DNA of 64,000 nt from Arthrobacter globiformis. Lineage in GTDB: Bacteria > Actinomycetota > Actinomycetes > Actinomycetales > Micrococcaceae. This document shows positions 1 to 64,000 of the stretch, in pieces. How positions within the stretch are numbered: the first letter of the stretch is position 1; each line of letters starts with the position of its first letter. Both the position numbers and the translations under genes were made by a program. The notes below the pieces were generated by a model, which was given only the letters and a program-made list of their open reading frames with translations, did no database searches and was not told where the DNA came from. Where the stretch lies: the NCBI RefSeq assembly GCF_030815865.1, contig NZ_JAUSXI010000001.1:1550001-1614000 (forward strand), written 5' to 3'.

Positions 1-792
1 ATTGCACGTGAAACGCGCGGCGGGCGAGGGGAGCTGCTCCGCCTGCAGGCCGTTGATGCCGTAGTCCGGTCCGTGCAGGTTTACCTGCAGGAGCCAGTAG
101 AACGTGTCCTGGCCGCGGTAGCGCCGTGGCGCCTCGGGGCAGGCCGAGACAGACAGGTGCACGTCCCGGCCGGCGGCGAGCAGGTCCTCCGTGATCTGGC
201 CGCCCGACTGCCCGGTCCCCACCACCAGCACCGCGCCGTCGGGCAGCTGCTGCGGGTTGCGGTAGTCATGGCTGTGCAGCTGGGTAATGTGCTCGGGGAG
301 TTTGGCGGCCGACGCCGGAACCCGTGGCCGCTGATAGGCCCCGTTCGCCAGGACGATGTTCCGGGCCAGCCAGCTTGCCTGGTTCGTGTCGACGGCGAAG
401 CCGCCGCCCGGTGTCGCCCCACCACGCCCTGTGCCGCCCGCGGCGCAGCCGTCCGCGCGTGCAACCCGGGTGACTTCCGTCCCCAGCTGCACGGGAGCTG
501 CTATCCGCCGCGCGTAGTGCCGGAACAGCTCGATGACCTCGTCGCGGGGCAGGAACGCGTCCGGCTCCGGACCGTCGTACGTCATCCCCGGCAGCAGGAA
601 CGCGAAGTTCGGCGTGTTGAGGTAGAACGAGTCCCAGCGGTCCTGCCACGCGCCGCCCAGTTCCGGGCGCTGCTCCAGCAGCTGGTGTTCGACGCCGGCC
701 CGGCTGAGCCAGCAGCTCGTGGCCAGGCCGGCCTGCCCCGCCCCGATCACCAGGGTGTCGACTTCACGCGCGGTGGCCGGAGAGAAAGACAT
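1..792 (-). CDS. Flavin-containing monooxygenase-like FAD/NAD(P)-binding protein (C-terminus beyond window)
   Basis: The frame opens at ATG 792 and stays open for 264 codons to the window edge, so the C-terminus is missing. Near the N-terminus VIGAGQAGLATS is a Rossmann FAD-binding GxGxxG motif. It is followed by the typical LLEQRPELGGAWQDRWDSF segment of flavin monooxygenases and CzcO-like oxidoreductases. A second nucleotide-binding motif, VVGTGQSGGQI, lies about 200 residues in and would bind NADPH. The enzyme should be a soluble flavoprotein that oxygenates or oxidises an organic substrate; the substrate cannot be read. It starts two bases after the stop of the TfoX-like gene, so the two are probably cotranscribed. 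Confidence 0.88.
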   Translation of the reverse strand, partial: MSFSPATAREVDTLVIGAGQAGLATSCWLSRAGVEHQLLEQRPELGGAWQDRWDSFYLNTPNFAFLLPGMTYDGPEPDAFLPRDEVIELFRHYARRIAAPVQLGTEVTRVARADGCAAGGTGRGGATPGGGFAVDTNQASWLARNIVLANGAYQRPRVPASAAKLPEHITQLHSHDYRNPQQLPDGAVLVVGTGQSGGQITEDLLAAGRDVHLSVSACPEAPRRYRGQDTFYWLLQVNLHGPDYGINGLQAEQLPSPAARFTCN

Positions 793-794
793 GG

Positions 795-1181
795 CTACTT
801 CTTGGCGGCCTTCGGCTTGGGTTCCTTCGCGGCCTTGGGCGGCAGGCTGGCGACGTACGCGAACGCCTTCTCCGTCCAGGCCCGGGCCCGCGCTTCGTCG
901 CCGTCGCCCTCTTCGTTCCAGATCTCGGGCAGACCGGTGTACCCGCCCATTGGACGCTCCGGCGGCCCGAAGGGAACGGTGCGCTCCCCGGACTCGAGCG
1001 CCTCCCGGTCCTCCGCGGAGAGCTTGATGCCGATGGTCGGCCCGAACAGCCCGGCGAACATATTGCCGTTGACGAACGCCCCCAGGTTCCCGAACATCGG
1101 CTTGATGACCACCTCGGGATGGTCAGGCACCACGGCCCGGAAGTGTTCCTTGTCAGCCTCGGTCGCTTTGGGCATTTCCAT
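795..1181 (-). CDS. TfoX/Sxy N-terminal domain protein
   Basis: A 128-residue protein beginning MEMPKATEADKEHF. The body (KPMFGNLGAFVNGNMFAGLFG, then RTVPFGPPERPMGGYTGLPE) matches the TfoX N-terminal domain fold found in many small actinobacterial proteins. It lacks the C-terminal domain of enterobacterial competence regulator TfoX, so a competence role should not be assumed. ATG 1181 is chosen because GGAGGT lies six bases upstream; a frame extending to 1256 has no such site. The C-terminus is lysine/alanine-rich (PKAAKEPKPKAAKK). It probably forms an operon with the monooxygenase downstream. Confidence 0.82.
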   Translation of the reverse strand: MEMPKATEADKEHFRAVVPDHPEVVIKPMFGNLGAFVNGNMFAGLFGPTIGIKLSAEDREALESGERTVPFGPPERPMGGYTGLPEIWNEEGDGDEARARAWTEKAFAYVASLPPKAAKEPKPKAAKK

Positions 1182-1447
1182 TGGTGCACCTCCAGGTAGC
1201 AGGGCTCGGGCAGAAGGAGTGGGAATGGCCGTGCGCCATCCCATGCCCCGGATCATACGCCCGGCCGTCGGGCCCGGCCACCGTCACGGCCCGGCCCAAC
1301 TGCCAGACAGCCCCGCCAACTTCACCATCCGGCGCTCTGCTGTTTGCCTGCCCGCAGTGCTATACCTAGCTCAAGGCAACTAAATGTGCGGCTGTTTGCA
1401 GTGCGGAGATTCGGACGATCCGGGCCTGCCCGGAGGCTGGAGGAAAG

Positions 1448-1915
1448 GTGCTGAGCAGGCCAGCCGGAGCGCGGACGGGCCGACGGGCACTCCTCGCCGT
1501 TGCCTGCCTCGGGGCGCTCGCCGTCCTCACCTCCTGCTCAGGCGCCGTCACGGACACCGTGTCCACCGCCGCCGAGGACAGCGCCTCCGCCATCGCCACC
1601 GCCCGGCTCGCCATCCGGCAGGACGCAGACGGCAAGCTCACCCGCGCCGCCACTTCCACCGCGCTCGATGACGCCCTCAAGGAAGTGCAGACCAGCCGCG
1701 ACACCGTCCTACGGCTCTCACCCGCCTCCCCGGAGGACCGGCAGATGCGGGAGGACGCTCTGAAGGTGCTGGACAGTTCGGCCGCCGGCCTCACCACCGC
1801 GCGGAACGCTGTGTCGTCCGACGACGGCGGGCCGCCCCTTTCCGAGGGGGCGCGGGCGCTCGCAGCGGCAGAGGAAGCCCTGAACGGGCTGAAGTCGAAG
1901 GTGGGCGGGAAATGA
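1448..1915 (+). CDS. Small lipoprotein, first gene of the Nramp-like cluster
   Basis: 155 residues starting at GTG 1448, with AGGAAAG just upstream. Residues 12-30 form a hydrophobic signal ending in the lipobox LTSC, so the mature protein should be lipid-anchored outside the membrane. The remainder is Ala/Ser/Asp-rich and helical, with heptad-like spacing (DDALKEVQTSRDTVLRLS; AAAEEALNGLKSKVGG), suggesting a short helical bundle. No enzymatic motif is visible. Its stop overlaps the start of the transporter gene by four bases (ATGA), implying translational coupling and a shared function with the transporter. Confidence 0.8.
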   Translation: MLSRPAGARTGRRALLAVACLGALAVLTSCSGAVTDTVSTAAEDSASAIATARLAIRQDADGKLTRAATSTALDDALKEVQTSRDTVLRLSPASPEDRQMREDALKVLDSSAAGLTTARNAVSSDDGGPPLSEGARALAAAEEALNGLKSKVGGK

Positions 1916-3138
1916 AGCGCCTGCTGGGCGTGGCGCTCGGCATCCTGACCGCCATCGGCGGCTTTGTGGACATCGGCGACCTGGTGACGAACGCCGTCGT
2001 CGGATCCCGGTTCGGGCTGTCCCTAATTTGGGTGGTGTTGGTCGGCGTAGTCGGCATCTGCGTGTTCGCCAACATGTCGGGCCGGGTGGCGGCAGCCTCC
2101 GGTCGCGCCACCTTCGAGGTCATCCGTGAACGGCTGGGGCCGCGCGCCGGGCTGGCGAACCTGTCCGCGTCCTTCCTCATCAACCTGATGACGGTGACGG
2201 CCGAAATTGGAGGCGTCGCCCTGGCCCTGCAGTTGGCCAGCAGCGTCAACTACCTGCTGTGGATTCCGCTGGCCGCGGTGGCAGTGTGGCTGGTGATCTG
2301 GCGGGTCAAGTTCTCCATCATGGAAAACGTCACCGGGCTCCTGGGCCTGACCCTGATCGTCTTCGCCGTGGCACTGTTCCTGCTCAAGCCGGACTGGGGC
2401 AACCTGGCCAGCCAGGCCATCCCCGCCGTCCCGGCCGAGGAAACCGGCGCCACCTACTGGTACTTCGCCATCGCCCTGTTCGGCGCTGCCATGACACCGT
2501 ACGAGGTGTTCTTCTTTTCCTCCGGCGCTGTGGAGGAAGGGTGGAAGATCAAGGACCTGATCCAGTCGCGGATCAACGTCCTGGTGGGGTTCCCGCTCGG
2601 CGGGCTGCTGTCCGTCGCGATCGCCGGGTGCGCCGCCGTCGTGCTTCTCCCGGCCGGAATCGCCGTCACGTCCCTCTCCCAGGTGATCCTCCCGGTGGCG
2701 GAGGGCGCCGGGAAACTGGGGCTCGCCGTCGTCCTTCTGGGCATTGTGGCCGCGACGTTCGGCGCCGCGCTGGAGACGACGCTGTCCAGCGGCTACACGC
2801 TGGCGCAGTTCTTCGGCTGGTCCTGGGGCAAGTTCCGTGCGCCGGCGCAGGCGGCACGGTTCCATCTGGCCATGATCATCTGTCTGCTGGTGGGCATCGG
2901 GGTGCTGGCCACCGGCGTGGACCCCGTGCTGGTCACCGAATACTCCGTGGTGTTCTCCGCCGTGGCGCTGCCGCTCACGTACCTGCCCATCCTGATCGTG
3001 GCCAACGACCCCCAATACATGGGCCACCACGTCAACGGCCGTGGCGTGAACGTGGTGGCGATGATTTACCTCGTGGTGATCCTCGTGGCCTCCCTGGCGG
3101 CCATACCCCTGATGATCGTGACAGGAGCCGGCGCATGA
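1912..3138 (+). CDS. Divergent Nramp-family membrane transporter
   Basis: 408 residues with about 11 hydrophobic segments, the usual Nramp (SLC11) size. The first helix has GGFVDIGDLVTNAVVGSRFG where classical Nramp proteins carry DPGN. The sixth helix has GAAMTPYEVFFFSSGAVEEGW where they carry MPHN, so the usual metal-binding methionine position appears to be threonine. The fold is clear, but the substrate may differ from Mn/Fe (compare the Nramp-related Mg transporters). Starts and stops overlap both neighbours by ATGA, placing it second in a tightly coupled four-gene operon. Confidence 0.87.
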   Translation: MKRLLGVALGILTAIGGFVDIGDLVTNAVVGSRFGLSLIWVVLVGVVGICVFANMSGRVAAASGRATFEVIRERLGPRAGLANLSASFLINLMTVTAEIGGVALALQLASSVNYLLWIPLAAVAVWLVIWRVKFSIMENVTGLLGLTLIVFAVALFLLKPDWGNLASQAIPAVPAEETGATYWYFAIALFGAAMTPYEVFFFSSGAVEEGWKIKDLIQSRINVLVGFPLGGLLSVAIAGCAAVVLLPAGIAVTSLSQVILPVAEGAGKLGLAVVLLGIVAATFGAALETTLSSGYTLAQFFGWSWGKFRAPAQAARFHLAMIICLLVGIGVLATGVDPVLVTEYSVVFSAVALPLTYLPILIVANDPQYMGHHVNGRGVNVVAMIYLVVILVASLAAIPLMIVTGAGA

Positions 3139-3575
3139 AAACATCCCGCCCGTTGGGCTCTGTTCCCCTTGTCCCGGTTCCGCCTGTCGCCGGGCAGACC
3201 CTGGACGCCCAGTTGCACCTGCTGGACCGGCAGGTTCTGGACAGCGACGGCGTCCCCGTCACCACTGTCGACGACCTCGAACTCGGCGCCCCCGAGGGCG
3301 AACCGGAGCTTCCTATAGGGACGGTGATCCCTGCAGGAACGCCGGCCCCGGTGCTCACCGCACTGCTGACCGGTCCCGTGCTGGGGACGCGCATCTTCGG
3401 CGGCAGGCCGCCGTCGTCCCGGCTGATCCGGATCCCGTGGACGGACGTTGCCGACGTCGGCGTGGTGGTCCGGCTCGGCGTCAGCGGACAGGGCCTCGAC
3501 GCCGACTGGGTGGAGCGCTGGATCCGCGACAAGATCATCGCGCGGATTCCAGGAGGCCGCCGTGATCCTCGGTGA
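3135..3575 (+). CDS. Hypothetical protein of the Nramp-like operon
   Basis: 146 residues starting at ATG 3135, overlapping the transporter stop (ATGA). No signal peptide or membrane segment is seen. The sequence has LDAQLHLLDRQVLDSDGVPVTTVDDLEL near the N-terminus, which resembles the strand pattern of a PRC-barrel half, and a C-terminal region RIPWTDVADVGVVVRLGVSGQGLDADWVERWIRDKII. Similar arrangements beside Nramp-like transporters suggest a cytoplasmic partner or regulator. This is inferred from context only. It overlaps the following PRC-barrel gene by 14 bases. Confidence 0.72.
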   Translation: MKTSRPLGSVPLVPVPPVAGQTLDAQLHLLDRQVLDSDGVPVTTVDDLELGAPEGEPELPIGTVIPAGTPAPVLTALLTGPVLGTRIFGGRPPSSRLIRIPWTDVADVGVVVRLGVSGQGLDADWVERWIRDKIIARIPGGRRDPR

Positions 3576-3909
3576 CCTTTTGGGCACTGCCGTGCACGAC
3601 GACGACGGCGTGCGGCTGGGGCGCGTGGCCGACGCCCGGTTTGTGGTGGACGGCGCACCGCACCGGCTGATGGCTGACGCCCGCCTGCTGGGCCTGGTGG
3701 TCAGCCCGCACAGCTGGTCGTCATTCCTGGGCTACGAGCGGAACAGCCTCACGCAGCCGTGGCCACTGCCGGGGCTGCTGCGGTGGCGGCACCGCGGATC
3801 CTTTTTTGTCATGTGGGAGGACATCGCGGTGCTCGGCGACCGGTCCGTCCGGCTGCGGCCCGGGTACACGGCGTACAGTCCGGCGCTGGACGGAAGCGGG
3901 CAGGAGTAG
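3562..3909 (+). CDS. PRC-barrel-like small protein
   Basis: 115 residues. GTG 3562 is preferred because AGGAGG sits at 3551-3556, six bases upstream; a longer frame starting at 3448 lacks a site and lies inside the previous gene. The N-terminus, LGDLLGTAVHDDDGVRLGRVADARFVV, is a typical PRC-barrel beta-barrel opening found in ribosome-maturation factors and membrane-associated adaptor proteins. The rest contains SPHSWSSFLGYERN and a C-terminal strand region. It is the last gene of the transporter operon, so it may be a cytoplasmic accessory to the transporter; this is inference. Confidence 0.75.
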   Translation: MILGDLLGTAVHDDDGVRLGRVADARFVVDGAPHRLMADARLLGLVVSPHSWSSFLGYERNSLTQPWPLPGLLRWRHRGSFFVMWEDIAVLGDRSVRLRPGYTAYSPALDGSGQE

Positions 3910-4135
3910 GTTTTTCGTTACGCTGAGCTGCCTGGAAAGGTTGTTCCCTCAACTTTGTCGCCTAGCCGCGAAATTGTCCTGTACAGTTGATCTCGTTGTT
4001 GTGTTTGCATTGTGTAGTTCAGGCAGTACGCGCGGTCGAAAGTCCGCGTCTTTCTGAAGTAGCGGTTTTGAACACCCCACACCGGAGGACCCGAAAGTCG
4101 GGACAGTTCCTCCACCTTCACGAAGGACAAAAATA
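3910..4135 (+). promoter_or_regulatory. Promoter and long leader of the cold-shock gene
   Basis: 226 bases without a convincing ORF, noticeably AT-richer than the surroundings. Cold-shock genes commonly have long structured 5' leaders that control translation, and this spacing fits. No exact -10/-35 could be assigned with confidence. GGACAAAAATA just before ATG 4136 supplies a weak ribosome site. Confidence 0.5.
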
Positions 4136-4339
4136 ATGGCTACTGGTACCGTCAAATGGTTTAACGCTGAAAAGGGCTTCGGCTTCATTTCCCCCGATGA
4201 CTCCTCGCAGGACGTGTTCGCGCACTACTCCGCGATCAACTCCGGCGGCTTCCGCTCCCTCGAAGAGAACCAGAAGGTTTCCTTCGAAACCGAGCAGGGC
4301 CCCAAGGGTCCCCAGGCCGTCAACATCCAGGCTCTCTAA
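4136..4339 (+). CDS. Cold-shock protein (CspA family)
   Basis: 67 residues, the normal size for a single cold-shock domain. It begins [18 protein letters not shown] with the RNP1 motif KGFGFI, followed by RNP2-like DVFAHYSAI. The protein is a five-stranded OB-fold RNA/ssDNA chaperone in the cytoplasm that melts RNA secondary structure at low temperature. It is monocistronic, with a long leader and a strong hairpin terminator 32 bases after the stop. Codon use is biased toward GCC, AAG and CTC-type codons, as expected for an abundant protein. Confidence 0.97.
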
Positions 4340-4371
4340 TTTTCTAGAGAACCGGGACCGTTAGGTTTCGA

Positions 4372-4404
4372 GCAGGGCCCGTCTTCGTGACGGGCCCTGC
4401 TTTT
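4372..4404 (+). terminator. Rho-independent terminator of the cold-shock gene
   Basis: A 12-bp perfect stem (GCAGGGCCCGTC with its complement) around a five-base TTCGT loop, followed by TTTTG. Confidence 0.92.
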
Positions 4405-4427
4405 GTTAACCAGGTTGTGCTGGAACG

Positions 4428-5379
4428 CTGCTGATTGAGCCTGTCGCTGCTGATCGAGCTTGTCGCCGCTGATTGAGCTTGTCGACCGCTGATTGAGCTT
4501 GTCGAAATCAAGGCGCGCGTGGTTTCGACAAGCTCAACCAGGGTGGACAACCGCGGATCGAGCTTGTCGAGATCAAGGCGGGGCCGGTTTCGACAGGCTC
4601 AACCAGCGGGGCGAACCGCGGATCGAGCTTGTCGAGATCAAGGCGGGGCCGGTTTCGACAGGCTCAACCAGCGGGGCGAACCGCGGATCGAGCTTGTCGA
4701 GATCAAGGCGGGCTCGGTTTCGACAGGCTCAACCAGCGGGGCGAACCGCGGATCGAGCTTGTCGAGATCAAGGCGGGGCCGGTTTCGACAGGCTCAACCA
4801 GCGGGGACAACCGCGGATCGAGCTTGTCGAGATCAAGGCGGGGCCGGTTTCGACAGGCTCAACCAGCGGGGCGAACCGCGGATCGAGCTTGTCGAGATCA
4901 AGGCGGGCGTGGTTTCGACAGGCTCAACCAGCGGGGCGAACCGCGGATCGAGCTTGTCGAGATCAAGGCGGGCGTGGTTTCGACAGGCTCAACCAGCGGG
5001 GGCGAACCGCGGATCGAGCTTGTCGAGATCAAGGAGGCTCGGTTTCGACAGGCTCAACCAGCGGGGCGAACCGCGGATCGAGCTTGTCGAGATCAAGGCG
5101 GGCGTGGTTTCGACAAGCTCAACCAGCGGGGCGAACCGCGGATCGAGCTTGTCGAGATCAAGGCGGGCGTGGTTTCGACAAGCTCAACCAGCGGGGCGAA
5201 CCGCTGATCGAGCTTGTCGAGATCAAGGCGGGGCCGGTTTCGGCAGGCTCAACCAGCGGGTCGCCCGGTTTCGACAGGCTCAACCAGCGGGTCGCCCGGT
5301 TTCGACAGGCTCAACCAGCGGGGCCTGGTTTCGACAGGCTCAACCAGCGGGGCCTGGTGTCGACAAGCTCAACCAGCGG
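4428..5379. repeat. Array of 65-bp palindromic repeat units
   Basis: About 0.95 kb of tandem repeats. Full units start near 4556, 4621, 4686, 4751, 4816, 4881, 4946, 5012, 5076, 5141 and 5206, a period of 65 bp. Each unit has one arm close to GATCGAGCTTGTCGAGATCA and an opposing arm close to TTTCGACAGGCTCAACCAGC, which are imperfect reverse complements, so each unit can fold as a hairpin. From about 5240 to 5379 only the second arm is repeated, about every 32 bp. The array lies between the convergent cold-shock and regulator genes and ends three bases from the regulator's stop codon. Long ORFs through it are artefacts of a stop-free unit. Confidence 0.95.
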
Positions 5380-5382
5380 CTC

Positions 5383-7239
5383 TTAGAGCTGGCCGCGGGC
5401 TGCCAGGAACGCGGTCAGTGCGGGGTTTTCGATTTCCTTCGCCAGCCAGGGGATGGCCTGGGCTGCGGTGTCGTTACCGAGCACGGCGCGGTGGGACTGT
5501 GCCCGCACCACGAACTCGCGCATCCCGCTGCGGCTAGCAAGCGCACCGAGACTCTCGACGACTTCTCCAGCGTGCTCGGACCTTGCCGCGATGGCCACCT
5601 CCGCCGCAACGTCCAGCAGCCGGGCCGAATACCAGAGGTACCAGGGCTTGGGCTCCAGCCCCCTGTCGACCCAGTGCTGTGCCGCAGCAAGGTCGCCGTG
5701 CGCGAGGAACAGCCGAGCTTCCGCCCCAGCCGCGAGGGCCATGTAACAGTGGTCCCCGGCCAGGTCCGCCATCACCCACGACCGGTCGATCATTTCCGCG
5801 GCAGCCTCAAGATCGCCGGCCGCCAGGTACGTTTCGCCGCGCACTCCGGCCACAAAGGGTTCGAAGGCCGTCCAGTGCTCAGCAGCAATCCATTCGAGTG
5901 CCTGGTCCAAGGAAGCAGCCGCCGATTCCAGGTCCCCGCGCAGCAGCCACACACGGCCAAGGAGCGCGCTGCTGAACGCCAGTTGCCGGCGGTTCCGCAC
6001 CTCCCTGGCCAGCCTGACGGACGCGGTCAACGCCTCCACCGCGTCGCCATAGCGTGCGGTATCCGACGCCAGCATCCCCTGGATCGCCAGGACCCGCGCC
6101 TGCTCGTCGCGGAACCCGGCGGCCGCCGCACTGGCCCGCTCAAGCCAGCCGGCCGCGCGGTCCGGAACGCCCCGCTGGACGGACAGGTACCCCAGCTCGC
6201 GGTAAGCGGCCGCCGTAGTGGGGGACGCGCCGTCATACTTTTCCGACGGCGCCTCCGCCGCCGGGGCTTCGGCGCTCAGCGCCCGGTGCAGGAAATCCGC
6301 CACCTCCGCGCCACGGCCGCCCGCCTGGTGGATCATTGCTCCGGCCAGCGTGACCAGCGACTCGGCGAGGATATGCCGGCTGGGGGTGCGCTGGGCCAGA
6401 ACGACGGCGAGACGCAGCTGGTCCAGCCCCCGGTCCACGGCTCCGGCCGAGAGTGAGGCGCCGCCGGCGTCGAGATAGGACCGAACGGTCGCCACGGTGG
6501 CGGGAATTCCCGGGTCGGTCTCCGGTTCCGTGCCGGACAGGGCCGCGCGGATTTCCGGCGGCAGCGGCAGGCCCAGCTCGTCGCGATAGAGGTTGGCGCA
6601 CTTGGCCACATGCTCCCGGGCACGTCGGTGCTCACCGATCGCTACGAGCGCCCGGACCAGCACGGCGTTGCAGTCGGTGTGGAACGGGTCCCGCTGCAGC
6701 GCACGGGAGGCCAGCTCCGCAGCCTCGCGGGGATCGCCCGAGGCCAGCGCGGACACTGAGGACTCATACAGCAGGGACTGCGCGCAGTTCTCCAGCCGGT
6801 AGCGCTGGTCCGCCAGCCAGGAATCGAAAACCGGGCAATCGCCGAAGGACAGTCCCTCCAGCAGCTGGCCATTCAGGCTGTGCGGGTCGGGGCGGGGGAT
6901 GGCACCCGCCCCGACGAGTTCGACGGCGTCGCAGCGCCAGGGCGGCTGGAGCACCAGCCGCAGTGGGTCACCGTCGAATGTCACGCCGGCGAGCGTCCGC
7001 CGGAGCTCGGAGAGGTTCCAGCGTAGGGCGCCGAGCGGATCAGCCGCATCCGGAAACAGCAGCGTTGCCAGCCGCGACCGTCCGGTGCCGTCCGGCTGAA
7101 GCGCAAGGTAGGACAGCACGGCCCATGCCTTGCGGCCCCTGGGCTGCTGCGGGGGAGAGGTGCCAGTGGACTCGATCGCCGGCGGACCGAGGAGCCGAAT
7201 GGTGCTTTCGGCCATACGCGCCATTCTAGCCCCGGCCAT
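5383..7239 (-). CDS. BTAD/SARP-type transcriptional regulator with TPR-like C-terminal half
   Basis: Up to 618 residues. The N-terminus (IRLLGPPAIESTG, GRKAWAVLSYLALQPDG, SRLATLLFPDAADPLGALRWNLSELRRTL) is the OmpR-like winged-helix region of SARP-family regulators. It is followed by a bacterial transcriptional activator domain (about residues 95-245; LASRALQRDPFHTDCNAVLVRALVAIGEHRRAREHV). The remaining 370 residues are Ala/Leu-rich helical repeats like TPRs, probably sensing partners or ligands. Three in-frame ATGs (7239, 7224, 7215) cluster at the start; none has a strong ribosome site, so the exact start is uncertain by up to eight codons. No biosynthetic cluster is adjacent, so its target is unknown. 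Confidence 0.85.
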   Translation of the reverse strand: MAGARMARMAESTIRLLGPPAIESTGTSPPQQPRGRKAWAVLSYLALQPDGTGRSRLATLLFPDAADPLGALRWNLSELRRTLAGVTFDGDPLRLVLQPPWRCDAVELVGAGAIPRPDPHSLNGQLLEGLSFGDCPVFDSWLADQRYRLENCAQSLLYESSVSALASGDPREAAELASRALQRDPFHTDCNAVLVRALVAIGEHRRAREHVAKCANLYRDELGLPLPPEIRAALSGTEPETDPGIPATVATVRSYLDAGGASLSAGAVDRGLDQLRLAVVLAQRTPSRHILAESLVTLAGAMIHQAGGRGAEVADFLHRALSAEAPAAEAPSEKYDGASPTTAAAYRELGYLSVQRGVPDRAAGWLERASAAAAGFRDEQARVLAIQGMLASDTARYGDAVEALTASVRLAREVRNRRQLAFSSALLGRVWLLRGDLESAAASLDQALEWIAAEHWTAFEPFVAGVRGETYLAAGDLEAAAEMIDRSWVMADLAGDHCYMALAAGAEARLFLAHGDLAAAQHWVDRGLEPKPWYLWYSARLLDVAAEVAIAARSEHAGEVVESLGALASRSGMREFVVRAQSHRAVLGNDTAAQAIPWLAKEIENPALTAFLAARGQL

Positions 7240-7335
7240 CCGCGGAGTCAGCGGGCGTTCACACGCTTGCTCACACGCCGTTCGCGGACACTGAAATCAC
7301 CCCATCCGCAATACACAAACCGAGGCGCAAACATC

Positions 7336-7503
7336 ATGGTACTGCTCGTTATCCTGCTTCTTACCGGACTCTGGGTTGTCACCGCCACCGTCCGCTCCGT
7401 CCTGACCGACGGCCGGGGACACCACCCCAGTGTCCGCTCCACCGAGCCATGGAGAGCGGGAGACCTTCCCAGCGTCCCCTACTCCAGCGCACGGCTCTGG
7501 TAG
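7336..7503 (+). CDS. Small membrane protein with conserved EPW-AG-LPS-PY tail
   Basis: 55 residues. It starts MVLLVILLLTGLWVVTATV, a single N-terminal membrane helix, then RSVLTDGRG and a short tail containing TEPWRAGDLPSVPYSSARLW. ATG 7336 is preferred over an upstream TTG because GAGG lies ten bases before it. The same architecture and tail recur in the protein at 50018-50200 (EEPWTAGNLPSEPYALIRF), so the two are paralogues, which argues strongly that both are real genes. Function unknown; the tail faces the cytoplasm if the positive-inside rule holds for the Arg residues after the helix. Confidence 0.78.
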   Translation: MVLLVILLLTGLWVVTATVRSVLTDGRGHHPSVRSTEPWRAGDLPSVPYSSARLW

Positions 7504-7522
7504 GACCGGATTCGAGCGGTTC

Positions 7523-7636
7523 GGTTTCGACAGGCTCGGTTTCGACAGGCTCAACCAGCGGGGGACGAGCTTGTTGAACGCTGATTGAGCTTGACGGAAT
7601 CAAGGAGACCCGGGTTTAGACAGGCTCAACCACCGG
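7523..7636. repeat. Dispersed palindromic repeat, copies at a convergent gene junction
   Basis: Contains two TTTCGACAGGCTC arms, a diverged CGCTGATTGAGCTTGACGGA arm and a TTTAGACAGGCTCAACCACC arm. It is the same family as the array at 4428-5379. It lies between the stop of the small membrane gene and the stop of the convergent secreted-protein gene. Confidence 0.9.
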
Positions 7637-7644
7637 AATACGAC

Positions 7645-7678
7645 GGCGGGAGGCCGGCAGAACTGCCGGCCTCCCGCC
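7645..7678. terminator. I-shaped bidirectional hairpin terminator
   Basis: Perfect 16-bp inverted repeat of GGCGGGAGGCCGGCAG with a two-base spacer and no T-run, between convergent genes. The arm sequence is nearly identical to the hairpin at 11527-11558. Confidence 0.85.
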
Positions 7679-7686
7679 ATCTCGGG

Positions 7687-8217
7687 CTACTTAGGGCATT
7701 TGAGGTCCGGGTTGTAGGCCGCGAACATGCCGTCGGGATTATCCCGCCAGACCCACGCGTGCCGGGCGAAAGTCCCGGGGAACGGCCCATTCTCAAATTT
7801 CAGGCCTGCGATCTCCGGCCTCTTCTTGGCCGTGGAGAGGAATTCGACGGCTACCAGCTTGTACTGGCCCTGTTTGTTGGGCATGTACACCAGCACTTCG
7901 GGTTTGCGGGCATCGGTCTTGGCGTCCACCAACGAGTTCTTGACGTAGTGGAATCCCATCGCGCCAACACCCGGTTTGTCGACGCAGTCAGACCCCTTTT
8001 TGTAACCGTCCTCCATCGCTTCATCCAGCGAACGGTATTCCTCAGTGATGTCCCTCAGCGTGTGAACCAGTTTGCGCTGCTGGGACGTCAACTTGGAGTC
8101 ATGATCATCGTCATCGTGCGTGGAGCTCCCGTAGGCGGCGGCGCCGGGCATAAGTCCTGCGGCCAGTCCAGCAGCCGCGACCATGGAGATCAATCCTGTT
8201 TTGCTGCGATACAACAT
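7687..8217 (-). CDS. Secreted protein of unknown function
   Basis: 176 residues. ATG 8217 is chosen because GGTTGGAAGAAA precedes it and the residues that follow form a signal peptide (MLYRSKTGLISMVAAAGLAAGLMPGAAAYG). A His/Asp-rich stretch (THDDDDHDSK) follows the cleavage region. The mature domain has YRSLDEAMEDGYKKGSDCVDKPGVGAMGFHYV, a central LVYMPNKQGQYKLVAVEFL and a C-terminal HAWVWRDNPDGMFAAYNPDLKCP. Two conserved cysteines probably form a disulfide. This pattern is common in secreted proteins of soil actinobacteria, but I do not know a tested function. A metal or lipophilic-ligand role is only a guess. Confidence 0.82.
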   Translation of the reverse strand: MLYRSKTGLISMVAAAGLAAGLMPGAAAYGSSTHDDDDHDSKLTSQQRKLVHTLRDITEEYRSLDEAMEDGYKKGSDCVDKPGVGAMGFHYVKNSLVDAKTDARKPEVLVYMPNKQGQYKLVAVEFLSTAKKRPEIAGLKFENGPFPGTFARHAWVWRDNPDGMFAAYNPDLKCPK

Positions 8218-8412
8218 TTTCTTCCAACCCTCTGAGACCGGTGTTTCCAATTCGGTAAGGGTGCGAAGCAGTGGACCGACCCCGCCCACCTTCGCCAGGA
8301 TGCCGGTAGCCCCGATAGGCCAGCCGGTGGATTACCGCTCGCGTGCACTGCACGTAAAAGTTTTTGAGCGGCGTTAAGATTATGCGCCTGGCGCCAGGGT
8401 TTAGACAGACTT

Positions 8413-8529
8413 GGTTTCGACAGGCTCAACCAGCGGGTTTCGACAGGCTCAACCAGCGGGGTTTCGACAGGCTCAACCAGCGGGGCCACAGGCTCAACCA
8501 GCGGGGTTTCGACAGGCTCAACCAGCGGG
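8413..8529. repeat. Dispersed palindromic repeat, single-arm copies
   Basis: Five tandem copies (one truncated) of the arm TTTCGACAGGCTCAACCAGC, all in the same orientation, ending four bases from the stop codon of the GntR regulator. Confidence 0.92.
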
Positions 8530-8533
8530 GGGA

Positions 8534-9268
8534 CTAGTGCAGGCCCATAGCTTCGCGCACTTCATCCAGGATGTGGTGCACGGCGCTCTCCGCTGCCGTC
8601 GCGTCCCCGGCGGCTACGGCGGCGGCCGCTTCCTCATGGGCGTCGAGGGCCTCGGGCCGCGGCTTGAATGGCATGAGTCCCTGGTGGGTGCGGCTGGTGA
8701 GCACCTCTGCCACCATCCCTTCTAGGGACGAGAACATCTCGTTGCCGCAGCTCTTCAGCAGCAGCCGGTGGTATGCGATGTCGACCGCCAGGAATCCCTC
8801 GAGGTCGCCGGCTTCACCCAGTCGGCGCAAGTCAGCGGCCAAGGCCACCAGCTGGCTGCGTTCCGCCGCGCTGGCCCGGCGTGCAGCGCCCGCCGCTGCA
8901 ATGGGTTCGACGGCGATGCGGAGTTCCGTGAGGCTGGCGTATTGCTCGGCGCGGCGCTCGGACGCCAGACGCCACCGCACCAGCTTGGGGTCGTAGACGT
9001 TCCACAGATCCGGGCTCTGCACCACGATCCCTACCCGCCGGCGTGAGTAGACCAGGTTCATCGATTCGAGGACCTTCATGGTGTCCCGCGCCACCGTCCG
9101 GGACACGCCGTACTCCTGCTGCAGGCTGTCAAGGGTCAGGCGGCTTCCGGGCGCCAGGGCGCCGGACGCGATAGCCACGCCCAGGGCGTCAAGGACGCGT
9201 TCGTGCATGGCGGGTGAAAACCCGCCGTCGTACGCGTTATCCGCGCCGTCTTCTGTCGCCGTCGACAT
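8534..9268 (-). CDS. gntR: GntR/FadR-family regulator of the gluconate genes
   Basis: 244 residues. ATG 9268 is preceded by AGAGGAAAGGCAGGA; an in-frame extension upstream is non-coding promoter DNA. Residues about 18-85 are the GntR winged helix (GALAPGSRLTLDSLQQEYGVSRTVARDTMKVLES). The C-terminal half is an all-helical FCD ligand domain with DIAYHRLLLKSCGN and a late DAHEEAAAAVAAGD, positions that carry the metal-binding Asp/His residues in FCD proteins. It is divergent from gntK-gntP, so it most likely represses them and responds to gluconate or its phosphate. The palindrome at 9345-9365 is a likely operator. Confidence 0.9.
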   Translation of the reverse strand: MSTATEDGADNAYDGGFSPAMHERVLDALGVAIASGALAPGSRLTLDSLQQEYGVSRTVARDTMKVLESMNLVYSRRRVGIVVQSPDLWNVYDPKLVRWRLASERRAEQYASLTELRIAVEPIAAAGAARRASAAERSQLVALAADLRRLGEAGDLEGFLAVDIAYHRLLLKSCGNEMFSSLEGMVAEVLTSRTHQGLMPFKPRPEALDAHEEAAAAVAAGDATAAESAVHHILDEVREAMGLH

Positions 9269-9344
9269 GATCCTGCCTTTCCTCTGCGCCGAGGCGCTCC
9301 CTCCAGAGTACCGGAAGGTGAAGTCAAAGGTATGACCTGTGACA

Positions 9345-9365
9345 CTCAAAGATAGTATCTTTGAG
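9345..9365. promoter_or_regulatory. Perfect palindrome, probable GntR operator
   Basis: Arms CTCAAAGATA and TATCTTTGAG separated by one base, in the 191-bp divergent region between the regulator and gntK. Related half-sites AGGTATGACCT (9328-9338) and ATTGGTGATACC (9370-9381) flank it. GntR-family dimers usually bind such symmetric sites. Confidence 0.7.
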
Positions 9366-9459
9366 AGGAATTGGTGATACCTTATCTCCAGCGCAGTTCG
9401 AGTCGGGCTGCAGATTGAGCTTCTTCCACAAGCCAAAGACGTCTTCTTCGGAGGTAAAT

Positions 9460-10005
9460 ATGCAGTATCCAGCCACGCATCTGGTGGTGATGGGCGTTGC
9501 CGGTTCGGGCAAGTCCACGATAGCCGCGGCCCTGTCCAAGCACCTCGGCTGGGCATCCGCAGAGGCGGACGAGTTCCACCCGCAGTCCAACATCGACAAG
9601 ATGAGCCAGGGCATCCCGCTGCAGGACGAGGACCGCTGGCCCTGGCTGCAGCAGATCCAGAACTGGATGACTGAGCAGGCGCGTGCCGGCCAAAGCACCG
9701 TGCTCACCTGCTCTGCGCTCAAGCAGAGCTACCGCAAGCTGCTGGCCGAAGCCGAAGGCCGCGTCCTCTTCCTCCACCTGCACGGCGAGGCCGACCTGCT
9801 CAGCCGGCGCATGCAGGGACGCGAGGGGCACTTCATGCCGCCCACGCTCCTGCCCAGCCAGCTGGCCACCCTGGAACCGCTGACCGCCGAAGAGCTTGAG
9901 GCCGGAAGCCTTCGCCTGGACATCACCCGCTCCCCGGAGGAACTCCTGACGGAGATTCTGGCTGCCCTCAAGCTCCCGTCCAACCAGGAGCCCAGCGCCC
10001 AATAG
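9460..10005 (+). CDS. gntK: Gluconokinase
   Basis: 181 residues, close to the typical size of E. coli GntK. It has the P-loop GVAGSGKSTIAAALS (about residues 12-26), the family signature EADEFHPQSNIDKMSQGIPLQDEDRWPWL, then CSALKQSYRKLL and the late LPSQLATLEPL. It phosphorylates D-gluconate with ATP to 6-phosphogluconate, feeding the pentose phosphate pathway in the cytoplasm. ATG 9460 has GGAGG ten bases upstream. gntP follows 52 bases later with its own ribosome site, so the two are likely one transcript under the divergent GntR regulator. Confidence 0.96.
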   Translation: MQYPATHLVVMGVAGSGKSTIAAALSKHLGWASAEADEFHPQSNIDKMSQGIPLQDEDRWPWLQQIQNWMTEQARAGQSTVLTCSALKQSYRKLLAEAEGRVLFLHLHGEADLLSRRMQGREGHFMPPTLLPSQLATLEPLTAEELEAGSLRLDITRSPEELLTEILAALKLPSNQEPSAQ

Positions 10006-10057
10006 GCGCTCCAAACTCTTTCACCTCCCCAACCAAAATCTGTTTCAAAGGAGAACC

Positions 10058-11461
10058 ATGACCATCGAAGGATGGACACAAACGCTGGGCGCAGGACCGC
10101 TGCTGCTCATCGCGGCCGCGGCGATCGGCGTCCTGCTGTTCCTGATCATCAGGCTGCGCATGCACGCGTTGCTTGCGCTGATCGTGGTCAGCCTCGCCAC
10201 CGCTTTCGCCACCGGCATCCCCGCCAACCAGGTGGTGCCCGTCCTCATCAACGGTTTCGGGACGACCCTCGGAACCGTGGCGCTCCTCGTCGGCCTGGGC
10301 GCCATGCTGGGCCGCATCGTCGAAACCAGCGGCGGCGCGAAGGTGCTGGCCGACTACCTGATCGGCATCTTCGGTGAAAAGCGGGCCCCGTTCGCACTGG
10401 GCCTCGCCTCCCTGATCTTCGGCTTCCCGATCTTCTTCGACGCCGGCCTCGTTGTCATGCTTCCCGTGGTCTTCGCCGTGGCCCACCGCCTGGGCGGGGG
10501 AGTGCTGCGCTATGGCCTCCCGGCTGCCGGGGCGTTCTCCGTGATGCACATCTTCCTGCCGCCGCACCCGGGCCCCGTCTCGGCGTCGGCCTTCTTCGAA
10601 GCGAACGTCGGCCTGGTGACCATTGCCGGTCTCCTCACCGCCATCCCCACCTGGTACGTCACCGCCTACCTTTACGGCCTGTGGACCGGCAAGAAACTGC
10701 AACTTCCGGTTCCGGAGCTCCTCGGCCACGCCACCGCAGAAGCCGAATCCCACCCGCCGCGCTTCCGCACCATCATCGGGCTGCTGCTCCTGCCGCTCGT
10801 CCTGATCTTCATCAACACGGGCCTGAACACCTTCTCCGCCTCCGGCGTGCTGCCGGCGGACGTCAAGGACGCACAGTGGTTCCAGCTGCTGCGCGCGCTC
10901 GGCGAAACCCCGGTGGCGCTGCTCATCTCCGTCCTCGTGGCGATGTTCGTCCTCGGCGCCAAACGCGGCGTCCACAACGGCGCCCTGGAGAAGCTGCTCG
11001 AGACCTCGCTGGGCCCGGTCTGCTCCGTCATCCTCATCACCGGCGCCGGCGGCATGTTCGGCGGCGTGCTGCGCACCTCCGGCATTGGCGACGCCCTGGC
11101 AGACGTGCTGGGCAGCATCGGCATCCCGCTCATCTTCGCGGGCTTCCTGATCGCCGCCATCCTGCGCATCGCCCAGGGCTCCGCTACCGTGGCCCTCACC
11201 ACCACGGCCGGCCTCATTGCTCCGGGTGTTGCCACGGCCGGACTGAACGGCATGCAGATCGCCGCGCTCGTCATCGCCGTGGCCGCCGGTTCAGTGGTGG
11301 TCTCCCACGTCAACGACTCCGGCTTCTGGCTGGTGGGCCGCTTCTTCGGCATGGACGTCAAGACCACACTGAAGACCTGGACCGTCATGGAAACCCTGAT
11401 CGGTGTCATGGGCTTCGCCATCGCTGCCACCATCTTCGGCGTCGCCGGGCTGGCGGGCTAG
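10058..11461 (+). CDS. gntP: Gluconate permease, GntP family
   Basis: 467 residues with about 12-14 membrane helices. Family hallmarks include GFGTTLGTVALLVGLGAMLGRIVETSGGA, the GFPIFFDAGLVVMLPVVF segment, LPPHPGPVSASAFF and a late AQGSATVALTTTAGLIAP plus SHVNDSGFWLV. GntP proteins import gluconate by proton symport across the cytoplasmic membrane. AAAGGAG lies five bases before ATG 10058. It follows gntK and is followed by a repeat unit and a hairpin terminator, defining a two-gene operon. Confidence 0.95.
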   Translation: MTIEGWTQTLGAGPLLLIAAAAIGVLLFLIIRLRMHALLALIVVSLATAFATGIPANQVVPVLINGFGTTLGTVALLVGLGAMLGRIVETSGGAKVLADYLIGIFGEKRAPFALGLASLIFGFPIFFDAGLVVMLPVVFAVAHRLGGGVLRYGLPAAGAFSVMHIFLPPHPGPVSASAFFEANVGLVTIAGLLTAIPTWYVTAYLYGLWTGKKLQLPVPELLGHATAEAESHPPRFRTIIGLLLLPLVLIFINTGLNTFSASGVLPADVKDAQWFQLLRALGETPVALLISVLVAMFVLGAKRGVHNGALEKLLETSLGPVCSVILITGAGGMFGGVLRTSGIGDALADVLGSIGIPLIFAGFLIAAILRIAQGSATVALTTTAGLIAPGVATAGLNGMQIAALVIAVAAGSVVVSHVNDSGFWLVGRFFGMDVKTTLKTWTVMETLIGVMGFAIAATIFGVAGLAG

Positions 11462-11470
11462 CGTCATTTA

Positions 11471-11530
11471 CCGCTGATCGAGCCTGTCGAGATCAAGGAC
11501 CGCAGTTTCGACAGGCTCAACCAGCAGCGG
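11471..11530. repeat. Single complete unit of the dispersed palindromic repeat
   Basis: Cleanest solitary copy: left arm CCGCTGATCGAGCCTGTCGA, a short centre with GATCAAGGACCGCAG, and right arm TTTCGACAGGCTCAACCAGC. The arms are near-perfect inverted complements. It starts ten bases after the gntP stop. Confidence 0.93.
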
Positions 11531-11558
11531 GAGGCCGGCAGATCTGCCGGCCTCCCGC
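11527..11558. terminator. Perfect 32-bp palindromic hairpin after gntP
   Basis: GCGGGAGGCCGGCAGA followed directly by its exact complement. No T-run, consistent with I-shaped actinobacterial terminators. It shares its arm with the hairpin at 7645-7678. Confidence 0.85.
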
Positions 11559-11847
11559 CGTCGTACTTGTTAGGCCTTTCGGCGCTGTCCTGCTTTTTTC
11601 GTACTTCCACGGCGGAGAACGGCGGTGCGTTTGGTGGCATTAAGACTTGCCAGGTTGCAAGGATTCTTAAACCCCTAAAACTGAAGCCGGTTCAAGAAAG
11701 TCCCAAGCTTCTTACAAGTTGCTCAGGCGAACATGTTCCAAGGGGGAGTGCGCGCAAGGCATCAGGACCGCAGCAGCAGGCGCTTCGGTTTCTCGTATCC
11801 AGCCGGGAAGGTTTCTCGGGACTGGCATAGGCAAACAACTTCGATGA
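11559..11847 (+). other. Gene-free leader upstream of the large secreted protein
   Basis: No supported ORF. A stem-loop is visible at 11640-11670 (TTAAGACTTGC pairing with GCAAG and TCTTAA). The region is probably the promoter and untranslated leader of the secreted repeat protein; I recognise no known riboswitch. Confidence 0.4.
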
Positions 11848-14334
11848 GTGGTGAGGCTAGTGACCATCCCTATACAGGCCGACGTTCAACTCCGGGAAGC
11901 AACGTTGCTGGACTATACATTTTTTAGACGTGGGTCGCGGAATCGGGGCCTCAGTGCACTGCTGACAGCGCTGTTGCTTGCGCTGGGTGCTCTGGTGGTG
12001 CCGGTTACGGCGTCGGCTGCTGAGGGTGATGTTGGGGTTGAGGATTTCTCGCATTCGGGGACGGGGACGCCAACAGGTACAAAGCGGCAGACCAATGCGT
12101 TGTGGTTTAACGACGGGGTCTGGTGGGGGAACCTGTGGGACACTGCCAGCTCGGATTTCCATATCTTCCGGTTCAATGCGGCGACGAGCTCGTGGGTCAA
12201 TACGGGTGTGGCGACGGAGACGCGGGCGAACACTCATCATGACGTGTTGTGGGACGGGAAGACGTTGTTTGTGGCGAGCTATCGGTTCGTTAATGACGGC
12301 CTGCCGTTTGAGCCGAACTTCCCGTCGACAATGCGGCGTTACAGCTACGACTCGGGTACGAAGACGTACACGCTGCTGACTTCTGAACGAATCCACAACA
12401 ACAAGGTGGAGACCATGTCCATCGACAAGGACTCGACCGGTCGTGTGTGGGCCACCTGGCAGCAGGGGAACCGGATCTTTCTGAACGTCACTGGCACCGA
12501 TGGCATAACGTGGGGGACGCCGTTCGCGCATCCTGCGTCGTTGGGCAACGTGTCGGTGGACGACACGTCGGCTGTGATCGCGTTCGGCGGAGCCGGCAAC
12601 GGCAAGATGGGTGTGATGTGGAGCCGGCAGGTCGGTGACGCCACCGACGGCATGTACTGGAGCTTCCACGTCGATACGGACGCCTCTACCACCACCTGGA
12701 CCTCTCCTGTGGCGGCGGTGAAGGGGCTGCGCAGCGGTGATGACCACATGAACCTGAAGTGGCTGGACTCCACGGGTGGCCAGGTCTTCGCCGCAACTAA
12801 GACCTCAAACACGTCGGCGTCCCTGCCGCTGATCCAGCTGTTGGTATTGAATGCCACGACATCAACATGGTCGGCGCACACGATCGCGACCGTGTCGGAG
12901 TGCCCGAACCGGGTGATTGTCATGATTGATGAGGCTGCGCAGAAGCTGCGCACCTTCGCCACTTATCCGAAGCCGAGCGGCACGACGAACGCCGGTGTCT
13001 GCACCAGCTCGGGTGGTGCGGTTTACGAGAAGTCCACGCCGCTGAGCGACATCAGCTTCAGCACCACGAAGACGGCCCGTATCGTGGACGCCGACCAGTA
13101 TGTCCACAACGTGACGTCGACGAAGCAGAACCTCAACAGTAATGCTTCGGGCACGGCCAACAGCGGCCTGCTGGTGCTCGCCGATGTGAACGCCACAAGC
13201 CGGTACTGGCACTACTACGACTCCACCGGCGGCGGTGGCGGTACTGACACCACGGCTCCGACGGTGACAGGTACGTCCCCGGCTGCTGGTGCACCTGGTG
13301 TCGCGGTGACGGCCAATGTAACGGGAACGTTCTCCGAGGCGATGACTTCATCGACGGTCACGCCGTCCACGTTCACGTTGACGTCGGGAGCGACGACGGT
13401 GGGGGCCGCTGTGACGCACAGCGGCGGGGTTGCGACGTTGAACCCCACTGCCGATTTGGCGGCGGGGACCACCTACACGGCGACCATCAAGGGCGGTGCC
13501 AGCGGGGTGAAGGATGCTGCCGGTAACGCGATGGCGGCGGACAAGACCTGGACCTTCACCACAGGCGGAGTCACCACCGTTTCGCGGGACTTCAACGGCG
13601 ACGGGCGTGCTGACCTGATTGCCCGGGATTCCAGTGGTGTGCTGTGGGACTACCGCGGCAATGGCACCGGCACCTTCCCGACGAGGATCCGGGTTGGTGC
13701 AGGATGGAACATTATGACCGCGATCAGTGCCGCCGGTGACCTCACCGGAGACGGACGCGCAGACCTGGTAGCCCGGGATTCCAGTGGTGTGATGTGGGCC
13801 TACCGCGGCAATGGCACCGGCACTTTCCCGACGAGGATCCGGGTTGGTGCAGGATGGAACATTATGACCGCGATCAGTGCCGCCGGTGACCTCACCGGAG
13901 ACGGACGCGCAGACCTGGTAGCCCGGGATTCCAGTGGTGTGCTGTGGGCCTACCGCGGCAATGGCACCGGCACTTTCCCGACGAGGATCCGGGTTGGTGC
14001 AGGATGGAACATTATGACCGCGATCAGTGCCGCCGGTGACCTCACCGGAGACGGACGCGCAGACCTGGTAGCCCGGGATTCCAGTGGTGTGCTGTGGGCC
14101 TACCGCGGCAACGGCACCGGCACTTTCCCGACGAGGATCCGGGTTGGTGCAGGATGGAACATTATGACCGCGATCAGTGCCGCCGGTGACCTCACCGGAG
14201 ACGGACGTGCAGACCTGGTAGCCCGGGATTCCAGTGGTGTGCTGTGGGCCTACCGCGGCAACGGCACCGGCACTTTCCCGACGAGAATCCGGGTTGGTGC
14301 AGGATGGAACATCATGAATGCACTGAGCTCATGA
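11848..14334 (+). CDS. Large secreted protein: propeller-like domain, Ig-like domain, five VCBS/FG-GAP repeats
   Basis: 828 residues from GTG 11848; the true start may be a few codons downstream. A signal peptide follows an unusually long charged leader (RRGSRNRGLSALLTALLLALGALVVPVTASA). Residues about 60-460 are a beta-rich domain with blade-like motifs (WFNDGVWWGNLWD, HDVLWDGKTLFVASY, DHMNLKWLDSTGGQVF) resembling sialidase or lectin propellers. After a GGGGG linker, residues 475-572 form a bacterial Ig-like domain (TAPTVTGTSPAAGAPGVAV). The C-terminus is five 50-residue repeats, each with a calcium-type DxxGDGRADL motif. It is probably a secreted carbohydrate-binding or adhesion protein; no catalytic residues are identified. 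Confidence 0.85.
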   Translation: MVRLVTIPIQADVQLREATLLDYTFFRRGSRNRGLSALLTALLLALGALVVPVTASAAEGDVGVEDFSHSGTGTPTGTKRQTNALWFNDGVWWGNLWDTASSDFHIFRFNAATSSWVNTGVATETRANTHHDVLWDGKTLFVASYRFVNDGLPFEPNFPSTMRRYSYDSGTKTYTLLTSERIHNNKVETMSIDKDSTGRVWATWQQGNRIFLNVTGTDGITWGTPFAHPASLGNVSVDDTSAVIAFGGAGNGKMGVMWSRQVGDATDGMYWSFHVDTDASTTTWTSPVAAVKGLRSGDDHMNLKWLDSTGGQVFAATKTSNTSASLPLIQLLVLNATTSTWSAHTIATVSECPNRVIVMIDEAAQKLRTFATYPKPSGTTNAGVCTSSGGAVYEKSTPLSDISFSTTKTARIVDADQYVHNVTSTKQNLNSNASGTANSGLLVLADVNATSRYWHYYDSTGGGGGTDTTAPTVTGTSPAAGAPGVAVTANVTGTFSEAMTSSTVTPSTFTLTSGATTVGAAVTHSGGVATLNPTADLAAGTTYTATIKGGASGVKDAAGNAMAADKTWTFTTGGVTTVSRDFNGDGRADLIARDSSGVLWDYRGNGTGTFPTRIRVGAGWNIMTAISAAGDLTGDGRADLVARDSSGVMWAYRGNGTGTFPTRIRVGAGWNIMTAISAAGDLTGDGRADLVARDSSGVLWAYRGNGTGTFPTRIRVGAGWNIMTAISAAGDLTGDGRADLVARDSSGVLWAYRGNGTGTFPTRIRVGAGWNIMTAISAAGDLTGDGRADLVARDSSGVLWAYRGNGTGTFPTRIRVGAGWNIMNALSS
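13588..14334 (+). repeat. Five tandem 150-bp coding repeats
   Basis: Units start at 13588, 13738, 13888, 14038 and 14188. Units two to five differ by only a few bases each (for example GTGATG versus GTGCTG, GGCAAT versus GGCAAC), indicating recent duplication or gene conversion. The first unit is more diverged (GACTTCAACGGCGACGGG). Confidence 0.95.
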
Positions 14335-14457
14335 CCCGGCTCAGCGACGGCCGTCTCGCCCGTTACCCCTTCAGCAGGGGCATCTGGGCCGCGCGGACCA
14401 TCGTTTGGGCGGGCTGGAACGCCTACAACGTCCTGCGGTAGGACCGGCCAGGGGGGG

Positions 14458-14497
14458 CACAAACCGAACCCGCGGCATTCGTCCAGTTCGGTTTGTG
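14458..14497. repeat. 12-bp perfect inverted repeat
   Basis: CACAAACCGAAC and its exact complement separated by 16 bases, between the secreted-protein gene and the gene relics. It may be a terminator remnant. Confidence 0.7.
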
Positions 14498-14498
14498 T

Positions 14499-14644
14499 TG
14501 CACCTCCCTCGTCCTCGAACGCGAGCTGCTCACCGCCAGCGAACTCGAGGAGATCCTCCGCCCCGAGCACTTGGCGACGCCTACGACCGCGTTTTGGCCA
14601 GTAATGTGCGGTACCGCTTTGTGATCGAAGCCGGCACGTCCTAA
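14499..14644 (+). pseudogene. Relics of aspartase/fumarase-type and alcohol-dehydrogenase genes
   Basis: Two short coding scraps in different frames. From 14499 the frame reads CTSLVLERELLTASELEEIL then RPEHL, which strongly resembles the extreme C-terminus of aspartate ammonia-lyase/class II fumarase (LLSxEELDxILxPExL). From 14573 another frame reads GDAYDRVLASNVRYRFVIEA and ends at TAA 14642-14644, like the C-terminus of zinc-dependent alcohol dehydrogenases (AYDRVLASDVRYRFVID). Neither has an upstream body or a start. They look like fused leftovers of deletions. The resemblance is from recall, not a search. Confidence 0.55.
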
Positions 14645-14687
14645 AAAGTGCGGCAGACTGGAACCCCCAACCCGAAGGCGGACCACA

Positions 14688-14987
14688 TTGATCAATCTGC
14701 AGCAGGATGCCGAAGGCTTCATCCGAATGAACCGGCATTTCCCGGAGAGCATCCTCGTCTCCATCACCTTTTCCGACGGCAGGGTGGAGGAGGTGTCCGG
14801 CGCGCGGCTCAACCAGTCATACGACGAAGCCCTCGCCGAATACCGCGCACAAAACCATCTGGACGCGAAGGGTTTCTCGCGTTACCCGAAGAGCCGGACC
14901 AACCCCGGAAACAAGGTTGACTTCGTGCGGGTCCAGCCCGGCATGGGGACTGCGGTTTCGACAGGCTCAACCAGCGGCGACCGCTGA
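14688..14987 (+). CDS. Hypothetical protein whose C-terminus is encoded by the dispersed repeat
   Basis: 99 residues from TTG 14688, with AAGGCGGA upstream; an ATG at codon 14 is an alternative. The body MNRHFPESILVSITFSDG, RVEEVSGARLNQSYDEALAEYRAQ and RYPKSRTNPGNKVDFVRVQ looks like a compact alpha/beta domain without signal or membrane segment. The last residues (VSTGSTSGDR) and the TGA stop come from the repeat beginning at 14953, so the original C-terminus was probably shorter or different. I do not recognise a family. Confidence 0.62.
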   Translation: MINLQQDAEGFIRMNRHFPESILVSITFSDGRVEEVSGARLNQSYDEALAEYRAQNHLDAKGFSRYPKSRTNPGNKVDFVRVQPGMGTAVSTGSTSGDR

Positions 14988-15066
14988 TCCGCTGATCGAG
15001 CTTGTCGAGATCCGAGGCGCTTGGTTTCGACAGGCTCAACCAGCGGCGACCGCTGCTCAACCGGCG
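14953..15066. repeat. Dispersed palindromic repeat between convergent genes
   Basis: Two right arms (GGTTTCGACAGGCTCAACCA), a CGCTGATCGAGCTTGTCGAG left arm, and a partial CTGCTCAACCGGCGG that overlaps the stop codon of the convergent DJ-1 gene. Confidence 0.92.
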
Positions 15067-15791
15067 GTTGTTTCGCCTGCCAATTCGGTGTCTTCGACGA
15101 GGGCCTTGATAACCTCCTTGGCCACGTCCTCGCTGGACTGCGGGTTCTGGCCGCTGATTAGGTTGCCCTCGCGCACCACGTGGCTTGCCCAGTCCGGGCC
15201 GGTTTCCACGTTGGCGCCCTTGTCCCGCAGCGCCGTTTCAACGAACCACGGCGTGTTCTCTCCCGTGCCGCCGCCCAGTTCCTCCGAGTTGGCGAACACT
15301 GTCAGCTTGCGGCCCGCGAAGGCGAACGCGCCGTCGTCGGCCGTGGCACTGAGCAGGCCCGCCGGGCCGTGGCAGAAGGGGGCGATGATCTTGCCTACGC
15401 CGTTGGCTTCCACGAGGATCCGGCCCAGATCCTTGTCCTGGAAGAGGTCCGCCATGGGGCCGTGGCCGCCCGGCAGGACCACTGCGTCGTACCCGGACAT
15501 GTCGACGTCGGCCAGCACTAGCGGTGCGAAGAGGTCGACGTCGATCATCTCCAGATAGGTGCGGAAGTCTTCCGCCCTTTCCTCACTGCCAACGGCGTCT
15601 GCCTGCAGGCTGATCTTGTCCACGGTGGGCTTGACACCGCCGGGAGTGGCGAAGTCCACGTTGTGCCCGGCCTGCTGCAGGGTCCGGTGTGCCACCACCA
15701 GCTCCTCCGCCCAGAATCCGGTGGGGTGCTGGCTGTTATCCTTCATGGTCAGCGAATCGGCCGCCGAGACGACCATCAGAATGTTAGCCAT
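15057..15791 (-). CDS. DJ-1/PfpI (class I glutamine amidotransferase-like) protein
   Basis: 244 residues starting at ATG 15791 with AAGGAGCAAGG upstream. The fold is shown by MANILMVVSAADSL, the TPTGFWAEELVVAH-like motif HPTGFWAEELVVAHRTLQQAG, VVLPGGHGPMADLFQDKD and the nucleophile elbow IAPFCHGPAGLL with the catalytic Cys. This matches the Hsp31/YhbO-like subgroup (glyoxalase III or protein deglycase-type chaperones) active in carbonyl stress in the cytoplasm. The end, TTAG followed by TGA, lies inside a dispersed repeat: GCCGGTTGA of the repeat provides the stop codon. Confidence 0.9.
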   Translation of the reverse strand: MANILMVVSAADSLTMKDNSQHPTGFWAEELVVAHRTLQQAGHNVDFATPGGVKPTVDKISLQADAVGSEERAEDFRTYLEMIDVDLFAPLVLADVDMSGYDAVVLPGGHGPMADLFQDKDLGRILVEANGVGKIIAPFCHGPAGLLSATADDGAFAFAGRKLTVFANSEELGGGTGENTPWFVETALRDKGANVETGPDWASHVVREGNLISGQNPQSSEDVAKEVIKALVEDTELAGETTAG

Positions 15792-15817
15792 TGTCCTTGC
15801 TCCTTATGTGGTTTCTT

Positions 15818-15897
15818 GGTTTCGACAGTGGTCGCTGATCGAGCTTGTCGAGATCTCGCGTGACCGGGGTTTCTGGTTGCGACAGGCTCAACCAGCA
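15818..15897. repeat. Dispersed palindromic repeat overlapping the cfa stop
   Basis: Contains GGTTTCGACA, CGCTGATCGAGCTTGTCGAG and a right arm GACAGGCTCAACCAGCAG. TCA at 15888-15890 inside this arm is the complement of the cfa stop codon. Confidence 0.92.
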
Positions 15898-17177
15898 GTC
15901 CATTCCCTCAGCCGCAGCGGAGGTTCCTGGCCGCCCGGCTTCTGCACCAGCACCTGGTTCACGCCGGTCAGGCCGCCTTCGAAGCCGAGTGCGCTGGATG
16001 CCATGTATAGGCGCCAGATGCGGGCGCGGCCGTCAGTTGTGAGCCGCACGGCCTCGTCCCAGTTCTCCTCCAGGTTCTTGACCCATGCGCGGAGCGTCAG
16101 GGCGTAGTGCCGGCGGAGGGCTTCGACGTCGAGCACCTCGAAGCCGCCGCCCTCCAGCGCCGTCATCAGTTCCGAGAGGCTGAGCATCTGGCCGTCGGGG
16201 AAGACGTAGCGGGGGATGAAGGAATCGGGGTCGTCCTCCGTGGGCCCGGCGTTCCAGGAGATGGCGTGGTTGAGCAGCCGCCCGCCGGGCCGCAACAGAC
16301 CGTGCAGCTGCGAGACGTAGCGGTCCAGCTGTTCGCGGCCCACATGCTCTGACATGCCGATGGAGCTGATCGCGTCGTACGGCCCGTCGTCGATGTCGCG
16401 GTAGTCCTGGACGCGGATGTCCACTCGGTCCGTCAGTCCGGCCTCGGCGACCCGCTTGCGGACCAGCTCGGCCTGTTCCGTGGAAATCGTGATTCCGACA
16501 ACGTGCACGCCGTACCGCTCGGCGGCGTGCAGGGCAAAGCTGCCCCAGCCGCAGCCAACGTCCAGCAGGCGCTGCCCCGGCTGCAGGCCCAGCTTGCGGC
16601 AGACCAGATCGAGCTTCTCCTCCTGGGCTTCTTCCAGGCTTCGGCTTTCATCGGACCAGACTGCGCAGGAATACACCATCGACGGGCCGAGGACCAGCCG
16701 GTAGAAGTCGTTGCCGACGTCGTAGTGGTGTGAGATCGCGGCGGCGTCCCGCTTCTTGGAGTGCCTGCGGCCGTGCTTTTCCACCTTCGCTTCCTCCGGC
16801 GGGGGAGCGGGGTGGGGGCCCAGCGCGCCGAGACGGATGCCGGTTTTCAGCAGCGTCCAGAGTTCCCGCGGCGTCGGCGGGCTGAATGGGCCTGGTTCGG
16901 CGAACTTGCCGGCGGAGCTCAGGGCGGCGAAGGCCTCGAAGATGTCGCCGTGTGCGGTGATTTCACCGGCGACGTACGCCCGGCTCAGGCCCAGCTGCCC
17001 TGGCGACCAGAGGATCCGCCGCAATGCCCGTCGGGATGTGAACTCGATCAGCGGCGCATCAGGGGGGCCCGCTTCGGAGCCGTCCCATGCCCGCAGCCGG
17101 ACGGGGATTTCCTCGGTACCCAGGACGATGCCCAACGCCGTGGCTAGTCTTGGTGCCGCTCCGGTCGTCTTTGCCAT
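15888..17177 (-). CDS. cfa: Cyclopropane-fatty-acyl-phospholipid synthase family methyltransferase
   Basis: 429 residues. Typical CFA-synthase features are present: HHYDVGNDFYRLVLGPSMVYSCAVW, SAM motif I LLDVGCGWGSFALHAAERYG, GITISTEQAELVRKRV, SIGMSEHVG and the late RRHYALTLRAWVKNLEENWD. The enzyme transfers a methylene from SAM to unsaturated phospholipid acyl chains at the membrane. GAGAGG lies eight bases before ATG 17177. The final residues WTAG and the stop arise within a dispersed repeat (GCTGGTTGA), so the ancestral C-terminus was altered or trimmed by repeat insertion. Confidence 0.94.
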   Translation of the reverse strand: MAKTTGAAPRLATALGIVLGTEEIPVRLRAWDGSEAGPPDAPLIEFTSRRALRRILWSPGQLGLSRAYVAGEITAHGDIFEAFAALSSAGKFAEPGPFSPPTPRELWTLLKTGIRLGALGPHPAPPPEEAKVEKHGRRHSKKRDAAAISHHYDVGNDFYRLVLGPSMVYSCAVWSDESRSLEEAQEEKLDLVCRKLGLQPGQRLLDVGCGWGSFALHAAERYGVHVVGITISTEQAELVRKRVAEAGLTDRVDIRVQDYRDIDDGPYDAISSIGMSEHVGREQLDRYVSQLHGLLRPGGRLLNHAISWNAGPTEDDPDSFIPRYVFPDGQMLSLSELMTALEGGGFEVLDVEALRRHYALTLRAWVKNLEENWDEAVRLTTDGRARIWRLYMASSALGFEGGLTGVNQVLVQKPGGQEPPLRLREWTAG

Positions 17178-17517
17178 CCTCGTTGCCTCTCGTCGGGTGC
17201 CCCAGTTCGACGGTCTGCGCCATTACAGTCCCGTGGCAATAACGTACACAAGCCTGCCTGCACCGGACAGTGAGACAAACTTGTCTCGTTGTGTCCGCCC
17301 GGTGTGGCTGGGGCTAGATTCCGTCCCGCTCCACGAATTCGCCGGAACCCTGCCCGGTACGCCGGAAGTTTCCGGCGCCCTCGATACGTTTCGGCGAACT
17401 CGGCCCAACCTGAGAGGTCCCCGGCGGCGCTGGCCCGAATTTCTCCACTCTGGACCGGCAATCCGGGCGGTGGGATGCTGATCGCACATACCGTCGGAGA
17501 GGGAGGCTGATATCGCC
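17178..17517. other. Divergent intergenic region upstream of cfa
   Basis: 340 bases with no convincing gene. It must hold promoters for cfa and for the membrane protein at 17518; I could not assign -10/-35 boxes reliably. Confidence 0.5.
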
Positions 17518-17985
17518 ATGGACGACTCGCCGGAGACGCGCCAACGGCTGTCCGACCGCATCGAAGAGAAGCAGTCAGCACTCCGCTCCTACCTGGAACG
17601 GCTGCGGCCGCGCCGGCACAAGCTGACGGAATTCAGCGTCGCCGGGAGCGTGCTGGCCGCCATGCTCACAGCTGGTCCGGCGTTCGGAGGCACAGGATTC
17701 ACCGCATCGGTCCAGGGCATATTCTCCCTGGACGACGCTTCCGTGGTGTGGCGGGTCCTTTGCTTGGGAGCGGTGATTCTGTCCGTCGGGGCCGGGCTCG
17801 CCACGAACTTTGCCAATTCCCAGGCTTTGGCCGAAAAGGTCACAGCAGCGGAGACAGCAATCGCGCAACTGGAGGGGCTGCAGCTGTCCCTGGGCTTCGG
17901 CCACATAGCGATTGACGAAGCAATGATGCTGTACAAACAGTTTGTCTCCCACGTTCCGTTCGTGGCGGAGGTGCCGTCCCGCTGA
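17518..17985 (+). CDS. Two-helix membrane protein of unknown function
   Basis: 155 residues from ATG 17518, with GGGAGG 12 bases upstream. A charged N-terminal helix (ETRQRLSDRIEEKQSALRSY) precedes two membrane helices at about residues 40-58 and 78-98 (WRVLCLGAVILSVGAGLAT). A helical cytoplasmic tail follows (ALAEKVTAAETAIAQLEGLQ). This layout, an SLATT-like or coiled-coil-flanked helical hairpin, is known for membrane sensors and pores, but no family is assigned. It is monocistronic, followed by a hairpin. Confidence 0.7.
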   Translation: MDDSPETRQRLSDRIEEKQSALRSYLERLRPRRHKLTEFSVAGSVLAAMLTAGPAFGGTGFTASVQGIFSLDDASVVWRVLCLGAVILSVGAGLATNFANSQALAEKVTAAETAIAQLEGLQLSLGFGHIAIDEAMMLYKQFVSHVPFVAEVPSR

Positions 17986-18014
17986 GCTGTCCTTTTAAGG
18001 AACGCACGACGGCG

Positions 18015-18040
18015 GGTGGCTGGCAGGAATGCCAGCCACC
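18015..18040 (+). terminator. Hairpin terminator
   Basis: 11-bp perfect stem GGTGGCTGGCA around GGAA, 30 bases after the preceding stop; no T-run. Confidence 0.7.
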
Positions 18041-18137
18041 GCCATCCGCCGGCTAAGCAAAGCAGCGGCTGCCCGTCATCGCGCTGCTTCACTCAGTTCA
18101 CCCCGCCGTCGCTAGCCCGTAACCCGGGCCGTCAAAC

Positions 18138-19778
18138 ATGGGCCCCATGACTGCTCTCTCCCGCCGTAACGTCCTCAAAGGTGCCATCGCCGCTGCCGGT
18201 GCCGCCGCCGTCGCCCCTTCACTGGTTGTCCCAGCGCACGCGGCCGGCCCCGCCGCGGTTCCCCTGGTCCGCAACCGCCTGACCCTCCCGTCCGGCATAT
18301 CCACAGGCGACGTCACCACCAACTCCGGCGTCCTGTGGTCGCGTGCGTCAGGCGCGGGCCGGATGGTGGCTAACCTGCTGGCGGTGGACGAGGACGGGTC
18401 CCCGCTCCGCGGCAGCCGCGCCTTCCGGCGGGTCCTGCGCGGCACCACCGCCAGCGACGCCACCGACTTCACCTCGAAGATCCACGCGCGCGACCTCCCC
18501 TCGGGAACCCAGTTCGCGCTCACCATGCACTTCGAGGACCCGGACGGCAACGCCGGCGACGCCGCCCGCGGCTCATTCAGCACCGCCCCCGGTTCGAAGG
18601 CCAACAGCCGCTGGTCCCGCAGCGGCGGGACCGAGCGCGGCCAGAGCTTCGTCTGGACCGGGGACACTGCAGGCCAGGGGTGGGGCATCAATGAGGACAT
18701 CGGCGGCATGCGCGGGTACGCGGCCATGCTTGCCATCAAGCCGGACTTCTTCATTCACTCGGGCGACACCATCTACGCTGACGGCCCCATCGCCGCCCAG
18801 GTCATCGAGCCCGACGGTCAGATCTGGCGCAACCTGGTCACCGAGGAGGTCTCCAAGGTGGCCGAAACCCTTGAGGAGTACCGCGGCCGGCACCGCTACA
18901 ACCTCATGGACAAGAACATCCGCGCCCTCTACGCCGAGGTCCCGGTCATTGCCCAGTGGGACGACCACGAAACCACCAACAACTGGTACCCCGGCGAAAT
19001 CCTCACCGACTCCCGCTACACCGAGCGCCGCGTGGACGTCCTCGCCGCCCGCGGCCGCCAGGCCTGGCAGGAATACCAGCCCATCGCCCAGCTCAGCGAC
19101 GGCAGCACCGGATTCGAACCGGCCCGCATTTACCGCAAGATTTCCCGCGGCCCGCAACTGGACGTCTTCTGCCTGGACATGCGCACCTTCAAGGACCCCA
19201 GCACCGACGGCAAGGAAACGCGCCTCACCCACATCCTCGGCCAAGAGCAGGCCGACTGGCTCATCCGTGAGGTCAGCAAGTCCAGAGCCACCTGGAAGGT
19301 GATCTCCGCCGACCTCCCGCTCGGCATCATCGTCCCGGACGGGCCGGCAGCCCAGGAATCCCTCGCCAACCACGACGCCGGTGCCCCGTTGGGCAAGGAG
19401 CTCGAGATCGCGCGCGTGCTGTCCGCGTTCAAGCGCAACCGGGTTAAAAACGTGGTGTGGCTCACCGCGGATGTGCACTACTGCGCCGCCCACCACTACT
19501 CGCCCGAGCGTGCCGCCTTCCAGGACTTCGACCCCTTCTGGGAGTTCGTCGGTGGCCCCATCAACGCCGGAAGCTTCGGTCCCAACCAGATGGACGGCAC
19601 GTTCGGTCCGGAAGTGGTCTTCTCCCGGGCCGGCGCCTACGCGGGCGAGTCCCCGCGCAGCGGCGAAAGCCAGTACTTCGGCCACGTGGACCTTGGCGAG
19701 GACGACGTCTTCTCCGTCACCCTCCGCAACGCCAACGGCATGGTGATCTTCCGCAAGGACCTGAACCCGGAGCGCTGA
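18138..19778 (+). CDS. phoD: PhoD-type alkaline phosphatase/phosphodiesterase, Tat-exported
   Basis: 546 residues. The N-terminus LSRRNVLKGAIAAAGAAAVA is a Tat signal (RRNVLK), so the folded enzyme is exported. An N-terminal Ig-like domain (about 45-155) precedes the metallophosphoesterase domain with HSGDTIYADGP, WDDHETTNNWYPGE, VISADLPLGIIV and LTADVHYCAAHHYSPER, which hold the Fe/Ca ligands of PhoD. It hydrolyses phosphodiesters and monoesters outside the cell to release phosphate. ATG 18138 or 18147 may be the start; neither has a strong ribosome site. No Pho box was identified. Confidence 0.94.
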   Translation: MGPMTALSRRNVLKGAIAAAGAAAVAPSLVVPAHAAGPAAVPLVRNRLTLPSGISTGDVTTNSGVLWSRASGAGRMVANLLAVDEDGSPLRGSRAFRRVLRGTTASDATDFTSKIHARDLPSGTQFALTMHFEDPDGNAGDAARGSFSTAPGSKANSRWSRSGGTERGQSFVWTGDTAGQGWGINEDIGGMRGYAAMLAIKPDFFIHSGDTIYADGPIAAQVIEPDGQIWRNLVTEEVSKVAETLEEYRGRHRYNLMDKNIRALYAEVPVIAQWDDHETTNNWYPGEILTDSRYTERRVDVLAARGRQAWQEYQPIAQLSDGSTGFEPARIYRKISRGPQLDVFCLDMRTFKDPSTDGKETRLTHILGQEQADWLIREVSKSRATWKVISADLPLGIIVPDGPAAQESLANHDAGAPLGKELEIARVLSAFKRNRVKNVVWLTADVHYCAAHHYSPERAAFQDFDPFWEFVGGPINAGSFGPNQMDGTFGPEVVFSRAGAYAGESPRSGESQYFGHVDLGEDDVFSVTLRNANGMVIFRKDLNPER

Positions 19779-19803
19779 GCGCGCTCCACCGGCGGCGCCC
19801 GGC

Positions 19804-20157
19804 TCAGTCGACGGTAACATCGGGCTGCTCTACGGTGCCGGGAGGCTGGTACTTGATCTGCGCGGCCTGCCGCATTGCGTCCATCGTTTCCTCGACCGTC
19901 AGGAGCACCGTGGTTTCAAATGAGCCCAGCGCTCCGCCTCCGCTGATTGCCAGTGCTACCGCCGCCATGGACACGTTATCCGGAGCCTCCCAGAGGTTGT
20001 AGCCGTCGTGGGTCCCGAAGGCGTACCAAAATCCGTGGAGCTTCCCGCCGACCGATTCGATGTAGGCCTGTGCGGCCTTTCGACGGTCTTCCGGGTTGCT
20101 GATCAGCCTTGCCCACGTTTCCCGGGTGTAGCTGAACCTAGACAGATAGAGGGGCAT
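19804..20157 (-). CDS. GYD domain protein
   Basis: 117 residues from ATG 20157, preceded by GAAAGG. The sequence MPLYLSRFSYTRETWARLI, ESVGGKLHGFWYAFGTHDGYNLWEAPDNVSMAAVALAIS shows the GYD signature (here HDGYNLWE), a small alpha/beta ferredoxin-like domain. Such proteins are widespread and mostly uncharacterised. It is convergent with phoD (26-bp spacing) and divergent from the small gene at 20302. Confidence 0.85.
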   Translation of the reverse strand: MPLYLSRFSYTRETWARLISNPEDRRKAAQAYIESVGGKLHGFWYAFGTHDGYNLWEAPDNVSMAAVALAISGGGALGSFETTVLLTVEETMDAMRQAAQIKYQPPGTVEQPDVTVD

Positions 20158-20301
20158 GGTCGCGCCTTTCGTTCGCCGTCGGAAGCGGGATTCACCCAGA
20201 ATGGCAGGCTGCGCTGCGGCCAGCAACGGCCAAATTTCTCGCCAGCGGGGGTGCGGTTCAGACGGGTAGTCACCCGGCCCGTCCGGTGGGAGGATTCCAA
20301 T

Positions 20302-20574
20302 ATGAGCGAGTTCCTTCCGGACCATGGCCCGCACCTGCACGCACACGCGGCACCCACGACCCAGCAAATGCGCACCGTTGGCCAGCGCCGCCGGGATGCC
20401 GAAGAGAAACTGGAACAGCATCTTCAGGAAGCCCGCCACAAGGACCATCCACAAAACGATGAGCCGCTCACACAGGCTGGCGGTCCGACGGCGGACGGCC
20501 AGGGCGTTGCAGGTGCCCAGGAGGGCGGCGGACTGCCCGCCGGAGAAGGTGTGGATCCGAACCCGGGGCGGTAG
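20302..20574 (+). CDS. Small hydrophilic protein
   Basis: 90 residues from ATG 20302; GGGAGGA lies eight bases upstream and decides this start. The N-terminus is His-rich (DHGPHLHAHAAP), followed by a helical RQRRRDAEEKLEQHLQEARH-type segment and a Gly/Pro/Asp-rich, probably disordered tail. No signal or membrane segment. Not recognised. A partial 55-bp repeat follows the stop. Confidence 0.6.
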   Translation: MSEFLPDHGPHLHAHAAPTTQQMRTVGQRRRDAEEKLEQHLQEARHKDHPQNDEPLTQAGGPTADGQGVAGAQEGGGLPAGEGVDPNPGR

Positions 20575-20577
20575 GTT

Positions 20578-20646
20578 TCCCTCCCCACCGGCGCCCTAAC
20601 CTCGCAAGCTCGGCCAGGGGACCCAGCCGGCGTGGGTCCAAGCTCA
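20578..20646. repeat. Diverged copy of the 55-bp repeat plus a repeat arm
   Basis: CCCTAACCTCGCAAGCTCGG and CCGGCGTGGGTCCAA match the 55-bp unit found three times at 58692-58856; GCTCAACCACCGG at the end resembles a truncated arm of the main dispersed repeat. The rest of 20647-20815 holds only the promoter region of the next gene. Confidence 0.75.
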
Positions 20647-20815
20647 ACCACCGGGGCGGGCTGTCAACGGTCTTTTCGTGGGCAGAATGATGCGTGTCAC
20701 ATTTCGGTCGAGGACGTAATCCGGCATCTCCTCTGCAAAAATGGCGATGTCATGTGCGGGAGGTCACAAGCAACGGCGCTTGAGGCCTCCCGCGCAATGC
20801 CCTGGGGAGGCAAGG

Positions 20816-21943
20816 ATGTCAGGAATCAGTTTTACGGCCATCGACTTCGAAACGGCCAACAGCCACCGCGGCTCGGCATGCGCCGTCGGCCTGGTGAAGG
20901 TCCGGGACGGGCACATCGTGGACACGGCGTCGTGGCTCATCAAGCCGCCGCCCGGCGTCGACGACTTTGATCCCATCAACGTGGAGCTCCACGGCATCGC
21001 CGAACCGGACGTCCAGAACGCCGCCGACTGGGAGATGTCCCTCGAGGGCATTCTGCAGTTCGTCTCCGAGGATCCGATCGTGGCTTTCGATGCCGCCTAC
21101 GACGCCTCCGTAATGCGCAAAGCCACCGAGCACCAGCATCTGGACCTGCCAGCCAAGGACTTCTACTGCGCGCTGCACCTCGCGGAAGACCACCTGACCC
21201 TCCCGCGGCACCGCCTCAGCGACGTGCTGGCCGCGCTGGATCTTCCGCCCGTTGAGCGCCACGAACCGCGGTCCCACGCACTGGCCTGCGCCCAGATAGT
21301 GCTCGCCATCGCTGCCACACGCGGACTCACCACTCTGGCCGAGATCTGGGAAGGGCCGACGACGGCGGTCGGCAAGCGCCGCCGTGGCCGGCGCGTCCGC
21401 ACCGACGCCGACCCTGAGGCTGAATCACCCAGCGCCACACCTGGGGGACCGGATGCCGCTGAGGGGCGTGATGAGCACGGGGGACCGGGCGAGCCCGACG
21501 CCAACCTCGCTGTGGTGGTGCCAGACGCCGTTCCGCACCTGATTGCCGACGGCGGCGGCACCGCTGAGGCCGGCACCGCTGAGGCCGGCAGGGTTGAGGC
21601 CGGGACCGCTGAGGCCGGCAGCGCTGACCTGCTGCAGCTGAGCCGGACCGAGGTTGAGCGCCCCGACTTTGAGCGCTCTGACATTGACCGCATTGAACCG
21701 GACGCGACTGCCAAACCGAGAGCCGCGAAGCGCGCCTTCAGCACCGCAGCGGGACTGGTGCTGTTCGCGCTGGGTGTGGCGGCCGCCGTCGGGCTCGCCT
21801 ACCTCACGGGACTCACCATCCGGTACTTCGCCGCCGGCCAGGCCGTCACAGCGGCACTCACACTCGCCGCAGCCGCGGCCACCATGTGGGCGATCTGGGC
21901 AAGCATCACCCGCGGCTGGCACCGGCTCCGCCCCGGCAACTGA
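20816..21943 (+). CDS. Membrane-anchored DnaQ-like exonuclease domain protein with altered active site
   Basis: 375 residues from ATG 20816 (GGGGAGG six bases upstream). Residues 5-165 form a DnaQ-like 3'-5' exonuclease fold with Exo I intact (FTAIDFETANSHRGS). The Exo II region reads IVAFDAAYDASVM, where active relatives have AHNAxFD. The expected Exo III HxAxxD reads SHALACA, with Cys in the Asp position, so catalysis is doubtful. Residues 185-300 are acidic, low-complexity linker with GTAEAG-type repeats. Two membrane helices near the C-terminus (about 305-325 and 335-360) tether it. A nucleic-acid-binding role without cleavage is possible. Confidence 0.8.
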   Translation: MSGISFTAIDFETANSHRGSACAVGLVKVRDGHIVDTASWLIKPPPGVDDFDPINVELHGIAEPDVQNAADWEMSLEGILQFVSEDPIVAFDAAYDASVMRKATEHQHLDLPAKDFYCALHLAEDHLTLPRHRLSDVLAALDLPPVERHEPRSHALACAQIVLAIAATRGLTTLAEIWEGPTTAVGKRRRGRRVRTDADPEAESPSATPGGPDAAEGRDEHGGPGEPDANLAVVVPDAVPHLIADGGGTAEAGTAEAGRVEAGTAEAGSADLLQLSRTEVERPDFERSDIDRIEPDATAKPRAAKRAFSTAAGLVLFALGVAAAVGLAYLTGLTIRYFAAGQAVTAALTLAAAAATMWAIWASITRGWHRLRPGN

Positions 21944-22076
21944 CCTGCCGCGTCTCCGGCCTGCCGCCGCGGGTTCATTCTTCCCGTCTGCGAGAATGCT
22001 CGTGACCGGGGACGGGCGCGGTATCGGCTCCGCCCCCAGCTCATCGAGGCCTCGCGGCCGGGGAAGGCGGACACTC

Positions 22077-22832
22077 ATGCCCATGTGGGCCCAGGCACTG
22101 TTTTGGGGAACTCTGGCCGGCGGAGCGCTGGTTCTCGGCTCGGGACTGTCCTGGAAATGGAACATCCCCGCCAAGCTTGTCTCCTCGATCATGGCGTTCG
22201 GCGCCGGCGTGCTCATCTCCGCGCTGGCGTTCGAACTCGTGGACGAGGCTGTGCAGGGCGGGGGACTCTGGCCCACGGTCCTCGGCTTCCTTGCCGGCGC
22301 GGTAGTCTACGTTGGCGCCAACGCGTTGCTGGCCCGCTCCGGAGCCAGACACCGGAAGCGCTCCAAGGACCAGCAGCCCTCCGAAAAGGACGAGCCGGGC
22401 AGCGGCACGGCCATCGCCGTCGGGGCACTCCTGGACGGCATCCCTGAATCGGTGGTCCTCGGCCTGGGCCTCGTCACTGCAGGAACGGTGAGCCCGGCCA
22501 TGCTCGCCGCCGTCTTCATCTCGAACGTCCCGGAAGGGCTGTCCAGCACGGCAGGCATGAAGAAGGCCGGGCGCGGCGCCAAATACGTCTTCGGCGTTTG
22601 GGGCGGCATCGCCCTGCTCTGCGGGCTCGCGTCGCTGATCGGCTACACGGCGCTGGAAACCGCGCCCGACAGCGTGGTCGCCTTCATCACCGCCGTCGCC
22701 GCCGGCGGTATCCTCGCCATGCTCGCGGACACGATGATCCCCGAGGCCTTCGAGGAGCACCACAACCTCACCGGCCTGGTGGCCGCCGTGGGCTTCCTCT
22801 CCGCCTTCACCATCCACCACGTTGGCGGCTAG
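22077..22832 (+). CDS. ZIP-family metal transporter
   Basis: 251 residues from ATG 22077. Several membrane helices with SIMAFGAGVLISALAFELVDEA, a short variable charged loop (ARHRKRSKDQQPSEKDE), and the ZIP core motifs VGALLDGIPESVVLGLGLV and FISNVPEGLSSTAGMKKAG, where the Asp/Glu/Asn residues bind divalent metal. Usual ZIP histidines are replaced by acidic/Asn positions. It would bring metal (Zn, Fe, Mn class) into the cytoplasm. It is paralogous to 50253-51044, with the same DG-PE and SN-PE motifs. Confidence 0.88.
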   Translation: MPMWAQALFWGTLAGGALVLGSGLSWKWNIPAKLVSSIMAFGAGVLISALAFELVDEAVQGGGLWPTVLGFLAGAVVYVGANALLARSGARHRKRSKDQQPSEKDEPGSGTAIAVGALLDGIPESVVLGLGLVTAGTVSPAMLAAVFISNVPEGLSSTAGMKKAGRGAKYVFGVWGGIALLCGLASLIGYTALETAPDSVVAFITAVAAGGILAMLADTMIPEAFEEHHNLTGLVAAVGFLSAFTIHHVGG

Positions 22833-22913
22833 CTGGTGACCCCGACGACGGGTGGCCGGCGACGCTGGCGTCCACCCGCCGTCGAGCTTTAACGGCCGGT
22901 CCGAACGGACCGG

Positions 22914-25262
22914 TCAGACAGCCGTGACCGTGACAGTCCTGGTGGCGAGAACCTTCGACGTGATCCAGTGCAGGAACTGGACGCTGATAATGTACTTGCC
23001 GGGAGCCGGAGGGCGCAGCAGAAAGTCGAACTTTTCCGCGGCACCGGATTTGATGGTGTTGGTCAGGAGCGGCTGGCCCGCGATCGACGGCTGCACCGCG
23101 GGGCCCGTGGGCCTGGGGGTGGTCCAGAAGGGCCGTCCGTCGTGAGCGACCAGCTCGGCGATCCTGGCTGGCCTGCCCGCCGCGTCCGTGATCGTGGTCA
23201 GTGTGGGGAAGTAATCGACGTTCACCATGCGGATCAGCGTCGGATACTTGCCGTTCCGAACAACGTTGGCCCGCATCTGGGAGACGGCCCAGACTCTGTC
23301 GTCGCCTCTTGGCCGGCTGGGGATGTTGCCGCCGAGGAGGAAGAAGTGCTTGGGCTCGAAGCGGTTCAGCCCGGCATCCTCACCGTTGAGCCCCGCCGCA
23401 TGGTTCAGTTCATGCCACCGCGGATCGAGGGAGTAGGGCGCAAGCAGGGTTTCCGTGGCGATGTCATAGAGCGGACCTTCAAAGGTGTGGCGGCGTGTCC
23501 CTGCCGGTGCGGGCATAACTGGATTGGCCGGAGGGTCGACGACGATCGCGCCGAACATGCCCATCTGGACGTGGAGCGGGGTGTTGACGTGGCAGTGGTA
23601 GAAGTAGGTTCCCGCCGAGCCGCGGTTGGGGTTGCCGCGTTCGGCAACGTCCGCCCTCCACTGGTACGTGTAGTGCCCCGTGACCTCGAAGGACGTATGT
23701 CCCACGCCGTCGTTCCGCGGGTCCGGTTCGATGCCATGCCAGTGGATGGTGTGCACCCTCTGGCTGGGCTTGATGGTCGCCTGGAACAGTTGCCCCTCCT
23801 GCATCCGCACCGTGGTCCCGGGGATCTGGCGGCCCAATTTGTTGCCCTCGAAGCTCCACATCTCATGCTCGGAGCCGTCAGGGAACGTGAACTTTCTGTT
23901 GAAGAAGTCCATCTCGACGAACACGTCAGGCTTCAGGGCAAACTCGGTTTCCGGGCTGCCCTCATGGGGCTGGTCCGACGAGAAGTCCACCTGGCTCCTG
24001 AAGGTGTGGTGTGAATCTTCGGCCGTAGGCGGCGTCCCTTGCGCCGGGGCGGGCTGAGCGGCCAGCACCCAGTCCGCCACCATCCCACCGGGGTATAGCC
24101 CGCCGCGCGCGGTCTGGGACGGCTCTGCATGGCAGTGCATGGGGTAGGTCCAGTCCTCTGTCCTCGCGTTCCATACCTGATCGATCACCTCCGGCGGCCG
24201 CCTGACCGGAAGTATGGCCTCCTTGCGTTCCAGCGGCTGCAGCTGGACGGTGTCCTCCCACTGCTGGAGTTGCACTTCGCCCTGGGCAGATACCCGGCCG
24301 TTGGACCTTGGAAAGTCGATGCCGTTCGCGCGGACGGTCCACACATGGTTGCCGTGGTAGTGGAGCTGGTGGTCCGCGATGCCGGCATTGAGCATCCGCA
24401 TGAGGTGCCCGGTGCGGATGGCCCCGGCTGACGGGGAGGCGCTGAAGTTGCGCACATCCGTCTCGCGGGGGTGGCCTGAAGGAAGCGTGTCCTGATGCCG
24501 CCGCTCGTTGAACTCCAGATCATCGGTGACGGCCAGCGACTGGAACCCGGCGAACCCGTTGAGTGTGAAATAGTTCGGAACCGCCGGAACGGCCAGCGGA
24601 TCCACCGTCTGCCCTCTCGAGGCGATGCGGGCCCAGTTGGAGTCCACGTCATGGCACAGCCACAGCCACTGGCGTTCGAACTCCGCGGCGCCCGGGGCCA
24701 GCCGCCAGGCATTGCGCGGGTCGATCACCACCAGGGCCCCGTACAGGCCAAGTGTTCTTTCCACGGGCTGGTTGCCCGGGTCGGTGTAGACGTAGGTCCC
24801 GGGCAGGGGCGCCGGAAACCGCAGCAGCTTCGATTTTCCCGGCGCGACCGGTCCAGAGCCGACGTCGGCCCCGCCCGGTCCGGCACTATGGAACCGCATC
24901 TCGTGCGGCTGCGCGAGGTTGTTATGCACCATGATTTCGATGGTGCTCCCGGTCTCCGCTATCAACGTCCGGGGCGGAAAGAAGCTGGCCCAATACCCCC
25001 GCCGGGCAAGGATCTGCCGGGGGAATGCCGGGTCCGGCCGCAACGGCGCGGGCCTCCCATGCGGCGGCACAGGAGCGCCCAGCGGGTACGTCCTGCTGGC
25101 AACCACCCGTCCGTTGGCGGTGATGACCCTCGGGCTCATGGCCACCGCCGGGTTCGGATCGTTTAATGCCGTGCGGCGTTCCCCGAAGCCACGGTGGTAG
25201 ACCAGTGATCCGTCCACCATAGGAACGAATCCGTCGTTGATGTGGATGTCCAGAATAGCCAC
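22914..25262 (-). CDS. Large multicopper oxidase without an export signal
   Basis: 782 residues in several cupredoxin domains. Copper ligands are visible as HYHGNHVW (about 302), MHCHAE (about 374), HTIHWHGIEPD (about 502) and YHCHVNTPLHVQMGMFG (about 552), the last being the type 1 copper region. The enzyme should oxidise a metal or phenolic substrate with O2. The N-terminus MAILDIHINDGFVPMVDGSL has no Tat or Sec signal, unusual for this family, and GGAGGT lies 11 bases before ATG 25262, so a missed upstream signal is unlikely. A terminal domain (residues about 660-782) is also cupredoxin-like. Confidence 0.88.
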   Translation of the reverse strand: MAILDIHINDGFVPMVDGSLVYHRGFGERRTALNDPNPAVAMSPRVITANGRVVASRTYPLGAPVPPHGRPAPLRPDPAFPRQILARRGYWASFFPPRTLIAETGSTIEIMVHNNLAQPHEMRFHSAGPGGADVGSGPVAPGKSKLLRFPAPLPGTYVYTDPGNQPVERTLGLYGALVVIDPRNAWRLAPGAAEFERQWLWLCHDVDSNWARIASRGQTVDPLAVPAVPNYFTLNGFAGFQSLAVTDDLEFNERRHQDTLPSGHPRETDVRNFSASPSAGAIRTGHLMRMLNAGIADHQLHYHGNHVWTVRANGIDFPRSNGRVSAQGEVQLQQWEDTVQLQPLERKEAILPVRRPPEVIDQVWNARTEDWTYPMHCHAEPSQTARGGLYPGGMVADWVLAAQPAPAQGTPPTAEDSHHTFRSQVDFSSDQPHEGSPETEFALKPDVFVEMDFFNRKFTFPDGSEHEMWSFEGNKLGRQIPGTTVRMQEGQLFQATIKPSQRVHTIHWHGIEPDPRNDGVGHTSFEVTGHYTYQWRADVAERGNPNRGSAGTYFYHCHVNTPLHVQMGMFGAIVVDPPANPVMPAPAGTRRHTFEGPLYDIATETLLAPYSLDPRWHELNHAAGLNGEDAGLNRFEPKHFFLLGGNIPSRPRGDDRVWAVSQMRANVVRNGKYPTLIRMVNVDYFPTLTTITDAAGRPARIAELVAHDGRPFWTTPRPTGPAVQPSIAGQPLLTNTIKSGAAEKFDFLLRPPAPGKYIISVQFLHWITSKVLATRTVTVTAV

Positions 25263-25441
25263 GCCCGACCTCCCAGTGTGCTGGGGACCGGAGCTAAATT
25301 GAAATGCAAGTCCACGTTCGCCCCCAATTGCGCTTTCAGACTGCCCCCATGGTTATGGCTGGAGCCTAGGGAAAGCTTGGGACCGCCGCCGACAAGGCTC
25401 ATGTCCTTACATGGGCCGCACCGGCGGCGCTGTTCACGCCC

Positions 25442-26839
25442 CTAAGTTACGACGCCGGTATCCAGCGGTGCGGTCCGCCCGGCGGCTGCCTCAAGCCGCA
25501 GGTCGAGGTCAGTCATGACCACTGCGGCCAGGTCCCGCAGGTTTGCACTGTCCTCGCCGGTCATGGTGCGGGGTTGGAAGTCCAGGATGCAGAGGGTGCC
25601 CAGGTTGTAGCCGTTCCGGGTCTTGAGGGGAGCGCCGGCGTAGAATTTAAGGCCGAACTCGCCAGCGACCAGCGGATTGAGCAGCGTCCGCGGGTCCTCC
25701 GGCGCGTTCTCCACCACCCAAAGGTCGTCCTGCAGGATTGCCGACGCGCAGAGCCCCGGATCCCTGCTGATCTGCTCCACGTCCAGTCCGTGGTGGGACT
25801 TGAACCAGATCCGGTCATGATCGACGATCGACACAATGGCCACCGGCACCGAGAACAGCCTGGCAGTCAGGGCAGTGATCCTGTCGAAGGCGCCGTCCGG
25901 GGGAGTGTCGAGGATGCCGTAGCTGTGCACGGCCTCCATCCGGGCTTCCTCGTCGGCGGGAACGACGGTGGCGTCAACCTTGTGCTTTCCGCGGCTGCTC
26001 AGCGAGAGCTCATACAGGGCCTGGCTCACCTCGGTGGTCGACGGCCTGTCCTCCGGGTTCCGTGCTGTCATGGCGGCCAGGAGGAGCCGCCACTCAGGCT
26101 CGACGTCGTCAGGGATGTGGGGGTCGTCCATCAGGCGGGCGAGGGCGCTCTGCAGGGGGTCGCCCGGGAAGGCCTGCTGTCCGGTCAGGGACTCGAGCAG
26201 CACCAGCCCCAGGGAGTACACGTCACTTGGTGGTCCCAAGGGCTCGGCCTTCGCCTGCTCCGGGCTGAGGTAGCCCGCGGTGCCAAGGAAGCCGCCGTCG
26301 TGCAGGTCCTGGGCGTCAGCCATGAGCGCGATGCCGAAATCCGTCAGTTTTGCGTGCATCCGGGCGGTGTCGTGCTGGTAGTCGAAGACCAGGATATTGC
26401 CCGGTTTCACGTCCCGGTGAACCACGCCACTTTTATGGATGTAGGCCAAGGCATCCGCCACGTCGTAGCCGATCTCGGCAGTATGGCGGGAGGACAACGG
26501 GCCTTCGGCGAGGCGGCGCTTGAGATCCGGGCCTTCCACCAGCTCCATCACCAGGTAAATGCGGGTGCGGCCGGGCTCTCCCCGGTCCACGCCGGCGTCA
26601 AGGAGGGTGATCAGGCTGTGATGGTTCAGGGCCGCCAGGACTTTGACTTCGGCGTCATCGTCCCGTGCTGTTTCGTGAGCCGCGTTGCTTCTGTTGATGA
26701 CTTTGAGGGCCACCTCGCGCTCGAGGGACTCGTCGACCGCCCGGTACACGTTGGCCATGGCGCCGGAACCGATCTGTTCCACCACCCGGTACCTTCCGCC
26801 GATGACTGCGCCTTGTGCAATGCCGGGTTGTACGGCCAT
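25442..26839 (-). CDS. Serine/threonine protein kinase with C-terminal GAF domain
   Basis: 465 residues from ATG 26839 (AAAGGT upstream). Residues about 15-275 are a Hanks-type kinase: glycine loop IGSGAMANVYRA, catalytic Lys in VALKVINRS, HRDVKPGNILVF, DFGIAL, and GTAGYLSPEQAKAE in the activation segment. Residues about 305-460 match a GAF domain (ILDTPPDGAFDRITALTARLFSVPVAIVS, GLCASAILQDDLWVVENAPEDPR, YAGAPLKTRNGYNLGTLCILD). No membrane helix or PASTA repeats are present, so it is cytoplasmic and the GAF domain is the probable sensor. It is a plausible stress or redox-responsive kinase. Confidence 0.92.
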   Translation of the reverse strand: MAVQPGIAQGAVIGGRYRVVEQIGSGAMANVYRAVDESLEREVALKVINRSNAAHETARDDDAEVKVLAALNHHSLITLLDAGVDRGEPGRTRIYLVMELVEGPDLKRRLAEGPLSSRHTAEIGYDVADALAYIHKSGVVHRDVKPGNILVFDYQHDTARMHAKLTDFGIALMADAQDLHDGGFLGTAGYLSPEQAKAEPLGPPSDVYSLGLVLLESLTGQQAFPGDPLQSALARLMDDPHIPDDVEPEWRLLLAAMTARNPEDRPSTTEVSQALYELSLSSRGKHKVDATVVPADEEARMEAVHSYGILDTPPDGAFDRITALTARLFSVPVAIVSIVDHDRIWFKSHHGLDVEQISRDPGLCASAILQDDLWVVENAPEDPRTLLNPLVAGEFGLKFYAGAPLKTRNGYNLGTLCILDFQPRTMTGEDSANLRDLAAVVMTDLDLRLEAAAGRTAPLDTGVVT

Positions 26840-26980
26840 GAGGTACCTTTGATTTCCCGCCGGGCCCCCGGGGCCGGCGATATTCGTGCGTTGAAGCGGT
26901 GCGACAGCAGTGTGTGCCAGATGCAGAGTTTTGAGTACACCGAAAGAGCCGACTTGCATCGGCTCTTTCGGTGGTTTGGC

Positions 26981-27238
26981 CTAGATGAGGCTGGGGGCGC
27001 TGGCCAGGATGTAGTCGGCGGCTGCCGGGCCGGTCATGGCCAGCTCGCAGTTCTCCGGATCGATGCCGCGCTCCCTAACGGCTGTGAACAAGGAGTCGGG
27101 GGCGGCTGGCTGCAACTCATGAATCAGGCACCAGCTGGTGTAGAGGCCATAGAGCTCGTCGGGGCCGAGGACCGTGTCGGTTTCCCGCTCGGTAGTCAGG
27201 GCTTCGGCGATAAATGAGTGAAACTGGGTGGCATCCAT
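26981..27238 (-). CDS. Small acidic hypothetical protein
   Basis: 85 residues from ATG 27238 with AGGAG six bases upstream. Sequence MDATQFHSFIAEALTTERET, ELYGLYTSWCLIHELQP, DSLFTAVRERGIDPENCELAMTGPAAADYIL. It is helical and soluble, with one Cys in each half. The family is not recognised. It lies 141 bp upstream of, and on the same strand as, the kinase gene, so cotranscription is possible. Confidence 0.7.
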   Translation of the reverse strand: MDATQFHSFIAEALTTERETDTVLGPDELYGLYTSWCLIHELQPAAPDSLFTAVRERGIDPENCELAMTGPAAADYILASAPSLI

Positions 27239-27337
27239 TTTGGCTCCTCTGAGGCATGCACATTGATCCGCCGTTTCTGCTTCAGCGATAACGGATCTCT
27301 GCCCATAGCGGCCAGCGATCTACCTGAAATTTATGCG

Positions 27338-27355
27338 AGACAGACTGTTCTGTCT
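27338..27355. promoter_or_regulatory. 7-bp palindrome upstream of the rrn operon
   Basis: AGACAGA and TCTGTCT around CTGT. It resembles a TetR-type operator or a short hairpin; no regulator can be linked to it. Confidence 0.35.
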
Positions 27356-27511
27356 AGTTGAGCCGGTCACACGCAGACCATTGTCCGGGACTTCGCTACC
27401 GGAGGGTACGCCAGGGCTCTGTCGGGTGCATCTGGTGGTGCCTGAAACTGACTGGGCTCGTTGCGATCCCGCCCTGGGCTAGCAGGGAAGGCTGCACCTC
27501 GGGGGCCCGAT

Positions 27512-27540
27512 TTGCGCGGGCCTCGGGGGCCGTGTAGAGT
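27512..27540 (+). promoter_or_regulatory. Probable rrn promoter
   Basis: TTGCGC, a 17-base spacer, then TAGAGT, a good sigma-70-type match about 400 bases before the 16S gene. The wider 27239-27937 region holds no credible ORF. Confidence 0.65.
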
Positions 27541-27762
27541 CTTTCGAGTCGCCGCCGCTGAAGCGGAAAGATAGCGACCGACCCCCTTTCTAACAGCCTG
27601 AAAATGGCGCACTGAACTGTGTGCCGCGGACGGGCCGGGGACCTTCCTGCAAGCGGAAATCGCGGAAACGCTGGTTTGCAAAGCTTCGCCGGACCGGGTA
27701 AGTTTGAAAAGTTGCTCCGGAGCGATCCTGAACGGAAGTTTGGGTGGTGCCGGGTGTGTCTG

Positions 27763-27780
27763 TTGTTTGAGAACTCAATA
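27763..27780 (+). promoter_or_regulatory. Antitermination/processing element in the rrn leader
   Basis: TTGTTTGAGAACTCAATA, a conserved actinobacterial rrn leader sequence. A second copy, TTGTTTGAGAACTACATAG, is at 29842-29860 before 23S, as expected for rRNA antitermination (boxA-like) or RNase III processing sites. Confidence 0.6.
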
Positions 27781-27937
27781 GTGTGCCAAGTTTGTTGATA
27801 CCGATTTTTTATTAAATTGGTTGAATTTGCCGGGCCTGCCACCTCCGTGGTGTGGTCTGGTGTTTTTGGCTGGTTTCAAATTTTGTGCAGCCTGGTTCCG
27901 CGTTATTTCCGTGGTGCCTGGTTGTGTCTGTTTTACT

Positions 27938-33122
<5,185 letters not shown>

Positions 33123-33355
33123 CACACACTCTTCTTCGTGAACGGATTCAAAAGACGTTCACACCAGGGGGAGAGTAAAAAGAAACAAGACTGCTTGCGT
33201 CCACTATGTGGTTCCCAACCAACAAACCCGCCACCGGGTTTCACGGTCCAGGAAACCAACAACTCAATAACAACACCACAGCTGCAACAACCTGCAGCAA
33301 CGTGTGTAACCACAAGTTTTCCCACCCCGGCACACACCGGGGCACGGGACACAGG

Positions 33356-33475
33356 GTTACGGCGGTCATAGCGTGGGGGAAACGCCCGGTCCCATTCCGA
33401 ACCCGGAAGCTAAGACCCACAGCGCCGATGGTACTGCACCCGGGAGGGTGTGGGAGAGTAGGTCACCGCCGGACA
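33356..33475 (+). rRNA. rrf: 5S ribosomal RNA
   Basis: GTTACGGCGGTCATAGCGTG to CACCGCCGGACA, about 120 nt. It contains CCGAACCCGGAAGCTAAG and GGTACTGCACCCGGGAGG, standard 5S helices and loops. It completes a single rrn operon. Confidence 0.96.
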
Positions 33476-33493
33476 ACCATTAGAAAAACGGTC

Positions 33494-33525
33494 GAGAGCC
33501 CCAACCAGTCATGGTTGGGGCTCTC
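33494..33525 (+). terminator. rrn operon terminator
   Basis: 14-bp perfect stem GAGAGCCCCAACCA around a GTCA loop, shortly after 5S. Confidence 0.9.
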
Positions 33526-33563
33526 CCGCATTTAACCCGCCAGGCGATCCCGCCCCAGGCGCC

Positions 33564-33588
33564 GGGTTTCGACAGGCTCAACCAACGG
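33564..33588. repeat. Single arm of the dispersed repeat after the rrn operon
   Basis: GGTTTCGACAGGCTCAACCA, 38 bases beyond the rrn terminator. Confidence 0.85.
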
Positions 33589-33741
33589 ACCTTCCCCCAA
33601 CCCTCCCGAGTTCGGCTTGAAGGTGATGGAGCGCCCCGTCCCGGTATTCGGCCCGCTAGGGGAACATGTCCAGGCCGGGCACCGTTGTATGTGGGGAACC
33701 GTGTCATGGATCAGCGGGTCAACCCCAACAAAGGACACCTT

Positions 33742-34596
33742 ATGCCCCAGCGCACCATCGTCATCACCGGCGCCAGCGACGGCGTCGGGGCAGCAGCCGC
33801 GCGGAACCTGGCCCGGGCAGGTGAGCGGATCGTCGTCGTCGGGCGTTCCCCGGAGAAGACTGCAGCGGTGGGTTCGGAACTGGGCGTTGACTATTTCGTC
33901 TGTGACTTCGCGGAGCTGGCGCAGGTGCGCGACCTAGCCTTGGCGCTGCGGGCGAGGTACCCGCTAATTGATGTTTTGGTGAACAACGCCGGCGGGATCA
34001 TGCGCGGCCACGAGCTGACGGCGGACGGCCATGAGAAGACTTTCCAGGTCAACCACCTGGCGCCGTTCCTGCTCACGACCGAGCTGCTGGACATTCTCAC
34101 TGCCAGCCGTGCCACCGTCATCAATACCTCGAGTGCTGCCAACGGATTCGGGCGCCTGGATCTGACGGATCTCAACTCAGAGCGGAGCTACTCGACAAAC
34201 CGCGCTTATGGCACCGCGAAACTCGCGAACATCCTGTTTACCGCCGAACTGCAGAACCGCTACGGGAAGGACGGCATTGCGGTGGCCGCCTTCCACCCCG
34301 GCGTCGTGGCGACCAACTTCGCCGCGGAGTCCACGAGCTGGTTCCGCCATGCCTACAAGACTGTCCTAAACCGGTTCCTGTTCTCGGCCGAGCAGGGCGC
34401 CGACACGCTCGTCTGGCTCGCTACTTCCACGCCCGGACGGGACTGGTTGTCTGGCGCCTTTTACGTCAAGCGTGCGCTGGCGAAGGCCAACAGGCAGGCC
34501 TACGACGCCGGGCTGGCGAGGGACTTCTGGGACCGCAGCCTGGAGCTTGTCAGTGCAGGCGAGCCGGCGGCCACGTCCGAACTCGACAACGCCTGA
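33742..34596 (+). CDS. Short-chain dehydrogenase/reductase
   Basis: 284 residues from ATG 33742; AAAGGA lies eight bases upstream and decides this start. SDR features: TGASDGVGAAAARNL (cofactor TGxxxGxG), DVLVNNAGGIM, catalytic Ser in INTSSAANGFG, and YGTAKLANILF containing the YxxxK pair. The C-terminal part (HPGVVATNFAAES) matches retinol dehydrogenase/WW-domain oxidoreductase-like SDRs. A basic residue after the first strand (VVGRSPEKT) favours NADPH. Substrate unknown; cytoplasmic. Confidence 0.92.
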   Translation: MPQRTIVITGASDGVGAAAARNLARAGERIVVVGRSPEKTAAVGSELGVDYFVCDFAELAQVRDLALALRARYPLIDVLVNNAGGIMRGHELTADGHEKTFQVNHLAPFLLTTELLDILTASRATVINTSSAANGFGRLDLTDLNSERSYSTNRAYGTAKLANILFTAELQNRYGKDGIAVAAFHPGVVATNFAAESTSWFRHAYKTVLNRFLFSAEQGADTLVWLATSTPGRDWLSGAFYVKRALAKANRQAYDAGLARDFWDRSLELVSAGEPAATSELDNA

Positions 34597-34623
34597 GATG
34601 CGCTGGTCCCATAGGGACGGGAT

Positions 34624-34909
34624 TCAGCCCTCGCAGCCTACGCCGTCACTGTTGCTGTCCAGGCGGTAAATGTCCGAACCAGTGACGGTCACGGGCCCTT
34701 GAAGTCAACGCAAGTGTGCTGGGTGACGGAGTAGCTGAGGCCGCGGCGGCTTTGGCCGCAATCACACTGCCGCTGGCCGCCTGGCCATTTCCGCACCCTG
34801 TGACTACCAGCAACAGAAGACTGAGTACAGCAAGCCCCCGGCCGCGGCGCCGCTTGATTGAAGCAGCGAGAATCGCCTCATTGCGCCCCATCGACTGGTT
34901 CGTAGTCAT
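34624..34909 (-). pseudogene. Lipoprotein with excalibur-type calcium-binding tail, frameshifted
   Basis: ATG 34909 (GGGGAAA upstream) opens MTTNQSMGRNEAILAASIK, then RRRGRGLAVLSLLLLVVTGC, a lipoprotein signal with lipobox VTGC. After an Ala/Ser/Pro linker, meaningful coding moves to other frames: TCVDFKGP in one and VTVTGSDIYRLDSNSDGVGC followed by EG and TGA 34624 in another. The tail DSNSDGVGCEG is an excalibur-type DxDxDGxGCE motif. Two small indels near 34690-34725 would restore one continuous protein of about 95 residues. It is either a decayed gene or a local sequencing error. Confidence 0.6.
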
Positions 34910-34996
34910 ATTTCCCCTAGGTCCAAGTACAGGTCTCCTGCCTAATGAGGGCACAGCAAAAAGTTCCCCTCAGGAAGGGCCCTGCGGGAGGGTCTG

Positions 34997-35094
34997 GGTG
35001 CAAGCGGCGAAAGGTGAGGGAAGGTTTGGGTTTAGGCAGCGAAAGGTGAGGGAGGGTTTCGGTTTTAGGCGGCGAAAGGTGAGGGACCGTTTGA
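34997..35094. repeat. Three tandem 32-33 bp repeats
   Basis: GCGGCGAAAGGTGAGGGA recurs at 35004, 35036 (GCAGCG variant) and 35069 with T/G-rich spacers, ending three bases from the stop of the GGDEF/EAL gene. Confidence 0.85.
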
Positions 35095-35096
35095 AA

Positions 35097-37250
35097 TCAG
35101 CGGCGGAGGCGAAGTCCCTCAAGCGCCTGAAGCGCCTCGGCTGAGCGGCTGATGGCCTGATCGAGGGCGGCCTCGGATTCAGGTACCGAGAACAGATAGC
35201 CCTGCAGCGCGTCGCACTGCAGGTCCGTCAGGTAGGCGGCCTGCTCGGCAGTTTCGATGCCCTCCGCGGTGACGCTGAGCCCGAGGCTGTGGGCCATATT
35301 GATCATGGAGCTGAGGATGGGCAGCTTCTCCGCCCCGGTGCGGACCATGGAGACAAAGGACTGGTCGATCTTCACCGCGTCCACGGGCAGGTCCTGAAGC
35401 CGGCCCAGGGACGAGTAGCCGGTGCCGAAATCATCGAGCGCAACCCGCACCCCGGCGCTGCGCAGGCTCGCGAGCTGGCTGATCACGTGGTCGTCGGCGT
35501 CGAAAAAGACGCTCTCCGTCACCTCCAGCACCAGCTGCCTGGGATCCATGCCGTGGGATTCGGCCATGGCCAGCACATTGCCGGCGAAATCGCGGTCCCG
35601 CAGCTGCACGCCGGACACGTTGACCGCCAATGAACGATCAGCGCCGCCGGTAAGCCAGGGCCCCAGCTGGATGAAACTTTCCCGCATCATTTGCAGGCCG
35701 ATCACCGAGATCAGACCGCTGCGCTCCGCCGTCGGAATGAACTGCGACGGCGGGACATTCCTGCCGTCGCGCTCCCACCGGGCCAGGGCCTCGAACTGGA
35801 TCACCTCTCCCAGCCGCGGCGAAACAACCGGCTGGTAACTCACACGGATCTCGTCGTTATCGACGGCGAGCCGCAGCCCCGCCTCCATGTCCGTCCGCTG
35901 CACCAGGGCCGTCATCATCTCCGGCCTGAACCGCATGTACCGGTTCTTGCCGGCGGCTTTGGCCGCGTACATCGCCACATCCGCGCGACGCAGTAGCTCC
36001 GACGCAGCCACCGCGTCCGCGCATAGCGACGCGATCCCCAGGCTCAGGCTGGGCCGCAGCATGGTCCCTTCGATCCACACCGGAACATTGAGCGACTGCA
36101 CGATGCGCTCCGCGACGGACTCGGCATCCACAGATCCGGTCAGGAGCACGACGAACTCGTCACCGCCCAGCCGGGCCACAGTGTCATCCGGCCGGACGCA
36201 GGCCCTCAGCCGGCGGGCCACCTCCACCAGCATCTGGTCTCCGGCGGCGTGGCCCAGAATGTCGTTGACCTCCTTGAAGTCGTCCAGGTCGAGGAGGAGA
36301 ACGTCGACGGCGGTACTACTGCGGCCGTGCAGCGCTTCGGACAGTTGGTCATGGAACAGCTTGCGGTTTGCCAGCCCGGTGAGCGGATCCTGAAACGCCA
36401 TGGCTTTCAGCTGCTCTGCCTGTTCGGCCAGATCCGCCATCGCTTGCCGGGCCTGTTCCTGGGCCCGGCGCCGCGGCGTGACATCCCGGAAGCTCCAGAC
36501 CCTGCCCACCACCAAGTTGCCCACCCGCTGTGGCCGTGAGTAGCGTTCGAACGTGCGGCCGTCGAGGAACTCCAACGTGTCGTGGCTTTCGGCGGTCGGG
36601 TGCGCGTACAGTTCGTTGACCTTGTCCAGGAAGCTCTCGGGGTGCGCAAGGAGGCCCACCACGAAATCAATCACGGCCGCGTCGTCGCCCGCGGCCATAA
36701 GCTCACGGGGGATGCCCCACATCTTCGTGAACTGCTCGTTGATGCCGGCGATCTTTCCGTCGACACCGACCACCAGGATCCCGTCAGCCGTCGACTCCAG
36801 GGTGGCGCTGAGCAGCGACATCGCCTCCCGCAGCTCGGCGTCGGCCTCCTGCCGGTGAAACGTGGCCCGGACTGATGCGACCAGGGATGCGCCGCCGTCG
36901 GAATCCAGCAGCGAGCAGGCCACCTCGCCGTGGAACTCGGTGCCGTCGCTGCGCAGGCCGTAGGACTCGAAGGGGGTCTGCGGGGCCGAGCTGTCTCCGG
37001 ACTCCCGATCGCTGCGCAGGCTGGCGAAGAGGCGGTCGAATCCGCTGCGGTAGCCCTCGGCGAGGAGCATGCGGTGATCCTGGCCCACCAGGTGAAGCCT
37101 GCCGTAGCCGAAGAGCCGTTCGGCGGCGGCGTTGACCTGTGCGATCACGCCGTCGCTGCCGACCACCAGAACCGCGTCCGGCAGGGAATCGAACAGGGCG
37201 GCGTAGCTGCCGGCTGGAATCCCCTCAGGGCGTGGGGAAGCCGCCGTCAT
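35097..37250 (-). CDS. PAS-PAS-GGDEF-EAL cyclic-di-GMP protein
   Basis: 717 residues from ATG 37250. An in-frame extension upstream is repeat DNA and is discarded, though no strong ribosome site precedes 37250. Two PAS domains (about 12-130 and 140-270; VLVVGSDGVIAQVNAAAERLFGYG, ILVVGVDGKIAGINEQF) precede a GGDEF domain with intact RLGGDEF and an RPDD inhibitory I-site five residues before it. The EAL domain (about 455-705) has FEALARWE, EVTESVF, DDFGTGYSSL, KIDQSFV and TAEGIET, all needed for phosphodiesterase activity. It may both make and hydrolyse c-di-GMP. No membrane helix, so it senses a cytoplasmic signal. Confidence 0.93.
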   Translation of the reverse strand: MTAASPRPEGIPAGSYAALFDSLPDAVLVVGSDGVIAQVNAAAERLFGYGRLHLVGQDHRMLLAEGYRSGFDRLFASLRSDRESGDSSAPQTPFESYGLRSDGTEFHGEVACSLLDSDGGASLVASVRATFHRQEADAELREAMSLLSATLESTADGILVVGVDGKIAGINEQFTKMWGIPRELMAAGDDAAVIDFVVGLLAHPESFLDKVNELYAHPTAESHDTLEFLDGRTFERYSRPQRVGNLVVGRVWSFRDVTPRRRAQEQARQAMADLAEQAEQLKAMAFQDPLTGLANRKLFHDQLSEALHGRSSTAVDVLLLDLDDFKEVNDILGHAAGDQMLVEVARRLRACVRPDDTVARLGGDEFVVLLTGSVDAESVAERIVQSLNVPVWIEGTMLRPSLSLGIASLCADAVAASELLRRADVAMYAAKAAGKNRYMRFRPEMMTALVQRTDMEAGLRLAVDNDEIRVSYQPVVSPRLGEVIQFEALARWERDGRNVPPSQFIPTAERSGLISVIGLQMMRESFIQLGPWLTGGADRSLAVNVSGVQLRDRDFAGNVLAMAESHGMDPRQLVLEVTESVFFDADDHVISQLASLRSAGVRVALDDFGTGYSSLGRLQDLPVDAVKIDQSFVSMVRTGAEKLPILSSMINMAHSLGLSVTAEGIETAEQAAYLTDLQCDALQGYLFSVPESEAALDQAISRSAEALQALEGLRLRR

Positions 37251-37311
37251 GCGACCGTTGCGTGAGACCGCGAAAAACTCATTGAGCGTCCACCCCCTCA
37301 GCAAGATCGTA

Positions 37312-37774
37312 CCGCTGATCGAGCTTGTTGAGATCAAGGTCCGGCGGAGACCCGCTGATCGAGCTTGTCGAGATCGAAGGTTCAACCGGCGGACACCCCG
37401 CTGATCGAGCTTGTCGAGATCGAAGGCTCAACCAGCGGACACCCGCTGATCGAGCTTGTCGAGATCAAGATCCGGCGGAGGTCCTTGGTTTCGGCAGGCT
37501 CAACCAGCGGAGCCGGCTCAACCGGCGGACACCCCGCTGATCGAGCTTGTCGAGATCGAAGGCTCAACCAGCGGACACCCGCTGATCGAGCTTGTCGAGA
37601 TCAAGATCCGGCGGAGGTCCTTGGTTTCGGCAGGCTCAACCAGCGGAGCCGGCTCAACCGGCGGACACCCCGCTGATCGAGCTTGTCGAGATCAAGATCC
37701 GGCGGAGGTCCTTGGTTTCGGCAGGCTCAACCAGCGGACCCAGGCTCAACCAGCGAACCCAACTCAACCAGCGG
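37312..37774. repeat. Second large cluster of the dispersed palindromic repeat
   Basis: Alternating GCTGATCGAGCTTGTCGAGA and TTTCGGCAGGCTCAACCAGC arms, with a higher-order unit of roughly 130 bp repeated (for example 37441-37570 and 37578-37690). The cluster spans the gap between the GGDEF/EAL gene and ugd and supplies the ugd stop codon at 37764-37766. Confidence 0.93.
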
Positions 37775-39146
37775 AGACGTGCCCAACCACCGGCGCCGTC
37801 TGGGTGCCGAGGCCGCGCACCGTCCAGCCTTCGGCCTGCCACGCCGCAGCGTCCAGTACGTTCCGTGCGTCCAGCACTGTCCGGCGTCGTACCAGCTGCC
37901 CGATGGCGGCCGGAGACAGTTCGCGGTACTCAGCCCACTCGGTCAGCAGCAGTACCAGCTCGGCACCCTCAAGTGCCCTCGTGGCAGAGGCCTCAAACCG
38001 CAGCTGCGGGTAGCGCATCCATGAATTGTTGATGGCCTTCGGGTCCGTCACCGTGACGTGCGCCCCGGCAGAGGCGAGCCGGAGCGCGACGTCGAGGGCG
38101 GGGGAGTTGCGGGTGTCGTCCGTGTCCGGCTTGAACGCCGCGCCCAGCACGGTGACCGTCCGGCCGGCGATCATGCCGCCGCAGAGTTCCCGGGCAATCT
38201 CCGCGGTCCGCGCCCGCTGGCCGACGTTGATGGAGTCCACCACACCCATCCAGCCGTCCACGGACCGGACCTCCAGCGCCTGGGCCTGGGCCCGGAAACT
38301 GCGGATGTCCTTGGGTAGGCAGCCCCCGCCGAACCCCAGCCCGGCGTGCAGGTAGCGGTTGCCGATGCGCGGATCCATGCCCATCGCCTCGCTCAGTTCG
38401 GTGACGTCGGCTCCGGCGGCGTCGCACAGTTCCGACATCGCGTTGATGAAGCTGACCTTCGTGGCCAGGTAGGCGTTCGACGCCGACTTAATCAGTTCCG
38501 CCGTCGCGAAATTGCACACGAGCCGCGGGATGCCGGCGCGCAGCAGCGGCTCGTACACCGCGTCCAGCACAGCGGTCACACCGCGGGCAGCTCCCTGTGT
38601 CCCGTCGCTACGGCGCCCGAACGCGCCCTCCTTGCCGCCGGGCACCCCGTACACCAGCCGGTCCGGCACCAGCGTGTCCTTCACCGCGGTGCCCTGCCGC
38701 AGGAACTCGGGATTCCAGCCCAGCAGCACGTCCGGCCGCGCGGCGAGCATGCGCCCCAGCCGGTCAACGGTGCCCACGGGCACGGTTGATTTACCGACGA
38801 CGGCGGCACCCCGGCTCAGGTGCGGAAGGAGACTTTTGGTGGCGGAGACCAGGTAGCTGAGGTCGGCGCCGTCGGAGGTCTTGGACTGCGGCGTGCCCAC
38901 GCATAGGAAGTGCATCTGCGCCCCGGCGGCGTCGGCAAAGCCCGTGGAGAAGCTGAGGCGGCCGGTGGCGCGGCCGTCGCGCAGGAGCTCGTCGAGCCCC
39001 GGTTCGAAGAAGGGGGCCCGGCCGGCTGCTAGTTGCTCGACGCGTGCGGGGTCGACGTCGATCCCCACCACGGTGTGGCCCATGGAGGCGAGGGTGGCAG
39101 CATGGACGGCACCGAGGTAGCCGCAGCCGATCACGGAAATTTTCAC
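37764..39146 (-). CDS. ugd: UDP-glucose 6-dehydrogenase
   Basis: 460 residues from GTG 39146, overlapping the preceding glycosyltransferase stop by four bases (GTGA). NAD-binding ISVIGCGYLGAVHAATLASMGH opens the protein. VPVGTVDRLG, NPEFLRQGTAVKD, the catalytic-cysteine motif GFGGGCLPKDIRSF and the C-terminal GAAFKPDTDDTRNSPA follow, all diagnostic. It oxidises UDP-glucose to UDP-glucuronate for surface polysaccharides. The final SAG and TGA come from a dispersed repeat (TCCGCTGGTTGA). Coupling with a GT4 gene fits cell-envelope polysaccharide or glycolipid synthesis. Confidence 0.95.
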   Translation of the reverse strand: MKISVIGCGYLGAVHAATLASMGHTVVGIDVDPARVEQLAAGRAPFFEPGLDELLRDGRATGRLSFSTGFADAAGAQMHFLCVGTPQSKTSDGADLSYLVSATKSLLPHLSRGAAVVGKSTVPVGTVDRLGRMLAARPDVLLGWNPEFLRQGTAVKDTLVPDRLVYGVPGGKEGAFGRRSDGTQGAARGVTAVLDAVYEPLLRAGIPRLVCNFATAELIKSASNAYLATKVSFINAMSELCDAAGADVTELSEAMGMDPRIGNRYLHAGLGFGGGCLPKDIRSFRAQAQALEVRSVDGWMGVVDSINVGQRARTAEIARELCGGMIAGRTVTVLGAAFKPDTDDTRNSPALDVALRLASAGAHVTVTDPKAINNSWMRYPQLRFEASATRALEGAELVLLLTEWAEYRELSPAAIGQLVRRRTVLDARNVLDAAAWQAEGWTVRGLGTQTAPVVGHVSAG

Positions 39147-40384
39147 AGGGTGGCTCCTTGGGTGCGGGTGGCCGTGCTTTTGGCGGTCCGGGTTTCGACC
39201 GGCTCAACCAGCGGTTCCGCTGATCGGGCTTGTCGAGATTGGGGTCTGGTTTCGGCGGGATCAGCCAGCGGGATGCCGGCAATAGCCTCCTTGTACTGCC
39301 GCACCAGCTCCGCGCACAGGGCCGGCCACGTCCGGCCCTGGACCGAGGCGTAAGCGGCCGCCGCGAACGCGCGGCGCTTGGCGTCGTCGCCCATCAGGTC
39401 CATCACATGTCGGCGCAAGCCGGCCAGGTCACCGGGCTCATAGAGCCAGCCGGTGCGGGAATTTTCCACCAGATCCAGCGGGCCCCCGCGGCCAGTGGCC
39501 ACCACCGGCACGCCGGATGCCATCGCCTCCTGGATGGTCTGGCAGAAGGTCTCGAACTCGCCCGGGTGGACGAACAGATCGAACGACGCCATGGCCCGGG
39601 CCAGCTCCTCGCCGCCGAGGAAGCCGGTGAACACCGCGGTGGGAAGGGCCTCCTCCAGCGCCGCCCGCTGCGGACCGTCGCCCACGATCACCAGGCGGGT
39701 GCCCGGAACGTCTGCCAGCGCGGCAAGATCCTCCACCTGCTTCTCCACTGCCAGCCGGCCGACGTAGCCGATGATCCGCTCGCCGGCAGGCGCCACGGAA
39801 TCCCGCCAGCCGTCGTCGCGCTTTCCCGGCGCAAAACGCGCGGTATCCACACCGCGCCGCCACATGCCCACCCGAAGAATTCCGCGGCCGCGCAACTGGT
39901 TCAGCGCGAACGTGGACGGCACCAGCGTCCGGGACGCCAGGAGATGAATGTTTTCCACCCGGTTCCAGGCCCAGTTCTCCAGGAACGGCACCCCGTACCG
40001 GGCGGCGTAGCTGGGAACCTCGGTCTGGTAGATGGCCACCGTGGGGATCCCCAGCTGATGCGCGGCCTGCGCCGCCCGCCAGCCGAGCACGAACGGCGAC
40101 GCCAGGTGGACCACGTCCGGTGCGTAGTCGGCAAGGATTCTCTTGACCCGGTACACACCTCCCAGCGCCACGCGCACGTTCGTGTAACCGGCCAGCGGAA
40201 CGGAGGGCAGCCGGTGCACGAATGCGCCGTGCACAACGTCCAGAACATCAGCGTCCGACGTCGACGGCGCAATCACCAGCACCTCATCGCCCCGCTCCTG
40301 CAGATGCTCAAGCACCCGCAGGATGGAGTGCGTGACTCCGTTCATCAGCGGCAGGAATGATTCGGCAACGATAGCGATCCTCAC
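39143..40384 (-). CDS. GT4-family glycosyltransferase (MgtA-like)
   Basis: 413 residues from ATG 40384. MRIAIVAESFLPLMNGVTHS, the acceptor-domain NVRVALGG and HLASPFVLGWRAA, and donor-domain GYVGRLAVEKQVEDLAALAD, VIVGDGPQRAALE and HPGEFETFCQTIQEAMASG are typical GT-B retaining enzymes, with the EX7E-type Glu pair in EFETFCQTIQE. Similarity to actinobacterial MgtA suggests a mannosyl or glucuronosyl transfer to a lipid at the membrane inner face. Residues about 371-398 are encoded by an in-frame dispersed repeat, giving the odd tail RQARSAEPLVEPVETRTAKS. Coupled to ugd. Confidence 0.92.
   Translation of the reverse strand: MRIAIVAESFLPLMNGVTHSILRVLEHLQERGDEVLVIAPSTSDADVLDVVHGAFVHRLPSVPLAGYTNVRVALGGVYRVKRILADYAPDVVHLASPFVLGWRAAQAAHQLGIPTVAIYQTEVPSYAARYGVPFLENWAWNRVENIHLLASRTLVPSTFALNQLRGRGILRVGMWRRGVDTARFAPGKRDDGWRDSVAPAGERIIGYVGRLAVEKQVEDLAALADVPGTRLVIVGDGPQRAALEEALPTAVFTGFLGGEELARAMASFDLFVHPGEFETFCQTIQEAMASGVPVVATGRGGPLDLVENSRTGWLYEPGDLAGLRRHVMDLMGDDAKRRAFAAAAYASVQGRTWPALCAELVRQYKEAIAGIPLADPAETRPQSRQARSAEPLVEPVETRTAKSTATRTQGATL
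39190..39271. repeat. Dispersed repeat inside the GT4 coding sequence
   Basis: GGTTTCGACCGGCTCAACCA, CCGCTGATCGGGCTTGTCGA and a diverged TTTCGGCGGGATCAGCCAGC. It is read in frame as the glycosyltransferase C-terminus. Confidence 0.9.
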
Positions 40385-40464
40385 ACCTCAACGGTGTTCC
40401 CGCCGTCTAACGGTGCGGGGGAGCATGCGTGACCGGGAAGGGAAGGTTGGATTAACAGGCGGGG

Positions 40465-40710
40465 CTACCGTCCCTCGTGGCGAAGGACGTCCGGCAACTC
40501 ATCCACGAAGACGGTCTGCGGCGGTTCGAAGTAGATGACCAGTACCTCGTCTCCCACCGTGAAGACACTGACCTTGTCGAACGGGTAGGCATGGAAAGCG
40601 CTGGTGCCGCCGCGGTAGGCGAGCATGACCTCGCCCACGGTTCCGGGGCCAACCTGTCCGCTCACCCTGCCGATCTTCCCGGTCAGGCTCCGGTCAACAT
40701 TTCTGTGCAC
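40465..40710 (-). CDS. Small OB/NfeD-like partner of the flotillin
   Basis: 81 residues from GTG 40710. The core TGKIGRVSGQVGPGTVGEVM, then FDKVSVFTVGDEVLVIYFEPPQTVFVDEL, is a five-stranded OB-like pattern as in the soluble domain of NfeD proteins. It lies 40 bases downstream of the flotillin gene on the same strand. Flotillins are usually paired with NfeD-type proteins in membrane microdomains, so a binding-partner role is likely. No membrane helix is present, unlike full NfeD. Confidence 0.75.
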   Translation of the reverse strand: MHRNVDRSLTGKIGRVSGQVGPGTVGEVMLAYRGGTSAFHAYPFDKVSVFTVGDEVLVIYFEPPQTVFVDELPDVLRHEGR

Positions 40711-40750
40711 TGTGTCGCTCGGCTTCCCTCGGCTTCCTTCGGCACTGTTC

Positions 40751-42187
40751 TTAGGCGCCGGGCTGCTTCGGCGGCTGCTTGGCGTGGTTCTGCCCGTTTT
40801 TCAGAGCACCTGACAGTCGCGGCAGGAATGAGCCCGCCTGGGTGAGGATTCCGCCAACCATGCTGTTTAGGCCGTCCGCGCCGTTCAGGACGGTGAGCTG
40901 GTCCACGTGTCCAAACGGCTCGGCCGCCGCCGCCACAATGGCCGGCATGTTCTCCGCCAGCTGCTGGGCAATGACGGCATCCTGGTTGCTCTCCAGCGCC
41001 TCGCCGCGGGCCTTGATCCCCTCCGCCTCTGCCAGCGCCTTGGCCTGGATGGCGGACGCCGCGGCATCGCCGCGCGCCTTGGTGGCCGCCGCCTCGGCTT
41101 CGCCTGTCACGCGGGTGGCTCCGGCCATGGCCGCGGCTGCGCTCGCGCTGGCCTGCGCCTCCACTTCCACCCGGCGGGCATTGGCCTGGGCCTCGAGCTC
41201 CGTCCGCTTGGCACGGGCTTCGGCTGCGCTGATGTCCGCGGCCTTCTGCGCCTCCGCCTCGGTGCGCTGTGCGTACGCCTTGGCGTCGGCGGGCTTGCGG
41301 ATGGTGGTCTGCAGCTTCTGTTCCTCGCGGTCTGCCTCGAGCTTGGCCACCTCGGTTTCCTGCACCACCACCTGCTGGCGGGCGGTGGCGTCTGCCAGCG
41401 GGCCGGCCTGTGCCGCATTGGCCCTTGCCCGTTCCGCGTTGGCCTGCGCCGCCGACTGTCTGATGGCGGACAGGCTCTGCGCGTCGGCGACCTGTGCGGC
41501 AGCCTCGGCTTCCCGCTCCGCGGCCTCGCGGTTGCGGGTGGCCTCCGCGATGCGGGCCTCCATCTTGACCTGGGCGATGTGCGGCTTGGCGATGTTCTGG
41601 ATGTAGCCCGTCGGGTCCTGGAGGTCCTTAATCTGCAGGGAATCAACTACGAGTCCCAGCTTTTCCATTTCCACACCGCTCGCGCCGCGGACCTGGGACG
41701 CCAACTTGTCGCGCTCGCGGATAATTTCCTCCATGGTCATGCTGCCGATAATGGAACGCAGATGGCCCTCGAAGACGTTGTACACCTGGCTTTCCATTTT
41801 CGGCTGCTGGCCAAGAAACCTTCGGGCGGCATTGGCAATGAACGCCGGGGCGTCCCCGATTTTGTAAATGACGACGCCTTCAACGATCACCTGGATACCC
41901 TGGGACGTGACGCAGGAGACCTTCAGCTCCGTCTCGTTCAGCGTGAGGGACAGCGTCCGGACGGTCTGCAGGCCCGGAACCACCAGTGCGCCCTTGCCGG
42001 TGACGATCTTGAAGTCCATCCCGTCGGTGCTTTCCAGGGTCCCGCGCGTCAGTCCGGAAATGATGAGGGCCTCGTTCGGTTCGGCCACCTTCCACATCAG
42101 TCTGACGGCCAGCCAAATAACCAGAATGCCCAGAAGCACCGAGACAACAGTGATAATCAGCGGAAGGATGGCTGCCAGGTTCTCCAT
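40751..42187 (-). CDS. Flotillin-family SPFH-domain protein
   Basis: 478 residues. One N-terminal membrane helix (LIITVVSVLLGILVIWLAV), then an SPFH/PHB domain (about 30-210; PNEALIISGL, GKGALVVPGLQTVRTL, MTMEEIIRERDKLASQV). A long Ala/Glu-rich coiled coil follows (about 215-400; EAEAAAQVADAQSLSAIRQS and repeated AEARAKRTELEAQA) and a C-terminal oligomerisation region with VLNGADGLNSMVGGIL. It would organise functional membrane microdomains. It forms an operon with the small OB-like gene. Confidence 0.94.
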   Translation of the reverse strand: MENLAAILPLIITVVSVLLGILVIWLAVRLMWKVAEPNEALIISGLTRGTLESTDGMDFKIVTGKGALVVPGLQTVRTLSLTLNETELKVSCVTSQGIQVIVEGVVIYKIGDAPAFIANAARRFLGQQPKMESQVYNVFEGHLRSIIGSMTMEEIIRERDKLASQVRGASGVEMEKLGLVVDSLQIKDLQDPTGYIQNIAKPHIAQVKMEARIAEATRNREAAEREAEAAAQVADAQSLSAIRQSAAQANAERARANAAQAGPLADATARQQVVVQETEVAKLEADREEQKLQTTIRKPADAKAYAQRTEAEAQKAADISAAEARAKRTELEAQANARRVEVEAQASASAAAAMAGATRVTGEAEAAATKARGDAAASAIQAKALAEAEGIKARGEALESNQDAVIAQQLAENMPAIVAAAAEPFGHVDQLTVLNGADGLNSMVGGILTQAGSFLPRLSGALKNGQNHAKQPPKQPGA

Positions 42188-42559
42188 GGCGGTGTCCTCT
42201 CAGTGCGAAGGCCGAATGAGGTTGGGCCCTACTCAGCCGGAAAATCCCGGCGGGTAGGGCGCGGACTTGCGGAACCGGCAACCCCACAAATGCGGCATGA
42301 CCAGCTGTAATAGACAGTCTGGTGGTGCGCCGGGGCATAGTCCAGCGATTCCGGCGGCGGTAGGAGCGCGAGCTCTCAGGCGCATCCGATCGGCACCGGC
42401 TCTGGCCGGTCACTGCCACCGGCTGTAGTGTCGGTCCTGATGGTCGACGCCGGTCCCAACGTTCCAGATCCAGCTCGCCAGTTCCAGCTCGCCAGATCCT
42501 GATCCACCAGATCCTGATCCACCAGATCTCGAACCCCGATCCCGACTCGAGGAGCACGT
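42188..42559. other. Intergenic region with short direct repeats
   Basis: 372 bases, divergent promoters of the flotillin and DUF2945 genes. Near 42465-42535 GATCCTGATCCACCA and CCAGTTCCAGCTCG-type units repeat directly. No ORF is supported. Confidence 0.55.
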
Positions 42560-42769
42560 GTGGCACTGACCAAGGGCACCGAAGTGGAGTGGAACACTCC
42601 GCAGGGAAAGACCCACGGCAGGATTGTGGAAAAGAAAACAAGCGACTTCGAACTCGACGGCCACACCCACCGGGCCAGCGACGACGAACCCCAGTATGTT
42701 GTGGAGTCCGCAAAGTCGGGGGCAAGAGCCGTGCACAAGGCGGGCGCCCTGACGGAAAAGAAGGGCTAG
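42560..42769 (+). CDS. DUF2945 (hypervirulence-associated-like) small protein
   Basis: 69 residues from GTG 42560 with CGAGGAGC just upstream. MALTKGTEVEWNTPQGKTHG, then RIVEKKTSDFELDGHTHRAS, DDEPQYVVESAKSG and RAVHKAGALTEKKG are the classic DUF2945/HVA1 SH3-like barrel. Small, soluble, function unknown. The SQR relic starts six bases after its stop, so the two were cotranscribed. Confidence 0.88.
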   Translation: MALTKGTEVEWNTPQGKTHGRIVEKKTSDFELDGHTHRASDDEPQYVVESAKSGARAVHKAGALTEKKG

Positions 42770-42774
42770 TTCTG

Positions 42775-43982
42775 ATGGCACCGGAATCAGGTCCTCCGCG
42801 TTCCAGCACACCGCCCGTTCCGCCGTCGCTCGGGAACCGTGCCGAGGCCGCCGGGACCTCCGGGCCCGCCAGCAACGGACGACGACGGTACAACGTGCTG
42901 GTGGTCGGCGGCGGGAACGCCGGGATATCGCTGGCTGCGCGGCTGCGGCGCTACGGTGTCCGCGACGTGGCGGTGGTGGAACCCAGCGGCAGGCACCTCT
43001 TTCAGCCGCTGTTCTCGCACATCGGCGGCGGTACCGCCGAGGCCGCCGAAGCCGTGCGCCCGCAGGAGTCCGTCATGCCGAAGGGCGTGACCTGGATTCC
43101 GGACAGCGCCGTGGACATCAAACCGTGCCGGGACTGGCCGAGGCCATGGAGTCGCCCCATGCCTCCTCTAATTATGTGTATGAGCTGGCCCCGAAGACCT
43201 GGGCCCTGCTCAGCGGGCTGACGGGCGGAACGGCCGTATTCACCATGCCCTCGGGACCGGTCAAATGCGGCGGCGCCTCGCAGAAGCCCATGTATCTTGC
43301 CTGCGACTACTGGCGCCAGCAGGGAGTGCTGCCCAACATCCGGGTGGTGATGGTGGTGCCGACCCCCACCGTCTACGGGGTGGCCGGCGTGGACGAGGAA
43401 TTGAACCGCAAGATCGCCGAGTACGGCATCGAGCTGCGCTGCAACAGCGAGGTGACCGCCGTAGACGCAGCTGCCCGCGGCCTGCAAATCCGCAACTCCG
43501 TCAGCGGCTCCAGCGAGAGCCTCGGTTACGACGTCCTGCACGCGGTGCCGCCGCAGTCGGCGCCTGACTGGCTCAAGTCCACGGAATTGCCGGCAGCCGG
43601 TGACGACGGCGGCTTCGTGGAAGTGGATCCCGAGACGCTCCGTCACCCCAGGTACCCGAACGTCTGGTCCCTTGGCGACGCCGCTGGCACCAAAAACTCG
43701 AAGGCTGGCGCCGCCCTGCGGAAACAGACCACCGTGCTGGCCAAGAACCTTAAAGCGGTCATAAGAGGTGAGGAGCCTAAGTCCAAGTACAACGGCTACT
43801 CCGCTTGCCCCTTCACCGTGTCTCGGTCAACGGTCGTGTTCGCCGAGTTCGACGACGAGTACAAGCCGATGCCCTCGATCCCCAAAGTCGGCGTGGCGAA
43901 GGAGCGGCATTCCACCTGGATCCTCGAGCGCGACCTTTTTCCTGGAATCTATTGGAACCTGATCCTGAAGGGCCGGGCCTGA
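42775..43982 (+). pseudogene. Sulfide:quinone oxidoreductase-like flavoprotein with out-of-frame internal deletion
   Basis: ATG 42775 opens a frame with an FAD motif, YNVLVVGGGNAGISLAARLR, and RHLFQPLFSHIGGG as in SQR, and reads to VTWIPDSAVDIKP. At about 43124/43125 the proper reading moves to another frame: VPGLAEAMESPHASSNYVYE, VFTMPSGPVKCGGASQKPMY, WSLGDAAGTKNSKAGAALRK, to a normal end at 43982. Active relatives have about 30 residues between these halves, including a VCPG-type segment, so roughly 95-100 bp are missing and the frame is broken. The second half could only be made from internal GTG 43125. Probably non-functional. Confidence 0.85.
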
Positions 43983-44024
43983 GCCCGCGCTACTGCCTGA
44001 CCCCCGCCACCTCACCACAAACGA

Positions 44025-44055
44025 ACGGCCGGCTCGCGTAAAGCGGGCCGGCCGT
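44025..44055. terminator. Hairpin between convergent genes
   Basis: ACGGCCGGC and its complement around a 13-base loop; between the SQR relic and the DUF3618 gene. Confidence 0.7.
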
Positions 44056-44089
44056 CGTCGTACTTGGACTCTTTAGAGCGTTATCGCCG

Positions 44090-44731
44090 TTACGTGTTTT
44101 GGACGTGGTCCCTGGCGTCTGTGGCGGTGGTTTTGACGTCGGAGGCGGCGGTTTGGCCTTCTTCCTTGACGTGCTGGGCGGCGTCGGTGGCGGTGGCCTT
44201 GACGTTTTCCATGGCGTCCTGGGCGGGTTCTTTCCAGCCTTCGGCCATGTCCTTGGCGGCTTCGGTCAGCTGGCTGGTCATCGGTTCGGCCGCGGTCTTG
44301 AGGGCGTCGGCGGCTTCGCGTTCCTTCTGGCTGGGCGGGATCAGCGAGGAGGCCAGCAGCCCGGCGCCGAAGGCGATCAGCCCGGCGGCGAGGGGGTTGC
44401 CCTGGGTTTTGGCGGCGACCTGGTGGGGTGCGTCGGCGATTGCTTCGCCGGCGGTGCTGATGGCGTTCCCGGCGGCGTCGGTGGCCTGGTGGACCCCGCC
44501 GCTGGTGCTGTGTGCGGCGTGGTGGAGGCTGCGGGAGGTGCTGTGGGTGGCGTGTTCGGCGGTGCCCATGACTTTTTCCTTTACTCCGAAGACGGCGTCC
44601 TTCACCTTGTCCGTTTGGCGGTGGACGATGTTGGAGGGGGTGACCTTGTCGGCGACGGCGTCCACGTTGGTGCCGAGGCGGGTGCGGGTTGCTTCGATGT
44701 CGGCGCGGATGGCGTCCGGGTTCTCACTCAT
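44090..44731 (-). CDS. DUF3618 membrane-associated protein
   Basis: 213 residues from ATG 44731, overlapping the previous gene's stop (ATGA). The N-terminal MSENPDAIRADIEATRTRLG, then TNVDAVADKVTPSNIVHRQT, is DUF3618. A membrane helix (NPLAAGLIAFGAGLLASSLI) follows near residue 130, and the C-terminus is a helical LEA-like region (AAKDMAEGWKEPAQDAMENV and similar repeats). Last gene of a three-gene operon with a holin-like protein and a repeat-rich protein. Such clusters are thought to act in envelope or osmotic stress. Confidence 0.88.
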   Translation of the reverse strand: MSENPDAIRADIEATRTRLGTNVDAVADKVTPSNIVHRQTDKVKDAVFGVKEKVMGTAEHATHSTSRSLHHAAHSTSGGVHQATDAAGNAISTAGEAIADAPHQVAAKTQGNPLAAGLIAFGAGLLASSLIPPSQKEREAADALKTAAEPMTSQLTEAAKDMAEGWKEPAQDAMENVKATATDAAQHVKEEGQTAASDVKTTATDARDHVQNT

Positions 44732-45159
44732 CGGTGGTCTCCGTTTGGTTTGAGGGTGGGCGGGATTTCCTTGGCTGTCTCCATGGTCTGGGGCATGCCT
44801 TTGATGGCTTTGAGTTCCTTGCGTCCGATGGAGGCGAGGATCGCGGCGATGATGCCCCAGATGACGGCGACGACGACGGCGGACCAGCCCAGGCCCATCA
44901 GCTCGCCGAGGGCGTACCAGAGGGCGATGGAGAGGAACAGGAGCACGAAGTGCCCGGCGACGCCGGCGCCGGCGAGCATGCCGCCGCCCTTGCCCGCACG
45001 GGTGCCGGACTGTTTGAGTTCGGCCTTGGCGAGTTCGATTTCCTGCCGGATCAGGGTGGACAGGTCCCGGGTGACCTCACCGAGGAGGTCACCGAGGGAG
45101 GTGGTGTCGGCCTTGGCGTGGGCTTGGGTGGGAGGTGTATCGGGTATCTGGCTGCTCAC
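44728..45159 (-). CDS. Phage-holin-superfamily (DUF1469-type) membrane protein
   Basis: 143 residues from GTG 45159, overlapping the upstream stop by GTGA. SLGDLLGEVTRDLSTLIRQE and IELAKAELKQSGTRAGKGGG precede two membrane helices (GVAGHFVLLFLSIALWYALG; WSAVVVAVIWGIIAAILASI). This is the actinobacterial holin/DUF1469 pattern, commonly an envelope protein rather than a phage lysis gene. Middle gene of the operon. Confidence 0.88.
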   Translation of the reverse strand: MSSQIPDTPPTQAHAKADTTSLGDLLGEVTRDLSTLIRQEIELAKAELKQSGTRAGKGGGMLAGAGVAGHFVLLFLSIALWYALGELMGLGWSAVVVAVIWGIIAAILASIGRKELKAIKGMPQTMETAKEIPPTLKPNGDHR

Positions 45160-46139
45160 AGGGGACGACCCCCACCCTCGGTATCATCAGTATCCCGGCG
45201 CCTCGGCTCGCCGTACCCTGGTTCGCCATAACCCGGCTCACCAATGGCCGGCTCTCCGACGCCCGGTTCGCCGTAGGTTGGTTCGCCGTAGGCGGGCTGA
45301 CCAGTGGCGGGTTCCCCGTAGGCTGGTTCGCCGTAGGCGGGCTGTCCGGTCGTCTGTTCCCCATAAGTCGGCTCGCCGTAGGCCGGCTGGGTGTAGGCGG
45401 GTTCTCCCAATTCGGCCTGGTCATAGAGCGGTGTGCCGACCCCGGCGTCAAGGCTGCTTTCGGTGACCGGTGGCTGGACGGGGTAGGGCGGAACTGTGCC
45501 CGCGTATCCTGCGCCGGTTCCCGTTTCGGGGGCGCCGGCCTGCAGGCTGCGGCCCAGGCGTCCGGCAAGCATGCCCGCGCCTGCTGCGAGGAGCAGGAAG
45601 GTGCCGGGACGCTGGCGGGCAAAGGACTTCACTTCGTCCAGCAGCGAGCCGGGGTCCCGGTTGTCCAGCCAGGAGGCGACCGACTCGGAGCGGTCGGCGG
45701 CCTGCCGGATCAGGTCCGAGGCAACGCCCTGCTGGTCCGGCGCGTCGGCCATGGTGCGCAGCTGCGAGGAGATGGTGCGGATGCCTTCGGCGGCCTTGGT
45801 TTGCTGGGTGCCGGCCTGGTTGGTGAGGTCTGATTTTGCCTGGTGCAGCAGGTCCTTGGCGCTGTTCTTGGCCTCGTACGCGACGTTCTTCGCCTCGGAC
45901 GCGGCCGTCCCGGCCACGTTCTGGGCAGCGACTTTAGTCTCGCCGGCGACGTTAGTAGCCTCTTCCTTCGCTACGTCCTTCTTCGAGGACGCATCGTCCT
46001 GGTAGCCCGGGCTGCCGGTGTAGCCGCTGGTGCCCGCTCCAGTTGCGCCATATCCGGTGGAGCCGGCGCCGTAACCCGAAGTCTGTGTGGCCGGGGGAGC
46101 GGTGAGGTCTTCATCCTGCGGCCATTGGTTCTCAGTCAT
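45156..46139 (-). CDS. Envelope protein with LEA-like helices and GEP-Y-GEP repeats
   Basis: 327 residues from ATG 46139. A Gly/Tyr-rich N-terminus (SGYGAGSTGYGATGAGTSGY) is followed by amphipathic helical repeats (KVAAQNVAGTAASEAKNVAY, EAKNSAKDLLHQAKSDLTNQ). A membrane or amphipathic helix (RPGTFLLLAAGAGMLAGRLG) comes next. The C-terminal about 90 residues consist of GEPAYGEPTYGE, TGQPAYGEP and GEPGYGEP repeats, rich in Gly/Glu/Pro/Tyr and disordered. First gene of the operon. Likely a stress-related envelope scaffold; no enzyme motif. Confidence 0.82.
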   Translation of the reverse strand: MTENQWPQDEDLTAPPATQTSGYGAGSTGYGATGAGTSGYTGSPGYQDDASSKKDVAKEEATNVAGETKVAAQNVAGTAASEAKNVAYEAKNSAKDLLHQAKSDLTNQAGTQQTKAAEGIRTISSQLRTMADAPDQQGVASDLIRQAADRSESVASWLDNRDPGSLLDEVKSFARQRPGTFLLLAAGAGMLAGRLGRSLQAGAPETGTGAGYAGTVPPYPVQPPVTESSLDAGVGTPLYDQAELGEPAYTQPAYGEPTYGEQTTGQPAYGEPAYGEPATGQPAYGEPTYGEPGVGEPAIGEPGYGEPGYGEPRRRDTDDTEGGGRPL

Positions 46140-46203
46140 CTTCGCTCTCTCTTTCCGAAAGGGTCAGTTGCTGTACAGGAACCAGCGTTGCTGGCATGCA
46201 ATG

Positions 46204-46217
46204 GTAAGCATGTTTAC
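46204..46217. promoter_or_regulatory. Copy of GTAAGCATG palindromic motif
   Basis: GTAAGCATGTTTAC, palindromic except for one base pair, 65 bases upstream of the three-gene operon start. A half-site, TAGTAAGCA, lies at 46225-46233, and a perfect version at 46371-46382. Confidence 0.5.
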
Positions 46218-46364
46218 TAATAAATAGTAAGCACCCTTGGCATTTTTTCCCACCTTTACTTCCGCCGACCTGGCATGAAGAGGGGTGGGGTCGCGTGACG
46301 GCGCGGAATTGCGGGTGCATCCGGGGCTGAGCGTCAAGAAAAAAGCTAAGTAGGCTTGCCAATA

Positions 46365-46388
46365 GGATAGTAAGCATGCTTAGGGTAT
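46365..46388 (+). promoter_or_regulatory. Possible general-stress sigma promoter with overlapping palindrome
   Basis: GGAT, 14 bases, then GGGTAT fits the GNNT-N14-16-GGGTAY pattern of actinobacterial SigB-type sigma factors. The spacer contains the perfect palindrome TAAGCATGCTTA (46371-46382), which could be an operator. It lies 167 bases before the PRC-barrel gene. No other gene is seen in 46140-46554. Confidence 0.5.
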
Positions 46389-46554
46389 AGATGCGAGGTC
46401 GGATTATCTGCCTCGGCGCGACGGCGGATGCCCGCCCCGGACGGCAGGTGCCGCTCTTTGGCGGCGATAGCGCGCCGTGTGGCGTCGCATCGCCGTCGCC
46501 GGTTAACCGTGAACAGCCAAAAGTGGACAAGAAGTCAACATTCAAGGAGACAGA

Positions 46555-47427
46555 ATGCTCGCCAAGGAACACATCGACGACCTGCTGAACAAGAACGGAA
46601 ACATCCTTTCGGCAGACGGAGGCAAGATAGGTTCCGTCGGACAGGTGTATGCGGACGATGACAACGGGCACCCTACATGGGTCACCGCACGGACGGGTCT
46701 TTTCGGTACCTCCGAATCCTTCATCCCCCTCGAAGGCGCCCGGGTTGATGGAGCCGACCTCGTCGTCCCGTACACCAAGGACCAGGTCAAGGATGCCCCG
46801 CGCGTGGAAGCGGAGGGACACCTCGATCCGGCCGAAGAGGACCGGCTTTACGAGCATTACCAGCTGAACGGAACGCTAACTTACTCCGAAGCTCGGAACG
46901 GGCACACCGCCGACTCCGGCCGGACGACCGACCGGTCCGCGCCCGGCCTTTCCGCCACTGAGCGGGATGCGGGATTCGCTGCCGCAGGCGGCGGGGGAAC
47001 GTACAGCGCGGCGGATGAAAGGGCCCGTCGTGACACGTCCAGCCTTGCCGACGGCAACGCCATGACCCGCTCGGAGGAACGCGTGAACGTTGGCACGGAA
47101 AGGCAGGCTGCCAGCCGGGCGCGTCTGCGCAAATACGTGGTGACCGAAAACGTGACCCAGACCGTTCCCGTGCAGCGCGAGGAAGTGCGGCTGGAACGCG
47201 AACCGATCACCGAAGCAAACAGGGGCGAGGCGCTGGGCGGTCCGGACATCAGCGAGGCAGAACACGAAGTGGTGCTTCACGAGGAACGTCCGGTGGTGGA
47301 GAAGGAAACCGTGCCCGTTGAGCGGGTCAGGCTGGACGCGCAAACCGTCACGGACGAGGTGACCGTGGATGAACAAGTCCGAAAGGAGCGCATTGAGGCC
47401 GACGGCGTAGAGGACACCCGCCGCTAA
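46555..47427 (+). CDS. PRC-barrel and DUF2382 stress protein
   Basis: 290 residues from ATG 46555 with AAGGAGA seven bases upstream. The N-terminal PRC-barrel (about 1-80: NILSADGGKIGSVGQVYADD, TSESFIPLEGARVDGADLVV) is joined by a charged linker to a DUF2382 domain (about 185-285: LRKYVVTENVTQTVPVQREE, EHEVVLHEERPVVEKETVPV). This pair is common in Arthrobacter and Deinococcus stress operons. Soluble, probably membrane-peripheral. The upstream region suggests stress-sigma control. Confidence 0.9.
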   Translation: MLAKEHIDDLLNKNGNILSADGGKIGSVGQVYADDDNGHPTWVTARTGLFGTSESFIPLEGARVDGADLVVPYTKDQVKDAPRVEAEGHLDPAEEDRLYEHYQLNGTLTYSEARNGHTADSGRTTDRSAPGLSATERDAGFAAAGGGGTYSAADERARRDTSSLADGNAMTRSEERVNVGTERQAASRARLRKYVVTENVTQTVPVQREEVRLEREPITEANRGEALGGPDISEAEHEVVLHEERPVVEKETVPVERVRLDAQTVTDEVTVDEQVRKERIEADGVEDTRR

Positions 47428-47527
47428 CTTGCCCCATGCGGGGCCGGGCTGCCGGCCCCGTATTGTCGGCATTGTGGGCTGGCCATGCCGCCAGCCCGGG
47501 CTCAAAGGGGAAAGAAGGTTCAAACCG

Positions 47528-48277
47528 ATGGTCCCGAATCCTGACGCGGAGAAGTGGGGGCCTCACCAGCTGCTGTCCATGGCCGCCAGGCTCGTCCAGC
47601 GCAGGCAGGACCAGGCGCTGGCCGAACTCGGCCTCACCCACGCCGCAGTCATCGCGCTGCAGGGCCTCCTAGCCGGGCCACTGAACCAGGAACAGTTGGC
47701 CTCTGACATCAAGGTCCGCAGTCAGTCCATTGGCAGGGTCCTGTCGCGGCTCGAGGAGGCAGGGCTGGTGGCTCGTGCGTCCAGTTCTCTGGACAGGCGG
47801 CACAACGAGGTTTCCATAACGGAAGCAGGCCGCCAGGCACTGGAGGCGGCCAGGAAAGCTGAGCAGGATGCGCTGCCCCCCGACGTCGTCGAGGGTACCG
47901 TCCTGGGCCGGGAGCTGGCGCGGGTCATCAGCTACTTTCCCGGCCGCGCCAAGCCCGGCTCGGCCAAGAATCAGAATTCGGCCGCAGCCGTCGGCGACCC
48001 AACAGCGGAGGACGCCCCGGAAACGGGTTCTCCCGTAGCCGGAGCACCCACAGAAGGTACGGCGATAGAAGGCGGGATGCCCGCAGCCAGTGCGTCCACA
48101 GAAGGTGTGCCCGCAAGTGGGCAGCAGCCTTCGAGCGCAGATACTGCTGCAGAACCTGCCTTACAGGAACCCGCTTCCAGAGATGAGGTTGCCGCGCAGG
48201 ACGCTGCGCCGGCGCCGCAGGACCGCGCCGGAACAAGGCAGACGCCGGACGGCGTCGGCGACTCCGGCCCTGAGTAG
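47528..48277 (+). CDS. MarR-family regulator with long disordered tail
   Basis: 249 residues from ATG 47528 (GAAGGTT upstream). Residues about 12-120 are a MarR winged helix: LLSMAARLVQRRQDQALAEL, GLTHAAVIALQGLLAGPLNQ, EQLASDIKVRSQSIGRVLSR, LEEAGLVARASSSLDRRHNE. The remaining 110 residues are Ala/Pro/Glu/Gly-rich and disordered (GAPTEGTAIEGGMPAASAST), an unusual addition. Because MarR proteins bind palindromes near their own loci, the GTAAGCATG sites at 46.2-46.4 kb are candidate operators; this is inference. Confidence 0.87.
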   Translation: MVPNPDAEKWGPHQLLSMAARLVQRRQDQALAELGLTHAAVIALQGLLAGPLNQEQLASDIKVRSQSIGRVLSRLEEAGLVARASSSLDRRHNEVSITEAGRQALEAARKAEQDALPPDVVEGTVLGRELARVISYFPGRAKPGSAKNQNSAAAVGDPTAEDAPETGSPVAGAPTEGTAIEGGMPAASASTEGVPASGQQPSSADTAAEPALQEPASRDEVAAQDAAPAPQDRAGTRQTPDGVGDSGPE

Positions 48278-48297
48278 GCGGACTGATCATTGAGGAA

Positions 48298-48334
48298 GGA
48301 AAGTGTCGCCGCGCCACGCGCGGCGACACTTTCC
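48298..48334. terminator. Strong bidirectional hairpin terminator
   Basis: 16-bp perfect stem GGAAAGTGTCGCCGCG with a five-base loop, between the convergent MarR gene and repeat-peptide gene. Confidence 0.92.
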
Positions 48335-48395
48335 TGGTTGGCGTACACGGTCCGGGCTCAATGCCCGACCGTGCTCTGGCTTCGCTGGGACACCT

Positions 48396-48605
48396 CTAGC
48401 GTCCCTGTCGCATCGGGTCCGGCCAGTTGCCGATGAGGCCGGACATGGGGTCGGGCCAGTTGCCGATCCGGCCGGACATGGGGTCGGGCCAGTTGCCGAT
48501 CCGGCCGGACATGGGGTCGGGCCAGTTGCCGATCCGGCCGCTAAGGGGTCCGGACTGCGGACGGGACGGGCGAGGGGCAGTAGACAGCGGGGCGTGGGTA
48601 GACAT
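48396..48605 (-). CDS. Peptide gene with four 11-residue SG-IGNWPDPM repeats
   Basis: 69 residues from ATG 48605; AGGAGAA lies six bases upstream, the only credible ribosome site among the several open frames here. A leader (MSTHAPLSTAPRPSRPQSGP) is followed by L and four tandem units SGRIGNWPDPM, the last with SGLIG, then RQGR and the stop. The 33-bp DNA units are nearly identical. No signal peptide is seen. The shape (leader plus identical short cores) recalls multi-core precursor peptides, but no modification enzyme lies nearby, so it could equally be a structural repeat protein. Downstream of, and probably cotranscribed with, the secreted protein at 48693-49886. Confidence 0.68.
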   Translation of the reverse strand: MSTHAPLSTAPRPSRPQSGPLSGRIGNWPDPMSGRIGNWPDPMSGRIGNWPDPMSGLIGNWPDPMRQGR

Positions 48606-48618
48606 GACATGTTCTCCT

Positions 48619-48698
48619 GACTGAACAGATGGTCCTTGCGCAGGTTGCGCAGGTGGTCTTTTCTGCCCGGAATGCGGACAGGGCTGACCTGTTCAGTC
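48619..48698 (-). promoter_or_regulatory. Inverted repeat that could mask the repeat-peptide ribosome site
   Basis: GACTGAACAG (48619-48628) and CTGTTCAGTC (48689-48698) are perfect complements 60 bases apart. On the minus strand one arm includes the stop codon of the upstream gene and the other directly abuts the AGGAG of the peptide gene, so pairing could control translation. Confidence 0.5.
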
Positions 48699-49886
48699 GG
48701 GGGAACACCCCGGATCGACGGCTGGGCTGGTGGGAAGGTGCTGGGCAGCATCGAACACGCGGACGCCGGCTAACAGGGGAGTCCGGTCCCAATCTCCTGC
48801 CACTTCGGCGGCCTGGGCGCCAGAGCCTTCGGAACTTGAGGAGGAGTTCCCTGGCGTTCCCTCGCTTGCGGCAAACGTCTGAAGATAGCCGTAGCCGGGC
48901 CGTGCATTGAGGTGCGGTTTGTGGGCAGCGAGCCTGGCGCCCGCCAGTTCACGAACCGGGGGCGTAATCATGTGAAGCTCGGCCAGCGAGAGGCCCGTGC
49001 CGGCGAGCGGCAGTCCGGCGCCGGTAGCCGGCAGGAACTGGACTGTTTCCGCGAATGTGGCCGGCCCCGCACTGTCTCCTGCCGTGGGAGCTGTCGTCCT
49101 CGGCCCAACTGCCGAGGGCGAAGCGGCATGTGGCGGCGCAGCAAGATCTGGCGCGTTCCCCCCGGCGTCGGGAACCGGCGTCGGCGTGACTCCCCGTACG
49201 GAAGCCGCGGGCAGTTCCGGCACGTGCACTGAAGGAATGTGCACTGAAGGAACGTGCATTGAAGGAACGTGCACTGAAGGAATAGGCAGCGAAGGGACCG
49301 GCACTAACGGGACACGCACTGAAGGGAGCGGTAGCGGAGGAACGGCGGGCACAGCAGGCGTTGCAGGCAGCTGAGGCGGCGACGCAACGACGTCTTCTGC
49401 GGCTGTTATTAGACTGTCCGCCTTGTCGAGCACGGGCGCAGTCGCTGTGGTCACGGGGGCGATCGCCGTCGATGCCCCGCTGACGACGGCGCCCGCCGTG
49501 TCCGCTACTGTGCTAACGACACTCGGCACAGGCTTGGTGGCTGCGGCCGGGAGGCTGGGTGCCGCCGGCAGTGCAGGTACTACCGGCAACAGCTTGCGGG
49601 CCGGGGCAACCTGGGAGACGGGGGAAGCCAGCGGAGCCGACACTGCCGACTGCGCGATGGCAGCGACGGGAGCTGTGGCGAGTGAACCAGTGTGGCGGGA
49701 ACCGGAATCCAGGGAACCGGAACTGAGGGAACCAGAATTGGGGGAAACAGAGCCAAACGAATCGTTGTCCCCGGATGCCGCGTCGGCGGATGCCGCGCCC
49801 CAAATAATCCACGCTAAGGCGAGGAGAACGGGCAGCAGGAGGGCACGGACGAGCGCAGCCGTGTGAAGGCGCAAGCCGTTGCCCAT
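48693..49886 (-). CDS. Secreted Ala/Pro/Val-rich protein with PSVHVPS repeats
   Basis: 397 residues. ATG 49886 is chosen because GGGGGG lies about nine bases upstream. Signal peptide LVRALLLPVLLALAWIIWGA ends at ASADA. The mature N-terminus is Ser/Gly-rich (GSLSSGSLDSGSRHTGSL). A central region has tandem VPSVHVPS, VPSMHVPS, VPSVHIPS and VPSVHVPE units, preceded by PLPLPSVRVPLVPVPSLPIP. The C-terminal 90 residues include RPGYGYLQTFAASEGTPGNS. Low complexity suggests an extended wall- or surface-exposed protein. Function unknown. Probably coupled to the repeat-peptide gene 87 bases downstream. Confidence 0.72.
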   Translation of the reverse strand: MGNGLRLHTAALVRALLLPVLLALAWIIWGAASADAASGDNDSFGSVSPNSGSLSSGSLDSGSRHTGSLATAPVAAIAQSAVSAPLASPVSQVAPARKLLPVVPALPAAPSLPAAATKPVPSVVSTVADTAGAVVSGASTAIAPVTTATAPVLDKADSLITAAEDVVASPPQLPATPAVPAVPPLPLPSVRVPLVPVPSLPIPSVHVPSMHVPSVHIPSVHVPELPAASVRGVTPTPVPDAGGNAPDLAAPPHAASPSAVGPRTTAPTAGDSAGPATFAETVQFLPATGAGLPLAGTGLSLAELHMITPPVRELAGARLAAHKPHLNARPGYGYLQTFAASEGTPGNSSSSSEGSGAQAAEVAGDWDRTPLLAGVRVFDAAQHLPTSPAVDPGCSPD

Positions 49887-50017
49887 TCGAATCAACCCCC
49901 CAGCGCAATGGGAGACCAGAATATGCCCAGCGCCCGGTTCCGTCTAGAGGAAAAAACATTTACGCATGATCTGGCCCGCTGAACCGCAATAAGATTGAAG
50001 CAGAAGGTGCTAATAGG

Positions 50018-50200
50018 ATGTCTGGATCCATCGTCGTCGTCCTTGTGCTGCTGGCCGCAATTTCCGTCGTTGCCATTGCGGCAACAGTGCTGGCCGTCCT
50101 GCGCGACGGGCGCGGCGAAGTCCGAAGCGAACCAACTGAGGAGCCGTGGACTGCCGGAAACCTGCCCAGCGAGCCCTACGCCCTGATTCGCTTTAAATAG
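50018..50200 (+). CDS. Small membrane protein, paralogue of 7336-7503
   Basis: 60 residues from ATG 50018 (AGAAGG upstream). MSGSIVVVLVLLAAISVVAI and AATVLAVLRDGRG give one membrane helix, then RSEPTEEPWTAGNLPSEPYA, LIRFK. The tail EEPWTAGNLPSEPY matches TEPWRAGDLPSVPY of the paralogue. Function unknown. Followed 52 bases later by a ZIP transporter on the same strand, possibly cotranscribed. Confidence 0.78.
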   Translation: MSGSIVVVLVLLAAISVVAIAATVLAVLRDGRGEVRSEPTEEPWTAGNLPSEPYALIRFK

Positions 50201-50252
50201 CCGTCACCGCCGGGACGTTCCCGGCACCTGACCCCGATCCTATACTGACGGT

Positions 50253-51044
50253 GTGGGAACCTCCCTGCTGTTCGGCGTGGTGGCCTCAAGCGCCCTTGTT
50301 CTGGGTGCGCTTATTGGTGTCCGCTTTGAGCTGCCAAAACGGCTCCTCGCGATTTTGCTCTCGTTTGCTGCCGGCGCACTCATCACGGCCCTGACCTTCG
50401 AGCTGTTTGAGGACGCTTACCAGCGCGGCGGCATTGTGCGGGCAGCATTCGGCCTGCTGGTTGGCGCGGTGGTTTTCACCGCCCTGAGCGCACTGCTTGA
50501 CCGGTGGGCGCAACCGGGGTCCAAATCAGTGCCTGCGGATGAATTCCGCGGCAGCGCGAAGCTGGACACCGATGCGGCCGCTGAGGAGACGGCCCCCGCG
50601 TCCACGTCCACCCGGGGCGCCGCCGGAATGGCCCTGCTGGCCGCCGTGACACTGGATGGTGTGCCGGAGAACATCGCCCTGGGCGTCTCGCTGGGGGAGG
50701 GGACAGGGGGCCTGGCGCTCCTGGCCGCGATCTTCGTGTCCAATTTGCCGGAGGCGCTAGTGGGCGCGGCGTCCATGCGCAGCCAAGGCCGCACCGGCGG
50801 AGCGATCATGGCACTGTGGACCATCTGCGCCGTGCTGCTCGTGGCAGCCGTAGTCCTTGGTGCGGGCCCGCTGTCCGGGGCGGACCCGGAAACCATCTCG
50901 CTGCCCTTGGCCTTTGCAGCCGGCGCCGTCATTGCTTCCCTCGCGGACACGCTGATGCCGGAAGCTTTCGAACACGGCGGTCCCGCGGTGGCACTCAGCA
51001 CAGCGGCGGGGTTTGTGCTCTCCTTCGTGCTGTCACTTGCCTGA
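50253..51044 (+). CDS. ZIP-family metal transporter (second copy)
   Basis: 263 residues from GTG 50253. It has eight or so membrane helices, LLSFAAGALITALTFELFED, a variable acidic loop (residues 85-125), AAVTLDGVPENIALGVSLGE and FVSNLPEALVGAASMRSQGR, then LADTLMPEAFEHGGP. These motifs align with the protein at 22077-22832. It would import divalent metal. Both copies have the DG-PE signature, typical of a ZIP subgroup lacking the histidine-rich loop. Confidence 0.88.
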   Translation: MGTSLLFGVVASSALVLGALIGVRFELPKRLLAILLSFAAGALITALTFELFEDAYQRGGIVRAAFGLLVGAVVFTALSALLDRWAQPGSKSVPADEFRGSAKLDTDAAAEETAPASTSTRGAAGMALLAAVTLDGVPENIALGVSLGEGTGGLALLAAIFVSNLPEALVGAASMRSQGRTGGAIMALWTICAVLLVAAVVLGAGPLSGADPETISLPLAFAAGAVIASLADTLMPEAFEHGGPAVALSTAAGFVLSFVLSLA

Positions 51045-51229
51045 CTCCCGGACGCCTGACTCCCCCGGCCGGCATAGCCCTCGGCTGGGATGCACACGCC
51101 CTGTCGGACACAAAGTTGGTGCAGCCGCCCACGACTTTGCGAGGCCGCCTGCACCAACCGGTAGTACGAATACTCAGATTAGATATCTACTCATTCGCGG
51201 CTCCTAGTTCCCGGCGTTCGCGGTCCGGG

Positions 51230-51691
51230 CTATCTCCTGTCCTCGACCGAATGCCGTGAAAACATCCAGCCACAGGCAATCATCAGCACGCCAAGCACCA
51301 TGTGCGTCCAGTTGTCCAGCATATTCAGCGACAGGAAGTTGGCCGCCGAATCTACTCCGACACTGAGCCCGTAGATGCTGAGGACGATGTACAGTGCACC
51401 GGCGCCCATGAGGAACCTGCGCGCGCCCATTTCGCTCCGGGACATGGCCCAGCCGGTTGCGCCGATAACCAGCTGCACGATGTTGAGCAGCATGGATACC
51501 TGGAACAAGCCGAGGAACATGGCGTGCGAATCAGGCCCAAGGAACATCAGTTCGCCATACCGTGCGGTGATGCCCGGGATAAACCCCAGCACACCGACCA
51601 CCATCAAGACAATACCTACACCCATGCCAGCGTTCTGGACGTCAGTCCTGCCAAAGTGAACGCCGTGTGCATGTGGGGATGCGGTAGTCAT
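51230..51691 (-). CDS. DUF4383 membrane protein
   Basis: 153 residues from ATG 51691 with GGAGGCAGAAAA upstream. It has four membrane helices (MGVGIVLMVVGVLGFIPGIT; HAMFLGLFQVSMLLNIVQLV; FLMGAGALYIVLSIYGLSVG; HMVLGVLMIACGWMFS) and the DUF4383 hallmark HNIVQL-like LLNIVQLVIGATGWAMSRS. Common in actinobacteria; function unknown. Confidence 0.9.
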   Translation of the reverse strand: MTTASPHAHGVHFGRTDVQNAGMGVGIVLMVVGVLGFIPGITARYGELMFLGPDSHAMFLGLFQVSMLLNIVQLVIGATGWAMSRSEMGARRFLMGAGALYIVLSIYGLSVGVDSAANFLSLNMLDNWTHMVLGVLMIACGWMFSRHSVEDRR

Positions 51692-51808
51692 TTTTCTGCC
51701 TCCAACCACTGAATGCGGACAAGCTAATTTTACGTCCGGCCTCCTGAAAAAGCGCTCGCGGTTGAGCTTGCCCCTACTGGCGCCAGCGTAGTCTCGTCCG
51801 ACTTCTCG

Positions 51809-51830
51809 CGCTGATGAGCCTGTCGAAAAC
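51809..51830. repeat. Isolated left arm of the dispersed repeat
   Basis: CGCTGATGAGCCTGTCGAAA, just upstream of the DUF6350 gene. Confidence 0.7.
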
Positions 51831-51848
51831 AGGTGGGCCGGGCCTCGC

Positions 51849-53186
51849 ATGGCACGATGGGAGGCGATGAAACTGCGCGCAGACCAGACCGGAGACCGGG
51901 GCCTCCCCATGCCCCTGTGGCTGCAGGGCGGGCTTGAGTCCGCGCAGGCGGCCATGATTTCCGCACTCTTGGTCATCGCACCCATTGTTGCGGTGTGGGC
52001 CACCTCGGGTTTCGGAAGCAGCGGCCTCGATGCCCTGGCGCGGCTCGCCGGCCAGGTTTGGCTGGTCATCCACGGGGTGCCCCTCTACCTCACCGCGGTG
52101 GGGGAGGGTGCTGCCGCCAGGCCGGAGACCGGCACCCTGTCGCTGCTTCCGCTGGGCCTGACCCTCATCCCGTTCCTGCTGGCCTGGCGGGCGGGCAGGC
52201 GCCTGGCCCGGGCGTCGTACACGGACCAGCTGTGGCAGGCTCTATTCGGCTCGTGGCTGGCCTACGCGGGTTTTGGCATCGCCACCGGGTTCATCTGCCG
52301 GACCGAGGACGTTGGGGTCTTCCTTTGGTGGGCCGGGCTCCTGCCGCTGGTTCCGTTCGGCCTCGGCATGGTGATCGGCGCCCGGCGGGAGGCCGGTTCA
52401 TGGAGCCGCCTGATCGGCGTCAACGCCGTGGACTGGATCGCCCGCACCAGCCAGCATTCGCGGTGGGCGGGTTCGTACCTGGCTTCCGTCGCCAAAGCAG
52501 GCTTCGTGGCTATTATCGCGGCGCTCGCCATTTCCTCGTCGCTGCTGGCAGTGGATCTTCTCATCCACTGGAACCTTGTGGTGGCGGTTTATGAAGCGCT
52601 CGACGCCGGACCCGTCGGAGGCGCGGCCCTCACCATTGCGCAGCTCGGCTTCTTGCCCAACCTGGCTGTGTTCGCACTCGCGTGGCTGAGCGGTTCCGGT
52701 TTCGCGCTGGGAGCCGGATCGCAGGTGGGTCCGCTGGGGACCGCCGTCGGACCGCTGCCCACCATCCCGGTTTTAGCTGCGATCCCTTCCGGCCCGCTCG
52801 ATTTCGGACCGGTGGCGCTGGTGGTTCCCGTGCTCGCCGGGGTCCTGGCCGGCTGGTGGTTCCTGCGCGAGGGTGAAAATCACTTCGACGAATGGTTGTC
52901 CATCAAGCTCCACGTCCGCTGGCTGACCGCCGCGGCGTCCACGCTGTTCCTGGCCCTCATCGTTGGGGCTGCTGCCGGCGTTCTGGCCGCGGCTCTCGCC
53001 TGGCTTGCTCGCGGCTCCGCCGGCATCGGCCGCCTCACAGACATCGGTCCGGACCCGCTGTGGACGGCAGTCTGGCTGACGGCGGAAGTCGGCATCGGCG
53101 TCGTAATTGGGTATGCGGCGGGACCGTGGCTGGAACGCCGGCAACTGCGGGACGCCGAGCTGAGGACTGCGCCGAACAGCAAATAG
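51849..53186 (+). CDS. DUF6350 polytopic membrane protein
   Basis: 445 residues from ATG 51849; ATG 51867 (after GGGAGG, but with only two bases spacing) is an alternative. About 10 membrane helices (for example AMISALLVIAPIVAVWATSG, TGTLSLLPLGLTLIPFLLAW, ALVVPVLAGVLAGWWFLREG). The DUF6350 family is usually encoded just upstream of purN in actinobacteria, as here. Molecular role unknown; possibly a permease or envelope factor. Confidence 0.87.
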   Translation: MARWEAMKLRADQTGDRGLPMPLWLQGGLESAQAAMISALLVIAPIVAVWATSGFGSSGLDALARLAGQVWLVIHGVPLYLTAVGEGAAARPETGTLSLLPLGLTLIPFLLAWRAGRRLARASYTDQLWQALFGSWLAYAGFGIATGFICRTEDVGVFLWWAGLLPLVPFGLGMVIGARREAGSWSRLIGVNAVDWIARTSQHSRWAGSYLASVAKAGFVAIIAALAISSSLLAVDLLIHWNLVVAVYEALDAGPVGGAALTIAQLGFLPNLAVFALAWLSGSGFALGAGSQVGPLGTAVGPLPTIPVLAAIPSGPLDFGPVALVVPVLAGVLAGWWFLREGENHFDEWLSIKLHVRWLTAAASTLFLALIVGAAAGVLAAALAWLARGSAGIGRLTDIGPDPLWTAVWLTAEVGIGVVIGYAAGPWLERRQLRDAELRTAPNSK

Positions 53187-53226
53187 CCTCCAGGGCGGAC
53201 CGGCCGGCCCGGTGGCTCGCGGGGCT

Positions 53227-53670
53227 CTAGCGAACGGGCTGCTGAAGCGGTCCGGGCAGCGAGTTCTCCAACTGGACCCGGCACTCGGTGCTTGCCTTGC
53301 TGGTCAGCGCTTGGCGGGAGCACTGCTGGAAGTCGCGGACCTGGTTGAAGAACAGTGCCGAGGTCAGGACCAGGAGAACCATGACGGCGGAAACCACCAA
53401 ACCGGAGATAGTGCCGAACAGCACCAACTTGGATTCCTTGAACCGGATGGCCCGGATGACCACGATGATCCCCAGCGCGATGCCCGCCGCCGTCAGAAGG
53501 GCCGTGAGCCAGAGGTAGGCGATGTCCAGCTGGAACACGAAGAAGGCGCCCAGCACGGCCACAATGAACATGCGGAACAGTGTGTGCGTCTTCTGGAGCG
53601 AGGCTTTGGCTTCCTCGCTGAGCGGACGCGCGGTCCGCTGTGGCCCTTGGGGGCCCGGAGTGGGGTTCAT
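53227..53670 (-). CDS. Small membrane protein with cysteine pair
   Basis: 147 residues from ATG 53670. It has a Pro-rich cytoplasmic N-terminus (MNPTPGPQGPQRTARPLSEE), three membrane helices (TLFRMFIVAVLGAFFVFQLD; YLWLTALLTAAGIALGIIVV; LFGTISGLVVSAVMVLLVLT) and a C-terminal extracytoplasmic segment with two Cys (FQQCSRQALTSKASTECRVQ), likely a disulfide. It is antisense between DUF6350 and purN and breaks that pair. Function unknown. Confidence 0.78.
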   Translation of the reverse strand: MNPTPGPQGPQRTARPLSEEAKASLQKTHTLFRMFIVAVLGAFFVFQLDIAYLWLTALLTAAGIALGIIVVIRAIRFKESKLVLFGTISGLVVSAVMVLLVLTSALFFNQVRDFQQCSRQALTSKASTECRVQLENSLPGPLQQPVR

Positions 53671-53709
53671 GTTTTCCAGCCTACGCGAGCAGCCGCTTAA
53701 GCTTGAGCA

Positions 53710-54297
53710 ATGCGCATAGTAGTCCTCGTCTCCGGAACCGGTTCCAACCTCCAGGCCGTCATCGACGCCCTTCAAGCCGGGGACCTGGATGTTGAGATCG
53801 CCGCGGTGGGCGCGGACCGCCCGGGAACCTACGGCGTGGAGCGCTCTGCTGCTGCCGGGATCGACACGTTCGTGGTGGACTTCAAGGCCTACCCGGACCG
53901 CGCGGAGTGGAACGCCGCGCTGACGGAAGCCGTAGCCGCGTACCAGCCTGATGTGGTGGTTTCCTCAGGCTTCATGCGGATCGTGAGCCCCGAGTTCATC
54001 GACGCGTTCGAAGGGAAATACCTCAACACGCACCCCGCGCTGCTGCCGTCCTTCCCGGGCGCCCACGGGGTCCGCGATGCCATGGCCTACGGGGTCAAGG
54101 TCACCGGCTGCACCGTGCACTGGGCCGATGCCGGCGTGGACACCGGCCCCATCATCGCGCAGGAGGCGGTGGCCATCGAGGACGCCGACACCGAGGAGAC
54201 CCTGCATGAACGGATCAAGGTGGTGGAGCGGCGGCTCCTGGTCTCCACCCTCGCGTCGCTGGCTGCGGAGTACGCGGCCGCGCGCACACCCAACTAG
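53710..54297 (+). CDS. purN: Phosphoribosylglycinamide formyltransferase
   Basis: 195 residues, standard for PurN/GART. MRIVVLVSGTGSNLQAVIDA, SGFMRIVSPEFIDAFEGKYL, NTHPALLPSFPGAHGVRDAM (active-site HPALLPSF with catalytic His) and VTGCTVHWADAGVDTGPIIA are diagnostic. It transfers a formyl group from 10-formyl-THF to GAR in the third step of purine synthesis. purH lies 2.7 kb downstream, separated by two unrelated genes. A hairpin at 54310 ends the transcript. Confidence 0.97.
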   Translation: MRIVVLVSGTGSNLQAVIDALQAGDLDVEIAAVGADRPGTYGVERSAAAGIDTFVVDFKAYPDRAEWNAALTEAVAAYQPDVVVSSGFMRIVSPEFIDAFEGKYLNTHPALLPSFPGAHGVRDAMAYGVKVTGCTVHWADAGVDTGPIIAQEAVAIEDADTEETLHERIKVVERRLLVSTLASLAAEYAAARTPN

Positions 54298-54309
54298 CTC
54301 GCATTTAAT

Positions 54310-54333
54310 GTCGTTTTGAGCCGTCAAAACGAC
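54310..54333 (+). terminator. Hairpin after purN
   Basis: GTCGTTTTGA with its exact complement around GCCG, 12 bases after the purN stop. The same stem recurs at 55381-55404. Confidence 0.75.
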
Positions 54334-54417
54334 AACAACTGCCAGCCAGTTGGGATTGCGGCACATTGACCTGTGGATAACCCTCGGACGTGGCTCTACT
54401 TTTGCGACCATGGTGCC

Positions 54418-55368
54418 GTGAAGACCCCTCGTCCTCTTCCCGGGCCACTGGCCTTGGCACCTTTCACGTGCCAGGAAGCCGCCGACGCCGGTGTCAGCCT
54501 GAGGAGGCTGCGGCACGGAGCGCTGTACTCACCCAGCCGCGGCATCCGGGTGCCCAATTACGGCCCCACCCTTGGGCCTACGGAGCTGTGCACATCGGGG
54601 ACAATCCGGCCGTTCACCAGGGTGACAGAGTTTTCAGCGGCTTCCCACGCCACTGCCTTCACCTTCTGGCAGTTCCCGGGGTTCCTACCCGGTCAACAGG
54701 ATCCGCGTGTCCATATCTCCCGCCCGGACACGATGGCCATTCCCCGCCGCACGGGCGTCGTCGGCCATGTGGGACAGTTCTTCGACGACGAAATCGTGTG
54801 CGTTGACGGACTGCTGGTGACGAGCAGACTCCGAACATGGCTGGACATCGCACGGAAGATGAGTGTCGAGGAGTTGACCGTGGTGGCAGACCATCTCCTG
54901 CGCTTTCCCAGGCCCGAGTTTGAAGCCAGGGATGAGCCGCACTCCACCCTCGAGCAGCTGGCCGACATGCTGGACAGACACAAAGGTACGCCGGGCATCC
55001 GAAAGGCCAGGCTAGCCCTCGACTTGGCGCGGGTAGGTGCGGATTCTGCGCCGGAAACGCGGCTAAGACTGTCGTTAGAGCAGGCTGGCCTACCGGAACC
55101 GCAACTGAACGTGCGCACCGAACTCGGTTCCGGCGTCGTACGCCAACCAGACATTGGCTATCCCGAACAGCGGGTTGCAGTGGAATACGAGGGTGAGGGC
55201 CACTCGGAAGCTGAGCAGATTGTCCGGGATATCGCCCGCGAGGAGGACTACGGCCGTGGAGGCTGGCTGCTCGTGAGGATCTCCAAGCGGCACATGCAGA
55301 ACGGAGCCCGGTCCGCCGTCGCGAAAGTCCGCGGCGCGCTAGTCAGCAGGGGCTGGGCACCCAAGTGA
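54418..55368 (+). CDS. DUF559/Vsr-like endonuclease-fold protein
   Basis: 316 residues from GTG 54418. The N-terminal half (CQEAADAGVSLRRLRHGALY; GIRVPNYGP) resembles the winged-helix segment of AbiEi-type antitoxins. The C-terminal third (LNVRTELGSGVVRQPDIGYP; RVAVEYEGEGHSEAEQIVRD) matches the PD-(D/E)XK-like DUF559 domain, with PDIGY and VEYEG as the probable acidic residues. Such genes are numerous in Arthrobacter; role unproven. It sits between purN and purH, flanked by the same hairpin on both sides, which suggests a mobile or hitch-hiking gene. An upstream GTG (54373) is an alternative start. Confidence 0.78.
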   Translation: MKTPRPLPGPLALAPFTCQEAADAGVSLRRLRHGALYSPSRGIRVPNYGPTLGPTELCTSGTIRPFTRVTEFSAASHATAFTFWQFPGFLPGQQDPRVHISRPDTMAIPRRTGVVGHVGQFFDDEIVCVDGLLVTSRLRTWLDIARKMSVEELTVVADHLLRFPRPEFEARDEPHSTLEQLADMLDRHKGTPGIRKARLALDLARVGADSAPETRLRLSLEQAGLPEPQLNVRTELGSGVVRQPDIGYPEQRVAVEYEGEGHSEAEQIVRDIAREEDYGRGGWLLVRISKRHMQNGARSAVAKVRGALVSRGWAPK

Positions 55369-55370
55369 CT

Positions 55371-55414
55371 CGCAGTTGTTGTCGTTTTGAGGCTTCAAAA
55401 CGACAACAACTGCG
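55371..55414 (+). terminator. Perfect 20-bp-stem hairpin terminator
   Basis: CGCAGTTGTTGTCGTTTTGA, a GGCT loop and the exact complement, two bases after the DUF559-like stop. Its core equals the hairpin after purN. Confidence 0.88.
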
Positions 55415-55447
55415 GGTTAGTTGGGGGCGGGGAAAACCGGGAGGAAC

Positions 55448-56800
55448 CTACTCGAGGCGGCGCTGCCTGGTTTCCGGGGAGAAGAACGCCATCCACAGCA
55501 CCGACAGGACCACCAGCCCGCCGGCGAGGGCGAACGATGTGGCCAGCCCCAGCTCCGGCCAGAAGTAGTTCGCGAAAATGAGCGGTCCGAAGCCTGCGCC
55601 CAGCCGCGAGAACGTCGAAGCCCAACCGAAGCCGCTGCCCCTAAGCTCCGTGGGGTACAGCTCGGAAACGTAGGCGTAGAGCACCGGGATAGCCACCTGC
55701 ACCACGAACCCGAACACCAGCAGCCAGAACACGGCAGCCGTGGGCACATCCACCACGAACGCCACCACCACCAGGATCAGCGCGGACAGAGGCCCGGTAA
55801 TAGCCAGCAGCCACTTGCGGCCTACGCGCTCCACGAGCAGCGCTGCCGCGATCACGCCCAAGAGCCCGACGGCGGCCATCCCCGCCGTCGTCAGGAACGC
55901 CTTGTACTCGGCGAACCCGGCGCCGATCAGGATTCGCGGCATCCAGGTCAGGGACAGGTAATAGACCAGCAGGATGCTCATGAACAGGGCCCAGGCAGCG
56001 GTGGTGATCTTCCAGTTGAACTGCCAGACCCCGCGCAGTTGCTGCCACGCGCTCCCGGCGGAAAACCGCAGTACAGCCTGCGGCTCCGGCAGGCTGTAGG
56101 CCCGGGGCTCGGCTCCGGTGGCCTCGACCAGGCCGTCAATCACCCGGGCCGCTTCGTCTCGGCGTCCCTTGCGGATAAGGAACAGCGGCGACTCGGGAAC
56201 GCTGCGCCGCACCCAGAACACCAGCAGGGCAGGCAGCACCATGACGAGCATTGTCAGGCGCCAGTCGGCAAAAGCGGCGACGAGCCAGGCGGACACGAAG
56301 CCGCAGAGCGCAGCACCCACTGGCCACCAGCCGTCCATCGCGGTGAGGACCCTGCCGCGCTGCCTTCGGGGCGTGAATTCGCCCACCAGCGCGTAGTCCA
56401 CGGGAATGCAGCCGCCCAGGCCGAATCCGGCCATGAAGCGGAACACACAGAACCAGAGGAAATCGGGGGAGAAGGCGCCGAGCACCGTGAAGAGCGAGAA
56501 GATCAGCAGGGTGGCCGTGAAGGCCTTCCTGCGCCCGATGGTGTCAGCAATGGTGCCCCAGATGAAGGCGCCCAGGGCCATCCCGATCAGGTTGGCCGTG
56601 CCGATCCAGCCGGCCTCGCCGGGGGTGAGGCTCCAGTGGGTGGACAGCAGCGGAATGAGAATGCCATTGAGGGTGACGTCCCAGGCGTCGAACATGAATC
56701 CCAGGCCGCCGATCACGAAGATCCGGCCCTGCACTTTCCAGCGCCACGGCAGTTCCTGGACTACCTGCTCGCCGCTGGGCACAGCGGTGTAAATATTCAT
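55448..56800 (-). CDS. MFS transporter, sugar-porter-like
   Basis: 450 residues from ATG 56800; AGGAGG lies six bases upstream and excludes a longer frame starting at 56950. About 12 membrane helices with MFS signatures: GTIADTIGRRKAFTATLLIF (loop 2-3), FRFMAGFGLGGCIPVDYALV, GEFTPRRQRGRVLTAMDGWW and RSVPESPLFLIRKGRRDEA after helix 6, then VERVGRKWLLAITGPL and YVSELYPTELRGSGFGWAST. PESPLFL and ELYPTELRG are typical of the sugar porter/aromatic-acid:H+ symport group. Probable organic solute uptake; substrate not readable. Confidence 0.9.
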   Translation of the reverse strand: MNIYTAVPSGEQVVQELPWRWKVQGRIFVIGGLGFMFDAWDVTLNGILIPLLSTHWSLTPGEAGWIGTANLIGMALGAFIWGTIADTIGRRKAFTATLLIFSLFTVLGAFSPDFLWFCVFRFMAGFGLGGCIPVDYALVGEFTPRRQRGRVLTAMDGWWPVGAALCGFVSAWLVAAFADWRLTMLVMVLPALLVFWVRRSVPESPLFLIRKGRRDEAARVIDGLVEATGAEPRAYSLPEPQAVLRFSAGSAWQQLRGVWQFNWKITTAAWALFMSILLVYYLSLTWMPRILIGAGFAEYKAFLTTAGMAAVGLLGVIAAALLVERVGRKWLLAITGPLSALILVVVAFVVDVPTAAVFWLLVFGFVVQVAIPVLYAYVSELYPTELRGSGFGWASTFSRLGAGFGPLIFANYFWPELGLATSFALAGGLVVLSVLWMAFFSPETRQRRLE

Positions 56801-57015
56801 CTCGGCCTCCTGCTTAAACCTTACGTTGCGGAACGCCCCGGGGCGCTGGGTGTTGAACCGGCACCAGCCCCTTACGCCGGGGAGCGCCGGGCCGGCACGC
56901 GCGGAAGCGCCGGGCGCCGGGGCCGCCAGCAGGAGGGGGTCCGCCGACACGATAAACTGGGCCGTATCCCCACCAACCGCGGCACATCAACCGCGAGATA
57001 AAGACGGAGACTTTT

Positions 57016-58686
57016 GTGAGCTTGACGCAGCTTGACCGTGTTCCCATTCGCCGGGCCCTGATCTCGGTATACGACAAGACCGGTCTGGAGGAGCTCGCCA
57101 CTGGCCTGCACGCAGCAGGGGTCAAAATTGTTTCCACCGGCTCGACCGCCAAGAAGATCGCCGCGGCCGGCATCCCAGTCCAGGAAGTCGAAGAGGTCAC
57201 CGGTTCCCCCGAGATGCTCGACGGCCGGGTCAAGACCCTGCACCCGCGGGTCCACGGCGGCATCCTCGCAGACCGCCGCGTCCCTGCCCACATGGAGACC
57301 CTCGCCAAGATGGAGATCGAGGCCTTCGACCTCGTCGTGGTGAACCTCTACCCGTTCGTGGAGACGGTCAAGTCCGGCGCCGAACAGGACGACGTCGTGG
57401 AGCAGATCGACATCGGAGGCCCCGCGATGGTGCGCTCCGCCGCGAAGAACCACGCCGCCGTCGCCATTGTGGTGGACCCGACGTTCTACGGCGACGTGGT
57501 CCGCGCCGCCGGCGAGGGCGGGTTCGACCTCAAGACCCGCCGCCGGCTCGCCGCCAAGGCGTTCGCGCACACCGCCACCTACGACACCGCTGTGGCCACC
57601 TGGACCGCCAGCCAGTTCCTCGACGAGGACGGCGACGGCGTCATCGACTGGCCCGCCTACTCCGGCCTGGCACTGGAACGCTCCGAGGTGCTGCGCTACG
57701 GCGAGAACCCGCACCAGCAGGCTGCGCTCTACGTGGACAAGGCGGCCCCCGCGGGCATCGCCCAGGCCGACCAGATCCACGGCAAAGCCATGAGCTACAA
57801 CAACTTCGTGGACGCCGACGCAGCACTCCGCGCCGCCTACGACTTCGCCGAGCCCGCCGTGGCCATCATCAAGCACGCCAACCCCTGCGGTGTGGCCGTG
57901 GCCTCCGCCGACGCGGCCGACCCGATCGCCGACGCCCACGCCAAGGCCCACGCCTGCGACCCCGTCTCCGCGTTCGGCGGCGTCATCGCGGCCAACCGCA
58001 CGGTCACCGCCGGCATGGCCCAGACCGTGGCCGGCATCTTCACCGAGGTGGTCATCGCCCCCGGCTTCGAGCCCGAGGCCGTGGAGATCCTCTCCAAGAA
58101 GAAGAACATCCGCCTGCTGTCCCTCCCGGAGGGCTACGGCCGCTACCCGGCGGAAATCCGCCAGGTCTCCGGCGGCGTCCTGGTGCAGGTCACCGACAAG
58201 GTGGACGCCGACGGCGACAACCCCGCCAACTGGACGCTTGCCGCCGGCGAAGCAGCCGACGACGCCACGCTGGCCGACCTCGCCTTTGCCTGGACCGCCT
58301 GCCGCGCGGCCAAGTCCAACGCGATCCTGCTCGCCTCCAACGGCGCTGCAGTGGGCATCGGCATGGGCCAGGTCAACCGCCTGGACTCCTGCAAGCTCGC
58401 CGTCGAGCGGGCCAACACGCTGGGCGTCAGCGTGGAGTCCGACGTCGACGGTGCCGGCGGCGCCTCCAACGCCGACGCGAGCGGCGCTCCCGCCCGTGCC
58501 CGCGGCGCGGTGGCTGCCTCCGATGCGTTCTTCCCGTTCGCCGACGGCCTGCAGATCCTGATCGACGCCGGCGTGCGGGCTGTAGTGCAGCCCGGCGGCT
58601 CGGTCCGTGACGAGGAAGTCGTCGCTGCAGCCAACGCTGCGGGCATCACCATGTACTTCACCGGCGCTCGCCACTTCTTCCACTAG
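57016..58686 (+). CDS. purH: Bifunctional AICAR transformylase/IMP cyclohydrolase
   Basis: 556 residues from GTG 57016 (GGAGA upstream). N-terminal IMP cyclohydrolase domain: [70 protein letters not shown]-terminal AICAR formyltransferase: [79 protein letters not shown], and late [38 protein letters not shown]. It completes the last two steps to IMP. Slightly longer than E. coli PurH (529) because of an Ala/Gly insert near residue 480. Confidence 0.98.
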
Positions 58687-58691
58687 TCCCC

Positions 58692-58856
58692 ACCGCCTCC
58701 CTAACCTCGCTGCGCTCGGCCAGGGAACCCGGGCGGCGTGGGCCCAACCGCCTCCCTAACCTCGCTGCGCTCGGCCAGGGAACCCGGGCGGCGTGGGCCC
58801 AACCGCCTCCCTAACCTCGCTGCGCTCGGCCAGGGAACCCGGGCGGCGTGGGCCCA
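58692..58856. repeat. Three tandem 55-bp repeats after purH
   Basis: Units at 58692, 58747 and 58802, each containing CCTCGCTGCGCTCGGCCAGG and CCCGGGCGGCGTGGGCCCA. They are virtually identical. A diverged single copy is at 20578-20640. Confidence 0.95.
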
Positions 58857-58859
58857 AGC

Positions 58860-58909
58860 AAAGCCCGACGGCGGCTGCCCCCTTAGGGGGACGGCCGCCG
58901 TCGGGCTTT
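58860..58909. terminator. purH terminator
   Basis: 16-bp stem AAAGCCCGACGGCGGC with its complement, an inner CCCCCTTAGGGGG, then TAACTTG. Shared with the convergent small ORF. Confidence 0.9.
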
Positions 58910-58917
58910 AACTTGCT

Positions 58918-59088
58918 TTAGTTTTCTTCCGTTTCCTCCTGATCCGGCAACCGGATGTCCCGGGGGAGCGCTTCGGCCATCCGTTCCGTGGTCCAGTAGG
59001 CCAGGATCTCCTCGGGCGCCTGGTTGACGTTATGGCTTACCTCAGCGTCGTCAGGGCTCCCCGCGTCATCCTTATTTCCGCTGTGCAC
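58918..59088 (-). CDS. Small ORF carrying a protease-propeptide motif
   Basis: 56 residues from GTG 59088 (AAGGT upstream), overlapping the end of the protease gene by 17 bases. The sequence has a hydrophilic N-terminus, then APEEILAYWTTERMAEALPR, DIRLPDQEETEEN. The core YWT-ERM--A-P is the same motif as the propeptide of the adjacent protease (GYWTPERMRAAHPGD). A coupled position after the protease and the shared motif argue that it is real. It may be an inhibitor/chaperone derived from the propeptide; this is inference. Confidence 0.6.
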   Translation of the reverse strand: MHSGNKDDAGSPDDAEVSHNVNQAPEEILAYWTTERMAEALPRDIRLPDQEETEEN

Positions 59089-60073
59089 TGTCGTAGACCT
59101 TCATGATGGTCGAGCCCCAGAACGGCCCGAACATCGTGGTGGAACTCGTCCCGTACCCGTAGCTGTTGACCGAGTTCTGGAAGCCGTTGGCTGAGCTTGC
59201 AGCGTCCGTGTCTCCCCGGGCAAACCAGGGGCCGCCCGAGGAACCGCCCGTCATGTCACAGGAAATGCCCTGGGAGTTGAACTGGGGGTTGATCGTGTCG
59301 TTCTTGGCCGTGCCTGTGCAGCTGACCAGGGTCTGGCCGGTGAACGGGGCCACGGCCGGGTAGCCATAGGACTTGTATGTCAGGCCCCGGGGCTGGCTGA
59401 ACTCCACACCGGAGGCACCCACCTTGTCGGCCAGGGCCTTGCCCCCCACCCGGGCCACCACGGCGAAGCCGGTGTCGTACCGGATATCGCCGCCGGAGGT
59501 CCAGTTCCGTGCCGCGTGCAGCGACCGGGCCGGCCATTGACCATACGGGGACTGGCCATTCACGTAGCCGGGAACAAACACCCAGTTGGTGGCGAAGGCG
59601 CCAGGCCCCTCATTGACACAGTGGCCGGCGGTGGCCACGAGGCTCTTGTTCTGGGCAGCGACTGAGTTGCCGGAGCAGACGTAGTTGATTCCGGCGAGGG
59701 TGAAGAAGACCTTGCCGATGTGCGGCACCGGCGTTTCGTTTGCGTGCAGGGCTGTGGTTACCGTGGTCTGCGGGGCGGTACCGGCGATTCTCGCTGGCGC
59801 TCCCGTCTCCACGGCAGCCGAAGGCGAGGATCCTTTGTTTTCATGCCTTGCCACGGCCTTGACGGCCAGCACATCGCCGGGATGGGCGGCGCGCATGCGC
59901 TCGGGCGTCCAGTAGCCCTGCGGGCTGGACACTGGGGTGCTTGCGACCTGCAGCTGGGTTGAGTCCTGCGACGTTGCAGAAGAGGCTGTTGCGCCGCCAA
60001 TGGCGCCCACAGCCAGCAGCAAACCTGTGGAAAGGCTCAGAAGGCTGCCAGCCAGAGTCTTTTTGCTCGTCAT
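59072..60073 (-). CDS. Secreted trypsin-like serine protease
   Basis: 333 residues from ATG 60073 (AGG ACCGCA upstream; a longer frame to 60112 is unlikely). Signal peptide LLSLSTGLLLAVGAIGGATA. The propeptide has SPQGYWTPERMRAAHPGDVL (residues about 60-80). The protease domain has the triad His in LVATAGHCVNEGPG, Asp in IRYDTGFAVVARV, and Ser in MTGGSSGGPWFARGD, of V8/glutamyl-endopeptidase type. The mature enzyme is extracellular. The small ORF with the propeptide motif follows directly. Confidence 0.92.
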   Translation of the reverse strand: MTSKKTLAGSLLSLSTGLLLAVGAIGGATASSATSQDSTQLQVASTPVSSPQGYWTPERMRAAHPGDVLAVKAVARHENKGSSPSAAVETGAPARIAGTAPQTTVTTALHANETPVPHIGKVFFTLAGINYVCSGNSVAAQNKSLVATAGHCVNEGPGAFATNWVFVPGYVNGQSPYGQWPARSLHAARNWTSGGDIRYDTGFAVVARVGGKALADKVGASGVEFSQPRGLTYKSYGYPAVAPFTGQTLVSCTGTAKNDTINPQFNSQGISCDMTGGSSGGPWFARGDTDAASSANGFQNSVNSYGYGTSSTTMFGPFWGSTIMKVYDSAQRK

Positions 60074-62657
<2,584 letters not shown>

Positions 62658-62706
62658 TTCGCCTGGGCCAACTCTCCGGCCCGCGGCTGAACTGTCGAGC
62701 CAAAGG

Positions 62707-62745
62707 AGCGCCCCGCCACTCGTTTGAGTAGCGGGGCGCTTCTTT
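62707..62745. terminator. Terminator after icd
   Basis: AGCGCCCCGC stem with CACTC/GAGTA extension, loop GTTT, then TTCTTTG. Confidence 0.9.
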
Positions 62746-62776
62746 GCTTGCCGGGACTGCCGGCCTGCAGATTGAC

Positions 62777-63715
62777 CTACCGGTCGGGAATGTCGTCGCG
62801 GCGGGTGTCCGCGTGCCGGGTTTCGGTCCGCGGCTCACCGGTGTCGTCGTCCCCGTACGGGGCATCGACCGCCATGTCAGGGTCCGTGCTGACGGGCCGC
62901 TCGGTTGCCGAGGCGTCGTAGGCGTCGCCTGACTCGTAGCTGCGGCCCGGCACCGCGTCCATGCCGGCCCCCTCGGAGTAGCCGGTGCTCGCGCCCGGGT
63001 CGCCGTTGCCGCCGGCTGCTGTAGTCCCCATGCCGACGCCGGCCGCTCCGGCTCCTGCGCCGGCTCCTGCGCCTGCTCCCGTTGTCCCGGCTCCCGTCGT
63101 CCCGACACCCGTTGTCCCGGCACCCGTGGTCCCGGCTCCCGTCGTCCCAACTCCCGTCGTCCCGACTCCCGTTGTCCCGTCAACGGTGCCAGCCCCCAGG
63201 CCGGTTCCCATGCCGCCGCCGCCCGTGCCGGCCGCCGTCGGACCCGTATCACCTTCCACCTCGCCACCGCTCACGCTTTCACGCCAGGCGCCAGTTTCCG
63301 TGTCGCGTTCCTCGATGAATTTCTTGAACTTTCTCAGGTCCGAGGCGACCTGCCGGGAATCGAGTCCGGTGGCCGCACCGAGCTTCTCCACCGCGGATTC
63401 GGGCTCCCACGTCAGCTCGACGTTCACCTTGGTTTCGTTGGCGCCGAGGGACTCGAACCATACAGTGCCGGCATTGCGTGGCTCATTCAGGCTCTCCCAT
63501 GTGACCCGTTGGTCCGGCTCCTGGACGGTGATCTGGGCGTCATACTCGCGCTTCACACCGGCGATGCTGGTTTCGAAATGAACAGTGGTGTCGTCGAGCT
63601 GACGGACGGCGTCGACGCCGCTCATAAAATTGGGGAAATCCTCAAACTGGGTCCATTGGTTGTAGGCCTGGCGTACGGGGACATCGACGGTGATCGATTC
63701 CTGGACAGTTGCCAT
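62777..63715 (-). CDS. SRPBCC-domain protein with GTTG-repeat tail
   Basis: 312 residues from ATG 63715 (AAGGAG ten bases upstream). Residues 1-145 are an SRPBCC/polyketide-cyclase-like lipid- or ligand-binding fold: MATVQESITVDVPVRQAYNQ, WTQFEDFPNFMSGVDAVRQL, RVTWESLNEPRNAGTVWFES. The tail is low complexity: seven GTTGV or GTTGA pentads, then GAGAGAGAG and a charged acidic end. This family is widespread in actinobacteria and often stress-linked. The tail is probably disordered and variable between strains. Confidence 0.87.
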   Translation of the reverse strand: MATVQESITVDVPVRQAYNQWTQFEDFPNFMSGVDAVRQLDDTTVHFETSIAGVKREYDAQITVQEPDQRVTWESLNEPRNAGTVWFESLGANETKVNVELTWEPESAVEKLGAATGLDSRQVASDLRKFKKFIEERDTETGAWRESVSGGEVEGDTGPTAAGTGGGGMGTGLGAGTVDGTTGVGTTGVGTTGAGTTGAGTTGVGTTGAGTTGAGAGAGAGAGAAGVGMGTTAAGGNGDPGASTGYSEGAGMDAVPGRSYESGDAYDASATERPVSTDPDMAVDAPYGDDDTGEPRTETRHADTRRDDIPDR

Positions 63716-63987
63716 GCTAGGTTCACTCCTTCGGCGTACGGGCGGACAGCCCGTGGTTCTGATTGCCCTCGTTCGGATGGAACACCTCCAACGTAGCGGG
63801 AAGCAGTCGGCATTTGAAGAGTGAAACTAAGTCTGCTGACTATGAAGCTCAGGCAGGCCAAATGACGGCCCGCGGTTGTGGGCGGCCACTCGGTTTCGTA
63901 GGGTACTAAGCAGGCTTATCTTTCGGCCAGGTGCCCAGCGCCGAGGCCGAGCCCGGCTAGGCCGCCGTTTCGGAAAGGATCGTCTCT

Positions 63988-64000
63988 GTGCCTGAAGAAC
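63988..64000 (+). CDS. Possible start of the next gene (truncated)
   Basis: GTG CCT GAA GAA with GGAAAGGA eight bases upstream, running off the window. Only four codons are visible. Confidence 0.4.

Follow-up and report, generated by a model that had tools for sequence, protein, structure and literature searches.

Repeat copies at gene ends in the window

The window, that is, the entire 64,000-nucleotide stretch of DNA analyzed here, comes from an Arthrobacter genome of 5.11 Mb and contains many copies of a short palindromic repeat, the units of which we denote arms. An array of 31 arms, about 12 of these in a 65-bp tandem, spans positions 4428..5379 (unstranded, as are the other arrays and pairs below) and ends 3 nt from the stop codon (TAA, 5383-5385) of a minus-strand ORF of 618 amino acids that has no NCBIfam match (5383..7239). 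A five-arm array (8417..8528) is located 5 nt past the stop of a minus-strand, regulator-like gene (8534..9556, with the terminus GLH*; NanR/PdhR-type families, all below the curated cut-offs), and a head-to-head pair of arms (11471..11527) lies 9 nt past the stop of the gene at 10058-11461. The three-arm array in positions 7542..7636 is missing from the closest relative, G002, in which the site is empty.

In several genes, the repeat is part of the reading frame itself. The small conserved plus-strand ORF at 14688..14987 ends in AVSTGSTSGDR*, with an arm encoding VSTGSTSG and the stop located in the stretch CCGCTGATC; a three-arm array (14958..15046) separates this ORF from a minus-strand DJ-1/PfpI-type gene (15057..15791; families below cut-off). 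The DJ-1 stop (15057-15059) is supplied by a partial minus-strand arm (15055..15067) and lies inside the minus-strand motif at 15055-15065, so that the protein, which is 11 residues longer than in G002, ends in ...TELAGETTAG*. Similarly, the right arm of a pair at 15832..15898 holds the stop of the minus-strand, cyclopropane-fatty-acid-synthase-like gene cfa (15888..17177; families below cut-off), with the stop (15888-15890) inside the minus-strand motif at 15886-15896 and the C-terminus WTAG*. Further downstream, a ten-arm array (37312..37737) lies between the gene at 35097 and the minus-strand nucleotide sugar dehydrogenase gene ugd (37764..39146); the stop of the latter (37764-37766) is supplied by a partial arm that coincides with the minus-strand motif at 37762-37772, yielding the end GHVSAG*. 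Immediately beyond, an arm pair (39195..39236) encodes PLVEPVET in the C-terminal coding part of a minus-strand glycosyltransferase gene (39143-40384). A single plus-strand arm (33569..33588) follows a 5S rRNA gene at a distance of 94 nt; the 16S, 23S and 5S rRNA genes alone produced Rfam matches at the gathering score in positions 1-40000.

The preliminary description of this locus had assigned the stops of cfa, DJ-1 and ugd to repeat arms, placed the repeat within three to five bases of two further stops (5383 and 8534), and attributed the tail of 14688-14987 to it. All these assignments hold up, with the refinement that the DJ-1 and ugd stops lie in partial arms only, which our scan (a 20-nt arm with at most 3 mismatches) leaves uncalled.

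Repeat unit, predicted folding and reading frames

The arm is a repeat unit of about 24 nt, CCGSYGRTYGAGCYTGTCGAAACC. The arms are half-palindromes and occur singly, as head-to-head pairs of about 50 nt or in tandem arrays. The motif GCYGGTTGAGC, with one mismatch allowed, is found 52 times in the window compared with 4.87 expected, a count reached in 0 of 100 shuffles, and the source genome contains 172 exact repeat cores, against 0 in the reversed control. Head-to-head pairs could form strong hairpins: the predicted folds of such units have energies of -32.2 to -33.5 kcal/mol (z-scores of -6.9 to -7.4; two of the three units were idealized rather than copied). For a single arm of the CCACC type, the predicted fold is at -14.6 kcal/mol (z = -3.4), and the CCAGC-type single arm shows no significant folding (z = +0.7). 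REP palindromes carry an adjoining GTRG foot; some of the arms carry GTGG. Neither the DNA nor the peptide strings of the repeat had a match in the limited literature collection searched.

When a copy overlaps the end of an ORF, the outcome is set by the reading frame. Read along the gene, two frames of the arm can provide a TGA (xR* from CCGC-TGA and xAG* from GCTGGT-TGA), and the third frame is open and encodes PVVEPVET; read from the opposite strand, the consensus is stop-free in all frames and is used mostly as STGSTTG. Across four species, 88 of the 446 arms are coding, in 39 called genes (22 of the 88 lie within 40 codons of a called start that may itself be misplaced). Their distribution over the six frames (56, 19, 6, 5, 1 and 1) is dominated by the two that encode PVVEPVET and STGSTTG, which serve as tails and linkers. 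In the source genome, 32 of the 268 arms detected with up to 2 mismatches lie wholly inside genes scoring at least 40. Length comparisons at arrays located well within genes gave multiples of three in all 29 cases, including all 21 non-zero ones (few genes, with both directions counted).

The C-termini of orthologs vary in their dependence on the repeat. Among the matches listed, DJ-1, the ORF at 14688 and gcvP have C-termini unlike those of the arm-free relative. Repeat-free orthologs with the same C-terminus, which the preliminary description named as an outcome that would refute its reading, were found among the listed matches for some genes: LGD* at L090 and G002, and GLH* in several orthologs of the gene at 8534. 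The case of cfa comes close to this: a listed match from A. globiformis also ends in WTAG*, but its stop is TAA and lies in an arm-like stretch that has diverged (4 mismatches). The arm-like stretch at cfa predates the present TGA.

Position of the repeat relative to genes

Of the 82 arrays in the source genome, 2 had a called gene on one side only and were dropped, and 20 inside called genes were handled separately, leaving 60 intergenic arrays; gene ends were taken from gene calling with a model retrained in this analysis rather than from annotation. Within 15 nt of a stop codon lie 43 of the 60 arrays and within 15 nt of a start codon only 3, compared with 10.0% and 10.2%, respectively, for random noncoding 20-mers. 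None of the 60 arrays occupies a divergent gap (vs 15 of the 96 control gaps), 33 of the 36 arrays in codirectional gaps are closer to the stop, and, among single arms near a stop, the CCGC end faces the stop in 18 of 21. Thus, as the preliminary description proposed, the copies are non-randomly placed relative to genes, a conclusion that the source genome supports.

The repeat is probably a non-autonomous, REP-like palindromic element that clusters behind stop codons, with a frame-dependent outcome and with stop codon supply as a by-product. Under this scenario, copies would settle mainly at gene 3'-ends and in other tolerant places, and selection would remove those that break a protein; the stop codons would come from landing on the stop region and would not be the function of the element. 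The preference for stops would be fixed either at insertion or through retention. Counting against this explanation are the lack of a Y1 transposase in the source genome, the age of the arm-like stretch at cfa, and the weaker patterns in G004 and G005 (see below).

Under pure tolerance, insertion would be random and copies would survive where they are least harmful, such that closeness to stops would reflect short 3' gaps filled by arrays. This accounts for the rarity of copies near starts and in divergent gaps, and, when arrays are slid within their own gaps, a mean of 27.9 of the 60 already lie near a stop because the arrays fill these gaps. However, the maximum in 2000 such trials was 38, below the 43 observed, and the polarity of single arms is not accounted for, so that we regard pure tolerance as rather improbable.

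Distribution in the genus and source of the stop preference

Three other species conform less well to this pattern, with little or no excess near stops over the shift control: 12 of 18 arrays vs 9.2 in G005, 9 of 21 vs 5.3 in G002, and 8 of 18 vs 8.4, that is, no excess, in G004. The latter genome, in which codirectional gaps split 7 to 5, fits pure tolerance. Related species have both filled and empty sites. At the few such sites viewed by eye, no consistent target-site duplication was apparent and terminal inverted repeats were not established.

Insertion truly targeted to gene 3'-ends, as proposed originally, would involve an enzyme that recognizes a feature of these ends and inserts the arm with a fixed polarity. 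The tight distances to stops, the single-arm polarity in the source genome and in G002 (17 vs 0), and the insertions directly after stops in G002 and G004, at sites that are empty in relatives, all point in this direction. Nevertheless, the search for a REP-type transposase found no such enzyme, inspection by eye of the matches listed revealed no conserved stop-to-arm spacer, and the polarity is missing in G004 and G005, where single arms are few (1 vs 3). Selective retention could account for the clustering as well, and the other species show little or no excess over the shift control; targeting seems rather unlikely. A REP-associated transposase as the mover was rejected: Y1_Tnp (Y1 transposase) had no match in the source genome and matched in only 1 of the 61 genus genomes, G042, where the matches look IS200/IS605-like by eye. 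Plasmid carriage was likewise set aside, a 94-nt array piece having no match in the plasmid collection.

Exact arms number from 0 to 126 per genome, and 40 of the 61 genus genomes have none. A single origin by descent was rejected: on a one-gene tree, the repeat-rich label (at least 9 exact arms; 11 of the 30 tree rows) requires 7 changes, at least 5 of these via well-supported branches. Equally low numbers were obtained in 49 of 500 shuffles; therefore, the label has a patchy distribution with, at most, weak clustering.

The many species without arms also argue against retention of the arm for an activity in the 3' untranslated region, such as ribosome stalling, shaping of mRNA 3'-ends or transcription termination. 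The position of the copies and the predicted hairpin of the pairs recall E. coli REPs, but lone CCAGC-type arms sit at stops and yet fold non-significantly. Moreover, the one terminator-like site (a G+C-rich stem with a T run after it) in positions 4300-16000 of the window does not coincide with an arm; overall, we find a role of this kind unlikely. Selection for copies that terminate reading frames, the other original suggestion, is highly improbable: although about ten genes of the source genome end on a stop within an arm and L095 retains a stop, TAA in place of the TGA of the arm, the arms lying 1-40 nt past a stop show no excess of in-frame back-up stops (21 of 79 vs 24.0 expected), 74 of the 84 facing stops precede the array, and coding arms are mostly in stop-free frames.

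Relationship to known repeats and implications

Among the actinobacterial repeats, mycobacterial interspersed repetitive units (MIRU) lie at stop/start junctions and contribute stop or start codons; MIRU are longer than the arms and are not known to be palindromic. For E. coli, 446 of 4,072 REPs lie within 15 nt of stop codons, and these are reported to stall ribosomes (PMC12306157). Our repeat resembles REP/BIME of E. coli and others in consisting of short palindromes in many copies, single and clustered, and partly within 15 nt of stops; unlike these, it has no REP-associated transposase that we could find, and, unlike the extragenic REPs, it has a sizeable coding share. The Rickettsia palindromic elements insert in-frame in unrelated genes and yield a recurring peptide (PMC10969869), as do the coding arms described here with their two main peptides; those elements, however, are about 150 bp long, whereas the repeat described here consists of 24-nt arms, alone or in pairs of about 50 nt, and resides mostly at stops, in a free-living actinobacterium. 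The same source describes QMITE2 of Coxiella burnetii, found mainly in 3' untranslated regions (PMC10969869), as an element that is about 190 bp long and carries terminal inverted and direct repeats, which are not established for the arms. By analogy, the REP-like element proposed here would work like REPs and the Rickettsia palindromic elements.

The repeat gathers behind stop codons, sometimes is the stop codon and elsewhere is translated; therefore, it appears to be a spreading repeat that reshapes the ends of ordinary proteins. As a more tentative possibility, which we find doubtful, the arm could be a landing-safe, dual-coded element, with a sequence shaped so that, at its end, an ORF would either terminate within a few codons or gain an inert peptide that is acidic or rich in Ser/Thr (PVVEPVET, STGSTTG). 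In this way, it might constantly provide unrelated proteins of Arthrobacter and Pseudarthrobacter with disordered tails and linkers. The spread of exact arm numbers across the genus renders targeting vs tolerance directly testable, and, in pairs of species, DJ-1, ugd, gcvP and MazG-like proteins are naturally available in their before and after states. In a free-living actinobacterium, a short palindromic repeat can alter where and how proteins end, and it is the frame that determines whether a stop, a tail or a linker results.

Structure and abundance of the repeat

The repeat is built of arms, half-palindromes of about 24 nt, that occur singly, paired head to head, or in arrays of as many as 31 arms. 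In the window, the motif occurs 52 times compared to 4.87 expected (at most one mismatch). Arm 1 is GGTTTCGACARGCTCAACCAGCGG and arm 2, inverted, is CCGCTGATCGAGCTTGTCGAGATC; the core common to arm 1 and the inverse of arm 2 is TCGACARGCTCRAYC. The complete genome (5,110,334 bases, one contig) contains 172 exact cores (89 plus, 83 minus) that fall into 71 clusters, and none of the reversed pattern. Folding energies of three typed pairs run from -32.2 to -33.5 kcal/mol (z -6.9 to -7.4). A lone arm of the CCACC type folds weakly (z -3.4), and one of the CCAGC type does not fold significantly (z +0.7). The exact 20-nt arm is present at least once in 21 of 61 genus genomes, in 1 to 126 copies; when the repeat-rich label is placed on a one-gene tree of 30 genomes, it requires 7 changes, at least 5 of which are forced by supported branches. 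A single arm also lies 94 nt past the 5S gene of the 16S, 23S, 5S rRNA operon (window 27938-33474).

Position relative to gene ends

Gene ends are those called by a purpose-built dicodon model, which was trained on the fetched DNA after masking of the repeat. The fetched stretches of this genome carry 82 arrays: 60 between two called genes, 20 inside called genes and 2 with a called gene on only one side. The copies lie chiefly just behind stop codons. The intergenic arrays occupy codirectional (36) and convergent (24) gaps but no divergent ones, which account for 15 of 96 control gaps and 21% of control noncoding bases. A stop is at most 15 nt away for 43 of the 60 (random noncoding 20-mers, 10.0%), and a start for 3 (10.2%); sliding each array inside its gap in 2000 trials yielded a mean of 27.9 and a maximum of 38, against the 43 observed. 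Among arrays whose two flanking genes both score at least 40, the count near a stop is 34 of 43, and in codirectional gaps, the stop is the nearer gene end for 33 of 36 arrays.

The same control gave a small excess near stops in two other species, G005 (12 of 18 arrays; shift mean 9.2, maximum 14) and the closest one, G002 (9 of 21; 5.3 and 11), and none in a third, G004 (8 of 18 versus 8.4). In codirectional gaps, arrays nearer to the stop and those that are not number 7 to 1 in G005, 14 to 2 in G002 and 7 to 5 in G004. Single arms at most 30 nt from a stop turn their CCGC end toward it in 18 cases and away in 3, that is, 17 to 0 in our genome and G002, with the sucC site entered under both, and 1 to 3 in G004 and G005 together. 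Two paralogues in this genome, L086 and L091, which we take to be gcvT-like, each have an arm 7-8 nt past the stop, and their G005 relative has one 9 nt past it.

The preliminary description offered two explanations for this placement, of which insertion aimed at gene 3' ends is alive; alongside it, copies elsewhere may have been purged, or the arm may work in the 3' UTR. The other, selection for copies that terminate reading frames, is not supported: in-frame back-up stops within arms number 21 of 79, with 24.0 expected.

Stop codons within arms and the C-termini of orthologues

As previously described, cfa, DJ-1 and ugd have their stops inside the repeat motif, array ends lie 3 nt from the stop at 5383 and 5 nt from that at 8534, and the repeat encodes the tail of ORF 14688-14987. 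Read along the gene, an arm offers a TGA as CCGC-TGA-TYGAGC or CCGCTGGT-TGA-GC. Six genes take their stop from the first register (L084, L092, L095, L117, L119, L120), with TAA in place of the TGA in L095; the second supplies the stops of cfa, DJ-1, ugd and a glycosidase-like gene (L096). Altogether, 84 stop ends face an intergenic array, 10 overlapped by it and 74 before it. The sucC example (L092) is the same in G002, arm included.

Judged by cfa, the closest named relatives of this genome are Arthrobacter globiformis and A. pascens. The cfa protein ends on WLAG in G002 and WTAG in A. globiformis, both at a TAA within an arm-like stretch, so the arm-like site is older than the present TGA. 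DJ-1 ends on ALVE without an arm in G002, on ALAE with an arm 6 nt further on in A. globiformis, and on NGG, with the TGA within a 3-mismatch arm, in A. pascens; our copy runs 11 residues further to a stop in a partial arm. The tail of ORF 14688 is GMGTAVSTGSTSGDR, versus GMSD (G002), GMGG (A. globiformis) and GMGD (A. pascens). For ugd, our genome and G002 share GHVSAG; in genome G038, arms encode STSSTSG followed by a stop in the other register; and the tail in G046 is partly encoded by an arm with three mismatches. The remaining 26 of 30 compared loci have different tails: 25 lack a nearby arm, and at one an arm with 4 mismatches follows the stop by 66 nt. Among the orthologues listed for the 8534 gene, several with and without arms end on GLH and others on a one-residue variant. 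The gcvP product ends on FEISTSSITGLEG here, AFEN in G002 and FEVSTGSTTGSTGSTTGSEG in G005. Filled and empty sites were found at window 7542-7636, L090, G002 C15 near 352614 and G004 C5 near 7000.

Copies inside genes

Across this genome, G002, G004 and G005, 88 of 446 arms (at most 2 mismatches) lie wholly inside 39 genes of score at least 40. They are read as PVVEPVET in 56 cases, as STGSTTG in 19, and in the other four frames in 6, 5, 1 and 1; 49 of the 88 lie over 40 codons away from either gene end, 17 at most 40 from the stop and 22 at most 40 from called starts that may be misplaced. Between species, lengths at arrays well inside genes differ by multiples of three in 29 of 29 comparisons, 21 non-zero (few genes, both directions counted); for intergenic arrays, the three classes hold 38, 28 and 17.

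Arm-coding genes here include E2-type acyltransferases (L103, L118) and a MazG-like protein (L100), families matched below curated cut-offs, PaaB, and a glycosyltransferase whose arm pair (window 39195-39236) encodes PLVEPVET. Elsewhere, they encode ribosomal protein L17 (G005), a PAPS-reductase-domain protein (G004) and Lhr helicase, with nine arms in frame in G005 (L223:1161-6254) and three in G002 (C11:189115-194229), within or adjoining the WH2_Lhr domain. The MazG locus has counterparts in G002, G004 and G005; the gene (L100:3360-4181) carries about ten in-frame PLVERT units adjoining one arm, and its repeat region differs in length among those genomes by multiples of three. In a list of 120 PaaB relatives, the two peptides occur in 29 and 42 by a strict pattern, and one or the other in 77 by a looser pattern; six of the 120 N-terminal tails (P0001-P0120) carry a second pair, PTDSPASQARPGTPVG and GVPGRAREAGESVG, which resembles a further repeat translated from both strands. 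A DUF4194 gene of G005 (L218:2198-3319) contains 12 coding arms; in the corresponding region here (genome positions 19800-20688, L081), gene calling gave two genes that overlap, possibly through a frameshift at the repeat.

Nature of the element

No Y1 transposase was found in this genome; one of 61 genus genomes has two, one of them adjoining an ORF that, by eye, we take to be TnpB-like. In window 4300-16000, no arm falls on a terminator-like site, and the DNA and peptide strings of the repeat had no match in the literature searched. The repeat resembles REP elements of Escherichia coli, as portrayed in PMC12306157, and Rickettsia palindromic elements, as portrayed in PMC10969869. Our reading is of a spreading REP-like element that also behaves like the latter. 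When a copy falls across the end of an ORF or inside one, the frame decides whether a new stop, a tail or a linker results.
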